DNA of 64,000 bases from Aerococcus sanguinicola (GTDB taxonomy: Bacteria > Bacillota > Bacilli > Lactobacillales > Aerococcaceae), in contig NZ_CP014160.1 in assembly GCF_001543145.1 (NCBI RefSeq), positions 1,426,001 to 1,490,000 on the forward strand, given 5' to 3'. Within the stretch, counting starts at the first letter, position 1. Each line of letters opens with the position of its first letter. The notes beneath the pieces are model-generated. The model did not search any database. It was not told the DNA's origin and was given only the letters and a program-made list of their open reading frames with translations. Shown piece by piece: positions 1 to 64,000 of this stretch. The translations under genes were made by a program, and so were the position numbers.

Positions 1-2531
1 TTGTGAGAGACCCAGAAAGCAACGAAATCATCAAAGAAACCTTCGTCAAAGATGGCGAAAAAGGTGAAAAGGGTGACCAAGGCGCTCCTGGTACACCAGG
101 CCAAGATGGTCAAGATGGAAAAGATGGTAAATCATCTTATGTTCATGTCGTGAATGGACCAAACGAAGCTGGAGAATCAGGCAGCTGGATTATCACTTAC
201 TTCGATAAGAACGGTGACGGCCAATTCACTTCTGATGAAATTGTTTCTACAGAGTTTGTAGCTGACGGTAAGGACGGCAAGGATGGTAAATCAGTCCTCG
301 CAACTACCGAACGCGGCACAAAAGCTGATGAAACAGGTAAAGATCGCCCAGGCACATGGGTAATCATTCACGAAGACACCAACAATAACGGTCAAGTTGA
401 CCCAGGTGAACGTGAAATCAGCCGTGAATTCATCTTCGATGGCACCAACGGAGCCGACGGCAAGACGCCAATCGTTGAAAGTGAACGCGTTGAAAAAGAT
501 CCAAATGATCCAAACTCTGAATCTGGTGTGAAGATCATCGTCAGAGACCCAGAAAGCAAGGAAATCATCAAAGAAACCTTTGTCAAAGACGGCGAAAAGG
601 GTGACCAAGGTACTCCAGGTCAAGATGGTCAAGACGGAAAAGATGGTAAATCATCTTATGTTCATGTCGTGAATGGACCAAACGAAGCCGGAGAATCAGG
701 CAGCTGGATTATCACTTACTTCGATAAGAACGGTGATGGCCAATTCACTTCTGATGAAATTGTCTCTACTGAATTTGTAGCTGATGGGAAAGATGGCCAA
801 GACGGTAAGGACGGCAAGTCAGTGACTGTTTCTACAGAACCAGGTCATTTCCAAGGTCAAGATGGTGTTTGGATCATTGTTCAAGATGGTGAAACAGGTA
901 AAGAACTCGATCGAGACTTTGTTGCCAACGGTAAAGATGGCAAGGATGGCAAGTCTGCAGATATTAAGACAGAAGCATTAGTGGATCCGAATGGCCAAGA
1001 AATTGGTTATAAGATTACTATTACCCATCCAGATGGTTCAAAAGAAACTCGTCTGATTAAACATGGGAAAGATGGTAAGGATGGAAAAGACGGTCGCGAT
1101 GGGAAATCCATTATTGCGACTACTGAACGTGGCGACCATAAGGGACAATCAGGTGCTTGGTTGATTATCCGCGATAGAGAGACCCTTCAAGAAATTGACC
1201 GTGAATTTATTTCTGATGGTCAAGATGGCAAATCAGCTGATATCTCATCACGAGAAACTGCAGAAGGTCTAGAAATCACCATCCACCATGCCAATGGAAC
1301 AAACCATACACACATCATCCGTGACGGTAAAGACGGCAAGTCTATAACCGCATCAACTGAACCTGGTACCTTTAACGGACAGTCAGGTATGTGGTTGATT
1401 ATCCGTGACCGTGACACGGGTCAAGAATTAGACCGTCAATTTGTGCGTGATGGCAAGGATGGACAGGACGGAAAAGATGGAAAATCACCGCTTCTAAGTA
1501 CTGAAAAAATCCTTGATTCAGATGGTAAAGAAATCGGCTTAAGTATTAAGATAACGCATCCAGATGGCTCGACTGAAACACATACCATCTACCACGGTCG
1601 AGATGGTAAGGATGGCCAAGATGGTCAAACCCCACAAATCCGTACTGAAAAAGGCAAAGATAGCCAAGGCAATGTGGGCAGATGGTTGATTATCGAAGAC
1701 GGTCATGGCAATGAAATCGTTCGTGAATTCATCCGTGATGGTCAAGATGGTAAGACCCCTTCTGCTAAAGTAGAACCTGGTAAGAATGAACATGGGGATA
1801 GTGGCCAATGGATTATTATCTTCGATGGAGATGGTAATGAAGTTTCACGCGAATTTGTTCGTGACGGCAAGGATGGCCAAGATGGTCACTCGCCAAGTCT
1901 TGAAACAGTTCCTGGTAAGAATGCAGATGGTGACAGTGGTCTATGGGTGATTGTTAAAGATCCAGAAGGTAAGGAATCGAGCCGTCACTTTATCAGAGAC
2001 GGTAAAGATGGCAGAGGAATTAAGAAGATCTATAGTAAAGATGGTCGGTTAACGATTGTGTTTACGGATAATACAAAAGAAATCCTTGAAATTCCATGTT
2101 GCCAACCTAAGTCAGAGGATCCGAAACCAGAGGATCCTAAGCCAGAAGATCCTAAGCCAGAAGATCCTAAGCCAGAAGATCCTAAGCCAGAAGATCCTAA
2201 GCCAGAAGATCCTAAGCCAGAAGATCCTAAGCCAGAAGATCCTAAGCCAGAAGATCCTAAGCCAGAAGATCCTAAGCCAGAAGATCCTAAGCCAGAAGAT
2301 CTAAAACCACAAGATTCAAGCCTAGAAAACCCTAAGACTAAAGATGGCTACACGATTACTGGGGAAACAACTTCATTTAACCGTAATCAAGCAAAAGAAA
2401 AACAAAGTGTAGTTGCCAATAGCCGCTTACCTCAAACAGGTGCAGTGTCTGGTATGTCAGCTGGAACAATTGCAGTTAGTCTATTTGTAGGTGTTGGCAG
2501 CTTAGTATTTGATCGAAAGAAAAAGAAATAG
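1..2531 (+). CDS. LPxTG-anchored surface protein with collagen-like and EF-hand-like repeats (5' partial)
   Basis: Cell-wall surface protein, probably an adhesin. The frame is open at the left edge. The apparent GTG start at 3 is the Val of an internal IIVRDPES repeat, so the true start lies outside the window. The visible ~840 residues are tandem modules of about 50-90 aa separated by Gly-Xaa-Yaa linkers (GKDGKDGK, GAPGTPGQDG). Loops such as DKNGDGQFTSDE and DTNNNGQVDPGE fit 12-residue EF-hand calcium loops. The block near 3-290 recurs near 540-810 almost unchanged. A PKPED repeat follows, likely spanning the wall, then sortase motif LPQTG, a hydrophobic segment and a KKKK tail. Known: this C-terminus is anchored by sortase A. 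Inferred: calcium may stiffen the stalk. The ligand is unknown. Confidence 0.93.
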   Translation, partial: VRDPESNEIIKETFVKDGEKGEKGDQGAPGTPGQDGQDGKDGKSSYVHVVNGPNEAGESGSWIITYFDKNGDGQFTSDEIVSTEFVADGKDGKDGKSVLATTERGTKADETGKDRPGTWVIIHEDTNNNGQVDPGEREISREFIFDGTNGADGKTPIVESERVEKDPNDPNSESGVKIIVRDPESKEIIKETFVKDGEKGDQGTPGQDGQDGKDGKSSYVHVVNGPNEAGESGSWIITYFDKNGDGQFTSDEIVSTEFVADGKDGQDGKDGKSVTVSTEPGHFQGQDGVWIIVQDGETGKELDRDFVANGKDGKDGKSADIKTEALVDPNGQEIGYKITITHPDGSKETRLIKHGKDGKDGKDGRDGKSIIATTERGDHKGQSGAWLIIRDRETLQEIDREFISDGQDGKSADISSRETAEGLEITIHHANGTNHTHIIRDGKDGKSITASTEPGTFNGQSGMWLIIRDRDTGQELDRQFVRDGKDGQDGKDGKSPLLSTEKILDSDGKEIGLSIKITHPDGSTETHTIYHGRDGKDGQDGQTPQIRTEKGKDSQGNVGRWLIIEDGHGNEIVREFIRDGQDGKTPSAKVEPGKNEHGDSGQWIIIFDGDGNEVSREFVRDGKDGQDGHSPSLETVPGKNADGDSGLWVIVKDPEGKESSRHFIRDGKDGRGIKKIYSKDGRLTIVFTDNTKEILEIPCCQPKSEDPKPEDPKPEDPKPEDPKPEDPKPEDPKPEDPKPEDPKPEDPKPEDPKPEDPKPEDPKPEDLKPQDSSLENPKTKDGYTITGETTSFNRNQAKEKQSVVANSRLPQTGAVSGMSAGTIAVSLFVGVGSLVFDRKKKK
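2121..2300 (+). repeat. 15-bp tandem repeat encoding PKPED
   Basis: One divergent copy (2121-2135) is followed by eleven identical 15-bp copies (2136-2300). Each encodes Pro-Lys-Pro-Glu-Asp within the wall-spanning region of the surface protein. The perfect identity at DNA level implies recent expansion and likely length variation between strains. Confidence 0.95.
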
Positions 2532-2550
2532 TTTAGGTATTTAGATAAAG

Positions 2551-2581
2551 CTGTGTCGATAATCATCGGCACAGTTTTTTT
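2551..2581 (+). terminator. Rho-independent terminator of the surface-protein gene
   Basis: A 10-bp stem (CTGTGTCGAT / ATCGGCACAG, one G-T wobble) with an AATC loop is followed by seven T. It lies 20 bases after the stop codon. Confidence 0.9.
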
Positions 2582-2708
2582 CATATCAAAGAAATATTAC
2601 ATTCTAGTAGTTATAAGTACAGCTTAATCCCCCTTCAATTTAACTTGTTATTTTAATCACAAACAATGTGATAAACTGAGATTAAAGAAAATATAGGAGG
2701 TAAAAAGG

Positions 2709-3938
2709 ATGTCAAAAAAATTAACTGATACGATTACTTTTCGTCATGGGGCACAGGTAAATAATCGCATTGTGCAACCCCCAATGTTAACTAACTCTGG
2801 TAAGAATGATGGGTATGTAACAGAGGACACTCTTAATTATTACAGTGCGCGCTCACAATCTGCAGGAATGGTGATTGTAGAATATAGTTATGTAAGTTTT
2901 GCAGGCGGACCATCGCGTTCATGGGCAGATGATCGGGAACAACTCGGTTTTTACAATGATTCTTACATCGAAGGTATGACTAAGATTGCTCAAACTCTTA
3001 AGAAAGATGGTAATAAGGCCATTCTTCAATTAGCGCATTCGGGACGAGAATCGAATTGGCGTGCTCAGCAAGGGGAGAAGGTCTATGCTCCATCTTCGTT
3101 TGATTTTGGCTTTTTAGATTATGAAGTGGAAGAGCTGACGGAAGCTGATATTTTTGCAGTCATTGATGACTTTGTCCAAGCAGCTAAGCGGGCAGTAGCT
3201 TGTGGTTTTGATGGTATTGAAATCCATGGGGCCAACCACTATCTGCTTCAACAATTTTTCTCAAAATGGTCTAATCGCCGTCAAGATAAATGGGGCGGAA
3301 ATTTAGAAAATAGAATGCGTTTTATTGTGACTCTTGTTGAACGTGTTTTTCAATCCTTGGAGGAAACGGCGCCAAAAGATTTTATTGTCGGCTATCGTAT
3401 CTCACCAGAAGAAATTCATGGCGAAACAGTAGGCTATGATTATAAGGAGGCTAAGCAATTGGTTGCCTACTTAACGGAAAATTTTGAATTTGACTATATT
3501 CACCTTTCTCTACCAGCTTATAATAGCAAGCCAGCGGGCGAGGAGAAAACCTATGCTGAGCTTTTTGACGATGTGATTGCTGAAGATACGAAAAAGATTA
3601 TTGTCGGTAATGTGATGTCTGAGGCTGATGCTGAAGATGCCCTCCAATATACAGATCTTATTGCTGTAGGACGGGCGACATTGATTGATCCCCAATTTGG
3701 GCAAAAGATAGTTGAGGGGCGGAGTGAAGAGATTATTCATGAAATCTCACCCGAACAAGTTAAAGTTTCCCAACTAACTCCAGGTCTGATTAATCTCTTC
3801 TCAGATCCTAATATGTACCCCTTCTTACCAGGTAGAGAGTCTATTTACCATCTCCATGAAGGGGAGAGTCTCGACAAGTCAGTGCTTAAAGACGGAACAG
3901 GATCGGAATATAATTTAGATCACCTAAATAAAAACTAG
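2709..3938 (+). CDS. NADH-dependent flavin oxidoreductase, old yellow enzyme family
   Basis: A 409-aa protein of the OYE/YqjM/2,4-dienoyl-CoA reductase TIM-barrel family, expected to bind FMN and reduce activated C=C bonds with NAD(P)H in the cytoplasm. Family signs are the N-terminal RIVQPPMLTNSG segment, LAHSGR, the substrate-binding pair in HGANHYLLQQF, and RISPEE. The length matches single-domain members; there is no C-terminal FAD/NADH domain. An AGGAGG site sits 8 bases before the ATG. A LysR regulator follows in the same direction with its own promoter and may control this gene. The physiological substrate cannot be deduced. Confidence 0.88.
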   Translation: MSKKLTDTITFRHGAQVNNRIVQPPMLTNSGKNDGYVTEDTLNYYSARSQSAGMVIVEYSYVSFAGGPSRSWADDREQLGFYNDSYIEGMTKIAQTLKKDGNKAILQLAHSGRESNWRAQQGEKVYAPSSFDFGFLDYEVEELTEADIFAVIDDFVQAAKRAVACGFDGIEIHGANHYLLQQFFSKWSNRRQDKWGGNLENRMRFIVTLVERVFQSLEETAPKDFIVGYRISPEEIHGETVGYDYKEAKQLVAYLTENFEFDYIHLSLPAYNSKPAGEEKTYAELFDDVIAEDTKKIIVGNVMSEADAEDALQYTDLIAVGRATLIDPQFGQKIVEGRSEEIIHEISPEQVKVSQLTPGLINLFSDPNMYPFLPGRESIYHLHEGESLDKSVLKDGTGSEYNLDHLNKN

Positions 3939-3963
3939 CCTTCACTGATTCACCTCCATTCCA

Positions 3964-3972
3964 TGCTATAAT
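3964..3972 (+). promoter_or_regulatory. Extended -10 promoter of the LysR gene
   Basis: TGcTATAAT, a perfect extended -10 element with no good -35. An upstream in-frame ATG at 3971 overlaps this -10 box and so cannot be the translation start. Confidence 0.7.
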
Positions 3973-4003
3973 GGGGGTGAATTTTTTATGGGGAGGGGCC
4001 GAA

Positions 4004-4915
4004 ATGAACCTTGATCAGTTGCGATATATTGTTGAAATTGCTAAGACTGGAAGCATCTCTAAAGCATCAAAAAATCTTTATATTTCACAGTCTGCTCTCA
4101 GCCAATCGATTGACCAGTTAGAAGAAGAAGTAAACTTAAAACTGTTTGTTCGTGATACCAATGGGAGCCGAACAACAATAGAAGGTTTGAGGATTGTCGA
4201 CCATGCTCAATCAGTTTTAAAAGCTATGAGTAATTTGAAAGCAGAAGCTAGACAGCTACAGGATGAAAAATTTTTATCTTTTAAACTAGGGGTTTCTAAT
4301 GAACTATTCGCGCCATTTGCCTATGAAATTAATCAATTTCAAAAGAAGAATCCCAATTTTTTATTAAGTATTGTCGAAGAAAATACAAAAGATATTATTC
4401 AAGCCGTAGAGGATCAGGAGCTGGACTTAGGTTTTATTGTTATTAATCAAGCCCACTATGCCTTACTTCAAAATCTCAAGTTCACTTACTGTCTTCCTGC
4501 CCAATTTCGACTCTACATGTCGAAAGACCATCCCTTAGCTAAGAAAAAAGAAATTAGTATCGCTGATTTAAAAGCACAAAAGTTTGTCTTGTTTAAAGAT
4601 GAATATATTGATGATTTTGTTAAATTTTTTGAAATGAAGTATGGCAGCCTCAAAGTTTCTATTCGCACAACGGCTTTTAAGCTAGTGCTCGATACCTTGA
4701 GAAATAATCAGTCCATATCCGTGATTCGAGATACTCAATTCAATAACAATCTGAATCGAATAGTTATGGATGATTTGCTGAGTTTTGATTTATCACATAT
4801 CTATCCAGACCACTTTGCTCTAGGCTGGATTTCAAATCCTAAAAGAAAGTTCATGCAGTTGGAAAATGAGTTCGTTGAAGCTTTAAATCAAGGCCTTAAA
4901 AGGGTTGGAAAATAG
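4004..4915 (+). CDS. LysR-family transcriptional regulator
   Basis: A 303-aa regulator. The N-terminal winged helix-turn-helix (about residues 1-60: MNLDQLRYIVEIAKTGSISK, then a helix with SQSALSQSIDQLEEE) is typical LysR, followed by a periplasmic-binding-protein-like effector domain. The start chosen is the ATG at 4004, preceded by GGGAGGGG; the longer frame from 3971 overlaps the promoter. It lies 65 bases downstream of the flavin oxidoreductase. LysR proteins usually control a neighbour and respond to a small co-inducer, but neither target nor effector is visible here. Confidence 0.9.
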   Translation: MNLDQLRYIVEIAKTGSISKASKNLYISQSALSQSIDQLEEEVNLKLFVRDTNGSRTTIEGLRIVDHAQSVLKAMSNLKAEARQLQDEKFLSFKLGVSNELFAPFAYEINQFQKKNPNFLLSIVEENTKDIIQAVEDQELDLGFIVINQAHYALLQNLKFTYCLPAQFRLYMSKDHPLAKKKEISIADLKAQKFVLFKDEYIDDFVKFFEMKYGSLKVSIRTTAFKLVLDTLRNNQSISVIRDTQFNNNLNRIVMDDLLSFDLSHIYPDHFALGWISNPKRKFMQLENEFVEALNQGLKRVGK

Positions 4916-5020
4916 AGCCTGGATTGATTATCAATAAAGACTCTTGTCAGAATTTGGCAATCTTTCTCTTCTTTTATTACTTGCTCTTATTCTTTCTATA
5001 ATTATTCCTTGTTATTTCAT

Positions 5021-5050
5021 TTGCAATTCATGTAAGCGCTATATTATAAT
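5021..5050 (+). promoter_or_regulatory. Sigma-A promoter with embedded cre-like site
   Basis: -35 TTGCAA (5021-5026) and -10 TATAAT (5045-5050) are spaced 18 bp. Between them, ATGTAAGCGCTATAT (5030-5044) matches the CcpA consensus WTGNAANCGNWNNCW except at one position. CcpA repression of the glycosidase gene is inferred. Confidence 0.7.
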
Positions 5051-5080
5051 AATATCATTATCTTGAACGGAGGAATTGTT

Positions 5081-7285
5081 ATGAAGAAATCATTGCTTCT
5101 TGTTTCGGCGTGTGCCATGCTTTTGGCGGCTTGCCAGGCATCGCCGCTGAAGTCGGATGAGCAGGCCTCGTCTCAGGCAAGCGACCAGCTCAAAGTAGAG
5201 ACGGCCTACAAGTCGGAGACGGACCAGCGTGACTTGGAGGCTCGGTCGGTGGAGACCATTAGGGTGGATGGTTTGGACTTTAAGGACCTGAATAAGGATG
5301 GCGAGCTGACGCCTTATGAGGACTGGCGTTTGAAGCCTGAAGAGCGGGCGGAGAACTTGGTGTCTCTGATGTCTCCAGCTGAGAAGGCGGGCCAGATGGT
5401 AATCTATGACCTGCCCATGGGGATCTCGGCCAAGGAAGGGGAGGAAACCAGTCATGATGGGGTCTTGCTCGAAGTAGAGAAGGTCCATGAAGAGGGGCCT
5501 TTCAAGGGGCAGACCCAGTATCCAACTTCCGTGATGATCAATGACAAGCACATCCACCATTTCATTGTGCGCGAGGACGAGTCAGCGGAAGACATTGCGA
5601 CTTGGGTGAATACCCTTCAGGAAGTGGCTGAGGAAACTCCCTTAGGCATTCCAGTCATTGTCGCCTCCAACTCCCGCAATGAGAACGATAAGGCTAAATT
5701 TAATGCGGAGAGCGACAGCCACCACTTTACCCGCTTCCCAGGGACCCTGGGCCTAGCTGCCGGCGATAATCTTGATAGGGTGGAAGAATTTGCCCAGATT
5801 GGCCACCAGGAATTCCTCGCTTCTAACATCCGCAAGGGCTACATGTACATGGTGGATACGGCGACCGACCCGCGTTGGTACCGGACATATGGAACTTTTG
5901 GGGAGAATCCTGACCAGATCAGTGACTACATCCAAAAGATTATTCCTGCTTATCAAGGGGAAGCCTTGAATGAGAATAGTGTAGCCTTAACGACCAAGCA
6001 CTTCCCAGGCGGAGGTGCCCGTGAGAATGGTTTTGACCCCCACTATGAAGAAGGCAAGTTCAATATCTATGCGACGGAAGGCAGCTTAGAGACCTACCAC
6101 CTGCCTCCTTTCCAAGCAGCCATTGATGCGGGGACCAGCTCTATCATGCCTTACTATGCCATTCCTTCTAATGAGAAGTCCTACACCCCGCAGGCACCTT
6201 TCAAGGGAGACTTTGAGGAGGAGATTGCTTTTGCCTACAACCATCAGTTCATCCAAGAGCTCCTGCGCGACCAGATGGGCTTTAAGGGCTACATCAATAC
6301 CGATACCGGAGTCCTCGATGAGATGGCCTGGGGTGCTGAAGATCTGGACAAGGTGGACCGGGCAGCCAAGATGCTCCAAGCGGGTTCTAGCGTGGTTTCC
6401 GGGACCAATGAAGTCGAAGTCTTCCAGGAAGCTATTGAGTCAGGCAAGGTGGATGAGAATACGGTCAACCAACGCCTAGTAGAAAGCTTGACGGAGCTCT
6501 TCCAATTGGGCCTCTTTGAAGATCCTTATGTCGAGGTGGAGGGGGCCAATGGCAAGCTGCGGACTCCCGAAAGTCTTGAAACTGCCCAAGAAGCCCACCA
6601 TGACTCGGTGGTCGTCCTCAAGAATACCGACCAAACCCTTCCGCTCAAAGAAAACCAGGTCAAAGGGAAGAAAGTCTATGTGGAAGTCTTGACCAAGGAA
6701 ATTGACCCTGAAAAGGCCAAAGAAGGCGAAGCCAAGTCCTTGGAAGAATATAATGCGGACCTCCGCCAAAAGGTTGGTGAAAGCTTCCCAGGTCTGGATA
6801 TCGTGAATGACTACCGGGAGGCCGATATCGCCCTCATCTTCGCTGAACCAGTCTCTGGTTCCTATTTCGAGGCCACCGATGACTACCTGGACCTGCAAGT
6901 CCACAAAGAGACGGAAGTGGATATCGACCACCTGAAAGACATCCGCGACCAGGTCGACCAATTGGTAGTTAACGTTAACTTTGACATGCCTTTCATTGTG
7001 GACCAGGTGGAACCACTAGCCGATGCCCTGACCGCTAGCTTCGATACCTATCTAGAAGCCATCCTGGACGTTCAAACCGGCCGGGCAGAAGCCAAAGGGA
7101 AGTTGCCGCTGACCCTGCCAGCCAACAATGCCGCAGTTGAGGTTGACGACAATGGCGTCTCCGTCTCGCCAAACGACGTCCCCGGCTATGATAAAGAGAA
7201 GCATATGGACATCCCTTATGCTTACAAGGATAGCCAGGGCAATGTGTACGAATATGGTTATGGCTTGACCTATGAGGAGAAATAG
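5081..7285 (+). CDS. Glycoside hydrolase family 3 lipoprotein
   Basis: A 734-aa exported glycosidase. The start is the ATG at 5081, behind GGAGG at 5069-5073; a TTG at 5063 in the same frame overlaps that ribosome site. Signal peptide MKKSLLLVSACAMLLAAC has a lipobox with lipidated Cys18. An EF-hand-like segment DLNKDGELTPYEDW precedes the GH3 N-domain. KHFPGGG and the INTDTGVLDE stretch follow, where Asp408 is the likely nucleophile (family members usually show SDW or TDTG here). The C-terminal half is a GH3 C-domain. Surface-anchored beta-glucosidase or beta-N-acetyl/xylosidase activity is possible; specificity is not readable. The cre-like box in its promoter fits catabolite repression. 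Confidence 0.88.
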   Translation: MKKSLLLVSACAMLLAACQASPLKSDEQASSQASDQLKVETAYKSETDQRDLEARSVETIRVDGLDFKDLNKDGELTPYEDWRLKPEERAENLVSLMSPAEKAGQMVIYDLPMGISAKEGEETSHDGVLLEVEKVHEEGPFKGQTQYPTSVMINDKHIHHFIVREDESAEDIATWVNTLQEVAEETPLGIPVIVASNSRNENDKAKFNAESDSHHFTRFPGTLGLAAGDNLDRVEEFAQIGHQEFLASNIRKGYMYMVDTATDPRWYRTYGTFGENPDQISDYIQKIIPAYQGEALNENSVALTTKHFPGGGARENGFDPHYEEGKFNIYATEGSLETYHLPPFQAAIDAGTSSIMPYYAIPSNEKSYTPQAPFKGDFEEEIAFAYNHQFIQELLRDQMGFKGYINTDTGVLDEMAWGAEDLDKVDRAAKMLQAGSSVVSGTNEVEVFQEAIESGKVDENTVNQRLVESLTELFQLGLFEDPYVEVEGANGKLRTPESLETAQEAHHDSVVVLKNTDQTLPLKENQVKGKKVYVEVLTKEIDPEKAKEGEAKSLEEYNADLRQKVGESFPGLDIVNDYREADIALIFAEPVSGSYFEATDDYLDLQVHKETEVDIDHLKDIRDQVDQLVVNVNFDMPFIVDQVEPLADALTASFDTYLEAILDVQTGRAEAKGKLPLTLPANNAAVEVDDNGVSVSPNDVPGYDKEKHMDIPYAYKDSQGNVYEYGYGLTYEEK

Positions 7286-7323
7286 GGAAAGCAATGTTCA
7301 TCAATAATATTTTCGATAGCCAA

Positions 7324-7359
7324 AAAGCCGCAGTTAAGATTATACTTAGCTGCGGCTTT
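7324..7359. terminator. Bidirectional terminator between convergent genes
   Basis: A 15-bp stem (AAAGCCGCAGTTAAG / CTTAGCTGCGGCTTT, one wobble) with a 6-base loop, A-rich before and T-rich after. It serves the GH3 gene and the leftward transporter gene. Confidence 0.85.
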
Positions 7360-7386
7360 AATTATTGGCCGTTATTTTTATTTTTC

Positions 7387-8649
7387 CTAGCCAGCCTTAC
7401 CAATAAGGAGGGCATAGATGAAGAAGAGGGCAAAGCCAAAGAGGAAAACTAGTCCAGCAATGGCTAGCGCTTTGAGCCAGCTGGGGAGATTTTGGTTCTC
7501 ACGGGTGACCAGGAGATAGTTCAAGAGGGCGAAGAAGGGGGTGGTGAGGAAGGAACCGATCATGGCGAAGCGGAGCATGGTGGCCACCTGTCCCGCAAAG
7601 AATTGGATGATGATCAGACCGATAATAGCAGTCAGAGTCATCCAGATATTCAGCGCATTTTTCCCGGATTCTTTCTTATTCAGAAGTAAACGCAGGGAGA
7701 TTTCGTTCACCCGGGAATAGCCATCGATAACGGTAATGACTGTCCCAAAGATGCAGAGGAAGGCGATGAAGGTGATCAAGTAGCGGGACCAACCACCGAG
7801 AACGGAAGCATACATGCCGACGAATTGCGAAATATACTTGGCGGAGGCAGCTTCAACAGCTTGGCCAGTCGGATATTGGATAAGAGCACCCAAGGCCACG
7901 AAGAAGACGGCCAGAATGGCGGTTCCAATGTAGCCAACGTTAAAGTCAAAGAGGGCATCTTCCGTATTAAAGTCAACTGTCTTGCGCTTCTCGGCTGACC
8001 AGAGCGAGTTGATGGCGGAAATTTCAATCGGCGCAGGCATCCAGCCGACCAGGGAGACGATGAAGGGGAGGGCGGCCAGCTGCCAAGGTGTCCGTTCCAC
8101 AAAGTCTGCACTGTACTCAGGGTGTTCGATGGCAGCGATGATGACAGCTAGGACGGTAGCGATGGTCAGGGCGGACATGATCCACTTGGCCATCCCATCC
8201 AGTAACTTATAGCCCCCAAAGAGAAGCATGGCCCAGATCAGGCTGATGAGGATAATGGACCACTGGGTGATGGTCAGAGTGATCATAGGGAAGGCGCTGG
8301 CGATAATAGCTGAACAAAGAATTGCAACGCCTGCTGTATTGACCAGGGCAAAGAAGACATTCAGGATGAAGAAGACCCAGAGATGGAACTTACCTTTTTC
8401 AGCGTAGCCCTCGACCAGGGTCTTACCGGTTTCCGCCGTATATTCTGCCCCAAAGCGGAAGAAGGGATACTTGAAGATATTAGCTAGAATAACCAGCAAT
8501 AAGAGCGACCAACCATAGGAAGCCCCAGCTTGGGTTGAAGATACAATATGCGATCCCCCCACAGCGGCAGAGGCCATGAGGATCCCTGGACCCATCGCTT
8601 TGATCTTGCTGGACCAGGTTGATTGATTTGTTGTAACGAGTTCGGACAT
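7387..8649 (-). CDS. NRAMP-related divalent metal transporter lacking the DPGN motif
   Basis: A 420-aa membrane protein with about eleven hydrophobic helices. The N-terminus (KAMGPGILMASAAVGGSHIV) aligns with the GPG...DPGN start of NRAMP carriers, but the metal-binding DPGN is replaced by VGGSH. This is a known deviant branch of the NRAMP superfamily, whose members may carry Mg2+ or other cations rather than Mn2+/Fe2+. The start is the ATG at 8649 with AGGAGAACTG upstream; a longer frame to 8733 has no ribosome site. Substrate is inferred only by family. It is monocistronic and convergent with the GH3 gene. Confidence 0.8.
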   Translation of the reverse strand: MSELVTTNQSTWSSKIKAMGPGILMASAAVGGSHIVSSTQAGASYGWSLLLLVILANIFKYPFFRFGAEYTAETGKTLVEGYAEKGKFHLWVFFILNVFFALVNTAGVAILCSAIIASAFPMITLTITQWSIILISLIWAMLLFGGYKLLDGMAKWIMSALTIATVLAVIIAAIEHPEYSADFVERTPWQLAALPFIVSLVGWMPAPIEISAINSLWSAEKRKTVDFNTEDALFDFNVGYIGTAILAVFFVALGALIQYPTGQAVEAASAKYISQFVGMYASVLGGWSRYLITFIAFLCIFGTVITVIDGYSRVNEISLRLLLNKKESGKNALNIWMTLTAIIGLIIIQFFAGQVATMLRFAMIGSFLTTPFFALLNYLLVTRENQNLPSWLKALAIAGLVFLFGFALFFIYALLIGKAG

Positions 8650-8850
8650 AATCAGTTCTCCTAACGTTAATTTTTCAGAATACTCTGAATTAGTTTCTAA
8701 AGTATAAAGAAAAACTTTTCTGAAAACAACCACTAATCTAATGTTAAGAGGCTAATAACTCGTCAATAATTAGTGCTTTAGCGAAAAAAATGGGCTGGGA
8801 GATGGATAGAAAGGGAGAAGCTGTAAAAATTCACATGCTTGATCAATTTG

Positions 8851-8879
8851 TTTACATTGTAAGCACAATGGGATATAAT
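8851..8879 (+). promoter_or_regulatory. Toxin-antitoxin promoter with palindromic operator
   Basis: -35 TTTACA (8851-8856) and -10 TATAAT (8874-8879) are spaced 17 bp. A perfect inverted repeat, CATTGT-AAGC-ACAATG (8855-8870), fills the spacer and is the likely operator for autoregulation by the antitoxin or TA complex. Confidence 0.8.
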
Positions 8880-8901
8880 CAAGCTGAAGGAGGGGGTTTA
8901 T

Positions 8902-9153
8902 ATGGCTCGAATTAATATGAGAATTGATAATGACTTAAAGGAACAAGCTCAAGAAACTTTTCAAGAAATGGGATTGGATCTGACAACAGCGATTACTTTG
9001 TTTATTAAGTATTCCGTGAATAGCGGGGAGTTACCTTTTAGGCCTGCAACCAAAAAGCAGATTGAGAATAGACAAGCGCGGGCCGAAGCAGAGAGCGGAA
9101 GCCTTCAAAGTTTTGACAATGTCGATGATTTGTTAGAGGCTTTAAATGACTAA
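8902..9153 (+). CDS. Antitoxin, RelB/DinJ family
   Basis: An 83-aa protein. Residues 1-50 (MARINMRIDNDLKEQAQETF, then MGLDLTTAITLFIKYSV) form the ribbon-helix-helix DNA-binding domain of RelB/DinJ antitoxins; the acidic C-terminus would wrap the toxin. It overlaps the toxin gene by 8 bases, typical of co-translated pairs. GGAGGGGG lies before the ATG. Inferred: it neutralises the adjacent YafQ-type ribonuclease and represses its own promoter at the palindrome upstream. Confidence 0.9.
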   Translation: MARINMRIDNDLKEQAQETFQEMGLDLTTAITLFIKYSVNSGELPFRPATKKQIENRQARAEAESGSLQSFDNVDDLLEALND

Positions 9154-9418
9154 GCTTCAATTTACCAGTGCTTTTAAGCGAGATTATAAACGTTATAAGA
9201 AGAAACATTATCCGATGGCAAAAATTGATCAGGCTATACGTCTAATTGCCCGCAATGAAATAAATGCTTTATTTAATCACTATCGCTTGCATGATTTAAA
9301 GGGGCAATGGCGAGGCTATAAAGAAATTCATATAGATGGAGATACTTTAATTATCTATCTTGATCGAGAAGGGAATATAACTTTGACCAGGCTAGGAAGC
9401 CATGATCAATTATTTTAG
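9146..9418 (+). CDS. mRNA interferase toxin, RelE/YafQ family
   Basis: A 90-aa basic protein of the YafQ branch of RelE toxins, which cleave mRNA in the ribosome A site. Diagnostic features are the LHDLKGQWRGYKEIHI core and the C-terminal RLGSHDQLF, matching the GSHxxLF end of YafQ that carries its catalytic His. The start overlaps the antitoxin end by 8 bases. The pair sits immediately outside the left attachment site of the element at 9586, so it belongs to the chromosome or to an older insertion. Confidence 0.9.
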   Translation: MTKLQFTSAFKRDYKRYKKKHYPMAKIDQAIRLIARNEINALFNHYRLHDLKGQWRGYKEIHIDGDTLIIYLDREGNITLTRLGSHDQLF

Positions 9419-9527
9419 TTGATTGAAGAGCACATAAATGAATAGGCGATTATTTACTTGTTTAGTCGTGATGGCGGTGAATTTTTCTCACATTCGTACA
9501 AAATCTCGTACATAAATTTAGAAATAT

Positions 9528-9575
9528 AAAAAAACAGCGTGACAACAAGACCTTCAAAAGCTTGTTATCACGCTG
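9528..9575. terminator. Hairpin terminator, probably the original terminator of tRNA-Lys
   Basis: A 15-bp stem (CAGCGTGACAACAAG / CTTGTTATCACGCTG, one wobble) spans 9535-9575. Read leftward it is followed by seven U, as expected for a transcript coming from the tRNA-Lys gene. That gene now lies 9.1 kb away because the element inserted between them. Read rightward it can also end the toxin-antitoxin transcript. Confidence 0.75.
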
Positions 9576-9585
9576 TTTATAGACG

Positions 9586-9600
9586 ATGGACCGTGAGAGG
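9586..9600. other. Left attachment site of the integrated element
   Basis: ATGGACCGTGAGAGG here is identical to 18712-18726, where it forms the 3' end of tRNA-Lys. It is the 15-bp core duplicated on integration. Confidence 0.8.
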
Positions 9601-9634
9601 GTCTATTACTGAACACTTTACAAAGTGCTTGAAT

Positions 9635-9704
9635 CGTTGATATAGCGGACTTTCTAGAATGTTATTTTTTTGTCTTTTCCCAATCCCTCTAGCTATCCCT
9701 CTAG
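9635..9704. repeat. Left-end integrase recognition sequences
   Basis: CGTTGATATA (9635-9644) is the inverted counterpart of 18666-18675. ATCCCTCTAG occurs twice with a 12-bp period (9683-9692, 9695-9704), next to the integrase stop codon. The same motif with the same 12-bp period is at the right end (18589-18610). These look like core-type and arm-type integrase sites. Confidence 0.65.
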
Positions 9705-9709
9705 ATGCG

Positions 9710-10876
9710 CTAAAAATTAGCATATCTTGCAAACAGTTGGGCGCTTTTGCGTTCGGATTGTTCAGTGACGTGTGTATAGATGTTCATGGTGGTTTTTACG
9801 TCCCCATGTCCCAGGCGTTGCATCACGTCTTTCATAGGAACCCCAGCTTCAAAGAGCAGGGAACAATGGGTATGCCTTAGCCCGTGAATTTTGATAAATC
9901 TGAAATCATTTAGTTCACATATACGCTTAAAAGCGGTATAGATGGCGGTTAGGTTCATTAATCCATTAGTTTTAGTGTTGCTGAATACCAGTTGATTCTT
10001 GCCCAGGGGCTTAAAGCCAAACTTTAACAGCCATTGACTTTGTTCAGCCCGCCAGCGTCTAAGAACATTCAATGTGATGTCGTCAACGCTGATTGTGCGA
10101 TAGCTATTGTCATTCTTAGGCTCTTTGATATAGAGGTCATTGCCGTTACACTGGCCAACAGCCTTATCAACGGTCAATGTCTTATTGGTAAAATTAATGT
10201 CGTTCCAAGTGAGTGCTAGAATTTCCCCACGTCTTAGCCCAGTATAGGCCAGGGTGCGAATGCAAGCATGCCATTTGCGACTTTCTTGTGCTTCTAAAAT
10301 CTTCATGAGCTGGCGCAACTCTTCAACGTTGTAGAATTGATAATTATCCTTCTTGTCACATTCATATTTAAGTTTCTTTTTAGGCGTGATGACCTTATCA
10401 ATAACTAATTCTTTAATGTAACCTCTACTGTAGGCAAATTTCATCACTCTTTTAAAATAGCTATAGGTTTTGCGATAGCCCTTAAACTGTTTATGCCAGT
10501 CATTCAATTCTGTTTGGATAAGTTGGGGCGTTATCTTATGAATAAGACAATTCCCGAATGCTGGCAGAATATGAAGCCTAAAAGCATCTTGAACTTTTGA
10601 TAAAGTGGATTCTTGAACATTGTTTTGATAAATTTCTAACCACTCATGATATACTTGACTAAACTTCATATTCTTAGAAAGCACATGAATCATGCCGTTG
10701 TCGAACTCAAGCAGACAACGCTTGTAATAGTCTTGTGCTTCTTTTTTTGTCTTAAAACCCCGCTTGTTTAACGTCTTTTGTTTGCCAGTGGCTTCCTCAA
10801 TGCCGAGATAGCCACGGACTGACCAAAATTCACCCCTAGAATTTGTATATTTTTCATACGTTGCCATATCTAACAT
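9710..10876 (-). CDS. int: Tyrosine recombinase / phage-type integrase
   Basis: A 388-aa site-specific recombinase. An N-terminal arm-binding domain (about residues 1-60, with a GxxKTKKEAQDYY-like segment) and a SAM-like core-binding domain (about 65-160) precede the catalytic domain. That domain carries Arg215 (TGLRRGE), His331 and Arg334 (HGLRHTH), His357 (LGHGD) and nucleophile Tyr367 (NIYTHV), the full R-H-R-H-Y set. The start is taken at 10876, behind AGGAAGG; ATG 10867 is an alternative. The gene ends against the left arm sites, as is usual for integrases. It should integrate the element into tRNA-Lys, probably with an excisionase for the reverse reaction. Confidence 0.95.
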   Translation of the reverse strand: MLDMATYEKYTNSRGEFWSVRGYLGIEEATGKQKTLNKRGFKTKKEAQDYYKRCLLEFDNGMIHVLSKNMKFSQVYHEWLEIYQNNVQESTLSKVQDAFRLHILPAFGNCLIHKITPQLIQTELNDWHKQFKGYRKTYSYFKRVMKFAYSRGYIKELVIDKVITPKKKLKYECDKKDNYQFYNVEELRQLMKILEAQESRKWHACIRTLAYTGLRRGEILALTWNDINFTNKTLTVDKAVGQCNGNDLYIKEPKNDNSYRTISVDDITLNVLRRWRAEQSQWLLKFGFKPLGKNQLVFSNTKTNGLMNLTAIYTAFKRICELNDFRFIKIHGLRHTHCSLLFEAGVPMKDVMQRLGHGDVKTTMNIYTHVTEQSERKSAQLFARYANF

Positions 10877-10893
10877 TTTCCTTCCTAAATCTA

Positions 10894-10924
10894 CCCCCAC
10901 GGCTGAATTAGTAAGTGTGTATGT
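10894..10924. repeat. 31-bp element repeat, copy 1 (upstream of int)
   Basis: Begins CCCCCACGGCTGAATTAGTA and continues AGTGTGTATGT. It is identical to 12262-12292, and a 23-bp inverted version with two changes is at 18526-18548. It lies directly upstream of the integrase start. Function unknown; a recombination-directionality or regulatory binding site is possible. Confidence 0.85.
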
Positions 10925-10969
10925 TAGGTGTATGACTAAAAAATACTAAGATTTTATAAGTTATATAGT

Positions 10970-11914
10970 CTAGTTGTCTTGTTGGGTCTCTATCTGTTTC
11001 TTATCATATTCAGAGCCTAAATTAAGTGTAATATATTTTTTTATATCATTTAGTTTTGATTGGATATTCTTGTATGTTTCATAGTTTATAGCATTATTAA
11101 AGTCTTCTTTTTTTTGAATGATATTAGATTGAAAAATAACAGGATGGTCTTTAACTTCAAACAGATTGTTTATATCCAATTGAGCACTGGAAATAATCCT
11201 TTTTAGAAGATAGTCAATGCCTTCCCCAATATTATCGATAAGGAAAATTCTGATTACAATATTTGTTAAGTATTGAATTATCTCAATTAGATGTTCATTT
11301 TTTTCATTTACTAAATAAAATAAAGGTTCGCTTACTTGCTGATTTTCTTTATACAAACAAATTATTTCTTTAGATAGCCTTGTATATGCAACTTCAGAAA
11401 GTTTTTTATCGTAAATGATTGAATGCTGGTGTGTAGCATTGCCTTTTAAATCATCTTCAGTTAGTTGAACTTCTGAACGATAGGTGTTTTTTAATATAGC
11501 CCATAACTTTAAAAAATTGTTAGCTTGTCGGTTAACATTTAAGTAATCCATAGATTCAAAATTATTTTTTTCGATAACTTTACTAAAGTTATTATTTATA
11601 TGTTCCGTTAATAATTTAGAAAATTGATTATTAAGGAAGGCGATTCCTTTTTCTTCATCACTTAGTAGCTGTTCAATAGTTTCATAACTATATTTGTTAT
11701 TATGTAATAATTCTTCTACCGTGATGCCAGCTAAGTCGGCTATAGTTTTTAATCGTTTGTTATTTGGTAAGTATTTTCCATTTTCCCACTTACTAACTGT
11801 TCCTTTAGATGCTGGTGGGGTAAATAATTCGGCAAATTGCTCAGTGGTTAGACCATTTTCTAACCGTATATTCCTAATTCTATTCCCTATTGGAACATTA
11901 TCTTTTACAGTCAT
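10970..11914 (-). CDS. XRE-family phage-type repressor
   Basis: A 314-aa protein with an N-terminal helix-turn-helix (about residues 8-65: GNRIRNIRLENGLTTEQFAE, TVSKWENGKYLPNNKRLKTI) and a long C-terminal domain without recognisable protease or metal motifs. The start is the ATG at 11914 with AGGAG upstream; the frame extends to 11971 but that part contains promoter DNA. It is divergent from a Cro-like gene across 108 bp holding face-to-face promoters and paired 15-bp sites. Position and architecture match the master repressor (Stl/CI type) of phage satellites. What inactivates it, for example a helper-phage protein, is not visible. Confidence 0.85.
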   Translation of the reverse strand: MTVKDNVPIGNRIRNIRLENGLTTEQFAELFTPPASKGTVSKWENGKYLPNNKRLKTIADLAGITVEELLHNNKYSYETIEQLLSDEEKGIAFLNNQFSKLLTEHINNNFSKVIEKNNFESMDYLNVNRQANNFLKLWAILKNTYRSEVQLTEDDLKGNATHQHSIIYDKKLSEVAYTRLSKEIICLYKENQQVSEPLFYLVNEKNEHLIEIIQYLTNIVIRIFLIDNIGEGIDYLLKRIISSAQLDINNLFEVKDHPVIFQSNIIQKKEDFNNAINYETYKNIQSKLNDIKKYITLNLGSEYDKKQIETQQDN

Positions 11915-11934
11915 AATAATCTCCTTTAAAAAAT

Positions 11935-12006
11935 GTTGGGATATGGTTCTTGACATTATTCTAAGTGGCAATTATACTAATGTCAAGGGTAGAATCATTT
12001 CCCAAC
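11935..12006. promoter_or_regulatory. Face-to-face divergent promoters with paired operators
   Basis: A 10-bp inverted repeat (CTTGACATTA 11949-11958; TAATGTCAAG 11978-11987) supplies both -35 boxes. Rightward: TTGACA 11950-11955, 17 bp, TATACT 11973-11978. Leftward: TTGACA (complement of 11981-11986), 17 bp, TAGAAT (complement of 11958-11963). The promoters therefore fully overlap and exclude each other. Outside them lie GTTGGGATATGGTTC (11935-11949) and, inverted, GAATCATTTCCCAAC (11992-12006). A third copy is at 12227-12241. This is a CI/Cro-like genetic switch. Confidence 0.85.
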
Positions 12007-12022
12007 TTCAGGAGGTGAAATA

Positions 12023-12238
12023 ATGAATCTTTTAAAAGGATATAGGAATGCTTTAGGTATGACCCAGGCTGACATGGCTTCTGAACTAGGAATTTCAAGA
12101 CAATCTTATTACATGAAAGAAAAAGGCCGTGTAGCTTTTACAGATAAGGAAAAAATTATAGTTCTATCTTTATTTCATAAAATAGATGAGAAGTTGACAA
12201 TTGATCAAATTTTTTTTACTCATAAAGTTGGGAAATGA
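12023..12238 (+). CDS. Cro-like small helix-turn-helix regulator
   Basis: A 71-aa protein that is almost entirely an XRE helix-turn-helix (GYRNALGMTQADMASELGIS, then RQSYYMKEKG). An AGGAGGTG ribosome site precedes the ATG. It is divergent from the repressor and first in the rightward operon, the position of Cro in lambdoid phages and of the rightward regulator in satellites. It probably binds the same 15-bp sites, one of which overlaps its own stop codon. Confidence 0.85.
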   Translation: MNLLKGYRNALGMTQADMASELGISRQSYYMKEKGRVAFTDKEKIIVLSLFHKIDEKLTIDQIFFTHKVGK

Positions 12239-12241
12239 TTC
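12227..12241. promoter_or_regulatory. Third operator-like 15-bp site
   Basis: GTTGGGAAATGATTC is identical to the inverted site at 11992-12006. It overlaps the last codons and stop of the Cro-like gene, 220-290 bp from the other two sites, so looping between bound repressors is conceivable. Confidence 0.7.
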
Positions 12242-12261
12242 CTTTATTTATGTGGAACTAG

Positions 12262-12292
12262 CCCCCACGGCTGAATTAGTAAGTGTGTATGT
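12262..12292. repeat. 31-bp element repeat, copy 2
   Basis: Identical over 31 bp to 10894-10924 and in the same orientation. It lies between the Cro-like gene and the small membrane-protein gene. Confidence 0.85.
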
Positions 12293-12340
12293 AACAACTA
12301 CTTACAAAACATAATCATTTTTCTTTTAGGAGGTGAGACT

Positions 12341-12547
12341 ATGAAGACAACATTAAAGGGTTTAGGGCTTTTTATAGCCAGTACGGCAATATTATTTTTG
12401 TTTCTGTATGGCTTGTTGGCGTACAGCAACCATGTTTACCTAGAGCGTTATAAGGCGGGTAATGATGATTATTATTTACAGGCCCAGCATTATGAGGAGG
12501 TGACAGGAGATAAGATTATTCAAGATGATGAACTGTACCAGAATTAG
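12341..12547 (+). CDS. Small single-pass membrane protein of the element
   Basis: A 68-aa protein of no recognised family. Residues 5-30 form one hydrophobic helix (GLGLFIASTAILFLFLYGLL), followed by a polar acidic tail. A strong AGGAGGTGAG ribosome site precedes the ATG. It is in the rightward operon of the element; small membrane proteins at this position in satellites and prophages sometimes act in exclusion or phage interference, but nothing here proves that. Confidence 0.7.
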   Translation: MKTTLKGLGLFIASTAILFLFLYGLLAYSNHVYLERYKAGNDDYYLQAQHYEEVTGDKIIQDDELYQN

Positions 12548-12559
12548 GGAGGCGTAAAA

Positions 12560-12877
12560 TTGGAATTTAAGACCAGCAAGGGCCGACCAAGTCCACGAAC
12601 AGAATCCGAAACGGTAATAACCTATGATGCTGAATTGAAGAAGTGGTTTATCTATACCAACCACGCCCCACATGCTAGGAAGTGGGAGAACAAAATTATT
12701 CCAAGTGATGATGTATCAAGTCGCAAGGTCTACCACGAAGACACTGGGAAATTGATAGCCATTGAAGGGGAGATTAAAGGTAGTGTTGGGGTACGTGGCC
12801 CCAAGAAGATGACCGAGAAACAAAAAGAGCAGGCAACAAAACGCCTACTCAAGAATGTTCACGGTATCGAGTCATAG
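12560..12877 (+). CDS. Hypothetical protein of the element
   Basis: A 105-aa protein starting at a TTG preceded by GGGAGGCG. The composition is polar and basic, rich in Lys/Arg at the end (GPKKMTEKQKEQATKRLLKN). No domain recognised. It follows the membrane-protein gene by 12 bases and is probably co-transcribed. A nucleic-acid-binding role is possible from charge only. Confidence 0.65.
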   Translation: MEFKTSKGRPSPRTESETVITYDAELKKWFIYTNHAPHARKWENKIIPSDDVSSRKVYHEDTGKLIAIEGEIKGSVGVRGPKKMTEKQKEQATKRLLKNVHGIES

Positions 12878-12991
12878 AATGCCATATTTGCCTATAGCAA
12901 TGACTAACTATCAGTAATATTAAACTCACCAACCTAAGCAAGGTATTTTTATATTCAATTGCCTATCGAAGACTAGAAAGAAGGTTTAACA

Positions 12992-13285
12992 ATGACAAAT
13001 AACAATGTTCTACAGTTTGAGTTGCCCGAGGACTTTAATAACCAGCTCAAAGCATCACTAATCTATATTTACCGTGATGCCATGGAAGAAGCTAAGCGGG
13101 ATTGTGCCGTAACTAGGGAAATGCTGACGATTGAAGAAGTTTGTAGCATGTACAACACCAGCCGAAACACCATTACAGAGAAGTGGCACAAAGAAATGGA
13201 CTTACCCCTTAGCAAGTTAGGCAACAAAATTTACATTGAACGAAAAGTATTAAATGACTTTATCAGAGCGCACCCATACCAATAA
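12992..13285 (+). CDS. Helix-turn-helix protein, excisionase-like
   Basis: A 97-aa protein whose C-terminal half (LTIEEVCSMYNTSRNTITEK, LPLSKLGNKIYIERKVLNDF) is a MerR/Xis-type winged helix domain as in the 'helix_turn_helix 17' excisionase group. The N-terminal half is helical. Known: such proteins bend DNA at attachment sites and steer integrase to excision, or act as repressors. Inferred: the candidate excisionase of this element, although it is not adjacent to int. GAAAGG precedes the ATG. Confidence 0.7.
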   Translation: MTNNNVLQFELPEDFNNQLKASLIYIYRDAMEEAKRDCAVTREMLTIEEVCSMYNTSRNTITEKWHKEMDLPLSKLGNKIYIERKVLNDFIRAHPYQ

Positions 13286-13471
13286 AAAAGGCTTATGAGG
13301 TAAAGACCCCATAAGCCCAGGAAAAAGAAGTCTTGCTTACCGCCAGATAAGCAATAAAGGGAGCTACCACCATAGCGCCCGACTTGTTTATAGTATATCA
13401 ATTTAAGAGCAGGTAAGCAATTCTTCCTTATGCTTAAAGTGTAGGTTTTTGTAGGTAGGAGGAATTGAACC
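13286..13471. other. Intergenic region with inverted repeat
   Basis: GGCTTATG / CATAAGCC (about 13290-13318) forms a hairpin. Its T-rich side faces leftward, so it is a poor terminator for the rightward operon. The rest shows no gene or promoter I can support. Confidence 0.4.
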
Positions 13472-13768
13472 ATGGAAAAGAAAAATTATTTAACAGCAAG
13501 TCAGAACAAATTAATTGCTACTAAGATTAGTCCACTAATTAAATTGATTGAGTTAAGGGAGCTAGCCCAGAAAGCTGTTTTTATTGGTGGGTGTGATTCT
13601 GAAATTGCAAAAGAATTAACCCCGCTTGGCAAAAGAATAGATGATGTATTTATTGAAATGATTTGTACTGACTATGCAACTGTTTTAGAAGACGTCTATT
13701 GTGTGTTGCTCAATAGTGAAGATGAAAAAGAAACTAAATCATTATTGGGGGACTTAGGAATTAATTAA
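13472..13768 (+). CDS. Hypothetical protein of the element
   Basis: A 98-aa mostly helical acidic protein (ASQNKLIATKISPLIKLIEL, EDEKETKSLLGDLGIN). No family recognised. An AGGAGG site lies before the ATG, and the gene ends 14 bases before the helicase start, so it is translated just ahead of the replication gene. Confidence 0.65.
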   Translation: MEKKNYLTASQNKLIATKISPLIKLIELRELAQKAVFIGGCDSEIAKELTPLGKRIDDVFIEMICTDYATVLEDVYCVLLNSEDEKETKSLLGDLGIN

Positions 13769-13782
13769 GGAGGTAATCATGT

Positions 13783-15396
13783 TTGGAAGCTAGAAAGCTA
13801 TACGAAAGATTATTTCAAATAAAAGAAAAACTAGACCGAGTGACAACACCCAATCTAGCGAGAATCAAAGATATTTTAAACAAGATTTATTTTGCGGATA
13901 TTAAGAGTCCACGCCAATCAATAGAAAATATTGGGGACGTGTTCCATATGCCAAAAGGCTTTGAGTATGGGAAATATTTTAAATCTCTTCCTCTTAATTA
14001 TATCATACAGGCGGGAATAACGGGCTTATATTACGGTCGAATCACCACGGAAAAGCGGAAGGATGGCCAAGAAAATGAAGTCGCAAAAACATCTAAAGGA
14101 TTTAATGCCTATGCTATGTTTGTTGCTGATTTATGTTCTGAAAAAATTATCTACAGCCACGAGTTAGACAGCTTCTTGTTACTAAGCGAACCCCATTCAT
14201 ATATTCAACTAACAGATGGTCAATTCAAAAACCATTATGGTGTTAATAGGAATCAAGCGATAGATGATTTCTTACAAGTCTTTGAAGACCTGTTTAAGCA
14301 TCACTTTGAAAAAGAACACGGCTATCAAGTGATGCCCTATGTGATTGCTGGTAAGGGCTGGCTATATGATGTTGAAGCCCTAGAAATGAAAAAATATCAG
14401 CTACAGGAGAAGGAACTTGTGGCCAGCTATTTTTCCAACGTGGAATTGGGAGATTTACAGACCAAGTGGGCTAAAGGTTACCTTGACTTTATGAATGACA
14501 AGCCCGAATGTTTACATAACATGAGCCTTCTCTTTGCATATGTGATGTATAGAAAGATGGACATAGTGCCAGCAGAGAAGATTTTTCTAATCAAAGACCA
14601 AGGGGGGACAGGTAAGGGGCTATTCATGCATGCCTTAAAATCAGTCTATGAAGTTGTTCCCGTTGATTCTGATTCCTTGTTGTATGGTTCTAGCATTGAG
14701 AAGCAAAATGTATTGATGCGTTTTCTTGATGCTGAAGTGGCTCATCTCAACGAAACAGGGCGAATCACCTCTAAACAATGGCCTAGTCTTAGAAAAATAG
14801 GGACAGGGGAAGTATTGACGGGGCGCTATATTGGGGCGAATCAAATTTCATTCAAGAGTGAGGCGGTGCTTATCCTAGACACCAATGAAAAAATTGAGGT
14901 AACAGACCTTAAAGCGAACTTGCGCCGAATGGTAAATATTGCCCCAAAAGATAGACAGCAGGAGAGCCCTAAAGAGACCGAACAGGCTTTTACACCTTGG
15001 TGGCAATGGATTGCTCCTAAAGGTAAACCAAACGAAAAGGCGGGGCTTAGCTTCCTGGTAGCAAGTTTAGATTACCTGAAGGCACAAGGGGGACAATTCA
15101 ATTTTAAGCCTTACACGTTCGCTAATGTGAATAAGGCGAGTGAGTTCACGGACACCCAAGAAATATTGTTGCGGGTAATAAAAGAGCAGAAATTTATATA
15201 CGCTAAAGATGAGCGGCTACAAGAGGCAATTAAAGCAGATTATGGAAGCCTTAAATATAAAAAAGCTCAAGATGATATTAAGGATATTGGTGTTGAAACA
15301 AACAAACAAAAATGGATAGATGGAATAAATTCAAAAGTTCATGTAATAGGTGACCGAGATTTATTTGAAAGAATGTTTCAGGTATTGGAAGGGTAA
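13783..15396 (+). CDS. Superfamily 3 helicase / replication protein of the element
   Basis: A 537-aa replication ATPase. Walker A is at residues 274-279 (GGTGKG, Lys278) in FLIKDQGGTGKGLFMHAL. The Walker B-like acidic stretch is DAEVAHLNE, followed by a sensor region (VLILDTNEKI) and arginine finger (NLRRM), the layout of D5/P4-type SF3 helicases. The N-terminal ~200 residues have no recognisable primase motif. The start is TTG 13783, nine bases after AAGGAGG; an ATG at 13779 is out of frame and stops after four codons. An iteron-like region lies just downstream and a separate prim-pol gene follows, so this should be the origin-unwinding helicase. Confidence 0.85.
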   Translation: MEARKLYERLFQIKEKLDRVTTPNLARIKDILNKIYFADIKSPRQSIENIGDVFHMPKGFEYGKYFKSLPLNYIIQAGITGLYYGRITTEKRKDGQENEVAKTSKGFNAYAMFVADLCSEKIIYSHELDSFLLLSEPHSYIQLTDGQFKNHYGVNRNQAIDDFLQVFEDLFKHHFEKEHGYQVMPYVIAGKGWLYDVEALEMKKYQLQEKELVASYFSNVELGDLQTKWAKGYLDFMNDKPECLHNMSLLFAYVMYRKMDIVPAEKIFLIKDQGGTGKGLFMHALKSVYEVVPVDSDSLLYGSSIEKQNVLMRFLDAEVAHLNETGRITSKQWPSLRKIGTGEVLTGRYIGANQISFKSEAVLILDTNEKIEVTDLKANLRRMVNIAPKDRQQESPKETEQAFTPWWQWIAPKGKPNEKAGLSFLVASLDYLKAQGGQFNFKPYTFANVNKASEFTDTQEILLRVIKEQKFIYAKDERLQEAIKADYGSLKYKKAQDDIKDIGVETNKQKWIDGINSKVHVIGDRDLFERMFQVLEG

Positions 15397-15419
15397 AAAC
15401 TATCCTTCCCTATCCTTGT

Positions 15420-15615
15420 TTAACCATCTTCTAACTATTAGAAATGCTGCTATATCAGTACCCTAACCATCTTAACCATCATTCTATTATTTATTGTTGA
15501 CTGATACTTATTTTTTATTGCATGTTGCTTACATAGACATGTATGTGTATATAAGAAAAAGATGGTTAGGATGGTTAAATGGTTAGGAATTGTTTCAAAA
15601 CGTTGATATATCAAC
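15420..15615. other. Candidate replication origin with inverted 9-bp iterons
   Basis: Three copies of YTAACCATC (15420-15428, 15463-15471, 15472-15480, the last two contiguous) face three inverted copies, GATGGTTAG (15561-15569), GATGGTTAA (15570-15578) and AATGGTTAG (15578-15586). About 80 bp of very AT-rich DNA lies between. A 14-bp perfect palindrome, GTTGATATATCAAC, follows at 15602-15615. It sits between the helicase and primase genes and fills the 313-bp gene-free stretch 15397-15709. Iterons flanking an AT-rich unwinding region are the hallmark of satellite and plasmid origins. Confidence 0.7.
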
Positions 15616-15709
15616 ATTTTAAACCTACCATTCATTAAAAACCTTAGCTAGGGATGGATAGGAATGTACTAAAAAAACTAATAAATAAGTATTAAGGAGG
15701 AATAGCCCC

Positions 15710-16522
15710 ATGAACGGCTATGAATGTGCCTTGTCATTGTTACAAACTGGAATACAAGTTATTCCCATGATTGAAAAAATGCCAATGTTGAAGTTTGCTA
15801 ATGTACCTATTACAGAGGGATTTATTAACTACCATGCCAGCAAATACAAGCAAGCGCAGGGCCTAGCGGTCTTGTGCCGTGGGGTATGGTGTGTTGATTT
15901 TGATACCCCTAAGACCTACAGCGAAAAACACGGCTTAGAAGCTATTAAGCTAATTCCTTACTATGATGAGTTTGTGGCCAATGCTAAAAAGACTTGGCAA
16001 CAAACAACGCCCAGCGGCGGAAGTCATGTTATCTTTAGAAAGAATGAGGGGATAAATTATAGTCAACATATAGGTTATTTAGAGAATGTGGACATTAAAG
16101 CCCATGACAATAATTACTTCATGCTAGACGGGTCAAAGACCAATAACGGGCGGTATCAGTCAAATAAAGTTGCCCCTATTTGCTACAAGGGAGACTTTGA
16201 AAAACGTATCTTTAGCAGAAGTGGTAACTATGAACAGCAGACCATGGATAAATATTCCGCCAAGAATGTATTGAAAAACTATGACTTTAGCTATATTCCT
16301 AGTAGACGAACAGGGGACGGCGAAGGTAAGAGAGCATATGAGCGAATTATTAACGGTACCAGCATCATGAGAAACAACGACTTATTTAAGGCGGTAAGCT
16401 ATGCCAAGACGTGCAAGCAACCTATAGAGCCCCTAAAGTGTGTGATTGGGACGGTCAAGAACGGGGACGAGTTCACGGCTAAAGCGTGGGAAGCGACTGT
16501 TAATAGTGCATTAAATAGGTGA
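15710..16522 (+). CDS. Prim-pol domain DNA primase/polymerase
   Basis: A 270-aa protein of the bifunctional primase/polymerase (prim-pol, archaeo-eukaryotic primase) family. The catalytic acidic pair is Asp63/Asp65 in GVWCVDFDTP, and the nucleotide-binding sGxH motif is TPSGGSHVIF (His106). This domain is normally fused in front of an SF3 helicase; here it stands alone downstream of the helicase gene and the origin. AAGGAGG precedes the ATG. It would prime, and possibly extend, replication of the excised element. Confidence 0.85.
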   Translation: MNGYECALSLLQTGIQVIPMIEKMPMLKFANVPITEGFINYHASKYKQAQGLAVLCRGVWCVDFDTPKTYSEKHGLEAIKLIPYYDEFVANAKKTWQQTTPSGGSHVIFRKNEGINYSQHIGYLENVDIKAHDNNYFMLDGSKTNNGRYQSNKVAPICYKGDFEKRIFSRSGNYEQQTMDKYSAKNVLKNYDFSYIPSRRTGDGEGKRAYERIINGTSIMRNNDLFKAVSYAKTCKQPIEPLKCVIGTVKNGDEFTAKAWEATVNSALNR

Positions 16523-16536
16523 AGGGAGGCGAAGTA

Positions 16537-16704
16537 ATGCGGCCATCTATTATTAGGGATATTGATGAACTTGAGGAAATTGTTTGGTATCTAGGGATTT
16601 ATAACAAAAAATTGAAGTTAAATGACAAAGAAATAAGAGAATATGCCATTAAATTATTGGAAATTGATGAAATACGAAAAGCGATTAAAGAAAAGAAAGC
16701 GTAA
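16537..16704 (+). CDS. Small hypothetical protein of the element
   Basis: A 55-aa charged helical protein (RDIDELEEIVWYLGI, KLNDKEIREYAIKLLEIDEI). The ATG at 16537 follows GGGAGG by seven bases. A GTG at 16519 in frame overlaps the primase end and lacks a ribosome site. No family recognised; it could be an accessory to the primase. Confidence 0.6.
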   Translation: MRPSIIRDIDELEEIVWYLGIYNKKLKLNDKEIREYAIKLLEIDEIRKAIKEKKA

Positions 16705-16957
16705 ATTATGGATTTATTTACATTGCCCGATTGAAGAATTAGCCAGGATTCAGAAGGAAAATGAGCTAGGGAGGTCTTTCCCTCTTAAAAGCTAAAAGGA
16801 GCTAATGTAGAGGTAGTAGGCGATTGAGTAGCTAGCAAGGTATTTAGTCATTGGTACTATTGAAACTTATGTAGCTGAGTAACTAATAGCGTTTTGAGCG
16901 ATAAAATGGATTCTAGGGCTGATGTATCTTAATTGTCTAAGTAAATAACTAAATCAA
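16705..16957. other. Gene-poor stretch before hicAB
   Basis: About 250 bases with several stop codons in all rightward frames and many TAG/TAA-rich short motifs. No gene, terminator or repeat that I can support. It may be the decayed remnant of a former gene. Confidence 0.4.
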
Positions 16958-16986
16958 TTGACATACGTATAAATAACACGTATAAT
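16958..16986 (+). promoter_or_regulatory. hicAB promoter
   Basis: TTGACA (16958-16963), 17 bp, TATAAT (16981-16986): a consensus promoter. The spacer holds the palindrome ATACGTAT (16964-16971), and ACGTATAA is repeated across the -10; these are likely HicB operator elements. Confidence 0.8.
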
Positions 16987-17008
16987 AATAAGTGTAAGGA
17001 GGTTAGAC

Positions 17009-17200
17009 ATGTCTAAAACAAAACCTTACAGAAAAGTCGTTAAAGTGATGAAAAAAGCGGGTTGGCAACTTGACCATACAACAGGTTCTCATGAAATCTA
17101 TGTTAAAGATGGCAAAACGTGCCCCGTGAAATGCACTAAGAAGGACATTCCTTCTGGCACTTTAACGAGTATTGAACGGATTACAGGGCTGAAGTTTTAG
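17009..17200 (+). CDS. hicA: HicA mRNA interferase toxin
   Basis: A 63-aa dsRBD-fold toxin. GWQLDHTTGSHEIYVK contains catalytic His28 in the family's GSHxxY/F motif, and the C-terminus (IPSGTLTSIERITGL) is the usual HicA end. Toxin-first order is normal for hicAB. AAGGAGG precedes the ATG. It cleaves mRNA when free of HicB. As cargo of the element it may stabilise maintenance or act in phage defence. Confidence 0.95.
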   Translation: MSKTKPYRKVVKVMKKAGWQLDHTTGSHEIYVKDGKTCPVKCTKKDIPSGTLTSIERITGLKF

Positions 17201-17230
17201 CCCTGAGTCCTTCTATAGAGGAGGCCCACC

Positions 17231-17617
17231 ATGAAAAAAGTCATTTACCCTTGTATCATCACAGAAGAAGATAATGTTTATTATGCTGAATTCCCTGATT
17301 TTGAAGCTTGTTTTACTGATGGGGAAAGCTTTGAAGAGGCGGTTATTAATGCGAAGGATGTATTAGAAGGAACATTAACCGTCTATGCTAAAAAAGGAAT
17401 CGATTTCCCAGAGGCAAATATGGATATTGTTGCCGAAAAAGGAAGAATCGTTTTTGTGGATGTGTGGCTAGCCCCAATCCTAGACCGTGCCAGCAATCAA
17501 GCCGTTAAGAAGACATTGACCATCCCTAAATGGCTGAATGATAGTGCTGAAGCCCAATCAGTGAACTTTTCTAGTGTTCTACAAACAGCCCTAAAAGAAG
17601 AATTGGGAATCCATTAA
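17231..17617 (+). CDS. hicB: HicB antitoxin
   Basis: A 128-aa antitoxin. The N-terminal degenerate RNase-H-like HicB fold (IYPCIITEEDNVYYAEFPDF, CFTDGESFEEAVINAKD) is followed by a C-terminal DNA-binding domain (TIPKWLNDSAEAQSVNFSSVLQTALK) of ribbon-helix-helix type. It lies 30 bases after hicA. It should sequester HicA and repress the promoter at 16958-16986. A terminator follows, so hicAB is an independent unit within the element. Confidence 0.95.
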   Translation: MKKVIYPCIITEEDNVYYAEFPDFEACFTDGESFEEAVINAKDVLEGTLTVYAKKGIDFPEANMDIVAEKGRIVFVDVWLAPILDRASNQAVKKTLTIPKWLNDSAEAQSVNFSSVLQTALKEELGIH

Positions 17618-17639
17618 TCAAATAACGCTTATATGAACG

Positions 17640-17668
17640 GAGCCAGCTAATTATAGTTGGCTCTTTTG
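17640..17668 (+). terminator. hicAB terminator
   Basis: Stem GAGCCAGCT / AGTTGGCTC (one wobble) followed by TTTTGTT. Confidence 0.8.
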
Positions 17669-17707
17669 TTATAATAAAAATAAATTATAAATAGGGAGCG
17701 TGTAAGT

Positions 17708-18127
17708 GTGATTAATTTAGGTGTGAAATTAGATGAAGAAGCGACAATTAAGAATGTTGAAGAGGTACTAAACGACTATCACAAATGCAAGCGACTAATG
17801 GGGATTGGCCCGCAAATTATTTCAAGCTATGACTATGCGCCATGTCCCCAGAAGGTGCAAGGGGACGAAACCATATTTAAGACGGTTGGATTAAGAGACA
17901 TAGCAGGGCGAGGACTTGAAGCCATTCATAAGACTATAGACCTTCTTAGCGTTATTGAAGCCAGGAGAATTAACCAGCGTTATATTTGGCCACGGACAAC
18001 GACCATAGAGGGCCTAGCAATGGGGGAAGGCTATGCAACATCTTCTTTCTACCGACAATTAAGACAAGCTAAATTAAATTTTGCAATTTTATGGCAAGGT
18101 GAAGATGAACTAGTCGTAAAAAAATAA
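17708..18127 (+). CDS. ArpU-like phage transcriptional regulator
   Basis: A 139-aa protein starting at GTG behind GGGAG. The N-terminus (LDEEATIKNVEEVLNDYHKC) and the C-terminal sigma-like helix-turn-helix region (TIEGLAMGEGYATSSFYRQL) resemble ArpU/RinA-type late-gene activators found before the packaging genes of Lactobacillales prophages. In satellites such regulators sit at the distal end. Here nothing coding follows before the attachment site. The family call rests on pattern memory. Function inferred: activation of late transcription, possibly of helper-phage genes. Confidence 0.55.
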   Translation: MINLGVKLDEEATIKNVEEVLNDYHKCKRLMGIGPQIISSYDYAPCPQKVQGDETIFKTVGLRDIAGRGLEAIHKTIDLLSVIEARRINQRYIWPRTTTIEGLAMGEGYATSSFYRQLRQAKLNFAILWQGEDELVVKK

Positions 18128-18525
18128 ACGTGTGAGCTATCTCTAGATTATCTTTAGAAAAGAGAGTTAAAATGTTGGTATAAGTTGATTCCTATCTCTA
18201 GATAACTGTGAGCTAATCGAGTGAAGCGGTAAAGTTGGCGGAATCGGCGCCCTTAAAAAGCTGAATCGGACAAAGTGGACACCACAAAAAGAAAAAATAG
18301 CCTTTTCGGCCCCCAAAAAAGGGGGAAGGCTACATGTTACTAACAAGGATTAAGGACCTCATAAAACCTCAATGTTATTTTAAAAATGGTGGAAAAAGGT
18401 GGATAGTGAGAACCTGACAAAACCTGACATATTTCTAGGCGTTTGAGTGATACCAGCAACCTGTTAAAACTTGTTATGATGAATCAAAATGAATACAAAA
18501 AAAGCACCTAACTTAATAGGCGCTT

Positions 18526-18548
18526 ACTTACTAATTTAGCGGTGGGGG
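18526..18548. repeat. Element repeat, copy 3 (inverted)
   Basis: The reverse complement reads CCCCCACCGCTAAATTAGTA plus AGT, matching the first 23 bases of the 31-bp repeats at 10894 and 12262 with two changes. It places one copy near each end of the element in opposite orientations. Confidence 0.75.
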
Positions 18549-18588
18549 CAGATTAAAAATATCGTCTTTAGTCTTCAATCATGTTTAA

Positions 18589-18675
18589 ATCCCTCTAGAA
18601 AACCCTCTAGATAAAATCTAGAGGGTTCCGCTTTTAAGCATTTCTTACTTTCCGAAGAATGCTATTATATCAACG
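18589..18675. repeat. Right-end integrase recognition sequences
   Basis: ATCCCTCTAG (18589-18598) and AACCCTCTAG (18601-18610) repeat with the same 12-bp period as at the left end. The inverted CTAGAGGGTT (18618-18627) makes a perfect 12-bp stem with a 3-base loop (18601-18627). TATATCAACG (18666-18675) is the inverted partner of 9635-9644. Confidence 0.65.
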
Positions 18676-18711
18676 TTTTTAGGCGATTTTGTTATCGTCT
18701 AAAACACTTCA

Positions 18712-18726
18712 ATGGACCGTGAGAGG
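18712..18726. other. Right attachment site, inside tRNA-Lys 3' end
   Basis: ATGGACCGTGAGAGG, identical to 9586-9600. It covers the last 14 bases of the tRNA plus one flanking base, so integration rebuilds an intact tRNA. Confidence 0.8.
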
Positions 18727-18785
18727 CTCGAACTCTCGACAGACGGATTAAGAGTCCGCTACTCTACCAACTGAGTTAACGGTCC
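18713..18785 (-). tRNA. tRNA-Lys (anticodon CTT)
   Basis: 73 bases on the minus strand. Acceptor stem GGACCGT / ACGGTCC pairs fully with discriminator A. D-arm ACTC/GAGT, anticodon stem GCGGA/TCCGT with loop CTCTTAA (anticodon CTT, reads AAG), and T-arm GAGAG-TTCGAGC-CTCTC. CCA is not encoded. It is intact despite being the integration target. Confidence 0.95.
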
Positions 18786-18815
18786 GTGTCGTTATCGCTC
18801 AATGACGATAAATAT

Positions 18816-18844
18816 ATCTTACGCCTATCTGAGGAAAATTTCAA
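18816..18844 (-). promoter_or_regulatory. tRNA-Lys promoter
   Basis: On the minus strand, TTGAAA (complement of 18839-18844), 17 bp, TAAGAT (complement of 18816-18821), about 30 bases before the tRNA. Confidence 0.55.
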
Positions 18845-18875
18845 GTCTTTTTCGCTATTTTTTTCAAAAAAATTT

Positions 18876-18907
18876 ATTGGCAGCTGATAAAGTGCCAATC
18901 TTTTTTA
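18876..18907. terminator. Hairpin upstream of tRNA-Lys
   Basis: ATTGGCA / TGCCAAT stem (18876-18899) with T-rich sequence on both sides; it may insulate the tRNA from codA transcription. Confidence 0.6.
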
Positions 18908-18940
18908 TTTTACGGGCTTTTTGAGAGGGAAATAACGATT

Positions 18941-18971
18941 AAAAAAGCCAAGCCCTCACTTGGACTTGGCT
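18941..18971 (-). terminator. codA terminator
   Basis: Leftward, AGCCAAG...CTTGGCT is followed by a U-run (complement of 18941-18946), 20 bases after the codA stop. Confidence 0.8.
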
Positions 18972-18991
18972 GATTTCTGGATGCAATAGGC

Positions 18992-20263
18992 TTATTTAGT
19001 CTTCCGATCAATGTCTAAAGCCGTTTGGTATTCACGGGGAGCTTTTTCGAAGAGGTATTCCCCGTTTCTGATGGAGGCTAGGCATTCGACCCGGCAGCGT
19101 TGGGCTTCGAAGACGCTAGGGGCATCGAGGACGATGAAGTTAGCGGGTTTGCCTTCGTCTAGTCCATAGCTGTCTTCCAATTGCATTAATTTGGCCCCGT
19201 TATAGGTAATGAGGTCGAAATTGCGTGGAAAGTCTTCTTCGCGCATGAGTTGGGTGGCGTGGATACCGTTGTCTAAGATGTTCATCATATTGCCGGAACC
19301 AGCTGGGTACCAGAGGTCAACGATCGAGTCTTGACCAAAAGCCACATTGATGTCATTGTCGACAAATTCTTTCACCCGGGTTAGGCCACGACGTTTAGGG
19401 TAGGTGTCTTGGCGGCCTTGGAGGAAGAGGTTTTCGGTTGGGCAGGAGACGAAGTTCAAGCCGGATTGGCGGAAGAGTCCCATCATGCGGAAGGCGTAGG
19501 CGTCGTTGACAGAACCGAATGAGCAGGTGTGGGAGGCGGTAGTTTCTTGGCCATATCCTTGCTTCATGGCTTCGGCATTGAGCATTTCCAGGAAGCGGGC
19601 TTGGTCGTCATCGGTTTCGTCGCAGTGGACGTCGATGAGTTTGTCGTATTTAATAGCCAGGCGGACAATTTCCTTGATGGAGGCCATACCGTCTTCGCGG
19701 CTCCATTCATTATGAGGGATCCCGCCCACACAGTCGGCTCCTAATTGGAGGGCTTCTTCAACGAGGTCACGGCCGGTCTTGCCTTCTTCTTCATAGGAGA
19801 ACATCCCGTTTTGGGGGAAGGCCACGACTTGGATGGTGATATTATCCTTTAATTCGTCCCGAACTTCTAGGGCCGCCTTAATACCGGTGAGATTAGGGTC
19901 GGTACAGTCGGTTTGGGCGCGGATGAATTGGGTCCCGTAAGCAGCTACGTCTTTGACCGCTTGGCGGATCCGTTCTTTCATTTCTTCCTTACTGGTGCCC
20001 TTCTTGTAGTCATTCCACAAGTCAATGGCTTCAAAAAGCGTTCCGGATTCATTCTTCACCTTAGGATCTTGACCTGTGAAGTAGTAGTCCAAGTGCAAGT
20101 GGGAGTCTACATATGGGGGGAGTACCAAGCGGCCTGCTAGGTCAATTGTTTCGTCAGCTTGACCGAGGTCGGTCCCAATAGCTTTGATTTTTCCGTCTTC
20201 AACTAAGATTTCAGATGCATCATCGTGCTTATAGATACATGCATTGATAAATTTTTTTGACAT
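18992..20263 (-). CDS. codA: Cytosine deaminase
   Basis: A 423-aa amidohydrolase closely following E. coli CodA (427 aa), which hydrolyses cytosine to uracil and ammonia. Metal and catalytic residues are His55/His57 (VDSHLHLD), His213 and Glu216 (DVHCDETDDDQARF), His245 (TASHTC) and Asp312 (FGQDS). Gln151 in FPQNG matches the pyrimidine-binding Gln. Ser313 replaces the Asp that follows the catalytic Asp in E. coli (Asp314), a position known to tune substrate preference. It is divergent from an MFS transporter gene that may handle the same or a related base. A close relative such as isocytosine or 5-methylcytosine deaminase is possible. AGGAGG precedes the ATG. Confidence 0.88.
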   Translation of the reverse strand: MSKKFINACIYKHDDASEILVEDGKIKAIGTDLGQADETIDLAGRLVLPPYVDSHLHLDYYFTGQDPKVKNESGTLFEAIDLWNDYKKGTSKEEMKERIRQAVKDVAAYGTQFIRAQTDCTDPNLTGIKAALEVRDELKDNITIQVVAFPQNGMFSYEEEGKTGRDLVEEALQLGADCVGGIPHNEWSREDGMASIKEIVRLAIKYDKLIDVHCDETDDDQARFLEMLNAEAMKQGYGQETTASHTCSFGSVNDAYAFRMMGLFRQSGLNFVSCPTENLFLQGRQDTYPKRRGLTRVKEFVDNDINVAFGQDSIVDLWYPAGSGNMMNILDNGIHATQLMREEDFPRNFDLITYNGAKLMQLEDSYGLDEGKPANFIVLDAPSVFEAQRCRVECLASIRNGEYLFEKAPREYQTALDIDRKTK

Positions 20264-20419
20264 CGTTTAATTACCTCCTGTCATGATATCTATAACCTAG
20301 CTTAAGGCTTTATATAGTTGAAATCAAGTCTTAGAATTCAGGGGACAGTGACTTTGCTTGAATTGACATGAGGAAATAAATACTTGCGCCAATTCGCACG
20401 AGAAAGACGCATTTAGGAC

Positions 20420-20447
20420 TTGTCAAAACATTCAGCTGAACTATAAT
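20420..20447 (+). promoter_or_regulatory. Promoter of the MFS transporter gene
   Basis: TTGTCA (20420-20425), 16 bp, TATAAT (20442-20447), 36 bases before the start codon. Confidence 0.65.
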
Positions 20448-20483
20448 GGACCTTAAGTTAATAGATGAAAGGACGAAAAGAAT

Positions 20484-21632
20484 ATGCACCAAGAAAGAAC
20501 AGGTTTTTCCTGGCCGCTCTTTATCTTAATGGCCAGTATTACCTTCATAGCCATCTTGTCGGAATTAATGCCCTCGGGTGTCCTGCCTCAGATGGCGGAA
20601 GGGTTTGGGATTACGGAGGCCCAGGCAGGTGGCTTTGTTGGCCAGTACGCCATTGCTTCAGCCTTCTGCGGGATTCCTATTATTTCAGCTACAGTTGAAT
20701 GGGACCGGAAGAAACTCCTCATGCTCCTCCTCATTGGCTTTTGCCTAGCTAATCTCGTGATTGGGCTCCTACCGATTTATTGGCTGGCTGTCCTCGCTCG
20801 GATCTTAGGTGGGATCTGTGCCGGTGCGCTCTGGCCTATGATTTCAGCCTACGGAATGAGCTTAGTGAAGCCAAAAGACCAGGGGAAGGCAGTTGCTGTG
20901 ATTATGGCTGGGACAACAGTCGGCATGAGCTTGGGTTTGCCTTTAATGACTTGGATTGGGACCCGCTTCTCTTTCCACTTGGAGTTCATTGTCATGGCTA
21001 TCTTCATTGCGCTAGTTGCCTTCCTCTGTCAGATCTTCCTGCCCCATGTGCCGGGCGAAAAGCGGTCGCGGTCGAATTCCCCTCTGACCATGTTGAAGAA
21101 TAAGGGTGTCCTTTTAGTTGTTCTCCTGACTGTTCTAGCTGTCGTGGCTAACTATGGGGTCTACACCTATATTACGAACTTAGTGAAGGCAATTGATTAT
21201 CCAGGAATCGGACTGGCTCAAATTCTTTTTGGACTCGGTTCTATTCTGTCAGTTGTCCTAGCCGGTATTTTTATTGATCATTACCTGCGCTGGGTCTGTG
21301 CAGGCATGTTGGCCAGCGCAGCCTTAGCCATGGCTTGTTTCTACTTCCTGTCGAGCACAGGTATCCACCACTTAGCCTTTGTCCTCTGGGGGCTTGGCTT
21401 CGGAGCTCTGGTCACCCTCTTCCAAACGGCAGTGACGCGTCAGGTTAGTCAAGGAACCGCGGTAGCAACTTCCCTCCAGTCCGCCGCCTTTAATTTCTCC
21501 ATTATGATTGGCTCAACGGTTGGCGGTTGGCTACTCGCCACTTCCTCTTCCGGCGCTATTGTGTTGATGGCCTTGGCCCTTCTGATGCTTGGCTTAGTGA
21601 TTAGTTTAAGTACGAAGACTTATTTGTCTTAA
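20484..21632 (+). CDS. MFS transporter, DHA1 (AraJ/NepI-like) family
   Basis: A 382-aa membrane protein with 12 predicted hydrophobic segments. LPQMAEGFGITEAQAGGFVG and RILGGICAGALWPMI are typical of the DHA1 drug/metabolite:H+ antiporter branch that includes AraJ, YdhP and the purine-ribonucleoside exporter NepI. AAAGGACG precedes the ATG. It is divergent from codA and shares its intergenic region, so base or nucleoside efflux is a reasonable but unproven guess. Confidence 0.85.
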   Translation: MHQERTGFSWPLFILMASITFIAILSELMPSGVLPQMAEGFGITEAQAGGFVGQYAIASAFCGIPIISATVEWDRKKLLMLLLIGFCLANLVIGLLPIYWLAVLARILGGICAGALWPMISAYGMSLVKPKDQGKAVAVIMAGTTVGMSLGLPLMTWIGTRFSFHLEFIVMAIFIALVAFLCQIFLPHVPGEKRSRSNSPLTMLKNKGVLLVVLLTVLAVVANYGVYTYITNLVKAIDYPGIGLAQILFGLGSILSVVLAGIFIDHYLRWVCAGMLASAALAMACFYFLSSTGIHHLAFVLWGLGFGALVTLFQTAVTRQVSQGTAVATSLQSAAFNFSIMIGSTVGGWLLATSSSGAIVLMALALLMLGLVISLSTKTYLS

Positions 21633-21674
21633 TACAGTACAAACGATAAGAATAAAAGCGAGTCAGTCCTTTGA

Positions 21675-21706
21675 GAGCCTGGATTTTCCTTCCAGACTCT
21701 TTTTTC
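21675..21706 (+). terminator. Terminator of the MFS gene
   Basis: AGAG-CTGGA / TCCAG-CTCT stem followed by TTTTTTCTTTT. Confidence 0.8.
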
Positions 21707-21756
21707 TTTTACTTAGCTTAAACTTTTCTAAGAGACCCCGCCTGCCCTGTAAGTCA

Positions 21757-21765
21757 TGTTATAAT
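21757..21765 (+). promoter_or_regulatory. Extended -10 promoter of rlmN
   Basis: TGtTATAAT. An in-frame ATG at 21764 overlaps it and is therefore not the start codon. Confidence 0.7.
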
Positions 21766-21811
21766 GGGGAGGAAAATTAGAAGCAATTTAAAAAAAGGAG
21801 TAAGACAGTTC

Positions 21812-22894
21812 ATGACAAAAGAATCAATCTATGGTCTGACGCGAAAGGAAATGGAAGAGCGCCTTGTAGAAATGGGTGAGAAGGCCTTCCGTGCTGAACA
21901 AATTTGGCAGTGGCTCTACCGCAAGCGGGTGGGAAGTTTTGAAGAAATGACTAATCTTTCTGAGAGCCTCCGCCAAGACTTGGAAGACCAGTTTAACTTT
22001 AGTCCCTTAAAAGAAGAAATTGTTCAGCGGGCTGAGGATAAGACGACCAAGTTCCTCTTCCAATTGGCCGATAAGTCGATGATTGAAACAGTTCTAATGT
22101 ACCACCACTATGGTTTGTCGGTTTGTGTGACGACCCAAATTGGCTGTAATATCGGCTGCCGTTTCTGCGCTTCGGGACTCTTGCCCAAGCAGCGGGACCT
22201 GACGACGGGTGAAATCGTGGCCCAGATTATGTACATCCAGCGCTATCTCGATGCCCGTGGTGAAGGAGACAAGGTTTCCCATATTGTGGTGATGGGGATT
22301 GGGGAACCCTTCGATAATTATGACAACGTGATGCGCTTCCTCCGCATTGTGAATGATGACAAGGGGCTGGCTATCGGTGCCCGGCATATTACCGTGTCAA
22401 CGTCTGGCTTGGCGCCCAAGATTCGCGAATTTGCCCATGAAGGGATCCAGGTCAACTTAGCGGTTTCCCTCCATGCCTCCAATAATGAGGTTCGCTCATC
22501 CATGATGCGGATCAACCGCAAATACCCCATGGAAGAGCTCTTCGATGCCATCTATGAGTATACCGACTTGACCAATCGCCGGGTGACCTTTGAGCATATT
22601 ATGATCGATGACGTTAATGACCGGCCAGAGCATGCGCAAGAGTTGGCTGACCTTCTCAAACCCATGCGAAAATTAGCCTATGTTAACTTGATCCCCTATA
22701 ATCCAGTGCCCGAGAACCCCTACCGCCGGTCCAAGCCAGAAGCCATCACCAAGTTCTTCGACGTCTTGATGCAAAATAATATCAACTGTGTGGTCCGTAA
22801 AGAATTCGGGACGGAAATCGAAGCCGCTTGTGGCCAACTGCGCAGCCAGTATGAACGCAAACGCCGGGAACGTCGGCAAAGAGAAAAGGCCTAG
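21812..22894 (+). CDS. rlmN: 23S rRNA A2503-C2/tRNA A37-C2 methyltransferase
   Basis: A 360-aa radical SAM enzyme that methylates A2503 of 23S rRNA and A37 of some tRNAs. The cluster-binding CX3CX2C is Cys112/116/119 ([12 protein letters not shown]). Cys340 (EAACGQL) is the conserved C-terminal catalytic cysteine. GIGEPF and SLHASN are SAM and substrate motifs. The start is the ATG at 21812 behind AAAGGAG. The C-terminus ends in a basic tail ([13 protein letters not shown]). Length is normal for the family. Confidence 0.96.
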
Positions 22895-22898
22895 GAGC

Positions 22899-22995
22899 CT
22901 GTGACAAAAGGCGCTTAGGCTATGGATTATAGGAAGCGATTTTTGCTTAACGAGTCGTTATTTTTAAAGAGGAGGGAGCTTTTGTTCCAGCCTCT
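22899..22995. repeat. Short interspersed repeat with inverted ends (family 2)
   Basis: CTGTGACAAAAG...GCTTTTGTTCCAGCCTCT: the ends are imperfect inverted repeats. The same termini bound 29902-30048. It probably forms a long hairpin and may be a terminator after rlmN. Confidence 0.6.
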
Positions 22996-23023
22996 GCCTA
23001 GCCCAGCAGAAAGGAAGTAAAAA

Positions 23024-23323
23024 ATGCCAGCTATAGAACGCATCCAAGAAATGGAAAGTCACTTGAAGGAAATTCAATCTTTTTTTGAAGATTTTGACCA
23101 AGATCTGGCTAAATTTGAAGCCATCAAGCCCCAATTAGAGGCCCTCGAAGCTTATTATGGGAGCGAAGAATGGTTTGACGATTTTGATGCCTATGAGGCT
23201 GGAGGCATGCCTGAGGACTTGACTTACCAGGTGCTGAGCGAAGATGGGGTCTATGATTGTTTAGTTGACAAGCATCGGATTGCCTTGGCCCTTCTCGACT
23301 TGGCCCGCGACCTTTTAGCCTAG
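23024..23323 (+). CDS. DUF4298 family protein
   Basis: A 99-aa acidic helical protein. YYGSEEWFDDFDAYEAGGMP and VLSEDGVYDCLVDK are typical of the DUF4298 family in Lactobacillales, of unknown function. A GGAAGTAAAA ribosome site lies before the ATG. It ends 10 bases before the next gene and is probably co-transcribed with the DUF1275 membrane protein. Confidence 0.8.
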   Translation: MPAIERIQEMESHLKEIQSFFEDFDQDLAKFEAIKPQLEALEAYYGSEEWFDDFDAYEAGGMPEDLTYQVLSEDGVYDCLVDKHRIALALLDLARDLLA

Positions 23324-23333
23324 GGGGTGGGAC

Positions 23334-24002
23334 GTGACAAGCGAAAGCAGACAAGCGAATTATTGGTCGGTTTTATTCCTGCGCTTTTTGGCAGGTTATA
23401 TTAATGTGACGATGATTATTCATTTTGCGACCACCTTGGCGGGGCAGACGGGATCGCTGACCAATATTCCGATATTGATTGTCCAGCAGAATAATTTTGC
23501 CTTGGTGGAGACCTTGTCCGTTGTCTTTGCCTTTCTCATGGGGACTATCTTCAGTGGCTTCTGTTATCCCCATGATGATTCGGCAGTCCGCTTGCGCTAT
23601 ACGGCTATTCTGACGGGCTTTGGGCTCCTCTGGCTGGCGACACCCTGGCTAGATTTGCCAGCTGGCCTTCTCTTAGTCTTGACCGCTTTTTCGCTGGGCT
23701 TCCAGAATGGTATGCGGCTCTCTTATCGGGGGATTACGGTCCGCACGACGATTATGACGGGCTTGTTGACGGATATTGGTGTCATGGTCGGCCGCTGGCT
23801 CAACCGTCATCCTATTGAAATCTGGCGCTTGACCTTCCATTTGAATAATTTATGGAGCTTCTTAGCGGGAGGCATCTTAGCGGCTCTGGTGGACCAGTAT
23901 ACCCCTTTCCACGAAATGCTGGTGGCGGGGCTTCTGGACCTCCTGGTGGCGGGATATTTCTTCTTTTTCCGCGATAAGCTTGAAGTGACGAGCTGGCCCT
24001 AA
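23334..24002 (+). CDS. DUF1275 (YoaK-type) membrane protein
   Basis: A 222-aa protein starting at GTG behind GGGGGTGGG. Six hydrophobic segments. GYINVTMIIHF, LAGQTGSLTN and SLGFQNGMRLSYRGITVRTT (the 'QN' and 'RTT.mTG' signatures) identify the DUF1275 family of inner-membrane proteins, of unknown transport role. Confidence 0.85.
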   Translation: MTSESRQANYWSVLFLRFLAGYINVTMIIHFATTLAGQTGSLTNIPILIVQQNNFALVETLSVVFAFLMGTIFSGFCYPHDDSAVRLRYTAILTGFGLLWLATPWLDLPAGLLLVLTAFSLGFQNGMRLSYRGITVRTTIMTGLLTDIGVMVGRWLNRHPIEIWRLTFHLNNLWSFLAGGILAALVDQYTPFHEMLVAGLLDLLVAGYFFFFRDKLEVTSWP

Positions 24003-24064
24003 AACTATCCAGGACCAGCTTTTTTGTGTATAATTAATAGAAAAATAATATCAGGAGTGATGAG

Positions 24065-25267
24065 ATGACAATTGAAAGTAAGCCTGTCTTAAGAGGCAAT
24101 GTGCTGATGACCGTTAACCCCATGGGGCTCAAGCAGGAGATTCAGAATCAAATTGACTATGTGAAGAGCCAGGGACACTATGAAGGGCCTAAGAAGGTCC
24201 TTGTTTTAGGGGCGTCCTCCAGCTACGGCCTAGCGACACGGATTACCACAGCCTTCGGGGCAGGGGCAGATACTATCGGCGTATCCTATGATAAGGGACC
24301 TCGTTCGGAGAAAAACTTGGGAACTCCCGGTTGGTACAATAATGTCTTCTTCCGTCAAGCGGCTGAAAAAGAAGGTTTAGTGGCAAAAAATTTCGTAGGC
24401 GATGCCTTTAGCCAAGCCTTGAAGGATGACGTCGTTCATTACATCAAGGAAGAATTCGGTGGAAAAGTTGACTTAGTCGTTTATAGTCTGGCAACCGGTC
24501 GGCGGACGGATCCTGAAACAGGAGAGACCTACCATTCAGCGATCAAATCCATCGGCCAAGAAGTCGTAGGCCCTAATATTAACCTGCAGAAAGAAGAACT
24601 CTATGAGGAAGTCTTAGAGCCAGCCAGTGAAGAAGAAATCGAAGCAACCGTTAAAGTCATGGGTGGTGAAGATTGGTATGGCTGGATCAAGCTGCTCAAG
24701 GAAGCTGACGTTCTGGCTGAAGGGGTCCAAACGGTTATTTATTCCTATTTGGGGAGTGACCTCAACCGCTCTTACTACCAAGATGGGACTTTGGGCCGGG
24801 CCAAGGCAGACTGTGATGAGAAGGCAGAGTGGATCAACCAAGAATTAGAATACTTAGGCGGAAAGGCCCAAGTTGTTGTAGCAACGGCTGTGACCACCAA
24901 GGCCAGCGCGGTCATTCCATTCTTCCCTATTTATTGCATCGCCCTCTACAAGGTGATGGCTGAGCGCGGGACTCACGAAACGCCGATTATGCACCAGGAC
25001 CGGATCTACCGGGACATGGTCTACGGCAACCAGGCAGCCTACGATGACAAGGGACGCCTCCGTCCCGATCTTTGGGAATTAGATCCCGAGGTACAGGCCC
25101 AAACGGAAGCCCTTATCAAAGAAATCACGCCTGATAATTTCAAGACGGATCTGACCGCCTATGACCTGCTCTGGCACGAATTTCTGAACCTAAATGGCTT
25201 CGATGTCGATGGCGATGACGCTCAAGAAGCAGTTAGCTTAGACGACTTGAAGGCACTAGAAGCTTAG
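24065..25267 (+). CDS. fabV: Trans-2-enoyl-ACP/CoA reductase, FabV type
   Basis: A 400-aa NADH-dependent enoyl-ACP reductase for the last step of fatty-acid elongation. N-terminal Rossmann motif VLVLGASSSYGLATR, then PGWYNN. The FabV-type Y-x8-K active site is Tyr238/Lys247 (YYQDGTLGRAK), longer than the Y-x6-K of FabI. FFPIYCIALYKVM and MHQDRIYRDM are family blocks. The length matches FabV (about 400 aa). Known: FabV enzymes tolerate triclosan well. It stands alone with a possible TATAAT at 24029, outside any fab operon, so it could be a backup isoenzyme. Confidence 0.92.
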   Translation: MTIESKPVLRGNVLMTVNPMGLKQEIQNQIDYVKSQGHYEGPKKVLVLGASSSYGLATRITTAFGAGADTIGVSYDKGPRSEKNLGTPGWYNNVFFRQAAEKEGLVAKNFVGDAFSQALKDDVVHYIKEEFGGKVDLVVYSLATGRRTDPETGETYHSAIKSIGQEVVGPNINLQKEELYEEVLEPASEEEIEATVKVMGGEDWYGWIKLLKEADVLAEGVQTVIYSYLGSDLNRSYYQDGTLGRAKADCDEKAEWINQELEYLGGKAQVVVATAVTTKASAVIPFFPIYCIALYKVMAERGTHETPIMHQDRIYRDMVYGNQAAYDDKGRLRPDLWELDPEVQAQTEALIKEITPDNFKTDLTAYDLLWHEFLNLNGFDVDGDDAQEAVSLDDLKALEA

Positions 25268-25364
25268 CGCTTTTTTTGAAATAAAGGTGCACGGCGAGGG
25301 CAAAACATGCTATCATGGAGACGTATTGTTTTTTATAAAATAGACTGATAAAAGGATGATGAAC

Positions 25365-26564
25365 ATGTCAAGACTGCTAGGTACTGTCGTTCGGGGACTG
25401 CGTGCACCTATTATTAAAGAAGGCGACGACCTCGCCCAAATTGTGAAAGCAACCCTCGTTCAAGCTGCGGACCAAGAAGGCTTTAAGATTCAAGATAAGG
25501 ATATTATCGCGGTAACGGAATCAATTTTGGCTCGCGCCCAAGGTAATTTTGTGAGCCTAGATGCGGTCGCAGAAGACCTCAACAAGAAGTTCACTTCTGA
25601 TACGATTGGAATTGTCTTCCCGATTACCAGCCGCAACCGCTTCTATCCTATTCTCCAAGCCATCGCCCGAGCCAAGTCCAAAGTGGTGATCCAATTCGCT
25701 TATCCGCGCGATGAGGTGGGCAATGCCCTGATTTCAGACCAAGCCCTTGAGGAAGCTGATATTAATCCTTGGTCGACGACATTAACTGAGGAAGAATTCG
25801 TCCAAACTTTTGGTCAACCTAAGCACCCCTTCACAGGTCAAAACTATGTGGCCCTCTATAAGGAATGTGTGGAAGGCGAAGGGGCAGAATGTGAGATTAT
25901 CTTCTCTAACCGGGTGGAAACGATTCTTGATTACAGCCAGGATGTCTTGGTCTGCACCACCCATAGCCGGGACCGGTTGAAACGTGAATTGAAGAAGGCA
26001 GATGACCAAGCAGTGGTTTTGAGCCTCGATAACATTCTCAACCAAGCACCTAGCCAGGGAGAAGGTTACAATGAAGAATTCGGGCTACTGGGTGCCAATC
26101 TCTCCGGTGAAAACACGCTGAAACTCTTCCCCCGTGATGCGATGACTTTTGTTTGTGAACTCCAAGCACAGATTGCTGAAGAAACTGGAGCGACAATTGA
26201 AGTGATGGTCTACGGGGATGGGGCCTTCAAGGATCCAGTCGGCCATATCTGGGAACTCGCCGATCCCGTTGTTTCCCCTGGTTACACTGACGGGCTAGCA
26301 GGTACTCCTCATGAGATGAAACTGAAATACCTGGCTGACAACCAATTCAGCGATCTCAGCGGCCAGGCCCTAGAAGACGCCATGCGCGACCATATCAAGA
26401 AACACGAAGAAAATGAAGGCGACACCCACCACAGCTCGGTAGGCACCACCCCCCGCCAAATCACTGACCTCGTCGGCTCCCTAGCCGACCTCACCAGCGG
26501 CAGCGGCGACAAAGGCACCCCCTTCATCTACATCCAAGGCTACTTCGACAATTACTCGGACTAA
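25365..26564 (+). CDS. F420-0:gamma-glutamyl ligase-fold protein of unknown function
   Basis: A 399-aa protein with a CofE-like (F420_ligase) fold: GLRAPIIKEGDDL at the N-terminus, DIIAVTESILARAQGN, and near the end TVEVMVYGDGAFKDP-like and SSVGTTPRQITDLVGS. Coenzyme F420 is not made by Lactobacillales and no other F420 gene is here, so it probably performs another ATP/GTP-dependent amide ligation. The start is the ATG at 25365, eight bases after AAAGGA; ATG 25356 is too close to it. The stop codon TAA abuts the first repeat unit of the array that follows. Confidence 0.75.
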   Translation: MSRLLGTVVRGLRAPIIKEGDDLAQIVKATLVQAADQEGFKIQDKDIIAVTESILARAQGNFVSLDAVAEDLNKKFTSDTIGIVFPITSRNRFYPILQAIARAKSKVVIQFAYPRDEVGNALISDQALEEADINPWSTTLTEEEFVQTFGQPKHPFTGQNYVALYKECVEGEGAECEIIFSNRVETILDYSQDVLVCTTHSRDRLKRELKKADDQAVVLSLDNILNQAPSQGEGYNEEFGLLGANLSGENTLKLFPRDAMTFVCELQAQIAEETGATIEVMVYGDGAFKDPVGHIWELADPVVSPGYTDGLAGTPHEMKLKYLADNQFSDLSGQALEDAMRDHIKKHEENEGDTHHSSVGTTPRQITDLVGSLADLTSGSGDKGTPFIYIQGYFDNYSD

Positions 26565-26565
26565 A

Positions 26566-27292
26566 CAGGGTGAGAGCAAGAGCGTTTAGCTTTGGATGCT
26601 TGGAGTAAGTCGGAATAAGAGCAAGCAAGGCTTGCACGTTTCCGACTTGCGAAAGCACGCCAAAGCTGCTCTTGCGAACCCAACTAAACCAGGGTGTGAG
26701 GGCTGGCGCTAGCTTTTTTTCACTGGAGCAAGTCACCAGAGTAGTCCGCAAGACTACGGCGGAGACTTGTGAAGTGACACGAAAGCTGCCAGACCAAACC
26801 CAACTAAACAGGGTGTGAGACTTGGCGGTTAGACTCGGATGATTGGAGCAATTAAGAATAAGAGCGAAGTATACGCTCGTTTCTTAATTGTGAAATCACT
26901 CCGAGTCTGCCAAGTCGAACCCGACTAAACCAGGGTGTGAGCAAGAGCGTTTAGACTTGAATGATTGGAAGCTCACCGAAAAAGTCTGGCGCTAGTCAGA
27001 CATTTCGATGAGCTGAAATCACTTCAACTCTACTCTTGCGAACCCAACTAACCAGGGTGTGAGAGGATGCGGGAGAAAGGGACCTCTGGATCAACAGTCC
27101 AGAGAAGTCTAAAAGACTTCGGCGGACTGTTTTGAAGAGGACTCCTTTCTGCATCCTCGAACCCAACTAAAACAGGGTGAGAGCAGTTGCGTTCAGACTT
27201 GAATGACTGGAGGCCAAACGGAAAAGAGCGGCTTTAGCCGATCATTCCGATTGGCTGAAGTCACTTCAAGTCTGCAACTGCGAACCCAACTA
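26566..27292 (+). repeat. Array A: six ~120-bp palindromic repeat units
   Basis: Units 26566-26686, 26690-26806, 26809-26927, 26931-27050, 27053-27169 and 27173-27292. Each begins CAGGGTGTGAG (or GGGTGAGAG) and ends CGAACCCRACTA, with a long interrupted stem between. Arm sequences differ between units but stay complementary. A 5' bulge (GTTT, GGTT, GGG) and an asymmetric internal loop (TGGAG opposite GTGAA) recur. No U-run follows, so these are not plain terminators. The array fills the whole interval between the F420-ligase-fold gene and the SixA-like gene. Confidence 0.9.
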
Positions 27293-27305
27293 AAGGAGCT
27301 AATTT

Positions 27306-27839
27306 ATGTCATTCTTTCAATCATTGAAATCTTTTTTGGCCCCTGAAGAAAGCAAAGCAAGTGCGACAGGAAAAGGCCAAGCTAAAGACCAAGCAATTGC
27401 TCATTACTTGCTGATCATCCGTCACGGTAGACCCGATTATGAGGCGAATCCTGCTGATCCGCCCTTGTTGGCGGGGGAAGCAGCTTACCTAAAAGATCGT
27501 TACCAGGAATTTGAAGACCGCTTGAGCCCCTTTAACATTCAAATCTTATCCTCCCCCCTCAGCCGGGCTCAGCAAACTGCTCAAGCCTTCCAAGAAGCCC
27601 TTGCCCAATCTTCTAATTTAGAGATTGCGGAAAGTTCAGATCTAGGAGGAGAAGCGGCTATTAAGGACTGGATGCAAGAAAGACAGGCCTTGGTCCTTGT
27701 CGCCCATGAACCTTATGTGAGTGCTTGGCTCCGTCGTTTTGGGGGCTCTTCCCATGACTTTGACAAGGGGGATGCTGCCCTCCTTGCGATCGATGAGGAA
27801 GGTAAGGGCCGTCTCGTTAAATACATTAAAGCACATTAA
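27306..27839 (+). CDS. Histidine phosphatase superfamily protein, SixA-like
   Basis: A 177-aa protein with the RHG active-site motif (LLIIRHGRPDYEANP), SSPLSRAQQTAQ (second phosphate-pocket Arg) and LVAHEPYVSAWL (catalytic His), as in SixA phosphohistidine phosphatases. About 35 N-terminal residues are Lys/Ala-rich and precede the domain. AAAGGAG comes directly after the last repeat unit, nine bases before the ATG. The natural substrate (phospho-HPr-type or metabolite) is not determinable. Confidence 0.85.
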   Translation: MSFFQSLKSFLAPEESKASATGKGQAKDQAIAHYLLIIRHGRPDYEANPADPPLLAGEAAYLKDRYQEFEDRLSPFNIQILSSPLSRAQQTAQAFQEALAQSSNLEIAESSDLGGEAAIKDWMQERQALVLVAHEPYVSAWLRRFGGSSHDFDKGDAALLAIDEEGKGRLVKYIKAH

Positions 27840-27862
27840 TTAATAGAAGAGGAGTAGCTGAT

Positions 27863-28846
27863 ATGCGATCTAGCCATTTTCGTTACCATGATAAGACACT
27901 AAGCAACGACCAAGAACCAACTATCCTGTGTGGCATTGTCAATGTCACCCCTGACTCCTTCTCAGATGGTGGCCAGTACAATAGCGTTGATAAGGCTGTC
28001 GCCCAGGCCCAGAAATTGATCAAAGAGGGAGCGGGGATGATCGACATCGGCGGGGAATCGACCCGGCCAGGCAGTACTTATGTCGCCATTGAAGAAGAGA
28101 TCAATCGGGTGGTCCCTGTGATCAAGGCCCTCAAGGAAGTGACGGATGTCCCACTTTCTCTGGACACTTGGAAGGCGGATGTCGCTGAGGCTGCGATTGA
28201 AGCTGGTGTCGATATCATTAATGACATCACGGGCTTCTTAGGCGATCCACGAATGGCTGAAGTGGTGGGTCAGTCCCAGGCAGGGGCAATCCTGATGTTT
28301 AACCCTGTTACCGCTCGGCCTGACCATCCCGGCTCGCAAAAATTCCCGGAATTTGGGGACCAAACAGTCTTTACAGATGAAGAAAAAGCAGCCTTCAAGG
28401 AGATGCCAATTGAAGACGTCATGATGGCCTACTTGGACAAGAGTTTAGAACGCGCCCATGAAGCGGGAATTGATGATGACCGGATCATGTTAGACCCTGG
28501 CATTGGTTTTGGTTTGACCAAGCGAGAGAATCTCAGCTTGATTCAAAAGATGGGTCTCCTCCATGATAAAGGCTATTGGATCTTCTTGGGTGTTTCCCGC
28601 AAACGTTTCATCCAGAATATGGTGGAAGAAGCCGGCTATAATGTGGATGTGTCAACTGAGGAAGGATTTGAAAACCGGGATGAAGCCTCAGCCGCCCTGT
28701 CTACTATTGCAGCTCGGCAGGGGATTGAAGTTGTCCGTGTCCATACCATGGCCCACCACCGGATTGCTTGTCAGATTGGCGATGCAGTTCGCTTAGCCGA
28801 CCAGATGGAAGATGTCAACTTTGGAGCTTATGCTGATAAGAAATAA
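27863..28846 (+). CDS. folP: Dihydropteroate synthase
   Basis: A 327-aa TIM-barrel enzyme condensing p-aminobenzoate with hydroxymethyl-dihydropterin diphosphate. Motifs: IVNVTPDSFSDGG, DIGGESTRPGS, DPGIGFGLTKREN, LGVSRKRFI and VVRVHTMAHH. Longer than the usual ~280 aa owing to an insertion of about 40 residues (near TARPDHPGSQKFPEFGDQTV). No other folate genes are adjacent; folP is probably in an operon with the SixA-like gene. An AbgT-type transporter lies 11 kb away and may bear on pABA-glutamate supply. Confidence 0.93.
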   Translation: MRSSHFRYHDKTLSNDQEPTILCGIVNVTPDSFSDGGQYNSVDKAVAQAQKLIKEGAGMIDIGGESTRPGSTYVAIEEEINRVVPVIKALKEVTDVPLSLDTWKADVAEAAIEAGVDIINDITGFLGDPRMAEVVGQSQAGAILMFNPVTARPDHPGSQKFPEFGDQTVFTDEEKAAFKEMPIEDVMMAYLDKSLERAHEAGIDDDRIMLDPGIGFGLTKRENLSLIQKMGLLHDKGYWIFLGVSRKRFIQNMVEEAGYNVDVSTEEGFENRDEASAALSTIAARQGIEVVRVHTMAHHRIACQIGDAVRLADQMEDVNFGAYADKK

Positions 28847-28852
28847 GGAGCG

Positions 28853-28882
28853 AAAGGACGAGCTAGGGCTTGTCCTTTTTTT
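28853..28882 (+). terminator. folP terminator
   Basis: AAAGGACGAGC / GCTTGTCCTTT stem followed by TTTTTTTCTTT. Confidence 0.85.
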
Positions 28883-28984
28883 CTTTAAGACTTATTAAGG
28901 CTTAGCCAAGGGTTCAACCTAGCTTTTTTGATTTAAACAGGTGATAATAAGGCTAAAAAGAATTTATGTGAAAGGAAGACTGTT

Positions 28985-29887
28985 ATGAAGAACTTGATGA
29001 TTATTGTGAATCCCACATCAGGTGATAACCAAGGGGCTTCTTACGCCCAACAATTGAAAGAAAAGTTGGCCCCTCACTTTGACCAAGTAGAGCTTATGGA
29101 GACTGAGGGCGATGGGGATGCGACCGATTTTGCCCGCCAGGCTTGTGAAGAAGGCTATGATAGTGTTTATGTGATCGGTGGGGATGGGACCATTAATGAG
29201 GTGGTCAATGGCATCGCTGAACAAGACCACCGGCCCAAGATGGGTTTTCTGCCAGGTGGAACCAACAATACCTATGCCCAGCTCTTTAACATGTCCAACG
29301 ATATTGAAGAGAGTATCGAACAGATTAACTTGGAAGAAGTTCGAGCCGTCGATATCGGCAAGTGTAATGATACCTATTTTAGCTATTACGCTTGCTTTGG
29401 CGAGATGATTGATGCGACGACTTCTACGAGTTCAGAAGAGAAGGAACGCCTGGGAACCCTCGCCTATGCCAAAAATATTGTAAAAGCACTGCCCAATGAC
29501 CAAGTCCACGAGCTTCAAATCAAATCGGATACGGAATCGTTTGAAGGCAAGGCCAGCCATGTCTTTGTTCTCTTAACCAACCAGGTCGGGAACTTGCGCT
29601 TCTCTAAGAAGAAGGTCAGCCTCCAGGATGGGGAATTCGATGTCGTAATTGTGACGGATGAAGGTTTGGGGGCTAAATTGTCGGCTCTCAAGGATATGGT
29701 CTTTGGCCAATTGAATGAGAATGAAAACATTACCGCTTTCACTTGCCGGGAACTTTCCATTACTTGCCCCGACAAAGAAGACATCCAGCTCGACTTGGAT
29801 GGGGATATGGGACCTAAGCTCCCTGCTCAAATAAAAGTCCTCCCCCAACATATCCAATTCTATGTCCCAGAAGCTATGGAGGATTAG
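28985..29887 (+). CDS. Diacylglycerol kinase-family lipid kinase (YegS/DagK-like)
   Basis: A 300-aa soluble kinase of the DAGK_cat family. IIVNPTSGDNQG and VIGGDGTINEVVNGI (the GGDGT nucleotide motif), and LPGGTNNTYAQLF, are diagnostic; the C-terminal domain carries the structural-metal acidic residues (DLDGDMGPKLP). Known roles are recycling diacylglycerol from lipoteichoic acid synthesis, or sphingoid/phosphatidylglycerol phosphorylation; which applies is unclear. AAAGGAAG precedes the ATG. Confidence 0.88.
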   Translation: MKNLMIIVNPTSGDNQGASYAQQLKEKLAPHFDQVELMETEGDGDATDFARQACEEGYDSVYVIGGDGTINEVVNGIAEQDHRPKMGFLPGGTNNTYAQLFNMSNDIEESIEQINLEEVRAVDIGKCNDTYFSYYACFGEMIDATTSTSSEEKERLGTLAYAKNIVKALPNDQVHELQIKSDTESFEGKASHVFVLLTNQVGNLRFSKKKVSLQDGEFDVVIVTDEGLGAKLSALKDMVFGQLNENENITAFTCRELSITCPDKEDIQLDLDGDMGPKLPAQIKVLPQHIQFYVPEAMED

Positions 29888-29901
29888 TGTCTGGTAAAGC
29901 A

Positions 29902-30048
29902 CTGTGACAAAAGTTGCTTAGTCTTTTGCCAAAAGCTTTGTGCAGGAGCGGAGCGCTGAGGTTGACCCTTCAAGGGACAAATTCAAAAGGGCAAGGGATT
30001 CTCACAAATACAATCTATTTAAGAAGTTAGGCTTTTGTTCTAGCTTCT
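29902..30048. repeat. Short interspersed repeat with inverted ends (family 2)
   Basis: CTGTGACAAAAG at the left and GCTTTTGTTCTAGCTTCT at the right match the ends of 22899-22995; the interior differs and is longer. Confidence 0.55.
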
Positions 30049-30086
30049 TTTTCTATGGAGAGCTTATCGGCAAATAATGAAAAAGC

Positions 30087-30116
30087 TTACAAGTGAAAGC
30101 GATAACGTGTTATAGT
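30087..30116 (+). promoter_or_regulatory. Promoter of the corrinoid operon with internal cre site
   Basis: -35 TTACAA (30087-30092), 18 bp, extended -10 TGtTATAGT (30108-30116). TGAAAGCGATAAC (30094-30106) fits the CcpA cre core TGNAANCGNWNNC completely, and it lies between the boxes, where CcpA binding would block transcription. Confidence 0.78.
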
Positions 30117-30145
30117 AGAGAAGACGAAATAAAGGGGGAGCAATC

Positions 30146-30811
30146 ATGCGTTCAAAAGAAGAATTAATCCAAGAATTGTCGGATATGGTCTTTGAGATGG
30201 AGGATGAAGAGATTATCGATACAGCTGAGGAGTATGTCCAAGCAGGTTATGATGTTCAGGATGCCATCATGGAAGGCTTAGTAGATGGGATGAGCCGGGC
30301 TGGCGTCCTCTTCGCTGAAGAAGAGTACTATGTGACCGATGTCCTGATCTGTTCGGATGCCCTAAATGAAGCCATGGCTATCTTTAAGCCCCTCTTGTTG
30401 GAACGCAAGGAAGAGGGCGGCCAGGCCCGCCATAAAATTATTTTTGGGACAGTAGAGGGGGATACCCACGATATCGGTAAGAACCTGGTCAAGGTCATGC
30501 TCGAAGTGGGTGGCTTTGAAGTGATCGACATGGGGCGTGATGTGCCACTGGATGATTTTATCGACCGGGCCATCGAGGAAGAGGCGGAATTGATTGGTCT
30601 TTCCGCCCTGATGACTACGACCATGACAGGGATGAAGACCTTGATTGAGCGCTTGGAAGAGCGGGGCGTCCGTGACCAGTTCAAGGTGATGATTGGTGGC
30701 GGGGCGGTTTCTCAGTATTATTGCGATGAAATTGGGGCGGATGGCTATTCTGAAGATGCCATTGAAGCCGTTGAATTAGCCAAACGTTTAGTTGGAGAAG
30801 GCGAGGATTAG
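30146..30811 (+). CDS. Corrinoid (methyltransferase) protein, MttC/MtbC type
   Basis: A 221-aa cobalamin carrier. An N-terminal helical cap domain (about 1-90) precedes a Rossmann B12 domain with GDTHDIGKN, where His108 is the lower cobalt ligand; GLSALMTTTM and IGGGAVSQYYCDEIGADGYS complete the site. It shuttles a methyl group between methyltransferases. First gene of the operon, with an AAGGGGGAG ribosome site and a cre-controlled promoter. A corrinoid protein with its activator and UroD-type methyltransferases forms a complete methyl-transfer module, unusual for a lactic-acid-type organism. Confidence 0.92.
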   Translation: MRSKEELIQELSDMVFEMEDEEIIDTAEEYVQAGYDVQDAIMEGLVDGMSRAGVLFAEEEYYVTDVLICSDALNEAMAIFKPLLLERKEEGGQARHKIIFGTVEGDTHDIGKNLVKVMLEVGGFEVIDMGRDVPLDDFIDRAIEEEAELIGLSALMTTTMTGMKTLIERLEERGVRDQFKVMIGGGAVSQYYCDEIGADGYSEDAIEAVELAKRLVGEGED

Positions 30812-30821
30812 GAGGGGTCTT

Positions 30822-32609
30822 GTGGTGAAGATTCAGGTTCAAGCTTGGGACCAGGTGGTAGACTATGATCCGGCGTCAGGGAAAAGTCTCTACGCCTGTT
30901 TGGTCGAAGCCGGTTTGCCGGTGCCTGGCGATTGTGGGGGCAAAGGCACTTGTGGCAAGTGTCGTTTTAAGCTCTTGGAAGGTGAGCTGGCGGCTGAGGC
31001 TTACCAGGGTCTGGCGGGCAAGTATCCGCTAGCCTGCCGGGCGCGGCCTCAATCCGATTTGCGCCTGGCTTTTCTTAATATGGAAAGGGACCACCGGATC
31101 TTAGTCACGGGAGACCGTCTCGCTCTGACTGGGCCTAAACGCTGGCGCCAAGCCAGTTTTAAATTGGACCGGGACTTGCTTCAAGCGGGGGCAGATTTAG
31201 AGACCCGCCTGGTGCAAGAGCTGGACGTTTCATCCTTTCCTGCGCAAGTCTGGCAGGGGCTTGAAATCGAGCGTAATCAAACTTACCGGGCCATTATCTG
31301 TGATGACCGAGTCCTGGCCCTCGACCTGCAAGCGGAAGATGCACGGATTTATGGCTTGGCTGTGGATATCGGGACGACCACCCTAGCTGCTAGCCTCATC
31401 AACTTAGAGACCGGGGAGGAAGTCAGCCAGGCTTCTGCCCTCAACCCGCAAATCCAACAGGGGGCGGATGTCTTGAACCGGATTTCTTATGTCATGACGG
31501 AAGGGGGGCGCGGTCTGAAGCAGCTCCAACAAGCCATTAGACGGGCCATCCAGAGCTTAATCGATGAGCTCTGCCAGGAAGCAGATTGCCCTGAAAGTGC
31601 GGTTTATGGCCTCAGTTTGGCCGGCAACACCGTTATGACCCACCTTGCTTTGGGGATCGATCCGCGTCCGCTGGGCCAGTCGCCCTACCTGCCGGTTTTT
31701 CGTTCCGGGCAGCAACTCTCCGCTAAAGCATTCGGCCTGAGAAAAATTCCTAGCTCGGCCCAGGTCATGACCCTGCCGGCAGTTTCGGCCTATATTGGGT
31801 CGGACGTGGTCGCTGGGGCCTATGCGGCTGGCTTTAGTGAGCTTGGAAAGCGCCGGCTCTTGATTGATATTGGGACCAATGGGGAGATGTTAGTCCAAGA
31901 TGGGGACCGTTATGTGTCTTGTTCCTGTGCCGCCGGGCCAGCCTTGGAAGGGATGATGATTTCATCTGGCATGAAGGCGGCTGCAGGAGCAGTTGAGGAA
32001 TGTTTATGGCAGGATGGTCAATTTGACCTCCAAGTGATTGGTGGAGGAAAGCCCCAAGGTTTGTGTGGCAGTGGCGTCCTCGCCCTGATCCGGGAAGGCT
32101 TGCGGGCGGGTCTGATCAGCTACCGGGGGCGGATTATTGATCCGGAGTCTTTAGCCCCAGATGATGCCCGCCGACCTTATCTCAAAGTCGATGACCAAGG
32201 TAAACGCTCTCTCCAAGTGGCTTCCCAAGTTAGCCTGACCCAGCACGATATCCGCCAGGTTCAACTGGCCAAGGGAGCTATTCGCTCAGGGGTGGAAGTC
32301 CTCTTGGAAGCAAGCCAGCTGGAAGCTGAGCAGATCGACCAGGTCCTTGTGGCGGGGCAATTTGGTCGGCATTTGGCGGAGGCCAGTCTGATCAAGACCG
32401 GCCTCTTACCGGAAGGCTTTGCGGGCCATCTCTCATATATTGGGAACTCGTCCCATAGTGGGGCCTATCTTTACCTGATGGACCAAGATGCCGCCCAGGG
32501 CTTAGAAGCCCTCGCCCGGCGGATTGATTATATTGAATTATCGCGCTTAGACGACTATGACCGTGTCTTCGCTCGGGCATCACTTTTTCCAAAATTAAAA
32601 AGAAAGTAG
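30822..32609 (+). CDS. Reductive activator of corrinoid proteins (RACo-type)
   Basis: A 595-aa iron-sulfur ATPase. The N-terminal 2Fe-2S domain has Cys38, Cys44, Cys47 and Cys72 (CGGKGTCGKC...LAC). A linker is followed by an ASKHA ATPase domain (GLAVDIGTTTLAASLINLET; LIDIGTNGEMLV; GPALEGMMISSGMKAAAGAV; LVAGQFGRHL). It returns accidentally oxidised Co(II) to Co(I) using ATP. The start is GTG at 30822 (or 30825) behind AGGAGG; the frame to 30792 overlaps the corrinoid gene without a ribosome site. It is 10 bases after the corrinoid gene and clearly its partner. Confidence 0.9.
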   Translation: MVKIQVQAWDQVVDYDPASGKSLYACLVEAGLPVPGDCGGKGTCGKCRFKLLEGELAAEAYQGLAGKYPLACRARPQSDLRLAFLNMERDHRILVTGDRLALTGPKRWRQASFKLDRDLLQAGADLETRLVQELDVSSFPAQVWQGLEIERNQTYRAIICDDRVLALDLQAEDARIYGLAVDIGTTTLAASLINLETGEEVSQASALNPQIQQGADVLNRISYVMTEGGRGLKQLQQAIRRAIQSLIDELCQEADCPESAVYGLSLAGNTVMTHLALGIDPRPLGQSPYLPVFRSGQQLSAKAFGLRKIPSSAQVMTLPAVSAYIGSDVVAGAYAAGFSELGKRRLLIDIGTNGEMLVQDGDRYVSCSCAAGPALEGMMISSGMKAAAGAVEECLWQDGQFDLQVIGGGKPQGLCGSGVLALIREGLRAGLISYRGRIIDPESLAPDDARRPYLKVDDQGKRSLQVASQVSLTQHDIRQVQLAKGAIRSGVEVLLEASQLEAEQIDQVLVAGQFGRHLAEASLIKTGLLPEGFAGHLSYIGNSSHSGAYLYLMDQDAAQGLEALARRIDYIELSRLDDYDRVFARASLFPKLKRK

Positions 32610-32617
32610 AGGAGATT

Positions 32618-33679
32618 ATGATGAAAGAAATGACAGCAAATCAACGTTGGCAGGCTCTAAAGGCTGGGGAAAGTCTCGACCGGCTCCCAATTACCCTCTG
32701 CCACGCTGGTTTTGCCGCTAAATTAGCGGGGATGAATTACCGGGAGAGTTTTAATACGGCGGATAAATTAGCCAAACGTGAGCTCACCATCTATCGTGAA
32801 TTTGCTTTAGATGCCTTGTCTGTGAGCTATACTTCGGTTAACTTTGCCATCCGCCACCGGTCTAAGATTAAGAGCCCGCGTGAGTCCGCGCCTTCAGTAG
32901 CTGACCATGCCCTCAAGAGCTTAGACCAAGTGGATCAATTGAAGGTTGAGGCGACGAGTTTCGACCGGGATATCTCCCAACGGATCAACTTGGAAGCTCT
33001 GGATAAGATTGACGGGGCAGTAGGGTCAAAATGCCACCCCTGCTACTGTATTTCCGCGCCGTTTACCCTTGCGTCAGGCATCTATCCCGCCGAGAAGATG
33101 CTGCGGGCGACGCGTAAGGATAAGGAAGGGCTCCACCGCCTCTTGCGCTTTGTGACCGACCGGGTGAAGGAAATTATTGAGCGGGCGGTTCAAATGCCGG
33201 ACTTGAATTTCTTTATCTATGACCCAGTGGCTTCGGGCGCTTTGATTAGCCCTAAGCAATACCGAGACTTTGTCCTTCCCTATACTAAGGAAATGGTAGA
33301 CTTCATTAAGGCCCATGACCGCTGTGTGGGGATGCACATCTGTGGGGATATCAGCAACCACCTTGAAGCCATTGTGGAGACGGGCGTGGATATGATCAGC
33401 CTTGACCAAACCGTTGACCTAGGCCAAGCCAAGGAAAAAGTGGGCCAAGCGATTGCTTTGATGGGCAATGTTGACCCGGTGCGGTGCTTCCTCCAAGGCA
33501 GTCCTGAAGAAGTTAGCCAGGCAGTTGAAGATTGTTTTGCCAAAGCAGGGGACAATCCAAGAGGCTTTATTATTCGCTCGGGCTGCCAATTGCCCGTGGA
33601 TACCCCAGTAGCTAATGTGGAGGCCTTTATGGAAACTGCTGTCCCCTGTGCCCAAAAAGCGGCGCAAAATTGGGCCTAG
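32618..33679 (+). CDS. UroD-family corrinoid methyltransferase (MtaA/CmuA-like), zinc type
   Basis: A 353-aa member of the uroporphyrinogen-decarboxylase-fold methyltransferases. Zinc ligands are His240 and Cys242 (GMHICGD) and Cys323 (RSGCQLP), as in MtaA/MtbA, which move methyl groups between a corrinoid protein and a thiol or other acceptor. FIYDPVASGALISPKQY lies in the substrate region. ATG 32618 or 32621 may be used; GGAG ends at 32614. With a second zinc paralogue downstream, one may demethylate the substrate and the other deliver the methyl to the acceptor. Confidence 0.85.
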   Translation: MMKEMTANQRWQALKAGESLDRLPITLCHAGFAAKLAGMNYRESFNTADKLAKRELTIYREFALDALSVSYTSVNFAIRHRSKIKSPRESAPSVADHALKSLDQVDQLKVEATSFDRDISQRINLEALDKIDGAVGSKCHPCYCISAPFTLASGIYPAEKMLRATRKDKEGLHRLLRFVTDRVKEIIERAVQMPDLNFFIYDPVASGALISPKQYRDFVLPYTKEMVDFIKAHDRCVGMHICGDISNHLEAIVETGVDMISLDQTVDLGQAKEKVGQAIALMGNVDPVRCFLQGSPEEVSQAVEDCFAKAGDNPRGFIIRSGCQLPVDTPVANVEAFMETAVPCAQKAAQNWA

Positions 33680-33681
33680 CC

Positions 33682-34557
33682 ATGGTTTTGTACAAAGGTC
33701 AGCCCTATGTCCCAGCCCGGTCTTTGGACTGTGCCCGGCCTTTTCCCGCTGAAGTCCTGGGAGCTAGTATAGACGACTTAACGACCATTAACCACTGGCC
33801 TTCTTGCCTGGCCGCCCTGGTCCAAAAATATCGTCAGTACTACCGGCAGAACTATTGTCTTCTGCCTCTTAACCATTCCCTGGAAGCCGAAGCATATGGC
33901 AGCCAGGTCTACCATGACCGTTACCTGGGAGACCGCTTAGACCCCAAAAGCAAGCGCCAGCTAGACCATGGACCGCTGGGAGCTCTACCGCTGACGGACA
34001 ATGCCTTAGCCGCATCCTTGGCGGCCTGCCAGCGACTCAGTCAAAAGGGAGAGAAGATCTGCTTTAACCTGACTGGCCCCTTTACCCTGGCTGAACAGCT
34101 CTATGATTTCAATGATTTGCTAGGATGTGCTCGCCGCCAGCCAGCGAGTTACCAGGCAGTGATGGCGCCCTTAGTTCAAGGCTTGACTCGTGTAGGCCAA
34201 GCTGCTCTTGATGCGGGGGCCAGCGTGCTCGCCCTAGCTGATCCAACGGGGGATCGAAAGCTCTTAGGCCCCCGCCACTATGGTCAAGTCGCTGGTGGCT
34301 TGCAGAGGGACTTAGTCGAGAGGCTTTTGCCTTCAGTTGAAGCGCGAGGAGCCAAGCTCTACCTGTCTCCAGGCCTTTACCGCGGCTTGGCAGCTTTAGG
34401 CTGGCTGGAATGCGGCCCCAAGCTGGCCCCAGCCCAGGATTTTCCCCAGGTGCTCTTTAGGGAGACCTGGTCCGCTAAGGGACTCGTGACTGGGAGCTTG
34501 CAAGAGGGCATCTATAAGCTCAATCCAATAAACAAGCAAGAGAAAGGTGATTTTTAA
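33682..34557 (+). CDS. Degenerate UroD-family methyltransferase homologue
   Basis: A 291-aa protein sharing the fold with its neighbours (FNLTGPFTLAEQLYDF; LALADPTGDRKLLGPRHYGQ) but lacking the zinc His-x-Cys: the equivalent stretch reads GAKLYLSPGLY. It is about 60 residues shorter. It starts just after the previous stop (ATG 33682, no clear ribosome site, so probably translationally coupled) and its stop overlaps the next start. Either it is a non-catalytic partner, or it uses a different chemistry, or it is decaying. Confidence 0.7.
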   Translation: MVLYKGQPYVPARSLDCARPFPAEVLGASIDDLTTINHWPSCLAALVQKYRQYYRQNYCLLPLNHSLEAEAYGSQVYHDRYLGDRLDPKSKRQLDHGPLGALPLTDNALAASLAACQRLSQKGEKICFNLTGPFTLAEQLYDFNDLLGCARRQPASYQAVMAPLVQGLTRVGQAALDAGASVLALADPTGDRKLLGPRHYGQVAGGLQRDLVERLLPSVEARGAKLYLSPGLYRGLAALGWLECGPKLAPAQDFPQVLFRETWSAKGLVTGSLQEGIYKLNPINKQEKGDF

Positions 34558-35609
34558 TGACAGAAACGATGACATCCGTTGACCGCTTGCAAGCCTATCA
34601 AGCCGGTCAAGCCGTCGATCGCCGTCCAATTATGCTCTTTCACGGAACGGTAGGAGCCAAATTGGCTGGAATGACCTACCGCGAATCCGAAATGACCGCT
34701 GAAAATATTGCCCAAAAAGAAATTACCGTTGCCGAAAAATTCGCACCGGATAATTACTCGGTTAACTTTGGCCTCTACGGAATGGGACACGCCTTGGGCA
34801 GCCAGTTTAAAGCATCTGAAGATAGTTCAGATGCCATTGTTTCCTATGCCTTGGATGACCTGGCAGCCATTGACCAACTCGATGCAGGCCGTCTCCGTCT
34901 TCGTAATGACCCTAACCAGCAGAAGCACTATGAGGCTATTGAACTGATCCAGAAGAAATTGGGGCCGGACTACCGCATTGATTATGAATTAAGTGGTCCG
35001 ATAACGAGTGCCGCTAGCCTCTACCCACCGGAACAGCTCCTGCGCGCCACCCGCAAGAAGACCGACCAAGTCCACCAGCTCCTGCGTTTTGTAACGGATG
35101 CCTTGTTACAGATTATTGATGACTTTGCGGCGGCCAACCCTTCCATTGGCTTTTCTCTCACCGATCCGGTTGCCTCCGGAGCGCTCTTAAGTCCTAAGCA
35201 ATACGAGAAGTTCTGCCAGCCTTATACCAAAGAAATTGTTGATCGGATCCACCATTATGGTAAGTCAGTCACCCTCCATATCTGTGGGGACTGTACCAAG
35301 AGCTTGCCCTATATTGCAGGAACTGGGATTGACTATTTCAGTGCTGACCAAACCGTTGACCTCCAAGCGGCTAAGGAAGGTTTGGGCCCTGACTGTGGCT
35401 TGATTGGAAATATTGATCCGGTGAAATATTTCTTACAAGGCCAGCCAGAAGATTTAGAAGCCCAGGTAGCCCAGTCTTACGCCCAAGCTGCTGACCATGA
35501 AGGCGGCTATCTGCTCGGCCCTGGCTGCAGTGTGCCTTATCATACGCCAGAAGAAAATATCCAAGCCTATATGGAAGCGGCCCGCCGCTATAGCCGCGAT
35601 GACAAGTAG
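34557..35609 (+). CDS. UroD-family corrinoid methyltransferase, zinc type (second paralogue)
   Basis: A 350-aa paralogue of the gene at 32618. His241 and Cys243 (TLHICGD) and Cys324 (GPGCSVP) are conserved zinc ligands; SLTDPVASGALLSPKQYEKF is nearly the same as its paralogue. The start ATG overlaps the preceding TAA (TAATG), giving tight coupling; AAAGGTG lies upstream. Last gene of the corrinoid operon. Substrate unknown; no MttB-type enzyme is present, so the methyl donor should be recognised by one of these UroD proteins. Confidence 0.85.
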   Translation: MTETMTSVDRLQAYQAGQAVDRRPIMLFHGTVGAKLAGMTYRESEMTAENIAQKEITVAEKFAPDNYSVNFGLYGMGHALGSQFKASEDSSDAIVSYALDDLAAIDQLDAGRLRLRNDPNQQKHYEAIELIQKKLGPDYRIDYELSGPITSAASLYPPEQLLRATRKKTDQVHQLLRFVTDALLQIIDDFAAANPSIGFSLTDPVASGALLSPKQYEKFCQPYTKEIVDRIHHYGKSVTLHICGDCTKSLPYIAGTGIDYFSADQTVDLQAAKEGLGPDCGLIGNIDPVKYFLQGQPEDLEAQVAQSYAQAADHEGGYLLGPGCSVPYHTPEENIQAYMEAARRYSRDDK

Positions 35610-35636
35610 TTTTTAGTCTTTTTTAGGATTGATTCG

Positions 35637-35645
35637 TGCTATAAT
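35637..35645 (+). promoter_or_regulatory. Extended -10 promoter of the metallopeptidase gene
   Basis: TGcTATAAT, about 54 bases before the start codon. Confidence 0.65.
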
Positions 35646-35698
35646 AAAGGTAAAATAAAGGGCTTGCATATTAAGCACATAAGAGATGGGGGATTCTG

Positions 35699-36625
35699 AT
35701 GAAATGGGATGATTTGAGACGGAGTAAGAACGTCGATGACCGGCGAGGCCAGAGCATGGGACGGCCGTCACGGTCAGGTGGCAGTGGCTTAGGCGGTCTT
35801 TTAAGCCTGCTCCTGATGTCAAGGCGGGGCGGTGGGAAATGGCTTGTGATTATCATTATTTTGATGATGTTATTTGGCGGCGGCAGCTTCTTAGGGGGCG
35901 GCCTAGGTCAAGAAACAAGCAATCAAGAAGCCCAGACCAGCCAGCAGGTGGAGACCCAGCAGGCCGGTGCCTCAAGCGAGGAGAAGGACTTCCTGTCAGC
36001 TGTCTTGGGATCGACCGAAGATTTCTGGTCAGAACTCTTCCAAAGCCAAGGCCAGTCCTATGACCCCGCGACCCTTGTCCTTTATACCGACCATGTGCAA
36101 ACTGGGGGCTGTGGCTTCGGGTCAGCCCAGGCGGGGCCTTTCTACTGTCCGGGTGACCAGTCGGTGTATATCGACCTTTCTTTCTACCGGGAATTGAAGA
36201 ACCGCTACCAGGCACCTGGCGACTTTGCCATGGCCTATGTGCTAGCCCATGAGGTAGGCCACCATATCCAAAATGAACTCGGCATCATGGATCAATACCA
36301 GCGGGCTGTCCAGTCTGCGGGAGAGACGGAAGCCAACCAGCTCTCTGTTCGTCTAGAGCTCCAGGCTGACTACTTGGCTGGTGTCTGGGCCCACTATGCG
36401 GAAAATCAAGGCTTACTAGAGAGTGGCGATATCCAAGAGGCTCTCCAAGCGGCCAATGCCGTTGGAGATGATACCCTCCAGGAAGCCGCCTATGGACAAG
36501 TGGTGCCTGACAGCTTCACCCACGGCTCTGCCAAGCAGCGCCAAGCCTGGTTCGAGCGCGGTTACAAGTACGGCGACTTGGACCATGGGGATACCTTTAA
36601 CACCTATCTTGATTTTGAAAAATAA
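35699..36625 (+). CDS. ypfJ: Neutral zinc metallopeptidase (YpfJ family)
   Basis: A 308-aa membrane-anchored protein. The N-terminus (MKWDDLRRSKNVDDRRG) is the YpfJ signature, then one transmembrane helix (WLVIIIILMMLFGGG), and a peptidase domain with the zinc motif HEVGHHIQ and downstream ligand region ELQADYLAGVWAHY. FYCPGDQSVYIDLSFY precedes it. The active site should face outside. The physiological substrate is unknown. GGGGGAT before the ATG acts as ribosome site. Confidence 0.9.
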   Translation: MKWDDLRRSKNVDDRRGQSMGRPSRSGGSGLGGLLSLLLMSRRGGGKWLVIIIILMMLFGGGSFLGGGLGQETSNQEAQTSQQVETQQAGASSEEKDFLSAVLGSTEDFWSELFQSQGQSYDPATLVLYTDHVQTGGCGFGSAQAGPFYCPGDQSVYIDLSFYRELKNRYQAPGDFAMAYVLAHEVGHHIQNELGIMDQYQRAVQSAGETEANQLSVRLELQADYLAGVWAHYAENQGLLESGDIQEALQAANAVGDDTLQEAAYGQVVPDSFTHGSAKQRQAWFERGYKYGDLDHGDTFNTYLDFEK

Positions 36626-36637
36626 AATCATGATGAA

Positions 36638-36667
36638 AAGAGGGCCAAGTTGGTCCTCTTCTTTTTT
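36638..36667 (+). terminator. Terminator of the metallopeptidase gene
   Basis: AAGAGGGCCAA / TTGGTCCTCTT stem (one wobble) followed by CTTTTTT. Confidence 0.85.
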
Positions 36668-36687
36668 GAAAAATATACTGCTAGGTC

Positions 36688-36716
36688 TTGCGTCTTTCCT
36701 AAAAAAGGCGTACAAT
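36688..36716 (+). promoter_or_regulatory. tRNA-Leu promoter
   Basis: TTGCGT (36688-36693), 17 bp, TACAAT (36711-36716), 40 bases before the tRNA. Confidence 0.6.
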
Positions 36717-36756
36717 AAAAGAGTTGCTAGATAAGGAATTAGCTAGTATACATTAA

Positions 36757-36837
36757 GCAGAAGTGGCGGAATGGCAGACGCGCTGTCTTCAGGCGGCAGT
36801 GTCTAACGACGTGTGGGTTCGACTCCCATCTTCTGCA
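36757..36837 (+). tRNA. tRNA-Leu (anticodon CAG)
   Basis: 81 bases. Acceptor GCAGAAG / CTTCTGC with discriminator A; anticodon stem CTGTC/GGCAG around TTCAGGC (anticodon CAG); a long class II variable arm (GTCTAACGAC); T-arm TGGG-TTCGACT-CCCA. CCA is not encoded. A repeat unit begins five bases later. Confidence 0.95.
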
Positions 36838-36842
36838 TTGAA

Positions 36843-37045
36843 CAGGGTGCGAGAAAGAGCGCTTAGCTTTGGATGCTTGGAGTAAGTCAGAATAAGGGCA
36901 AGCACCGCTTGCACGTTTCTGACTTGCGAAAGCACTCCAAAGCTGCTCTTTCGAACCCGACTGAACAGGGTGTGAGAGGATCCCTTTCTGCCTTTGCAAA
37001 CCCGACTATAGGGTGCGAGAAAGAGCTTCAGTTGAGGCTCTTTTA
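36843..37045 (+). repeat. Array B: one full palindromic repeat unit and two remnants
   Basis: The full unit 36843-36963 resembles 26566-26686 but with compensatory differences in two arms. 36966-37008 is a deletion derivative keeping both conserved ends (GGGTGTGAG, AACCCGACTA). 37008-37045 is a start fragment (GGGTGCGAGAAAGAGC) whose arm re-pairs with GCTCTTT and is followed by T-rich DNA, making a terminator. Confidence 0.85.
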
Positions 37046-37243
37046 TTATTTATGAAGTCAATTTAAAACAAATCTTTGAAAGCATACCCCTCCAGTATAA
37101 AGCTTGAGGGATTGCTTGAGGGATAAAGCTCCGCAAGAGTTGAGGAGGGACTGCATTAAGCCTCCAGAGATATGAAGCTACGGTTTAGCCGTGGCTTTTT
37201 TTGTGCTTTTTATCAAGTCTGATTTGTTAGCAAAATTTCTAAA
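37046..37243. other. Intergenic stretch with terminator
   Basis: Contains GAGGGAT repeats (near 37105-37125) and a rightward terminator at 37175-37202 (AAGCTACGG / CCGTGGCTT then T7). No coding region. A small structured RNA ending at this terminator is possible but not demonstrable. Confidence 0.4.
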
Positions 37244-37274
37244 ACAAAAAAAGCTGAGCCTTTCGACTCAGCTT
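37244..37274 (-). terminator. Serine dehydratase terminator
   Basis: Leftward: AAGCTGAG / CTCAGCTT stem followed by a U7 run (complement of 37244-37250). Confidence 0.85.
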
Positions 37275-37284
37275 AAGCTAATGC

Positions 37285-38862
37285 CTAATTAACATTAACA
37301 TATTGAAGTTTTTCAATGCCTGGGAATTCTTTCTTCAGATCATCTAGAATTTCGTCTGAAACTTCGGTATCGACTTCAAAGACAGAAATCGCTGGGCCAT
37401 TGATTTTTTGGCGTTGGTTCATCATGAAGGAAATATTGAAACCTTTATCAGCCAGGTAGTCTGTTAATTTTGCAATGACACCAACTTTGTCTTTGTGGTA
37501 AACAAAGAGGGTAGGTCGTTCACCAGAGAATTTAATGTCGTATTCACCAATTTTTTGAGCTTCAATCTTACCCCCACCGATGGAGCTAGCAATCACGCTG
37601 ATGTAATTATTAGCACCCCAGAGGTCAACAAGTACAGTATTAGGGTGGTAGTTGCCGAAGTCAGCTTCCAGGAAGTGGTATTTGAGACCAGCTTTTTCTG
37701 CCATTTCTTCAGCATCTGCAATATTTGGATCGAAAGTTTCATAACCGAGGACGCCACCAATTAGGGCGCGGTCAGTCCCGTGGCCTTGGTAAGTCTTAGC
37801 GAAGGAATCCATCAGACTGAAGACAACTTCTTCTGGTTCTTCACCCAAGAGTTGACGGGCCAGGTTCCCGATCCGGGCAGCACCAGCCGTGTGAGAGGAG
37901 GATGGACCGACCATTACAGGGCCGATGATATCATAGGCAGACTTGTAATTGGCGGTCTTGGTATTCATTTCGAGCTCACCACGTGAACCGAAGACTTCTT
38001 CTTTGATGGACTTACCAGTTGGTGTACCAGCTAAGCCACCAATCCCGGTTTCACGCAGGGAAGCAGGCATTTCTTTACCGATATCATACATGGCACCGAT
38101 GACTTCATCCGCTGGAATAACGCTCTTCACGCCAGCTAGGGCCATATCAGCAGCAGCTAGAGCAGTAATGGCATGGAGGCCGTTACGGATAATGCAAGGC
38201 ACTTCAACCAGGCCAGCTACTGGGTCGCAAACCAGACCTAGGGAGTTCTTCAAGGCTAGACCGAGAGCATGGCCGACTTGGTCAGGTGTTCCGCCCTTGA
38301 GTTCGACTAGGGCACCGGCAGCCATAGCTGTTGCAGAACCAATTTCGGCTTGGCAACCTCCTTCAGCCCCAGCGATACAAGCTTGGTTGGCAATGGTTAG
38401 GCCGAGCGCTGAGGAAGTGAACATAGCGTTAACTAATTCATCCTTTTCATATTTGCCTGTATCATACATGTGGGTGATAACAGCAGGTAGGATGCCGGCA
38501 GAACCAGCTGTTGGTGTAGCCACAATCCGGCCCATGGCAGCATTGACCTCGTTAACAGCCATGGCATTAGCAGCTACTTCTAAGGTATCAGGATTAACCA
38601 GCGAATCCATGCCTGCATCATGGACATATTCGTAGAGACGGTGTCCGTCACCGCCTGTAATCCCAGTTTGAGACATGGCTGCTTCTTTGGTTCCCTTGCG
38701 TACAGATTCCACCATTACATCGAATTGGTCAGCCATCGCTTGACGTAACTCATCAATGCTTTTCTTTTGATACTCTGATTCAGTCTCAAGCATCAATTCG
38801 TAAATTTTCTTATTCTCTTCTGTTGCAGTTTCAATTAATTCTTTTAAATTTGTAAAAGACAT
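37285..38862 (-). CDS. sdaA: L-serine ammonia-lyase, single-chain alpha-beta-ACT fusion
   Basis: A 525-aa 4Fe-4S enzyme converting L-serine to pyruvate and ammonia. The alpha (catalytic) domain comes first, with candidate cluster cysteines Cys162, Cys170, Cys212 and Cys223 (ACIAGAEGGC, VCDP, VPCIIRNG). The beta domain follows (GPVMVGPSSSHTAGAARIG, Ser-Ser-His-Thr at about 321-325) and then an ACT domain (451-525, PTLFVYHKDKVGVIAKLTDY). Single-chain enzymes such as E. coli SdaA have beta first, so this is a permuted fusion. AGGAGG precedes the ATG. A full-consensus cre lies in its promoter. Confidence 0.92.
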   Translation of the reverse strand: MSFTNLKELIETATEENKKIYELMLETESEYQKKSIDELRQAMADQFDVMVESVRKGTKEAAMSQTGITGGDGHRLYEYVHDAGMDSLVNPDTLEVAANAMAVNEVNAAMGRIVATPTAGSAGILPAVITHMYDTGKYEKDELVNAMFTSSALGLTIANQACIAGAEGGCQAEIGSATAMAAGALVELKGGTPDQVGHALGLALKNSLGLVCDPVAGLVEVPCIIRNGLHAITALAAADMALAGVKSVIPADEVIGAMYDIGKEMPASLRETGIGGLAGTPTGKSIKEEVFGSRGELEMNTKTANYKSAYDIIGPVMVGPSSSHTAGAARIGNLARQLLGEEPEEVVFSLMDSFAKTYQGHGTDRALIGGVLGYETFDPNIADAEEMAEKAGLKYHFLEADFGNYHPNTVLVDLWGANNYISVIASSIGGGKIEAQKIGEYDIKFSGERPTLFVYHKDKVGVIAKLTDYLADKGFNISFMMNQRQKINGPAISVFEVDTEVSDEILDDLKKEFPGIEKLQYVNVN

Positions 38863-38906
38863 TAATAAGCCTCCTTTAAATAGTATAATGATGCAAGCTC
38901 AGACTT

Positions 38907-38935
38907 ATTATAATATAAATTGAAAGCGTTGTCAG
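38907..38935 (-). promoter_or_regulatory. Serine dehydratase promoter with cre site
   Basis: Leftward promoter: CTGACA (complement of 38930-38935), 17 bp, TATAAT (complement of 38907-38912). TTGAAAGCGTTGTCA at 38920-38934 matches the cre consensus WTGNAANCGNWNNCW at every position and overlaps the -35, so CcpA should repress. Confidence 0.82.
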
Positions 38936-39084
38936 GTGAATTCCCCTATTATTGTATTAAGTGTTAAAGAATTTAGGGCTAGGCCACTGTTTTCTAATTA
39001 AATTAAGGGGATTATGAAACATTAATGCATCTTAATCATTTGTTAATAAAAAATTAGTGAATAGTCGCTATTTAGACGTGGAAG

Positions 39085-39093
39085 TGCTATAAT
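39085..39093 (+). promoter_or_regulatory. Extended -10 promoter of the AbgT-type gene
   Basis: TGcTATAAT, 34 bases before the start codon. Confidence 0.65.
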
Positions 39094-39126
39094 GGGCAAA
39101 ATTATGTCGACTAAGGAGGAAAAATA

Positions 39127-40662
39127 ATGGAAGTAGAAAAGAAGACGCCGCTCCAGTCCTTTCTCGATTGGGTGGAGCGGGTTGGGAACCGTCTACCCCA
39201 TCCTGTGATTATCTTTATTATTTTATCTATCGTTATAATGGTTTTATCCGCTATTTTTGCGGAACTGGGAGCCAGTGCAGAATACTTCGATGCCAAGGCT
39301 AATGAGCAGGTGACTGTAGAAGCGGTCTCGCTCTTAAGTGGGGAAGGCCTCCGCTACATCTTCAACCATGCCACAACGAATTTTACGGGCTTTGCCCCCT
39401 TGGGAACGGTCCTCGTCACCATGCTCGGTGTGGGCGTGGCTGAATGGACAGGTTTGATTGGATCTGCCCTGAAGAAACTTGTTACCCAGGTTCCAGATAG
39501 CCTGCTTACGGCAGTCGTGGTATTCGCAGGTGTCATTTCAAATATCGCTTCGGACGCGGGCTATGTGGTGGTTATTCCGCTGGGAGCTATTGTTTTTGCA
39601 GGAGCGGGCCGCCATCCGATTGCTGGTTTAGCAGCGGCCTTTGCGGGGGTGTCGGGGGGCTTTTCGGCTAACCTAATGTTTGGACCGACTGATGCTCTCC
39701 TGACGGGGATTACTAATGCTGCTTTGAACAGTGTAGGAATTGAACATACCGTATCAATCACCGGCAACTGGTACTTTATCATGGCTTCCACCATCGTTTT
39801 AACCCTAGTAGGGACATGGGTATCCACCCGAATTGTAGAACCCCACCTGGGCCACTACGAGGGCAATGCGGTCCACGATGACCAAGCCCTGACTCCAGAT
39901 GAAAACCGGGGACTCAAGCATGCGGGAATTGCTTTGCTTGTCTTCCTCGTTATATCCGGCCTGGCTATGGTTCCTGAAGGGGCCCCCCTTCGTTCCTTGA
40001 ATGAGGCGACGGGCCAGTATGACTTGCAGGAATTCTTAAACAATGGCTTGATCTTCTATATCTTCTTACTCTTTACTATCCCTGGCTTGGCTTATGGCCG
40101 GCAGACTCAGAAGATTTCCTCATCGGATGACTTCGTGGCCGCTATGACGGCTTCAATGAAGTCGATGGCTTCTTATATTGTTTTGGCCTTCTTCGCAGCC
40201 CAGTTGATTGCTTACTTCTCCTATACTAACTTGGGCCTCTTATTGGCTAATTCAGGGGCTGAATTCTTGAAGACGGTCGGTTTAACAGGGATTCCTTTGA
40301 TCCTAGCTTTCATTCTTTTAACGGCCTTTGTCAATCTTTTTATTGGCTCGGCATCAGCCAAGTGGGCGATTATGGCGCCAATTTTCGTGCCCATGTTCTT
40401 CCAACTCGGACTTTCCCCCGAACTGACCCAAATGGCTTACCGGGTGGCGGACTCATCGACTAATATTATTTCGCCTCTAATGTCTTACTTCGCCATGATC
40501 CTAGTCTTCATGCAGCGCTACGACAAGAAGTCAGGACTAGGAACTCTCATTTCCGTAATGCTCCCTTATTCCATCGCCTTCCTTGTCTTTTGGACGCTCA
40601 TGCTAGTTGCGTGGTACGTCTTAAACCTACCCCTGGGACCGGGCGCAGGCCTCCACGTTTAA
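39127..40662 (+). CDS. abgT: AbgT-family transporter
   Basis: A 511-aa membrane protein with about 11-13 hydrophobic segments. NRLPHPVIIFIILSIVIMVL, FAPLGTVLVTMLGVGVAEWTGL, SDAGYVVVIPLGA and ASAKWAIMAPIFVPM are hallmarks of the AbgT family (p-aminobenzoyl-glutamate uptake, or sulfonamide export in some members). An ideal TAAGGAGG site precedes the ATG. Uptake of a folate breakdown product would suit the folP-bearing genome, but export is equally possible. Confidence 0.88.
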   Translation: MEVEKKTPLQSFLDWVERVGNRLPHPVIIFIILSIVIMVLSAIFAELGASAEYFDAKANEQVTVEAVSLLSGEGLRYIFNHATTNFTGFAPLGTVLVTMLGVGVAEWTGLIGSALKKLVTQVPDSLLTAVVVFAGVISNIASDAGYVVVIPLGAIVFAGAGRHPIAGLAAAFAGVSGGFSANLMFGPTDALLTGITNAALNSVGIEHTVSITGNWYFIMASTIVLTLVGTWVSTRIVEPHLGHYEGNAVHDDQALTPDENRGLKHAGIALLVFLVISGLAMVPEGAPLRSLNEATGQYDLQEFLNNGLIFYIFLLFTIPGLAYGRQTQKISSSDDFVAAMTASMKSMASYIVLAFFAAQLIAYFSYTNLGLLLANSGAEFLKTVGLTGIPLILAFILLTAFVNLFIGSASAKWAIMAPIFVPMFFQLGLSPELTQMAYRVADSSTNIISPLMSYFAMILVFMQRYDKKSGLGTLISVMLPYSIAFLVFWTLMLVAWYVLNLPLGPGAGLHV

Positions 40663-40668
40663 GAAGAA

Positions 40669-40699
40669 AAGAAGTGTTCACTGTGAGCACTTCTTTTTT
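40669..40699 (+). terminator. Terminator of the AbgT-type gene
   Basis: AGAAGTG / CACTTCT stem followed by TTTTTTC. Confidence 0.8.
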
Positions 40700-40762
40700 C
40701 TTTTCTTCATGATTGGGCTATGCTAAGCTTAAGAGACTGATAAGAGAAGGGAATGAAAGCTG

Positions 40763-41692
40763 ATGTCGGATATTGTAAAAGCTCTGGAAAAGTAAGCGGT
40801 CGTCATCCTCGACGGGGGCTTAGCCACGGAATTACAAGCTTATGAAGAGGAACTCAACCATCCCCTATGGACAGCCCGCCTCGTGGAAAGAGCTCCTGAG
40901 GCGATTAAAGCAGCCCACCAAGCTTTCTTTGAAGCGGGAGCTAATATAGCCACTACAGCCAGCTATCAAGCCAGCGTGGAAGGTTTTGTCAAGGCTGGCC
41001 ATAAGAATATTGAAGCGCGAACCTTAATGCGTAAGGCTGTCTTTTTAGCCAAGCAGGCGCGGACTGCCAGTGGAGGCGATCAGGCGAAATGGTTGGCTGG
41101 CTCTATCGGACCCTATGGCGCTTTTCTAGCGGATGGGTCAGAGTATCGGGGGGATTACGAGCTCTCTGATTTAGAGCTTTATGCCTTCCATGCGGAGCGC
41201 TTTGCCCTCTTGGTTGAAGCGGGAGTGGACTTAATTTTCTTTGAAACCATTCCTAATTTTGTGGAAGTGAAGACCTTGCTCAAGCTCTTGGAGAAATTTC
41301 CCGACCAAAAAGCCTGCCTCACTGTCAGCCTTAAAGATCCTTACCATATGAGTGATGGCACAGCCCTGGAAGATTTACAGACCCTGCTGGATTGGCATCC
41401 ACAAATTATTGCTTATGGTGTCAACTGCTGCCCAGCGGCTTGGGTGAGCCCTGCCTTGGATACCATGGGGCCTTCCGCTCTCAAACCTTTTATTGTTTAC
41501 CCTAATCTAGGCGGGACCTACAATCCGAAAACCAAGCAATTTGAAGGGCAGAAGGAGGTGTCCATCAGTGACTGGGTGACTGATTGGTATGATAAAGGAG
41601 CGCGCTTTATTGGCGGTTGCTGTGGCACTACAGCCCAAGATATCAGAGAAGTCCGACAAAATTTGGATGCTTATATCAAAAATAAAGAGTAA
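40763..41692 (+). pseudogene. mmuM: Homocysteine S-methyltransferase with in-frame stop at codon 11
   Basis: Reading from ATG 40763 gives MSDIVKALEK, then TAA (40793-40795), then, in the same frame, AVVILDGGLATELQ and a full-length MmuM sequence to 41692. The DGG substrate motif lies after the stop. Zinc ligands are present: Cys in GVNCCP and the Cys pair in GGCCGTT. The next usable start is GTG 40883, which would lose the DGG motif. The gene is therefore inactive, read through, or affected by a sequencing error; one base change would restore it. MmuM methylates homocysteine from S-methylmethionine. Confidence 0.8.
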
Positions 41693-41721
41693 AAAAACCA
41701 AGCACAGCGGCTTGGTTTTTT
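41691..41721. terminator. Bidirectional terminator between mmuM and the Mga-type gene
   Basis: AAACCAAGC / GCTTGGTTT stem with A-run before and T-run after. Confidence 0.85.
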
Positions 41722-41724
41722 TCT

Positions 41725-43221
41725 CTAATTCCGTTCCTGCTGGCGTTTTTGTTTGAGGAAGGCGGCCAGCCAGTTGTAGTCTTGCTCGGTTGGTAGGGTT
41801 TGGACGTAGAGGTTGGGGATTTTGAAGTCATGCGGCATATCGAAGGTTGAGATGATAAGGTCGCATTTGAGATTTTCAATCAGTTTGCGCTTGAGTGGGA
41901 ATTGCTTGTAAATATGGAAGTCGATCACTAAGCCGAAACGGTTGTTCAAGGCGTCCTGGATGCGGTGGGCGTGGTCGCTGGAATAATTGCTGACGATATA
42001 GGCGACTAGCTTTTGATGGGCCAGGTGCATATGGGTGTGAAGTTTTTCCCAGCCGGTATAGAGAGCATAGATGAAATTGGTCAGGCCGTAGGGAAGCGGT
42101 TTGAGACCGATCGACTGGAAATAATGCTCGCTTTCTTTGACAATGAGGTCATAGAGGTCGGGGTAGAAGTGGGACATGGTTTCGATGTAGTCTGCCTTCC
42201 GGTCGATTAAGAGGCTGTCCTTTTGAATATCTGCGACGGTTGTTAAGAAGGCATAGTTATGCAGGCTGAGAATGAGGCGGTCGCGGTGTTCAATATGGAC
42301 ATGGGCCTCCTGGCAGATGGTATCCAAGAATTGATTCAAATATTCAACCGACCGCTGAATTAATGGGCGCTCGCTGATTTCTGCCTGGAAATTGCGGAGG
42401 TCGACATAGATATTCTGATTGAGGACGGGCATGAAGAGTTGGACGGCATTGGTCAAGTTCAACTTAAAGTTAAAACTTTGCTCCATATTTTTGAGGTCGT
42501 CATTTTTCTCGAGTTCGTCGATAAGGTCCTGGTAGATGCCCTTAAAGAGGGGGATATCCTTGGATTGGATGAGATGGCCTTTTTGGGTGCGGATGATGCC
42601 GATCGCTAATAAGATTTTGCCTGATTGGAACCAGGCGTTGGTGTATTGGTGGCAGGTTACCTTCCAAGCGGTGCTGAGGAAGAGCTCACAATATTGCAGG
42701 TTAACCTCTTCGAAAGGCCATTCTAGCGGACTATATTTTTCGCGGAAGAAGAACATGAAGAAGAGGCGAATATTGGTCTCAGGGCCAACGAAGCGGTAGG
42801 GGCTGTTAGAGATTTCAAAATTAAACTGACTGCGCAGGGCCTGGTTCAAAAGATTGATATTCCGATAAACGGTTGATGGACTGACAAAGATTTCATCGGA
42901 AATTTCTTGGGTTGAAATATCCGGGTGAAAAAAGATCTGTTCTAGAATATTGAAGGCGACGGAGTCTCTCATGTAGAGGCGAACGAAGGTATAGTAGTCA
43001 ACAGAAGGGGCATAGATGCCGCGGATACCGAATTTTGACCGCTCAATGGTCAAATATGAGGAGAAATTATTCTCAATATAAGACAAGTCCTTGCTTAGGA
43101 TGCGGTCCGAACAATCGATGGCTTCCGCTAATTCAATCATCGTAATCCAGTCGGTCGACCGATAGAGGATGTGAAGTAAGCGCAGTTGGTGCTGTTCAGC
43201 AGATGATAACACAGAGTACAT
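41725..43221 (-). CDS. Mga-family transcriptional regulator
   Basis: A 498-aa regulator with two N-terminal helix-turn-helix domains (RSTDWITMIELAEAIDCSDR; HPDISTQEISDEIFVSPSTV followed by YRNINLLNQAL), a long PRD-like middle and a C-terminal EIIB-like domain (CDLIISTFDMP). This is the Mga/AtxA architecture controlling surface and sugar genes in Firmicutes. No PTS partner is adjacent; a target could be the surface proteins in this window. The start is near 43221. Confidence 0.82.
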   Translation of the reverse strand: MYSVLSSAEQHQLRLLHILYRSTDWITMIELAEAIDCSDRILSKDLSYIENNFSSYLTIERSKFGIRGIYAPSVDYYTFVRLYMRDSVAFNILEQIFFHPDISTQEISDEIFVSPSTVYRNINLLNQALRSQFNFEISNSPYRFVGPETNIRLFFMFFFREKYSPLEWPFEEVNLQYCELFLSTAWKVTCHQYTNAWFQSGKILLAIGIIRTQKGHLIQSKDIPLFKGIYQDLIDELEKNDDLKNMEQSFNFKLNLTNAVQLFMPVLNQNIYVDLRNFQAEISERPLIQRSVEYLNQFLDTICQEAHVHIEHRDRLILSLHNYAFLTTVADIQKDSLLIDRKADYIETMSHFYPDLYDLIVKESEHYFQSIGLKPLPYGLTNFIYALYTGWEKLHTHMHLAHQKLVAYIVSNYSSDHAHRIQDALNNRFGLVIDFHIYKQFPLKRKLIENLKCDLIISTFDMPHDFKIPNLYVQTLPTEQDYNWLAAFLKQKRQQERN

Positions 43222-43491
43222 AATAAAACCTACCTTCTCAATTAGCCTGGCTTAGGTGCAGAAGAAAGATGAAATATTTTTCTTCTGAAAAAAAGCTAAT
43301 GCTTTAATTATAGCATTTAATTGGCTTTATGAAGCCCCTAAGAATATAGAAAATATGAATTGATGGTCTTCACTTGACTTATAATTTTTGTTCAGAATTT
43401 TTTATTGAAATTTCAGCTTGACCAGCTTCCTCTTTATTATGTGCGGGGCTTCTAGTAGAATAAGGACAGAATAAGAAAAAGGAGCGATGAC

Positions 43492-45273
43492 ATGGCCACT
43501 CAAGACCTCTTAGCCTATCACTATGGCTATAGCCAGTTCCGGCCGGGACAAGAGGAGATTGTAGAGGCAATTCTAGACGGTAGGGATGTACTAGGTGTCT
43601 TGCCCACAGGTGGGGGAAAGTCCCTATGCTACCAGCTGCCCGCCCTAGCGCTGGAGGGCTTAACCCTAGTGATTTCTCCGCTGATTTCGCTGATGAAGGA
43701 CCAGGTGGATAGCTTACATGAGCATGGAATTCGAGCAGCCTATCTCAATTCGGCTTCGTCCTGGGAAGAGGTTCAGTGCCTGCGTCAAGCCCTAGGTCAA
43801 GGGGACTTGGACTTGCTCTATGTGGCTCCGGAGCGGTTAAAGCATCCGGCTTTTATCGATTGGATGCGGGAAGTTAAGCTGAGCCAAGTGGCAGTGGATG
43901 AAGCCCACTGCGTTTCCCAATGGGGCCATGATTTTCGCGCTTCTTATCGTGAAATTGGTGGTTTTATTGAAGCCTTAGACCAGCGGCCCGTCGTTTCGGC
44001 CTTTACGGCGACGGCCACGGCTTATGTACGCCAGGATATCATCCAGCAATTGGGACTTGAAGATCCTCGGCTGGTGGTGAATTCCTTTGACCGGCCCAAT
44101 TTGAAACTCCGCGTCTTAGAGCCCCAGTCTAAGTGGGAAGCCCTCCGCCAAGAGCTGCATCCAGAAGAGGCCATGATTATTTACGCCAATACCCGCAAAC
44201 AAGTCGACCAGCTCTATGACCGCCTCCGCCAGGCCAAGTTTAAGGTCGTCCGCTACCATGCCGGTCTATCTGCTGAGGAGCGTGAAGCTGGTCAGAATGC
44301 CTTTATCTATGAAGAAGTTAACCTGATTGTGGCAACCAATGCCTTTGGGATGGGGATTGATAAGCCGGATGTGCGCAAGGTGATCCACTATAATATGCCA
44401 ACGGACCTGGAGAGCTACTACCAAGAAGCAGGCCGGGCAGGGCGCGATGGCTTGCCTGCTGAAGCCATCCTCCTCTACCATGCCAAGGATATTGTGGCGG
44501 CTAAATTCTTGATCGGGCAGAGCCAGGATCCAAGCTCTGAACGCCGTCTCCAGGCCATGATTAACTATGCCGATTATGCCGGCTGCCTGCGCCAGTACCT
44601 CTTAAGTTATTTCGGCGAAAACCTGGCTGAGCCTTGCCAGAACTGTTCAGGTTGCTTAGAGGACATCGATGTTCGTGATGCCAGCCGGGAAGGGCAGATG
44701 GTGCTTTCTTGCCTAGTTCGCATGCGCTGGGCTTATGGCATGTCCATGGTCTGTGATGTCCTCCGCGGCAGCAAGGCCCAGAAAGTGCGGGACAAGGGCT
44801 TCGATAGCTTATCTACTTATGGCCTCTTAGCAGATTATTCGGAGAAAGAAGTCAAGGATATTATCTCCCAGATGCTGTCCCAAGGTTACCTCAGCCTCAA
44901 CCAATACAAGGGCCTTGAACTGACCCCAGCCTCCAAGGCCCTGCTCAAGGGGGACAAGCAACTGACCATCAAAGCGCGACCCTATAAGGCGCACAGCCAA
45001 GCTAAGTCAGCTCAGAAAACAGCGGTGGCCAGTCAATTATCTGAACGTGATGAGGAACTCTTTGAAGCCTTGCGCGAGCTCCGCTATGAACTTGCAGGAG
45101 ATGAAGGGGTGCCAGCTTATATTATCTTTAACAACCAGACCCTCTTGGAAATGGCTGAAGAAAAGCCCCAGACCTATGATGACTTTCTTGATATCAGCGG
45201 GGTAGGCCAGGTCAAGGCTTCCAAGTATGCGGATATCTTTATTGAGCGTATTGAGGAATGGTTGGAAGGTTAA
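43492..45273 (+). CDS. recQ: ATP-dependent DNA helicase RecQ
   Basis: A 593-aa SF2 helicase. Walker A PTGGGKSLCYQLPA, DEAHCVSQWGHDFR, FTATATAYVRQDI, and QEAGRAGRDGLPAEA. The RecQ-C-terminal zinc site has CLRQYLLSYFGE...CQNCSGC, then a winged-helix domain and a C-terminal HRDC domain (YDDFLDISGVGQVKASKYAD). Full-length family member, acting in recombination repair. AAAGGAG precedes the ATG. Confidence 0.95.
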   Translation: MATQDLLAYHYGYSQFRPGQEEIVEAILDGRDVLGVLPTGGGKSLCYQLPALALEGLTLVISPLISLMKDQVDSLHEHGIRAAYLNSASSWEEVQCLRQALGQGDLDLLYVAPERLKHPAFIDWMREVKLSQVAVDEAHCVSQWGHDFRASYREIGGFIEALDQRPVVSAFTATATAYVRQDIIQQLGLEDPRLVVNSFDRPNLKLRVLEPQSKWEALRQELHPEEAMIIYANTRKQVDQLYDRLRQAKFKVVRYHAGLSAEEREAGQNAFIYEEVNLIVATNAFGMGIDKPDVRKVIHYNMPTDLESYYQEAGRAGRDGLPAEAILLYHAKDIVAAKFLIGQSQDPSSERRLQAMINYADYAGCLRQYLLSYFGENLAEPCQNCSGCLEDIDVRDASREGQMVLSCLVRMRWAYGMSMVCDVLRGSKAQKVRDKGFDSLSTYGLLADYSEKEVKDIISQMLSQGYLSLNQYKGLELTPASKALLKGDKQLTIKARPYKAHSQAKSAQKTAVASQLSERDEELFEALRELRYELAGDEGVPAYIIFNNQTLLEMAEEKPQTYDDFLDISGVGQVKASKYADIFIERIEEWLEG

Positions 45274-45275
45274 AA

Positions 45276-45326
45276 AAAGAACTTCTAGACTGGCTCGTTT
45301 AGCCTGGCGCTAGAAGTTCTTTTTGT
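45276..45326 (+). terminator. recQ terminator
   Basis: AAAGAACTTCTAG / CTAGAAGTTCTTT, 13-bp perfect stem, then TTT. Confidence 0.85.
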
Positions 45327-45345
45327 GTTTGTATTTGCTTTTGTT

Positions 45346-46314
45346 TTATTCGTCTTCAGGCAAGCTCCAGTCAAGGATAGGGCCTGCTGGAACGATACCG
45401 TTTGGGTTGATGGTGTCGTGTGACCGGTAGTAGTGTTCTTTAATATGTTGGAAGTTTACTGTATCGGCAATTCCTGGCATATTGTAAATCTTACGGGTAT
45501 AGTACCAAAGATTAGGGTAGTCTACTAATTGATGGTAGTTGCACTTGAAGTGGCCATGGTAGACGCTATCGAAGCGGACCAGGGTGGTGAAGGTACGGAT
45601 ATCTGCTTCTGTGAATTGGTCACCGACTAAATAGCTGTGGTCTTCCAAGTGGGCTTCCAGTTCATCGAGCATCTTGAAGACATTAGCGACTTCCTCTTCA
45701 TAAACCGCTTGGTCGGTCGCAAAGCCTGCCTTGTAGACACCGTTGTTGAGATTGTCGTAGATCTTGTCATTCCAATGGTCAATTTCTTCGCGCAAGTTTT
45801 CAGGATAGTAGTCGCCTTCTTTGGCGCCAACTTCATCGAAGGCAGAGTTCAACATGCGGATGATCTCAGAAGATTCGGTGCTTACGATGGTATCCTGCTT
45901 GAGGTCATAGAGGACGGGCACCGTCACCCGGCCAGAGAAATCTGGGGCCACATGGGTGTAGATTTGATAGAGATAGTCCGCGTCGATGACTGGATCCTTG
46001 ATCACGCCATCCGCCTCGTCAAAGGTCCAACCGTGTTCAGCCATTAAGGGGTTGACCACAGAGAGGCTGATCATATCTTCTAGCCCCTTCAACTTCCGCA
46101 TCATTAAGACCCGACTCGCCCAAGGGCAGGCCAAGGAAACATAGAGATGGTAGCGGTCCGCTTCGGCCTTGAAGCCGCCTTCGCCGCTAGGGCCTGGTTG
46201 ACCATCTTTAGTCACCCAGTTACGGAATTTAGCAGCATCCCGTTCGAAATGCCCACCTGTGCTTTCAGTATCATACCATTGGTCGCGCCATTCGCCATTA
46301 ACGAGTAGTCCCAT
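45346..46314 (-). CDS. Glutathionyl-hydroquinone reductase (Xi-class GST)
   Basis: A 322-aa ECM4/YqjG-type enzyme. The active-site cysteine is in SLACPWASRVLMMR; family blocks are RYHLYVSLACPW, YPENLREEIDHWND and YWY-like ARKIYNMPG context (YYTRKIYNMPGIADTVNFQH, HDTINPNGIVPAGP). It reduces glutathionyl-hydroquinones with glutathione in the cytoplasm. AGGAGTG precedes the ATG. It implies access to glutathione or a similar thiol. Confidence 0.93.
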   Translation of the reverse strand: MGLLVNGEWRDQWYDTESTGGHFERDAAKFRNWVTKDGQPGPSGEGGFKAEADRYHLYVSLACPWASRVLMMRKLKGLEDMISLSVVNPLMAEHGWTFDEADGVIKDPVIDADYLYQIYTHVAPDFSGRVTVPVLYDLKQDTIVSTESSEIIRMLNSAFDEVGAKEGDYYPENLREEIDHWNDKIYDNLNNGVYKAGFATDQAVYEEEVANVFKMLDELEAHLEDHSYLVGDQFTEADIRTFTTLVRFDSVYHGHFKCNYHQLVDYPNLWYYTRKIYNMPGIADTVNFQHIKEHYYRSHDTINPNGIVPAGPILDWSLPEDE

Positions 46315-46473
46315 ACCAACACTCCTTTTCTATTATTTCAGTTTCGATATATTTTTATTATAACGAAAATCATAGCAAAAAACGAATGAAACGCTTGGCG
46401 AATGATAAGAAAAATATGTTTTGTCTGTTTTCCGCATTGGCTAATTCATACAGACTGGCTCAGCTGACTTGGT

Positions 46474-46750
46474 CCAGTGAAGGAAAGCTAAGCGCGTGCC
46501 CTCACACCCTATAGTCGGGCTCGACTTGGCAGGCTTGGAGTGATTTCACAAGTAAGGAAGGAGCGAATACTTCGCCCTTATCCTTACTTGCTCCAATCAT
46601 CCAAGCCTAACCGCCAAGTCTTACGCCCTTGTAGTCGGGTTCGCAAAGGCAGAAAGGGCGTGACTTCAGCAAAGTGGAACGATCGGCTAGAGCCGCTCTT
46701 ATCCTCTTTGCCTCCAGTCATCCCTTTCTAAGCGCCTTTGCTCACACCCT
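46474..46750 (-). repeat. Array C: two full palindromic repeat units and one partial
   Basis: Minus-strand units 46632-46750 and 46512-46629, plus a half unit 46474-46510. The 46512 unit parallels 26809-26927 with paired compensatory changes in two arms. The rightmost unit overlaps the 3' end of the permease gene and provides its last six codons and stop. 46315-46473 upstream of the hydroquinone-reductase gene contains nothing else recognisable. Confidence 0.88.
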
Positions 46751-47387
46751 TATTAAGATACTGGGTGGTTTGGGAGAGGGTGTAGCAGATGAGCCAGTAC
46801 ATGATAGTGACGAGGGCGAAGGTGCCGAGGATGTAGCTGGAGTTTTGGCCGTAGATGATGCGGGCGTTGTGCATGAGTTCGGGCAGGGAGATGATGGTAG
46901 CTAGGCTGGTGTCCTTGATGAGGGCAATGAGCTGGCTGACGATGGAGGGGGCCATGGTTCGGTAGACTTGGGGCATGATGATATAGGCCATAGTTTGGCT
47001 GCGGCTGAGCCCGGTTGCCAGGCCGGCTTCGAATTGTCCTTTAGGCAGGGCCAGGATGCCGCCCCGGATAATTTCTGAAATCATAGCCGATTCAAAAAGG
47101 GTCATGGCGGCTACAGCTGCCCAGAAGATATCCATTTTGATTCCGATTTGGGGCAGGGCGAAGTAAGTAAAGAAGATAATTAACAAGAGGGGGAGGTTGC
47201 GAACAGTGTCGATGAGAAAGCCCAGCACGTTAGAAATAATGGGCATCTTGAGATAGCGGAGGATACCGAGGAGGCTGCCGAAGAATAGGCTGAGGCTAAT
47301 GGTGAGTAAGGTGAGTTTGACCGTTACCCAGAGGCCTTGGAGGAGGAAGTTGATATTAATCCATTGGAAAGCACCGGAAAAGTCCAT
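46728..47387 (-). CDS. Amino-acid ABC transporter permease (second subunit)
   Basis: A 219-aa His/Glu/Gln-type permease with about five transmembrane segments and the EAA loop (ILALPKGQFEAGLATGLSRS, MAYIIMPQVYRTMAPSIVSQ). Last gene of the ABC operon. Its C-terminal GVSKGA and stop codon are encoded by a repeat unit, so the original end was overwritten. It should pair with the permease at 47408 and the ATPase at 48894. Confidence 0.9.
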   Translation of the reverse strand: MDFSGAFQWININFLLQGLWVTVKLTLLTISLSLFFGSLLGILRYLKMPIISNVLGFLIDTVRNLPLLLIIFFTYFALPQIGIKMDIFWAAVAAMTLFESAMISEIIRGGILALPKGQFEAGLATGLSRSQTMAYIIMPQVYRTMAPSIVSQLIALIKDTSLATIISLPELMHNARIIYGQNSSYILGTFALVTIMYWLICYTLSQTTQYLNKGVSKGA

Positions 47388-47407
47388 TGTTAAACTCCTT
47401 TCGTGCC

Positions 47408-48049
47408 TTAGAGGCTATAATTCTTTTCGAGTTTTTGTATGAATAGGGTTAAAGGAACCGTGAGCAAGAGGTAGAAGCCGGCGACTAGGCTATAGCTTGC
47501 GAAGGTGTCGAAGGTCTCTAGCGCTACCAGGTCCCCATAGTACATGAGGTCGAGCCCTGCCACCATAGCGAGGATGGAGGAATTCTTCACCAGATTGATC
47601 ACTTGGTTGCCTAAAGCTGGCAGAGACTGGCGGAAGGCTTGGGGAAAAATCAGGTAGGCCATGCATTGGCGAGCTGTGAACCCCTGGGAGAGACCGGCTT
47701 CGAACTGGCCGCGCGGAATGGCCTTGATCCCAGTTGCGATAATATCTGCAATAAAGGATGAAGTATAGAGACTAAGAGCGATCACACCAGATGTAAAACC
47801 TGAAAGTTTGACCGAAAAGAGGGGGAGAACCACATAGAAGAACATGACGATGACTAAGAGCGGGATATTACGAAAGATCTCGACATAAATGGTCGCGAAT
47901 GCTTTCAGAAGCCCCTTGCCTGCGCTCTGCCAAATCCCCACCAAGCTCCCCCAGAGGAAGCTGGCGACTAGGGCAATGGCAGAGGCGAGGAGGGTGTGGG
48001 CAAAGCCTTCTAACAAGAGAGGTAAATAGTCGTGCAAAAGGGTAAACAT
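47408..48049 (-). CDS. Amino-acid ABC transporter permease (first subunit)
   Basis: A 213-aa permease of the GltJ/GlnP group with the EAA loop (IKAIPRGQFEAGLSQGFTAR, AYLIFPQAFRQSLPALGNQV). Heterodimer partner of the 219-aa permease. It lies one base after the binding-protein gene and 20 bases before the next, so co-translation is likely. Confidence 0.9.
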   Translation of the reverse strand: MFTLLHDYLPLLLEGFAHTLLASAIALVASFLWGSLVGIWQSAGKGLLKAFATIYVEIFRNIPLLVIVMFFYVVLPLFSVKLSGFTSGVIALSLYTSSFIADIIATGIKAIPRGQFEAGLSQGFTARQCMAYLIFPQAFRQSLPALGNQVINLVKNSSILAMVAGLDLMYYGDLVALETFDTFASYSLVAGFYLLLTVPLTLFIQKLEKNYSL

Positions 48050-48050
48050 A

Positions 48051-48878
48051 CTAGGCCTCCTTTAAATTTTTAGCATTGGCGCTTTCGCCAGCATCGGGGA
48101 ACCATTTATGGAAGATCTTGTCATAAGTCCCATCCGCTTTAATTTTAACCAAGGCCCGGTTGACCTCATCACGGAAGTCTTTTTGACTCTTGTCTACGGC
48201 AATGCCATAGGGTTCCTTGGTAAAAGCTTCGCCGATCAAGCGGTAGCCGGGATTCTGGTCAGCGATACCTAGCAAAATTGCATTGTCGGTTGTCATAACG
48301 TCGCCCTGGCCGGATTGTAGGGCGGTGAAGGCTTCGGCATAGTTTTCCAGTTCAAGGACCTTAGCCTGGGGAGCGAATTGGCGGATGGATTCGGCGGAAC
48401 TGGAGCCCTTAACGGCTAGGACAGTGTTTTGGGGGCCTAGGTCTTGGACCGATTGGAGGGGCGAGTCTTCTGGGCCGAGCAAGGATTGTCCGGCAGCAAA
48501 ATAAACATCTGTGAAATCAACTTGTTTCTTCCGTTCCTCTGAGATGGTCATGGTGGCGATAATGGCATCAATATTACCATTCTTGAGGAGGGGAATCCGT
48601 GTCTTAGAAGTCACCTCGACAAAATCGGCTTGGGCTTGAGGGCCAGCAATTTCTTTGGTTAAGGCTTTGGCGATATCAATATCGAAACCCTCCACTTCTT
48701 GCTTGGCAATATTATAGTAGCCGAAGAGTCGGGTATCGTTCTTGATGCCCCAACGGATATGTGGGGTCTGGCTGCTTTGGATCTTGTCTAAAATACTTTG
48801 CGCTTGGCTATTTTTTCCGCAGGCCCCAAGTAAAGTCAAGCAGCTGACCAAGAGCAAGAGTAAGTGTCTTTTTTTCAT
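48051..48878 (-). CDS. glnH: Amino-acid ABC transporter substrate-binding lipoprotein
   Basis: A 275-aa protein. Signal peptide with lipobox LLGAC (lipidated Cys20), then an SBP family 3 domain: FGYYNIAKQEVEGFDIDIAK, DAIIATMTISEERKKQVDFT, VLAVKGSSSAESIRQ and VMTTDNAILLG. These fit glutamine/glutamate/aspartate binders (GlnH/PEB1 type). AGGAGGCC precedes the ATG. The exact amino acid is not readable. Confidence 0.9.
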   Translation of the reverse strand: MKKRHLLLLLVSCLTLLGACGKNSQAQSILDKIQSSQTPHIRWGIKNDTRLFGYYNIAKQEVEGFDIDIAKALTKEIAGPQAQADFVEVTSKTRIPLLKNGNIDAIIATMTISEERKKQVDFTDVYFAAGQSLLGPEDSPLQSVQDLGPQNTVLAVKGSSSAESIRQFAPQAKVLELENYAEAFTALQSGQGDVMTTDNAILLGIADQNPGYRLIGEAFTKEPYGIAVDKSQKDFRDEVNRALVKIKADGTYDKIFHKWFPDAGESANAKNLKEA

Positions 48879-48893
48879 GAGATGGCCTCCTGA

Positions 48894-49628
48894 CTAATAA
48901 GCGTTGACAACTTGGAGGAAGTCTTTGGCCCGTTGACTTTGGGGTTGGGAGAAGAAGTCCTGGCTGGGCCGGTCTTCAATGATTTCGCCGGCCTCCATGA
49001 AGAGGGTCCGTGTGCTGACTTCCTTGGCAAAACGCATTTCGTGGGTGACGACAACCATGGTCATCTTGTCGCTTTCGGCAATGTCTCTCATGACGTTGAG
49101 GACTTCGCCCACCATTTCAGGGTCGAGGGCGGAGGTTGGTTCATCGAAGAGAAGGACTTTGGGCCGCATGGCGAGGCCACGGGCAATGGCTACCCGCTGC
49201 TTTTGCCCGCCGGAGAGTTGGCTAGGGTAGTGGTCACGCTTGTCCCATAGATTTACCCGTTTCAATAATCTTTCCGCGCGTTCGTGAGCTTCTTCTGGGG
49301 TCTTTTTGAGGACCTTGAGAGGGGCGAGAGTGATGTTTTCAAGCACGGTCTTATGGGGATAGAGTTCAAAATGTTGGAAGACCATGCCAAAGTCGCGTCT
49401 GACCTGGCGGATATTTTCTTTGGGGTCGGAAACGTCCCGACCATCGCAATAGAGGTGTCCACTGGAAATCTTTTCCAAGGCGTTGATGCAGCGGATAAGG
49501 GTTGACTTACCTGAACCTGAGGGCCCGATGATACTGACGACTTCACCTTCTTGGATGCCTAAGTTAATGGCTTTTAGGGCGTGATAGTCGCCGTAATACT
49601 TTTCGACGTCTTTAAATTCGATGATCAT
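48894..49628 (-). CDS. glnQ: Amino-acid ABC transporter ATP-binding protein
   Basis: A 244-aa ATPase of the GlnQ/HisP group. Walker [12 protein letters not shown]-loop [19 protein letters not shown], signature [17 protein letters not shown], Walker [14 protein letters not shown]-loop VVTHEM. The start is the ATG at 49628, nine bases after AAGGAG; a TTG at 49637 is in frame. First gene of the leftward ABC operon. Confidence 0.94.
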
Positions 49629-49674
49629 AATGAACAACTCCTTACAAAATAATTAGAAAAAACTTATTAAAAAG

Positions 49675-49703
49675 ATAATAGCATAAATTAGGGCTATGTA
49701 TAA
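49675..49703 (-). promoter_or_regulatory. Promoter of the amino-acid ABC operon
   Basis: Leftward TTATAC (complement of 49698-49703), 17 bp, TATTAT (complement of 49675-49680) with an extended TG. Confidence 0.6.
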
Positions 49704-49869
49704 GTGAATTTCCATACAAGTTATTTATTTCACAATAAATGGGCCCTATGTATTAGGTGTTAAGTCAAGCTAAGCCTAATGAAAAGAGGAGTCTAAGGGC
49801 TTGAATTCAGGCTCGAAAGCATGTAGGGTAGAGATATTGAAATGTAAAGGATAGAAAGGATATGCTGCT

Positions 49870-50757
49870 GTGACAAATCGTAATAAGGGCATTATTGCCA
49901 TCTTGATCTCTGCTTTTGGTTTTGCTGTGATGAATCTTTGCATCCCCTTAGCCGGAGACCTCCCCACTATTGAAAAGAGTTTTTTTAGAAATATTGTTGC
50001 CTTCGCCGTTGCCTTGACCCTCTTGCTGCGGTCTTGGTCCCAAGTTAAGAACCAGGTCCAGGTGGGTGACTTGCCCTGGAAGACCCTCCTCTTAAGGTCG
50101 ATCTTGGGAACGGTTGGGGTCTTCTGTAATTACTATGCCCTCGACCACCTGCTTCTTTCTGACGCTTCCGTTCTCAATAAGCTGGCACCTTTTGCGACGC
50201 TTGTTTTTTCAGCGATTTTTCTCAAGGAACGGATGGATAAGCAACACTTGATCGCCCTGGGCTTTGCCTTTGTGGGAGTTCTCTTAGTCAGCAAACCGAC
50301 TGGGGCAACAGCCGACCTCCTGCCTTACCTTGTCACTATTCTTGGGGGCTTGAGCGCGGGCGGAGCCTATACCGCGGTCCGTCAGCTTAATAAGCAGGGA
50401 GTCCCCAGTGCCTTTACGGTGGCCTTCTTCTCAGGGTTCTCCTGTTTAGTTTGTGTGCCGTATTTAATCTTTAACTATGTCCCCCTCGACCAAAAGTCTT
50501 TATTAGCTCTTTTAGGGGCAGGCTTGGCTGCCAGCTTCGGCCAGTTCGGGATTACCCTGGCTTATAAGTTTGCACCAGCTAATGAGATCTCTATTTTTGA
50601 CTATTCCAGCATTGTTTTCAGTGGTCTCCTCGGCTTCATCTTCCTTGGCCAGGTACCTGATGGCTGGAGTATTCTCGGCTATTTCATTATCTTTACAGGG
50701 GGCTTAGTCACCTTCCTCTACAACCGCCAATTGACCCGCAAGCAGTTATCTCGCTAA
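49870..50757 (+). CDS. EamA-family (DMT) transporter
   Basis: A 295-aa protein starting at GTG behind AAAGGAT. Ten hydrophobic segments in two EamA repeats (IIAILISAFGFAVMNLCIPL; YLVTILGGLSAGGAYTAVRQ). RNIVAF and LAPFATLVFSAIFLKERM are typical. Drug/metabolite superfamily; substrate unknown. Monocistronic with a following terminator. Confidence 0.85.
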   Translation: MTNRNKGIIAILISAFGFAVMNLCIPLAGDLPTIEKSFFRNIVAFAVALTLLLRSWSQVKNQVQVGDLPWKTLLLRSILGTVGVFCNYYALDHLLLSDASVLNKLAPFATLVFSAIFLKERMDKQHLIALGFAFVGVLLVSKPTGATADLLPYLVTILGGLSAGGAYTAVRQLNKQGVPSAFTVAFFSGFSCLVCVPYLIFNYVPLDQKSLLALLGAGLAASFGQFGITLAYKFAPANEISIFDYSSIVFSGLLGFIFLGQVPDGWSILGYFIIFTGGLVTFLYNRQLTRKQLSR

Positions 50758-50790
50758 GCTTTAAATTCAAGATATGTATGCTACAAGAAG

Positions 50791-50861
50791 AGACTGGGAA
50801 AAATTCCAGTCTTTTTTGTTTGGGCTCCAGTCATTCCTTGCTGAATGCCTGTGCTCACACC
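50791..50861 (+). terminator. Terminator followed by a repeat-unit remnant
   Basis: AGACTGG / CCAGTCT stem then T6 (50791-50817). Immediately after, 50821-50861 (GGGCTCCAGTCATTCC ... TGTGCTCACACC) is the outer half of a minus-oriented unit of the ~120-bp repeat family. Confidence 0.75.
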
Positions 50862-50890
50862 TTTTTTTACAAAAAGAGTGCTTCTGCCTG

Positions 50891-50899
50891 TGCTATACT
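50891..50899 (+). promoter_or_regulatory. Extended -10 promoter of the ClC gene
   Basis: TGcTATACT, 31 bases before the start codon. Confidence 0.6.
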
Positions 50900-50929
50900 A
50901 AGAGTAGTTTATTTCAAGGAGGGATTGTG

Positions 50930-52474
50930 TTGGAATCCAATCAAAAACAATTGAGCGCTGCTTTCAAACAATCGAGCTCGAAGCTGGCGCTAGCTACGGA
51001 GGGGATCTTGGTAGGGATCCTGGCTGGCTTAGGGGCGGTGGTTTACCGCTACATCCTGACTTATGCTGGGGCTTGGCAGCAGGCCCTCTACCAGATAACA
51101 AATTTTCCTTGGCTAATTGCGCTTTTTTTATTTTTAGGGATAATGGGGGCCTTAACGGGTATTCTTGTCCAATTGGCGCCCCTGTCCAGTGGGTCTGGGA
51201 TTCCCCAGGTGTCAGGCGAACTTTTGGGTGAGATGTCTATGCGCCCCCTGCCCACGCTCTTTTCTAAATATCTGGGGGGATTTATGGCCATGCTAGCGGG
51301 GATGTCCCTGGGGCGGGAAGGGCCATCTATCCAGATCGGGGCGGCAATCAGCAAGGCCTATACTAAATGGCGCAAGCATGGCGACCTGAGCCAGCGTATT
51401 CTTCTAACCTCGGGAGCCAGCGCCGGCTTGTCAGCTGCCTTCAATGCACCGATTGCCTCGACCCTCTTTGTGGTTGAAGAAGTCCATAAGAATATCTCCC
51501 CCTTTATTCTCATTCCTGCTCTTTTGGCATCCATCAGTGCCGACCTGGTATCCAAGTGGGTTTTTGGTTTGACGCCGTCCTTTGCGATCAAAATGGACCA
51601 ACTTCTTCCCCAATCTAGTTATTACTTAATTATTATTCTGGGCCTTGTGACAGCCCTAGTGGGGACGACCTTCAACCAGGTCCTTTTAGCCTTCCAGCGC
51701 TTTTTACAGAAGCACTTCCCGAATGTTGTGGTTCGGATTGCCCTAGGTTTTCTCTTAACGGGGCTTATTGTGTGGGCTTTCCCTGCCTTGGCAGGTAGCG
51801 GGCATGACTTGGTCTACCAGTATTTAGAGATGCCTTGGCCCCTTAAAAGCTTAATCCTAGTCCTCATCGGTAAATTACTCTTCACCTGTTTCTGTTATGG
51901 GACTTCAACACCGGGCGGTATCTTCTTGCCCACCCTCGTGATGGGATGTTTGACTGGGGCAGTCAGCTTTCAAGTTTTCAGCCTATTTATTGATTTAGAT
52001 CCTGATCTCTTAGCTAATTTTGTCGTTCTTGGCATGGCAGGGGTCCTGACGGCAGTCGTCCGTTCGCCACTAACTTCCATGGTTCTTGTCCTAGAGATGG
52101 TAGGGAGTTTGCAGAACTTCCTGCCTGTAGCCATTGTGGCCATCACAGCTTACCTGCTTGCGGAAGCCCTCAAGGTGGCCCCTATCTACGACAGCCTCTA
52201 TGACCGCATGCGGCCTCTCCCCCAAGACCATAAAGAAAAGGAAGCCGCTATCTTGGAATTTGATGTGCCCTTAACTTCCTCGCTAGCGGGGAAGAAACTA
52301 GCTGACCTGGACCTCCCCCAAGAAATTCTCATCGCTTCCATTGTGCGCGGTCGGGCCAGCCTTGTGCCTAAGGGGGCAACTACCATCCAAGCCAAAGATC
52401 GACTTCTGATTGTGACCTCCAAGGATCATTTAGCAGCTACCAAGAAACTTTTCCGAGAGGCTGCCAAGACCTAG
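50930..52474 (+). CDS. ClC-family chloride channel/antiporter with C-terminal TrkA-C domain
   Basis: A 514-aa protein. Selectivity-filter motifs GSGIPQ, GREGPSIQIG (gating Glu) and GGIFLP are conserved. About ten membrane helices are followed by a cytosolic RCK/TrkA-C domain (about residues 430-514: EFDVPLTSSLAGKKLADLDL, KDRLLIVTSKDHL). The start is TTG 50930, six bases after AAGGAGGG; GTG 50927 is possible, and the longer open frame to 50774 runs through a terminator and promoter. Likely Cl-/H+ or fluoride-related exchange; the TrkA-C domain suggests ligand control. Confidence 0.88.
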   Translation: MESNQKQLSAAFKQSSSKLALATEGILVGILAGLGAVVYRYILTYAGAWQQALYQITNFPWLIALFLFLGIMGALTGILVQLAPLSSGSGIPQVSGELLGEMSMRPLPTLFSKYLGGFMAMLAGMSLGREGPSIQIGAAISKAYTKWRKHGDLSQRILLTSGASAGLSAAFNAPIASTLFVVEEVHKNISPFILIPALLASISADLVSKWVFGLTPSFAIKMDQLLPQSSYYLIIILGLVTALVGTTFNQVLLAFQRFLQKHFPNVVVRIALGFLLTGLIVWAFPALAGSGHDLVYQYLEMPWPLKSLILVLIGKLLFTCFCYGTSTPGGIFLPTLVMGCLTGAVSFQVFSLFIDLDPDLLANFVVLGMAGVLTAVVRSPLTSMVLVLEMVGSLQNFLPVAIVAITAYLLAEALKVAPIYDSLYDRMRPLPQDHKEKEAAILEFDVPLTSSLAGKKLADLDLPQEILIASIVRGRASLVPKGATTIQAKDRLLIVTSKDHLAATKKLFREAAKT

Positions 52475-52537
52475 GCCGATTATTTATAAAGACAAAACAA
52501 TAATGTATTGCAAAAGAAAATAAGCAATTATTCGTCT

Positions 52538-52574
52538 AAAAGAACGAGCGCTTAGAAAGTGCTTGTTCTTTTTA
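52538..52574 (+). terminator. ClC terminator
   Basis: AAAGAACGAGC / GCTTGTTCTTT stem (wobble) followed by TTTATTT. Confidence 0.75.
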
Positions 52575-52757
52575 TTTGGTAAACATTTTATGAAAGGGGT
52601 GTTTAACCAGTGATTGGGCTAATGTAATTTTTAGGTAAAAGAAATGTAAATCTTTCATGAAAAATCCCCAGATGGAATAAAAATTTGCTAGGCTATAAGT
52701 GTCTAAAATTTTATGTTTTCAGACGATAAAATACGATTAATTGGAGGTATACTTGTA

Positions 52758-53474
52758 ATGTTAGGAACTCAGACTTTGGTGGCCGATTTTTCTGTGACCG
52801 AGGACCTAGAAGCTCTTTACAAGCGAGCTAAACGTGTAAAGACGCTGAATCTTCGCGAGCAGGTGGTCTATCTCCACTACCAAGCAGATGCTGACCGCAA
52901 GGCTGGTCGTACCTTGGTGGTATGTAGTGACGGGTCAATCTTTAGGACCCAATCAAAGCCGGAAATCCTGATCCAGAATTATAGCGAGCGGATGGCTAAG
53001 GAACAGTTCTTCCATCAGAAACTGACAAAGAAACCTTTTCAGCCTGTCGTGAGTGCGGACTTGATTTTTGTTCCCTTGAAATCTGTTAAGCGGGGCACTC
53101 CTTCCTGGCTAGCCCTCCACCAGGTTTACCGCCTGCCTAATTTGAAGGAGAAGAGTCGCCACACCATTGTGGAGGGCATGACCAATATCCACCTAACTCT
53201 CGATGTGCGTCCCAGCCGTTTTATTCACTTGGTGAGACAGGCTTATTTTAGCTGGGTCTTTCTCAATATGTCAGTTCTCTTGCATACACCTAAGCAGCCC
53301 TCTTATTTCAAAATAGAGGATTTAGAAAATAGTCACCTCTTCCAAAGAATGCGCTATACTGAAGCTTCTGACCAATTTAGTGAGCTCTACCAAACAGCTG
53401 AAGAAATTCACAGGGAGCGCTACAGTGAACAACTGGAGCTCTGGCACGAACGGGTCTTAGACTTTATCCATTAG
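52758..53474 (+). CDS. comK: ComK-like competence transcription factor
   Basis: A 238-aa protein. The core KKPFQPVVSADLIFVPLKSV, GTPSWLALHQVYRL and EGMTNIHLTLDVRPSRFIHL matches the layout of ComK (pattern KxPI...FxFPT...WI.xxHV...NG...L.vSy), though similarity is low and the protein is longer than B. subtilis ComK (192 aa). The start is ATG 52758 with GGAGG ten bases upstream; ATG 52713 lacks one. If correct it would activate DNA-uptake genes. Lactobacillales usually use ComX/SigX, so the call is tentative. Confidence 0.6.
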   Translation: MLGTQTLVADFSVTEDLEALYKRAKRVKTLNLREQVVYLHYQADADRKAGRTLVVCSDGSIFRTQSKPEILIQNYSERMAKEQFFHQKLTKKPFQPVVSADLIFVPLKSVKRGTPSWLALHQVYRLPNLKEKSRHTIVEGMTNIHLTLDVRPSRFIHLVRQAYFSWVFLNMSVLLHTPKQPSYFKIEDLENSHLFQRMRYTEASDQFSELYQTAEEIHRERYSEQLELWHERVLDFIH

Positions 53475-53515
53475 ATTAAAGTGTGCTATAGTAAAGGGCG
53501 AAAGGAGGCTCAGCT

Positions 53516-54559
53516 ATGGCAAAGAAGAGCTATCAAGGCCCAGTGCGGCTCTCAGACTTATCCGGTGATCATGTGAAAAAAGCCTCTGCTGACCAAGCTA
53601 AGAGACCAAGTCAGCAGAAGGAGAAGCCCCGCCCGGCTCAAGATTTGGTCCAAGCGGCGCAAGCGCTGAAAGCAAAAAAGTTAGATCAAAAACCGCAGCG
53701 TCCGGGAACAGACAATGACCAGGAAAAGTCTGAAGAGGCAGGGCTGTCCGGTGAAATTACCAAGATTGAAGCGCAAAAGCGGCGCAAACATCGCTTTAAT
53801 ATTTATCTCAACCAAAGCTATGCCTTTCCTGTAAGTGAAGCGACCCTGGTTAAGTTTGCTTTGGCCAAGGGTCAGGTCTTAAGTGCTGAGCGAGTAGGCG
53901 AGATCCAAGCAGCTGAAGCCGCTGCCCAGGCTTATCAGACAGCAGTGAATTATCTGAGCCACCAATTGCGTTCGGAGAAGGAGATCCGTCAACGGCTCCA
54001 GCGGGATGATTGGCCTGAAGGGGTGATTGACCAAACCATCCAGCGCTTAAAAGAACTGCGACTCGTCGATGACTTGGTCTATGGCCAGTCCTATACCCGG
54101 ACGGCCATGCGCCTGCAGAAGAAGGGTCCCGGTCAAATTCAGCGCAAACTAAAGGAAAAGGGCCTCAGCGAGTCGATCATCCAACAAGCTCTGGAGGAGT
54201 ATGATGACCAAACTGCCCAGGATAATATTGAAGAACTGGCGGCTAAACGTTTGAAGCAACAAATGCGAAAATATGCCCAGCGCGATAGCGAACAGCGCAC
54301 AGTGCGCTATTTGATGCAGAAGGGCTTCGATAGTGATGCAGCCAAGCAAGCGGTCCAAAGAGCGAGTCAAGACCTTGTTGATGACGATCTAGAAGATGAT
54401 AAATTGGACCAGCAAGGCCAGAAGTACTGGCGCAAGTACCGCCGCCTAGACCCTAAAGAGCGCTATTTTAAAGTTAAACAACAGCTTTACCGCCGGGGCT
54501 TTGAAGCAGGGGCGATTAAGCAATGGCTAGACCAAGAGATGGAGAAAGAAGAGGGATAA
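53516..54559 (+). CDS. recX: RecX regulatory protein
   Basis: A 347-aa RecX with three-helix repeats (VNYLSHQLRSEKEIRQRLQR, IQRLKELRLVDDLVYGQSYT, KGPGQIQRKLKEKGLSESII). Residues 1-75 form an added Lys/Gln-rich low-complexity tail absent from shorter homologues; the true domain begins near EITKIEAQKRRKHRFNIYLN. It modulates RecA filaments. GAAAGGAGG precedes the ATG. mutY follows after one base. Confidence 0.88.
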   Translation: MAKKSYQGPVRLSDLSGDHVKKASADQAKRPSQQKEKPRPAQDLVQAAQALKAKKLDQKPQRPGTDNDQEKSEEAGLSGEITKIEAQKRRKHRFNIYLNQSYAFPVSEATLVKFALAKGQVLSAERVGEIQAAEAAAQAYQTAVNYLSHQLRSEKEIRQRLQRDDWPEGVIDQTIQRLKELRLVDDLVYGQSYTRTAMRLQKKGPGQIQRKLKEKGLSESIIQQALEEYDDQTAQDNIEELAAKRLKQQMRKYAQRDSEQRTVRYLMQKGFDSDAAKQAVQRASQDLVDDDLEDDKLDQQGQKYWRKYRRLDPKERYFKVKQQLYRRGFEAGAIKQWLDQEMEKEEG

Positions 54560-54560
54560 T

Positions 54561-55808
54561 TTGCAGATACAAGACCATAAGCCCGAAGATTGGTTGGGGC
54601 GGAGTGCCATTGAAGACTTGGGACCAGATATCCACGGCGTTCAAGTCTGGGGACCTAAGACCAATGAGAAGTTTCAGACCACTTTGCTGGATTGGTATGA
54701 CCAACATGGCCGCACCCTTCCTTGGCGCGAATCGATATCAGCTTATGCCGTTTGGGTCTCCGAAATCATGCTCCAACAGACCCAGGTGGACACGGTTATC
54801 CCTTACTATCAGAACTTCATGCAAAAGTTCCCGGATATTCAATCCTTGGCCCAAGCTGGAGAAGCGGACCTATTAAAGGCTTGGGAAGGCTTGGGTTATT
54901 ATTCTCGGGTTCGCAATATGCAGGTGGCTGCCCAAACAATTATGGACGATTATGATGGTGAGTTTCCCAGTGACTTAAAGGAAATCCAATCACTTAAGGG
55001 GATTGGTCCTTATACAGCAGGCGCCATTGCTTCGATTGCTTTCAATGTTGCGACGCCAGCTATCGATGGCAATGCCATGCGGGTCTTCGCCCGGCTTTTT
55101 ACAGTGAGTGCAGACATTGCCCAGGCTAAGAACCGGAAGATTTTTCAGGCATTGGGCGAGTATCTCGTGGATCCTAAACGTCCAGGTGATTTCAACCAAG
55201 CCATTATGGACCTGGGTTCGAGTTATCAAAGGGCCAAGGATCCTAATCCAGAAGCCAGCCCCCTAAGAGACTTCAACCTATCGACTTTAACGGGGACGAC
55301 CTTGGATTATCCTGTCAAAAGCAAAAAAGCCAAGGCCAAGCATTACTACTATGATGCCTTGGTATTGGAAGATAAAGCTGGGCGGGTCCTTATCTGCCAG
55401 CGCCCCGAGACGGGTTTATTGGCTAAGATGTGGACCGTCCCCCTCCTTGAGCGCAAGGAGGCGGCTAAAGAAGACATGCCACTCGGTCCTCTCTTCGCCG
55501 ACCAAGTGGCTGAAGACGACCAGGCGATCTACGACAATTTACTTGCCGAAAGCCAAGCCCACTACCATGTCAGTCCTATCTTCTACAAGCGCCAGCTCGC
55601 CGAAGTCAAACATGTCTTCAGCCACCAAGTCTGGCACATCCGCGTCTACCAAGGCCAACTAAAGGAAGACCCTGACCAAGTCATCGACCGCTTAACCAAG
55701 CAAGGAGCCAGCAACTGGTCCTGGCTCAAACTCAGCGACATGACCCAGCATGCCTTCCCCACCGTCCAAATGAAAATCTGGCAAGCCTATGAAAAGAACA
55801 GGGTGTGA
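54561..55808 (+). CDS. mutY: A/G-specific adenine glycosylase lacking the iron-sulfur cluster
   Basis: A 415-aa MutY removing adenine opposite 8-oxoguanine. Catalytic Glu in VSEIMLQQTQV, helix-hairpin-helix LKGIGPYTAGAIASIAF, and catalytic Asp in AIDGNAMRVFARLF are present, plus a C-terminal NUDIX-like recognition domain (YYYDALVLEDKAGRVLICQR). The usual four-cysteine 4Fe-4S loop after MDLGSSYQRAK is absent: that stretch has no Cys. Clusterless MutY is known in some lactic-acid bacteria. The start is TTG 54561, coupled to recX. Its last two codons and stop lie in a repeat unit. Confidence 0.92.
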   Translation: MQIQDHKPEDWLGRSAIEDLGPDIHGVQVWGPKTNEKFQTTLLDWYDQHGRTLPWRESISAYAVWVSEIMLQQTQVDTVIPYYQNFMQKFPDIQSLAQAGEADLLKAWEGLGYYSRVRNMQVAAQTIMDDYDGEFPSDLKEIQSLKGIGPYTAGAIASIAFNVATPAIDGNAMRVFARLFTVSADIAQAKNRKIFQALGEYLVDPKRPGDFNQAIMDLGSSYQRAKDPNPEASPLRDFNLSTLTGTTLDYPVKSKKAKAKHYYYDALVLEDKAGRVLICQRPETGLLAKMWTVPLLERKEAAKEDMPLGPLFADQVAEDDQAIYDNLLAESQAHYHVSPIFYKRQLAEVKHVFSHQVWHIRVYQGQLKEDPDQVIDRLTKQGASNWSWLKLSDMTQHAFPTVQMKIWQAYEKNRV

Positions 55809-56210
55809 GCAAGAGCGGTTAGACTTGAATGACTGGAGCCCAAGCGGAAAAGAACGGCTTTAGCCGATCGTTCCGATTGGGTGAAGTCACTTCAAGCCTG
55901 CTCTTGCGAACCCGACTACACAGGGTGTGAGGGAGCGCGGGTAGAAGTGGACCTCTGGAGCAAAAAGCTTGAGAAGGGTGCAAGCCTTCGAAAGATTTTT
56001 TGTGAAGAGGAGCCACTTCTGCGCGACCGAACCCGACTAGAACAGGGTGTGAGAGGATGCGGTAGAAAGGGACCTCTGGAGTAAAAGACCAGAGAAGGCT
56101 GGAGGCCTTCGATGGGCATTTGCGAAGAGGAGCCCTTTCTGCATCCTCGAACCCGACTAAGCAGGGTGTGAGACTTGGCGTTCAGGCTTGGATGACTGGG
56201 AGCAAGCAGG
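55799..56210 (+). repeat. Array D: three full palindromic repeat units and one partial
   Basis: Units 55799-55918, 55921-56039 and 56043-56159, then a truncated unit from 56162 to about 56210. All begin CAGGGTGTGAG and the full ones end CGAACCCGACTA. Inner arms differ between units (for example AGAAGTGG/CCACTTCT against AGAAAGG/CCTTTCT). The first unit supplies the mutY stop codon. Confidence 0.9.
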
Positions 56211-56255
56211 TAACCAGCGAAAGCCCCAAAGCAATCAGTTAATAAGAGACAAAGC

Positions 56256-56288
56256 AAAAAGGCTGAGCTTTAAAACTCAGCCTTTTTT
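56256..56288. terminator. Terminator of the Ntdp-type gene, bidirectional
   Basis: AAGGCTGAG / CTCAGCCTT stem with U-runs on both strands. Confidence 0.8.
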
Positions 56289-56331
56289 ATGAACTTTCGA
56301 ATACTTCACAATCAAATCGAAAGGGCGACAG

Positions 56332-56898
56332 CTAGTGCTGGCGGCGCTTTTTCTTATGCTGTTGTTGGCGCTGGCTTAGCTGGCAATAACGTTCATACCA
56401 CAAGTCTACATAGGCCTTAGAGAAGGGGCCTTTGCCTTCTTCAATCCAGCGGTTCAATTCATAGAGATGGCAAGTGACGATATAGTCTATATCGTAAGGA
56501 TAGGCCATCTTTCGACCATGGTCGAGGTATTCATCTACATCGAGTAACTTTTTATCGCCATTCGGAAAGACTTTGATATCTAAATCATAGTCAATGTATT
56601 TAAGGCCGTCCTTGTCCATAATATAAGGGGAAGCCAGGTTACAATAATACGATGTACCTTTTTGGCGGATCATCGTGACAATATTGAACCAGTACTTCTT
56701 ATGAAAATAGAGAAGGGCGGGCTCGCGTGTTACCCAGCGCCGACCATCGGATTCACTGACAAGGGTATGGTCATTACAAGCAATGATACTCTGATCAGAG
56801 GTCTTGAGCACCATACAATCATGCCAAGTGCGATGCAAACTGCCGTCATGTTTATAGCTTTTGACTGCGATGTATTCTCCTTCTTGAGGATTACGCAT
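56332..56898 (-). CDS. Nucleoside di/triphosphate phosphatase, DUF402 (Ntdp/YgaC) family
   Basis: A 188-aa protein closely resembling B. subtilis Yga[61 protein letters not shown] (continuing [11 protein letters not shown]) and [15 protein letters not shown]. The barrel holds metal-binding Asp/Glu residues (DYDLD). It hydrolyses NTP/NDP. The start is ATG 56898, behind AAGCAGG; ATG 56919 has no ribosome site. The C-terminus is Gln/Lys-rich ([12 protein letters not shown]). Confidence 0.88.
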
Positions 56899-57068
56899 CA
56901 AAAAACCTGCTTTCTGCATCAGTATTCAATCTTATTCTTAAATAGTATAACATAGCTTGGCTAAAAATAGAATTTTTAATTAGAAATTATTAAAGAGAGT
57001 CTGCTGTTCGATTAGCTAAATTTTTATGCTACAATAAATGGAAAGAATATAAACGAGGAGTTAGATTT

Positions 57069-58337
57069 ATGAGGGAATTCAACAAGAAAAGCCTGCTAGC
57101 CATGCTAGCGACAGTGGTTGTCGGTTTCATCATTATTGGCGGGTCCTATGTGATTGGCCAGCGGCGAGAAGAGGCGCGTTTGGCCGAGGAAACAGCGCTC
57201 TTCCAGGGACATAACCAAGGAGAGCAAAAGACAGATCAAGCACCCAGTCAGTCGGGTTCGTTAGACCAGGCGGCAGCAGATTTTGAACAGAACCGTGAGA
57301 ACACAACAGCAGCTAAATATTTGGCCTATGTCAACCGGGAAGCGGACCAAGTCGGCGTCTTAGCTGTGGATTCGCTCAACCAAACCGCCGATTGGTTGGA
57401 AACGGCAGTAGCTGGTCTCAAGGATAAAGGTTTTGACCAGCTTGCCGTTAATAAGTTAAACTACAGTGGCATGTCAACTGCAGATCTCTTAGCCAGTGGC
57501 TATGCCCAACAAGTAGCCGATAGCGAGGGTCAACTTATCTTAGTTCCCCTGAACCTGGCGGCTGAGGCCCAGGCTGGGATCGATGAAGCGGGAAGTAAAG
57601 CGAATATTGAACGCATTTATCGCCAGCTACGTTTGGCCAAACCTGAAGCCCTACCGATTTTTGTTATTAGTCCTAGCTTGAATAATGACGAAGATAGTGA
57701 TGCCTATAAGGATAAGATCGCTAAGGTCCTCGATGATTTGAACTATAACTATTACGATATGTGGGCTGATTTCAAGGATAAGTTAGCAGCTGACGACTTA
57801 AACTTGGAAGAACTTTATTCTGAGGATGGGCAATTGACCAACCAGGGGGCAGACTTATGGAGTCGATTGCTGACTAAGGAACTAAGCGAAACCACAATCG
57901 ATGCCCGCCACGGTTTCAAGGGCAAAAATGATGATCTCGACCAACTAAAAGAGGCCGAAGCCAAAATTAGAGACGAGGAAGCCCGCGCCCAAGCGGAAGC
58001 GGAGGCCCAGGCACAAGCCCAAGCGGCTGCCCAATCAGAAGCAGCAGCTGAGTCTTCAAGACGGGCAGAGTCAGAAGCCCAAGCAGCTAGCCAATCGCGT
58101 GCCCAAGCTAGTCAGGCCGCTCCAGCCCAGGGCCAGCAAGGCAATTGGAACGCGAATGGCAATCAAAATTATCAAAACAATCAAAATAACCAGCAGAACA
58201 ATTGGAATGCGAATGGCAACCAAGGTAGCTATAACCCGGCTAACCAGTGGCAAGGGTCCGGTGGTAATCAGCAATACGGTAACGGCAATGCGAATGGTAA
58301 CCAAGGAAATGCTAATTGGGGAGCACAGAGACAATAA
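57069..58337 (+). CDS. Membrane-anchored SGNH-like protein with Q/N-rich tail
   Basis: A 422-aa surface protein. One N-terminal transmembrane signal anchor (LLAMLATVVVGFIIIGGSYV), an acidic linker, an alpha/beta domain (about 85-280: VGVLAVDSLNQTADWLETAV, LYSEDGQLTNQGADLWSRLL) like extracellular SGNH/GDSL-type proteins, an Ala/Glu coiled coil (about 290-350), and a low-complexity tail of Asn/Gln/Gly with NWNANGNQ repeats. Catalytic residues are not obvious. The tail resembles prion-like or cell-wall-binding linkers. Probably cell-envelope associated. Confidence 0.7.
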   Translation: MREFNKKSLLAMLATVVVGFIIIGGSYVIGQRREEARLAEETALFQGHNQGEQKTDQAPSQSGSLDQAAADFEQNRENTTAAKYLAYVNREADQVGVLAVDSLNQTADWLETAVAGLKDKGFDQLAVNKLNYSGMSTADLLASGYAQQVADSEGQLILVPLNLAAEAQAGIDEAGSKANIERIYRQLRLAKPEALPIFVISPSLNNDEDSDAYKDKIAKVLDDLNYNYYDMWADFKDKLAADDLNLEELYSEDGQLTNQGADLWSRLLTKELSETTIDARHGFKGKNDDLDQLKEAEAKIRDEEARAQAEAEAQAQAQAAAQSEAAAESSRRAESEAQAASQSRAQASQAAPAQGQQGNWNANGNQNYQNNQNNQQNNWNANGNQGSYNPANQWQGSGGNQQYGNGNANGNQGNANWGAQRQ

Positions 58338-58371
58338 TAAGATTCAGTAGACAATGTAGAGAATTAAAGTC

Positions 58372-58402
58372 AAAAGGCCTTTCCTTAGGGGGAGGCTTTT
58401 TA
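58372..58402 (+). terminator. Possible terminator after the SGNH-like gene
   Basis: AAAAG-CCT / AGG-CTTTT imperfect stem followed by TTTT; merges with the first repeat of array E. Confidence 0.5.
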
Positions 58403-58760
58403 GTTGGGTTCGGTCGCGCAGAAGCGGCTCCTCTTCACAAAGCGCCGTCGAAGACTTTCAGTCTTCTCTGGTGCTTTGCTCCAGAGGTCCACTTCTACCC
58501 GCGCTCCCTCACACCCTTCCTAGTCGGGTTCGACTTGGCAGCTTTCGTGTCACTTCACAAGTCTCCGCCGCAGTCTATGAGACTGCTCTGGCGACTTGCT
58601 CCAGTGAACGAAAGCTAACCGCCAAGTCTCACACCCTTTCCTAGTTGGGTTCGCAAAGGCAGAAAGGGAGTGACTTCAGCAAAGTGGAACGACCGGCTAA
58701 AGCCGCTCTTATCCTCTTTGCCTCCAGTCATCCCTTTCTGGACGCCTTTGCTCACACCCT
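58401..58760 (-). repeat. Array E: three full palindromic repeat units
   Basis: Minus-oriented units 58401-58517, 58521-58637 and 58642-58760, each starting (plus strand) TAGTYGGGTTCG and ending CTCACACCCT. They belong to three subtypes seen in other arrays (compare 55921, 26690 and 46632). Unlike arrays A-D they are antisense to both flanking genes. Confidence 0.9.
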
Positions 58761-58802
58761 TTCCTTAATGAGCGAAAGTTAATGCACTAGTTAGTGAATT
58801 AT

Positions 58803-58811
58803 TGCTATAAT
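58803..58811 (+). promoter_or_regulatory. Extended -10 promoter of pulA
   Basis: TGcTATAAT, leaving a leader of about 110 bases with no recognised riboswitch. Confidence 0.6.
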
Positions 58812-58927
58812 GAGGGTGATGTGAATTTTGATGAGGTTGATTCATTGGCTTAGGGACTTTTAGGGCTTAAGCGGGTGAGAGGCCTATGTACTGGCAGCCT
58901 GCATTTGCCAGATTAAGGAGATATAGA

Positions 58928-60892
58928 ATGGAATTGCTTGATGACTTATTTGCCCTGTCTGGGATTGAATCCCCTCAAACGATTCGCGAGGCTATGCATA
59001 ACTATGCTCTAAGCGAAGAATTTGACCAGACCTATGCTTACGGTGGCGCTTTGGGGGCAGTCTACCATAAACGTTTCACCCGTTTTGTGCTCTGGGCACC
59101 CCTGGCTCAGCAAGTAGATCTACTTGTATTTAAAGACTTGTATAGCGAATTGTACGATTCCTATCCGATGAAGCGGCAAAAAAAGGGAACTTATGAAGCG
59201 AGTATAGCAGGGGACTGCCACAATCTGGCCTACAGCTACCGCCTTTATTTTCCGGATGGGAGCTGTGTTTATTCCCAAGATCCCTATGCCAAAGCAGCCA
59301 CGGTGAACAGTGGCCGGTCGGTAGTTGTTAATCCGACTAGCGCTTATCCTGAGGCTTGGGAAGAAGACCAGGGGCCTAAGATGGACGCAAGTGAAGTGGT
59401 GATCTATGAAGCTAATATTCGCGACCTAACTGCTGCCCCTTCTTCTGGTGTTCGCTTTCCCGGTAAGTATCTAGGCCTAGCGGAATCTGGAACGAAAACG
59501 GCCCAGGGCTTGGCAACAGGGCTCGATTATTTAGCTGATTTAGGAATCAGCCATGTCCAACTGATGCCTTTCTTTGACTTTGCCACGGTTGATGAAGAGC
59601 GAGAGAGTGGGCGCAACTATAACTGGGGGTATGATCCCCAGAATTATTTCTTGCCGGAGGGCTCTTATGCTAGCGATCCTTTTACCCCAGTGACCCGGCT
59701 TATAGAAACCAGGCAAATGATCCAGGCCCTCCACCAGAAGGGGCTGGGGGTGATTATGGACGTGGTCTTTAACCATGTTTATGATGAAGAGAGTCATCCC
59801 TTGATGCTTACGGTGCCGGACTACTATCTGCGCTTCCATGAATCGGGCCATCCCGCTAATGGATCAGGGGTGGGGAGCGAGCTAGCCACAGAGCGGCGGA
59901 TGATGCGTCGTTATCTCTTGGATGCCATCCGTTATTGGGTAGAAGAGTACCATGTGGATGGTTTCCGTTTCGACTTGATGGGCTTGATTGATGTGGAAAC
60001 CATGCAAGCCGTTCGCCAGTTGGCTGACCAACTGGGCCCCAATATTATTATTCTGGGCGAGGGGTGGAATATGGGCCACTGCCTAGCGGACCAGGATAAA
60101 GCTTGCTTGGAGAATGCCAGCCAGCTCGAGGGAATTTCTTTCTTCAATGACCGCTTCCGCGATGCCTTGCGGGGGAATGACTTTGAGGAGGGCCACGATA
60201 CCGGCTTCATCTCTAACAAAAAGCACATGGAATTTCAAATTGTTGAGAATTTGAAGGGGAGTCAGACCCTCAATGGGGAGGACTACCACTTCCATGCCCC
60301 CCAGCAGCTCATCCAATACTGTGCGGTCCATGATAATTGGACGCTCTGGGATAAGTTGGCCATCACTCGGTCTCATGAAGTAGTTGGTTTCCGCCGTCGC
60401 CGTCAACTCTTGGCCAATACGCTGATTGCATTAACAGAAGGCATTCCTTTCTTTCATTCCGGCCAGGAGTTCCTGCGCAGTAAACTCAATCTGCGAAATA
60501 CCTACAATGCACCGGTCGAGATTAATGCGCTGGATTGGGACAAGCGCGATGATGAAATCGAAGCGGTGACTTACCTTAAGGATTTGCTGGATTACCGCAA
60601 GAAGCACGAGGTTTTCCGCTTAACTTCTTTTGCAGCGATTTATGATCACTTAGAAATTTTAAGGGCGGATTCGCAAATCATCATAGCAGTCTACCAGGCC
60701 GCTGACCGGCAAATCTTAGTTGCTTATAACGCGAGCAAATATAAGCAGCTTGTCTCTTTGCCAGAAGGAACTTGGAAGCTAAGAGCCAGCGAGGGACGCT
60801 TCTACACAGATGAAGAAATGCGTGAAACTTATCAAGAAGAAGCAGAACTAGCCTTTCTAGCCGCAACGATATTTGAACAAGTGACAAAATAA
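58928..60892 (+). CDS. pulA: Type I pullulanase
   Basis: A 654-aa GH13 debranching enzyme cutting alpha-1,6 links. A CBM48 domain (about 50-150) precedes the catalytic barrel with the pullulanase motif YNWGYDPQNYF, DVVFNHV, GFRFDLMGL (nucleophile Asp), ILGEGW (acid/base Glu) and CAVHDNWTLWDKL. No signal peptide, so cytoplasmic, acting on glycogen or imported maltodextrin. The start is ATG 58928 with AAGGAG seven bases upstream; the frame to 58886 has no ribosome site. Confidence 0.94.
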   Translation: MELLDDLFALSGIESPQTIREAMHNYALSEEFDQTYAYGGALGAVYHKRFTRFVLWAPLAQQVDLLVFKDLYSELYDSYPMKRQKKGTYEASIAGDCHNLAYSYRLYFPDGSCVYSQDPYAKAATVNSGRSVVVNPTSAYPEAWEEDQGPKMDASEVVIYEANIRDLTAAPSSGVRFPGKYLGLAESGTKTAQGLATGLDYLADLGISHVQLMPFFDFATVDEERESGRNYNWGYDPQNYFLPEGSYASDPFTPVTRLIETRQMIQALHQKGLGVIMDVVFNHVYDEESHPLMLTVPDYYLRFHESGHPANGSGVGSELATERRMMRRYLLDAIRYWVEEYHVDGFRFDLMGLIDVETMQAVRQLADQLGPNIIILGEGWNMGHCLADQDKACLENASQLEGISFFNDRFRDALRGNDFEEGHDTGFISNKKHMEFQIVENLKGSQTLNGEDYHFHAPQQLIQYCAVHDNWTLWDKLAITRSHEVVGFRRRRQLLANTLIALTEGIPFFHSGQEFLRSKLNLRNTYNAPVEINALDWDKRDDEIEAVTYLKDLLDYRKKHEVFRLTSFAAIYDHLEILRADSQIIIAVYQAADRQILVAYNASKYKQLVSLPEGTWKLRASEGRFYTDEEMRETYQEEAELAFLAATIFEQVTK

Positions 60893-60897
60893 AATTT

Positions 60898-60942
60898 AAA
60901 AAGGCCTTGAAGTTTGGAAAAAGTTAACTTCAAGGCCTTTTT
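60898..60942. terminator. pulA terminator (bidirectional)
   Basis: AAGGCCTTGAAGTT / AACTTCAAGGCCTT perfect 14-bp stem flanked by A5 and T5. Confidence 0.9.
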
Positions 60943-60963
60943 GTTGATATTTTTAGTTGACGG

Positions 60964-62070
60964 CTATTTTTCAAGTCCTTTAAGGCTATCGGCTTGAAAT
61001 TTGTCATCAACGTGGTGGAGATGGTAGCTGCGGACTAACATATTGAGCCGCATTAGACTTTCCTCATAACGAATAATCGTGGAGGTAATCAAGATAATCG
61101 CATTCGATCGTTCAAGCTGGGAAGTATCTGTCTCATCTTCTGAAAGCCGGGCAGCTTTGAACATGTTGTCGATTAGGTGTTGGCGGTATTGGGAAGTGGA
61201 CTGGAAGAAGTTCACTTCAGTGGGAGAAATCCGCCCATCGAACTTAAGAAAGATTTGTTCGTGGGCTGCACACAGGGTTTCAATCCGCTCGCGAATCTCT
61301 AAACGTAAGCTATCCGGCAATTCAAAGACCACATTGGTATGTTCATGGAGCAAACGGAGGAGGCGGGTGGAATGGTTGAGGGCTTGGATGAAGCTGCGAA
61401 GGATGACCAATTTACGTTTGAATTCGGTAATCCCTTTGCCCCTCCAGACTCTTTCTTCTTTGAGTAGTTCAAAGAGTTCTTGGATGTGGCGGATCTTATG
61501 CCTTGCCCATGAGAGGTCAGAATTCAAGGTCGAATACTCACCATTTTTTCTAAGAATAGCTCTCAAGCGGATGCTGATCTCTGTATTTGTTGTATTAATT
61601 TCATCGTAGACCACCGCATCATATTTGGGCGGGAGGATGAAGAGGTTGACCAGAAAGGCGATAATGACTCCAAGCAAACTCTCAATCACCCGCTTGCTGG
61701 CGGTGAGAATGATTTCCTGGTCCGAATCAAAGGGGGAGAGCATGATAATAACCACTGTCATCGCAGCAATAGAGATGGCGTTGGACAATTTCATCGAATT
61801 CATCAAGACAATAAAGATAATAACAGTTAAACCAATAATTCCCGCATTGCGGCCAAAGAGCGTGGTCATGATGACGGCACAGAGCCCCCCCATGAAAGCA
61901 GCGATAATACGATTTGACATTGATTCCCAAGTTTTGCCAACGGATTGTTGCATGGTTAAAACGACTGTAAAGGCCGGCATCGTTGGATCGATATGGGGTA
62001 AAAGACTCGAAATAATAATGGCCACCATAACACCAATGCCAGTCTTAATCGTTCGGGCACCCAATTTCAT
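60964..62070 (-). CDS. Aromatic acid exporter-family (ArAE_1/FUSC-like) membrane protein
   Basis: A 368-aa protein. The N-terminal half has about five hydrophobic helices (KLGARTIKTGIGVMVAIIIS, NAGIIGLTVIIFIVLMNSMK, ESLLGVIIAFLVNLFILPPK), the C-terminal half is a helical cytosolic domain. This is the Firmicutes ArAE_1 (DUF939) family, related to aromatic-acid efflux proteins. Substrate unknown. Divergent from perR. Confidence 0.8.
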   Translation of the reverse strand: MKLGARTIKTGIGVMVAIIISSLLPHIDPTMPAFTVVLTMQQSVGKTWESMSNRIIAAFMGGLCAVIMTTLFGRNAGIIGLTVIIFIVLMNSMKLSNAISIAAMTVVIIMLSPFDSDQEIILTASKRVIESLLGVIIAFLVNLFILPPKYDAVVYDEINTTNTEISIRLRAILRKNGEYSTLNSDLSWARHKIRHIQELFELLKEERVWRGKGITEFKRKLVILRSFIQALNHSTRLLRLLHEHTNVVFELPDSLRLEIRERIETLCAAHEQIFLKFDGRISPTEVNFFQSTSQYRQHLIDNMFKAARLSEDETDTSQLERSNAIILITSTIIRYEESLMRLNMLVRSYHLHHVDDKFQADSLKGLEK

Positions 62071-62261
62071 TTTTGCTTTTTGTCTCCTTTGCAGATAATT
62101 TGTTGTAGCTTGCTTCCCTATAAGCTTACCATTGTTTGTTAGATAGTAAAGCCTTATTGCGCCATTTAGAATAAAATTTAAGGCTGGGGCTAGCGCCTCC
62201 CTTTAATAAGAGGTATACTGATATAGAATGGAATAATTATAATGTGAGAGGAGGAGAAAAG

Positions 62262-62732
62262 ATGACGCGCCCTGTGATGGATAATGAAAGTAAATACGCC
62301 AAAACCATTACTGCCCTACGCGAACATAAAGTGAGGATCACGCCCCAGCGAGAAGCAATTATTAAATACCTCATTGAGACCAAGGACCATCCGACAGCAG
62401 AGGATATTTTCAATGAACTGTCGCCGCATTTTAAGAGCATGAGCCTGGCAACCGTCTATAATAATTTGAATCTCTTGACCCGGATGCACCTCGTCCGTGA
62501 ATTGAATTATGGGGATGATGCTAGCCATTTCGACTTTGATTTGGATCGCCATTACCATGTGATCTGTGAGCACTGCGGCCGGATTGTCGACCTCTATTAT
62601 CCGATTCTCTATGAGTTGGAGTCCTATGCGGCTGCCTATACAGGCTTTAAGGTCAATAACCATCGTTTAGAAATTTATGGCCTATGCCAAGACTGTCAAC
62701 TTGAACGCCAAGAAACGGAAGACCATGGCTAG
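62262..62732 (+). CDS. perR: Peroxide-responsive Fur-family repressor PerR
   Basis: A 156-aa Fur-family protein. The winged-helix region (RITPQREAIIKYLIETKDHP, SMSLATVYNNLNLLTRMHLV) and the metal site (SHFDFDLDRHYHVICEHCGR followed by IVDLYYP) resemble PerR, including the Asp and two His equivalent to Asp85, His91 and His93 of B. subtilis PerR; zinc CxxC pairs are CEHC and CQDC. The start is ATG 62262 behind GAGGAGG. ATTATAAT near 62237 may be part of a PerR box for autoregulation. Confidence 0.88.
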   Translation: MTRPVMDNESKYAKTITALREHKVRITPQREAIIKYLIETKDHPTAEDIFNELSPHFKSMSLATVYNNLNLLTRMHLVRELNYGDDASHFDFDLDRHYHVICEHCGRIVDLYYPILYELESYAAAYTGFKVNNHRLEIYGLCQDCQLERQETEDHG

Positions 62733-62770
62733 TCGAATTGCCTTAAAAATAAGTTATGATCAAGCGTGAT

Positions 62771-62809
62771 GAAAAAAGAAGCTAGGCTCATTGTCCCAGC
62801 TTCTTCTTT
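62771..62809. terminator. Bidirectional terminator between perR and proC
   Basis: AAGAAGCT / AGCTTCTT stem (62776-62783 / 62798-62805) flanked by A-run and T-rich DNA. Confidence 0.8.
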
Positions 62810-62818
62810 ACTTTAGGC

Positions 62819-63625
62819 CTAGTCTTCGGCTAACTCCTTGGCCTTGTCATGGCCAGCTAGAAGGCTTTCGATTATAGTGGAGCGGATTCCCAAGGCTTCA
62901 GCGGCTTGGACTTCAGCGATGGTTGTGCCGGCAGGCGTACAGACCATGTCCTTTAATTCACCAGGGTGGAGCTGGCTTTCTTGGGCCATCTTAGCTGCTC
63001 CCAGCATGGTCTGACTAGCAAAATCATAGGCATCTTGCCGGGGCATTCCAGTAAGAACTGCAGCATCCGCCATGGCTTCAAGGATCATGTACATGAGAGC
63101 TGGCCCTGATCCGGATAATGCCGTTACCGTATTCAAGAGGTCTTCACCCACAAAACGGGCTTGGCCTAAACTGGAAAAGATAGCTAGAAGGCCATTTCGG
63201 TCATCAGCTGTTAGGCGGTCATTGCCGACAATACCTGCCATTCCGGCACCAACCTGGGCAGGCGTGTTCGGCATAACGCGGGCAAATTTCTGGTCTGCTC
63301 CCAGTATTTGCTTGGCTCGCTCAAGGCTCAGGCTAGTGGCGATGGAGACCACTAGGGAAGAGGGAGCGAGTTGGTCTTGGATTTCCCGGATAACGCCTTC
63401 AATGTAGGCTGGTTTAAGGGCTAAGATCACATAGTCAGCCCCGGTAACCGCCTCTTGGTTGTCAGTGAAGCAAGTGATAGCAGGAAGCTTGGCAAATTTT
63501 TTAAGGGTATCGGCATTAGGATCTGCAAGGCGAACTTCCATCGTTTGGAAGGGCGGATTTTCTGAGATCCCCCGAGCGATAGCGCCGCCCATATTTCCTG
63601 CTCCGATAATCGAAATGATTGGCAT
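62819..63625 (-). CDS. proC: Pyrroline-5-carboxylate reductase
   Basis: A 268-aa NAD(P)H enzyme for the last step of proline synthesis. Rossmann motif MPIISIIGAGNMGGAIARGI, VMPNTPAQVGAGM, and the C-terminal signature LSGSGPALMYMILEAMADAA...GMPRQDA...VCTPAGTTIAEVQA. The start is ATG 63625 with AGGAGTC upstream; the longer frame to 63718 overlaps the promoter. No other pro genes are adjacent. Confidence 0.95.
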   Translation of the reverse strand: MPIISIIGAGNMGGAIARGISENPPFQTMEVRLADPNADTLKKFAKLPAITCFTDNQEAVTGADYVILALKPAYIEGVIREIQDQLAPSSLVVSIATSLSLERAKQILGADQKFARVMPNTPAQVGAGMAGIVGNDRLTADDRNGLLAIFSSLGQARFVGEDLLNTVTALSGSGPALMYMILEAMADAAVLTGMPRQDAYDFASQTMLGAAKMAQESQLHPGELKDMVCTPAGTTIAEVQAAEALGIRSTIIESLLAGHDKAKELAED

Positions 63626-63653
63626 AAATCTGACTCCTTTAATTTTTTTTACT

Positions 63654-63662
63654 ATTATAGCA
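63654..63662 (-). promoter_or_regulatory. Extended -10 promoter of proC
   Basis: TGcTATAAT on the minus strand (plus strand ATTATAGCA). Confidence 0.65.
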
Positions 63663-63705
63663 CAAATCCTATTCCTCAAACTTAAATCCCAAGGAGGCCT
63701 AGCAA

Positions 63706-64000
63706 ATGTTGAGCGCAATCAAAAGCACCCTCAGTTACTGGACGAAAGTGTATTTAGCCTTTCGCCATCGTTTGTCCATTATTACTGGATCTCTTTTGCT
63801 CCTTTTAGCTACCATCATTCTTTGCCTGCCCTTTATCAATACTTATCAGGGAAAAGTGGACCAAGACTTGAGCCAAGAATTCACCCAGCTTGAACCCTAT
63901 TTTACTGGTCAGACACCGCGACATTTATCGGCTAATTCTTTTTCAGCTGGTTATTTTGAAGAAACGGACCATAGAGGACAAGACCAAGTTGCTGACTTGC
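63706..64000 (+). CDS. Membrane-anchored protein, 3' partial
   Basis: ATG 63706 behind AAGGAGG opens a frame that runs past the window edge (98 codons visible). It begins MLSAIKSTLSYWTKVYLAFR, then a strong transmembrane helix (IITGSLLLLLATIILCLPFI) and an acidic/polar outside part (YQGKVDQDLSQEFTQLEPYF). No family recognised from this fragment; it could be a sensor or a membrane peptidase. Convergence with nothing and divergence from proC suggest its own promoter in 63626-63690. Confidence 0.7.
   Translation, partial: MLSAIKSTLSYWTKVYLAFRHRLSIITGSLLLLLATIILCLPFINTYQGKVDQDLSQEFTQLEPYFTGQTPRHLSANSFSAGYFEETDHRGQDQVADL

What the first reader, a model, noticed from the sequence alone, without database searches (positions are those of the whole stretch)
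26566..58760. Covarying ~120-bp palindromic repeat family in five arrays
Fifteen full units plus fragments lie in arrays 26566-27292, 36843-37045, 46474-46750, 55799-56210 and 58401-58760. All share the ends CAGGGTGTGAG...CGAACCCRACTA and a fixed layout: outer stem, 3-4-base 5' bulge, second stem, asymmetric loop (TGGAG opposite GTGAA), inner stem, apical hairpin. Arms change together: CAAGAGC/GCTCTTG versus AAAGAGC/GCTCTTT (26566 and 36843), and AGACTCGGA/TCCGAGTCT with AATTAAGAA/TTCTTAATT versus AGGCTTGGA/TCCAAGCCT with AAGTAAGGA/TCCTTACTT (26809 and 46512). Paired change is what selection on a folded RNA or DNA hairpin leaves. Palindrome-correcting gene conversion is an alternative. I recognise no described family.
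Basis: partly seen in the sequence, partly recalled or inferred. Interest (0 to 1): 0.85.

Follow-up and report, generated by a model that had tools for sequence, protein, structure and literature searches.

The report
Hairpin repeats stacked behind stop codons
An Aerococcus genome carries more than 200 copies of a 120-base sequence predicted to fold into a hairpin, stacked in same-facing arrays mostly right behind the stop codons of genes; two sister genomes differ by single whole copies, so it is likely a mobile element whose folded form is under selection, and what would move it is unknown.

Summary
The 15 full units belong to a family with 199 full copies and 27 fragments in the sampled parts of this 2.03-Mb Aerococcus genome; 21 of 60 genomes searched (own included) match. 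Paired arm changes exceed a tree-based null: 8 column pairs beat every null score and all 8 are predicted base pairs. Wobble pairs are strand-skewed (G.T 195, A.C 22), so the sense strand appears to be the folded one; arm-correcting gene conversion explains this poorly. Arrays start in the sense direction at stop codons (64 of 88; sister species 25 of 34), also in other genera. In a 92-95% identical sister, orthologous arrays hold largely different units, and three unlike units sit at one identical point of another repeat, with 1-3 filler bases and no target duplication. I conclude: a new non-autonomous, structure-selected mobile repeat with an unusual stop-codon preference. Y1 transposase, PF00078 reverse transcriptase and IS110 genes do not track it. 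The mover, an RNA or single-stranded DNA intermediate, and any host function are unresolved; no clean first insertion at an empty stop codon was seen, and one-ended array growth failed a formal count.

The parts
26566..26687 (+). full unit 1, array I, directly behind the stop codon of the ORF 25356-26564
26692..26807 (+). full unit 2, array I
26809..26927 (+). full unit 3, array I
26931..27050 (+). full unit 4, array I
27053..27169 (+). full unit 5, array I
27173..27292 (+). full unit 6, array I; followed at once by an AAGGAG ribosome-binding-site-like sequence before the ORF at 27306
36843..36963 (+). full unit, array II, just after the tRNA gene 36757-36837
36966..37008 (+). collapsed unit (both ends, interior missing)
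   Evidence: sequence read directly
37010..37045 (+). fragment whose AAAGAGC/GCTCTTTT arms now look like an intrinsic terminator
   Evidence: sequence read directly
46459..46510 (-). 5' fragment at the far end of array III
46512..46630 (-). full unit, array III
46632..46751 (-). full unit, array III; the ORF 46728-47387 runs into it and ends at a stop codon inside it
50798..50861 (-). solitary 5' fragment (model 4-71)
55799..55918 (+). full unit, array IV; supplies the stop codon of the ORF 54561-55808
55921..56039 (+). full unit, array IV
56043..56159 (+). full unit, array IV
56163..56210 (+). 5' fragment ending array IV, before a terminator-like hairpin
58401..58518 (-). full unit, array V (one of the arrays without an adjacent sense stop codon)
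58521..58638 (-). full unit, array V
58642..58761 (-). full unit, array V

Best explanation
The units form one family of 120-base repeats, predicted to fold into long hairpins, that is likely a non-autonomous mobile element whose folded sense strand would be what the unknown moving machinery recognises. Shown: the family is spread over the genome and over related genera; arms covary above a tree null; the wobble skew points to the sense strand; whole single units are present in one species and absent at the same place in its sister, in three cases as N(1-3)+AGGGT...ACTA with no target duplication; arrays are made of unlike units facing one way; most arrays start at a stop codon of a gene read in the same direction. 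Inferred: these differences are mostly gains by insertion, one unit at a time; the structure is kept because it is needed for movement (array contents turn over too fast for locus-by-locus host function); the stop-codon preference comes partly from how insertion works and partly from removal of harmful insertions. Untested: RNA or single-stranded DNA intermediate, the enzyme, and any effect of the hairpins on the mRNAs they would be part of.
For: Copy number: 226 non-overlapping matches, 199 full, in 92 arrays, in the window plus 80 of 95 hit clusters; 12 more listed units lie in the 10 clusters not fetched; the 150 matches are a cap. Spread: 21 of 60 genomes: 11 of 15 of the genus (own included), 8 of 21 others of the family, 2 of 24 of other families. 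Structure, on the best 150 of 210 matches: 97.5% of 5100 cells paired against 68.9% in shuffles, 27 of 34 pairs with changes on both sides; other genomes of the genus and of four other genera 94.0% against 60.0%; tree null, 8 of 8 top pairs are predicted pairs. Sense strand: G.T 195 vs A.C 22, or 53 vs 22 without the two most skewed columns. Position: tested over -25 to +12, 64 of 88 arrays start -22 to +8 from an in-frame sense stop with at least 45 open codons, against 11 of 88 on the antisense side; sister 25 of 34 against 5 of 34; 71 of these 122 lie at -1 to +8, the rest use stops inside the unit; seven other genomes 27 of 47 against 9 of 47. Orientation: 90 of 92 arrays uniform; upstream ORF in the same direction for 72 of 88. 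Separate origin of units: mean identity 70% within arrays vs 72% overall; 8 of 109 neighbours in the same cluster. Presence/absence: three unlike units at one point of repeat B; one unit more at arrays such as L131/L167; a unit nested in another. Turnover: 11 of 20 orthologous array pairs share a unit at 85% identity, in genomes 92-95% identical over the six main matched pieces.
Against: No mobilising gene was identified: PF01797 is absent from seven unit-bearing genomes (G000, G001, G009, G012, G013, G014, G032), PF00078 from seven (G002, G005, G009, G010, G012, G013, G032), and PF01548 from 13 of 15 genus genomes. No clean first insertion at an empty stop codon was seen: of 7 arrays scored as empty in the other species, the three clean ones are all in repeat B; of the others one is a shrunken copy, one left no interpretable alignment, one is complex and one was not aligned. 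24 of 88 arrays have no adjacent sense stop: by eye four are in repeat B, five follow terminators, one follows a tRNA, one is nested, and the rest may be short ORFs or real exceptions. One-ended growth is not supported: 20 unshared units 5' and 23 3' of the shared one. The sister assembly has runs of N inside at least two arrays, which blurs the turnover counts. The wobble skew may owe something to C-to-T mutation (conserved unpaired columns: C-to-T 59 of 855, G-to-A 57 of 2850), is smaller in the sequence-only alignment (136 vs 77), and one pair in the other genomes goes the other way (A.C 24, G.T 0). In those genomes the number of pair types does not exceed shuffles (114 vs 111, reached in 113 of 500). 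The tree null ignores recombination between units.
Confidence: 0.62

Rival explanations
1. A host-useful 3'-UTR element: the hairpin directly behind a stop codon protects the mRNA end, guards against read-through or separates genes of an operon, and selection keeps units there whatever moved them.
For: Strong stop-codon and sense-strand rule; sense-strand wobble skew; in 7 of 8 G026 loci looked at, the array end is followed at once by a GGAG-type ribosome-binding-site-like sequence, as array I of the window is.
Against: Unit content turns over fast at the same genes; units also sit inside repeat B, after terminators and after a tRNA; four of 15 genus genomes, two of them 85% complete, gave no match.
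Confidence: 0.2
2. A classical MITE: an internally deleted relative of an insertion sequence, moved by its transposase through terminal inverted repeats with a target duplication.
For: High copy number and presence/absence differences; a TA from the stop codon at many 5' junctions and ...CTA at the 3' end; the foot is an inverted GGGT/ACCC.
Against: The inverted repeat is only about 4 bp before a loop; three junctions in repeat B show no duplication; fillers of variable length; no transposase-bearing copy with these ends came up, though only three enzyme families were searched.
Confidence: 0.12
3. Passive amplification: arrays arise by unequal recombination and replication slippage of old hairpins, and arms stay matched through intra-palindrome gene conversion.
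For: Fragments behind 61 of 88 arrays show loss events; palindromes are known to be prone to slippage (recalled).
Against: Neighbours are not alike; single whole units at unrelated places; a wobble and asymmetric loops are conserved, which conversion would erase.
Confidence: 0.03

Closest known systems
Pneumococcal BOX, RUP and SPRITE repeats
   Same: Firmicute intergenic repeats with predicted RNA stem-loops; 125 BOX and 110 RUP in one genome; BOX often supplies the stop codon (36 of 58 overlapping CDSs); all overrepresented between convergent genes (passages of PMC3049150).
   Different: BOX is a modular A-Bn-C composite and RUP a 107-bp element, both reported with terminal inverted repeats and target duplications. 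Here each unit is a complete hairpin, arrays are chains of unlike units, and three junctions show no duplication.
REP sequences, REPINs and RAYT (Y1) transposases
   Same: Palindromic extragenic repeats in hundreds of copies with common compensatory arm changes (passages of PMC3116915).
   Different: REPs are about 20-60 bp there and tied to a Y1 transposase; here about 120 nt with conserved internal loops, and PF01797 was not found in this genome.
ERIC / RU-1 (127-bp enterobacterial repeat)
   Same: Length and intergenic placement (starts of abstracts of PMC2759123 and PMC2229807 in the listing; the rest recalled).
   Different: To my recollection single rather than tandem, and enterobacterial; sequence comparison with ERIC was not run.
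Integron attC sites
   Same: Structure-conserved, sequence-variable hairpin sites in same-facing arrays, used as a folded single strand (recalled).
   Different: No cassettes between units, and the ends do not match the attC core as I recall it; no integron integrase search was run.
Group IIC introns
   Same: Insert behind terminator hairpins in a fixed direction (recalled; only the start of the abstract of PMC10190682, on a structured DNA target, was seen in the listing).
   Different: About 120 nt and no intron domains noticed; PF00078 reverse transcriptase was not found in seven unit-bearing genomes.

Membership tests
REPIN/RAYT | Y1 tyrosine transposase (PF01797) in the genome | tested here: not met
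   no match in G000, G001, G009, G012, G013, G014 and G032, all with units; present in five of 15 genus genomes and in G018, G025, G026
REPIN/RAYT | short REP hairpins of about 20-60 bp in pairs | tested here: not met
   single 116-122-nt hairpin with internal loops
BOX/RUP | terminal inverted repeats and target duplication | tested here: not met
   4-bp GGGT/ACCC foot only; three clean junctions in repeat B without duplication
BOX/RUP | BOX or RUP sequence | not tested
   no BOX or RUP sequence was fetched for comparison
MITE of a resident insertion sequence | a transposase gene flanked by the same ends | not tested
   no search for such an element was run; only PF01797, PF00078 and PF01548 were searched
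IS110-moved element | IS110 recombinase (PF01548) in unit-bearing genomes | tested here: not met
   only G002 and G004 of 15; G004 gave no unit match
Retroelement / group II intron relative | reverse transcriptase (PF00078) in unit-bearing genomes | tested here: not met
   found in G000 (one), G001, G006, G008, G014, G018, G025, G026, but not in G002, G005, G009, G010, G012, G013 or G032, all with units
Known structured RNA (Rfam 15) | match above a curated cut-off | tested here: not met
   only two tRNAs in the window; four sub-threshold matches over array I
Integron attC | integron integrase and attC core sites | not tested
   no integrase search; core compared by eye from memory only
ERIC | ERIC consensus sequence | not tested
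   no ERIC sequence fetched

The most novel reading that the evidence does not exclude
A mobile RNA-like hairpin that targets the end of translation: the folded sense strand inserts into the ribosome-free, single-stranded (R-loop) stretch that opens where ribosomes leave the message, which would explain in one stroke the sense orientation, the position right behind stop codons, and the extra sites behind terminators and a tRNA gene. It would be a mobile element whose target is set by a stop codon rather than by a DNA motif, a kind I know of no other example of.
Probability: 0.15. Interest if true: 0.9.

Novelty: new variant of a known kind. Interest (0 to 1): 0.62.

Why it matters
It adds a large, deeply structured repeat family to a bacterial group for which my searches of open-licence papers found no such description. 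Its stop-codon, sense-strand rule looks sharper than what I saw in the passages read on BOX/RUP/SPRITE or REPIN, and the many natural presence/absence differences make the insertion mechanism testable. If movement depends on the folded strand and on transcription, it would link mobile DNA to translation termination. If instead the hairpins serve the host, they would be an abundant 3'-UTR device on many genes of one genome.

Tried and rejected
Polarity: early notes (entries 4 and 5) said arrays grow at the gene-proximal end. The formal count (20 unshared units 5', 23 3', over the 11 of 20 array pairs sharing a unit at 85%) does not support this, and I withdrew it (entry 7). Array copying as blocks: not supported, no excess of repeated neighbour order (216 vs 197, sd 24, reached in 107 of 500 shuffles). 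Y1, reverse transcriptase and IS110 as movers: not supported. Phage or plasmid origin: no phage match, no exact junction pattern in viral contigs, one record listed as an Aerococcus tenax plasmid (the region holds many ribosomal protein genes, so it may be chromosomal). Sequence motif upstream of target stop codons: none clear against 314 control stops, apart from more TAA (62 of 75 vs 178 of 314, partly because the unit brings an A). Ancestral site at one gene in 10 relatives: by eye a stop codon, an AT-rich stretch of varying length and a terminator-like hairpin; suggestive only. A scan of genome contigs with one protein gave only two loci. A kink-turn reading of the GA loops was not pursued. 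An early find in G001 (window 53493) proved a complex difference, not a clean insertion. Many rows match other arrays rather than the orthologous one and are not counted. Rows dropped: 2 mixed-strand arrays of 92 left out; 2 arrays in G000 without a full unit and 32 of 66 in G001 without one or too near an edge left out; the 20 pairs are the 29 rows less repeats and rows without a G001 unit; G014 left out of the 27-of-47 total because its units lie inside another repeat (it scored 7 of 8, with stops inside the unit); 10 of 95 hit clusters were never looked at in sequence.
Full report
WHAT IS THERE. Each unit is predicted to fold into one long hairpin: a GGGT/ACCC foot, a GTGA/GA loop, an 8-bp stem, a 3-4-nt 5' bulge, an 8-bp and a 5-bp stem, a GGA/GA loop, an inner stem and an apical hairpin. 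Folding energies lie 5.2 to 9.6 standard deviations below shuffles in eight RNA folds (six units in their own orientation, two reverse complements) and 4.6 to 9.2 in five DNA folds. No Rfam family matches apart from two tRNAs elsewhere in the window.

THE FAMILY. The window lies in a 2.03-Mb single-contig genome; one of its proteins is 100% identical to one in a record titled Aerococcus sp. HMSC062A02. A covariance model of the 15 units gave 150 matches there, which is a cap of the tool. In the window plus 80 fetched stretches, a profile search found 226 non-overlapping matches, 199 of them full, in 92 arrays, 90 of which face one way; 12 further listed units lie in clusters not fetched. Among 60 genomes, 21 matched: 11 of 15 in the genus (own included), 8 of 21 in other genera of the family and 2 of 24 elsewhere in the order; that search used stricter filters that lose weak matches. 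Units of other genera differ much in arm sequence but share the layout.

COVARIATION. On 285 distinct units of this genome and its sister, aligned by sequence only, I compared APC-corrected G statistics with 20 tree-based null alignments. Eight column pairs exceeded every null score and all eight are predicted pairs; 25 of 33 predicted pairs did not exceed it, among them the near-invariant ones. Structure-fitted counts agree but lean towards the structure: 97.5% of cells paired against 68.9% in shuffles for the best 150 of 210 matches, 94.0% against 60.0% for 110 distinct rows from eight other genomes, where the number of pair types (114) does not exceed shuffles (111). Non-Watson-Crick cells are skewed to G.T over A.C (195:22; 53:22 without two columns; 165:59 in the other genomes, where one pair goes the other way, 0:24). 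On the opposite strand G.T would be A.C, so the sense strand appears to be the folded one. A weaker skew in the sequence-only alignment (136:77) and more C-to-T than G-to-A at conserved unpaired columns are cautions. A wobble kept in 117 of 150 units is hard to reconcile with arm-correcting gene conversion.

POSITION. Of 88 arrays in this genome, 64 begin -22 to +8 nt from an in-frame stop codon with at least 45 open codons in the sense direction (range tested -25 to +12); the mirror test on the antisense side gives 11 of 88, about what the fixed TAG at that end would give by chance by my own estimate. In the sister species it is 25 of 34 against 5 of 34. Over both, 71 of 122 lie at -1 to +8; 18 more use a stop inside the unit, which an open frame could also meet by chance. 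In seven other genomes it is 27 of 47 against 9 of 47 (G014 left out). By eye the remaining arrays follow terminator T-runs, a tRNA gene, repeat B, or have no clear gene. Upstream sequence shows no clear motif. The ORF upstream runs in the unit's direction for 72 of 88 arrays, and units on both strands occur in all ten 200-kb bins that hold any, so orientation follows genes rather than the chromosome strand. 61 of 88 and 25 of 34 arrays are followed by a 5' fragment of another unit, ending anywhere from unit position 11 to 70, with one at 107 (58 measured).

MOVEMENT. The sister genome G001 is 92-95% identical over the six main matched pieces of a 15.5-kb query. Of 20 orthologous array pairs with units on both sides, 11 share a unit at 85% identity or more (14 at 80%, 10 at 88%); runs of N inside some G001 arrays blur this. 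Three units with different sequences lie at the same point of a second repeat family, B, of which 34 sampled copies span that point without a unit: AAGCAAGC|GATGTGAATT or AAGCAAGC|GAAGCGAATT. Each adds 1-3 filler bases plus AGGGT...ACTA, with no duplication or loss. At some stop-codon arrays one whole unit is present in one species and absent in the other, as at L131/L167. A clean first insertion at an empty stop codon was not seen: of 7 arrays scored as empty in the other species (5 of 19 and 2 of 24), the three clean ones are those in B. One unit is nested in the apical stem of another, with GACT at both junctions. Neighbours in an array are no more alike than random units (70% vs 72%), and share a cluster in 8 of 109 cases where cluster sizes predict about 20 (my arithmetic). 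So arrays are not simple tandem duplications. I first thought new units join only at the gene-proximal end; one search does not bear this out.

MECHANISM. My reading is a non-autonomous mobile hairpin: structure is selected because the folded sense strand, as RNA or as single-stranded DNA, is what gets moved. Fast turnover at the same genes argues against locus-specific host function. The moving machinery is unknown: Y1 transposase and PF00078 reverse transcriptase are each missing from seven unit-bearing genomes, and IS110 recombinase from 13 of 15 genus genomes. Identical copies among the few sampled in G025, G014 and G005 suggest recent activity there. Why stop codons? Selection against insertions inside genes, plus the ability of a unit to restore a stop, would explain why insertions inside genes are rare, but not why the free 3' region is hardly used nor why orientation is fixed. 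Insertion coupled to ribosome-free nascent RNA is a possible but untested explanation.

NOVELTY. In kind it belongs with small interspersed palindromic repeats: BOX, RUP, SPRITE, REPIN, ERIC. Passages of PMC3049150 and PMC3116915 show that stem-loop repeats, BOX-supplied stop codons and compensatory arm changes are known. What I did not find in these passages or in listings is a family of complete hairpins chained in mixed same-facing arrays with a sense-strand stop-codon rule, nor any description in Aerococcus. The library holds open-licence papers only, so a description elsewhere cannot be excluded.

Noticed in passing
L076, L067, L005, L191 and others; no spanning copy found in the window: Repeat family B, roughly 190 nt, structured-looking, 34 copies spanning the test site in sampled DNA of two species; it is the host of three of the unit insertions.
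   Followed up: partly
L087:1762-1934 and 2091-2283: Two further tandem arrays with a 41-nt period (one a hairpin AACCCACA...TGTGGGTT) lie downstream of a unit array; two short cores of such repeats have 121 and 100 loose matches in 400 kb, with no chance control.
   Followed up: partly
L207, L211, L215, L219, L227 (genome G025): Near-identical units carry a common tail with a terminator-like hairpin GGGGCCGGGAG...CCCAGCCCC; looks like recent amplification of a longer form.
   Followed up: partly
window 9710-18785: Phage-type integrase (PF00589), a helix-turn-helix protein and a Prim-Pol protein, with a tRNA gene at 18713-18785: looks like a small integrated satellite element.
   Followed up: partly
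window 3-2531: Large ORF with a collagen-flanked surface repeat domain (PF19079) and 15-nt tandem repeats.
   Followed up: partly
window 37010-37045: A decayed unit whose surviving arms plus a T-run resemble an intrinsic terminator, a possible reuse of a repeat as a terminator.
   Followed up: no
G026 loci L044, L062, L206, L210, L214, L218, L226: In 7 of 8 G026 loci the unit end is followed at once by a GGAG-type ribosome-binding-site-like sequence, so arrays may sit between genes of operons.
   Followed up: partly
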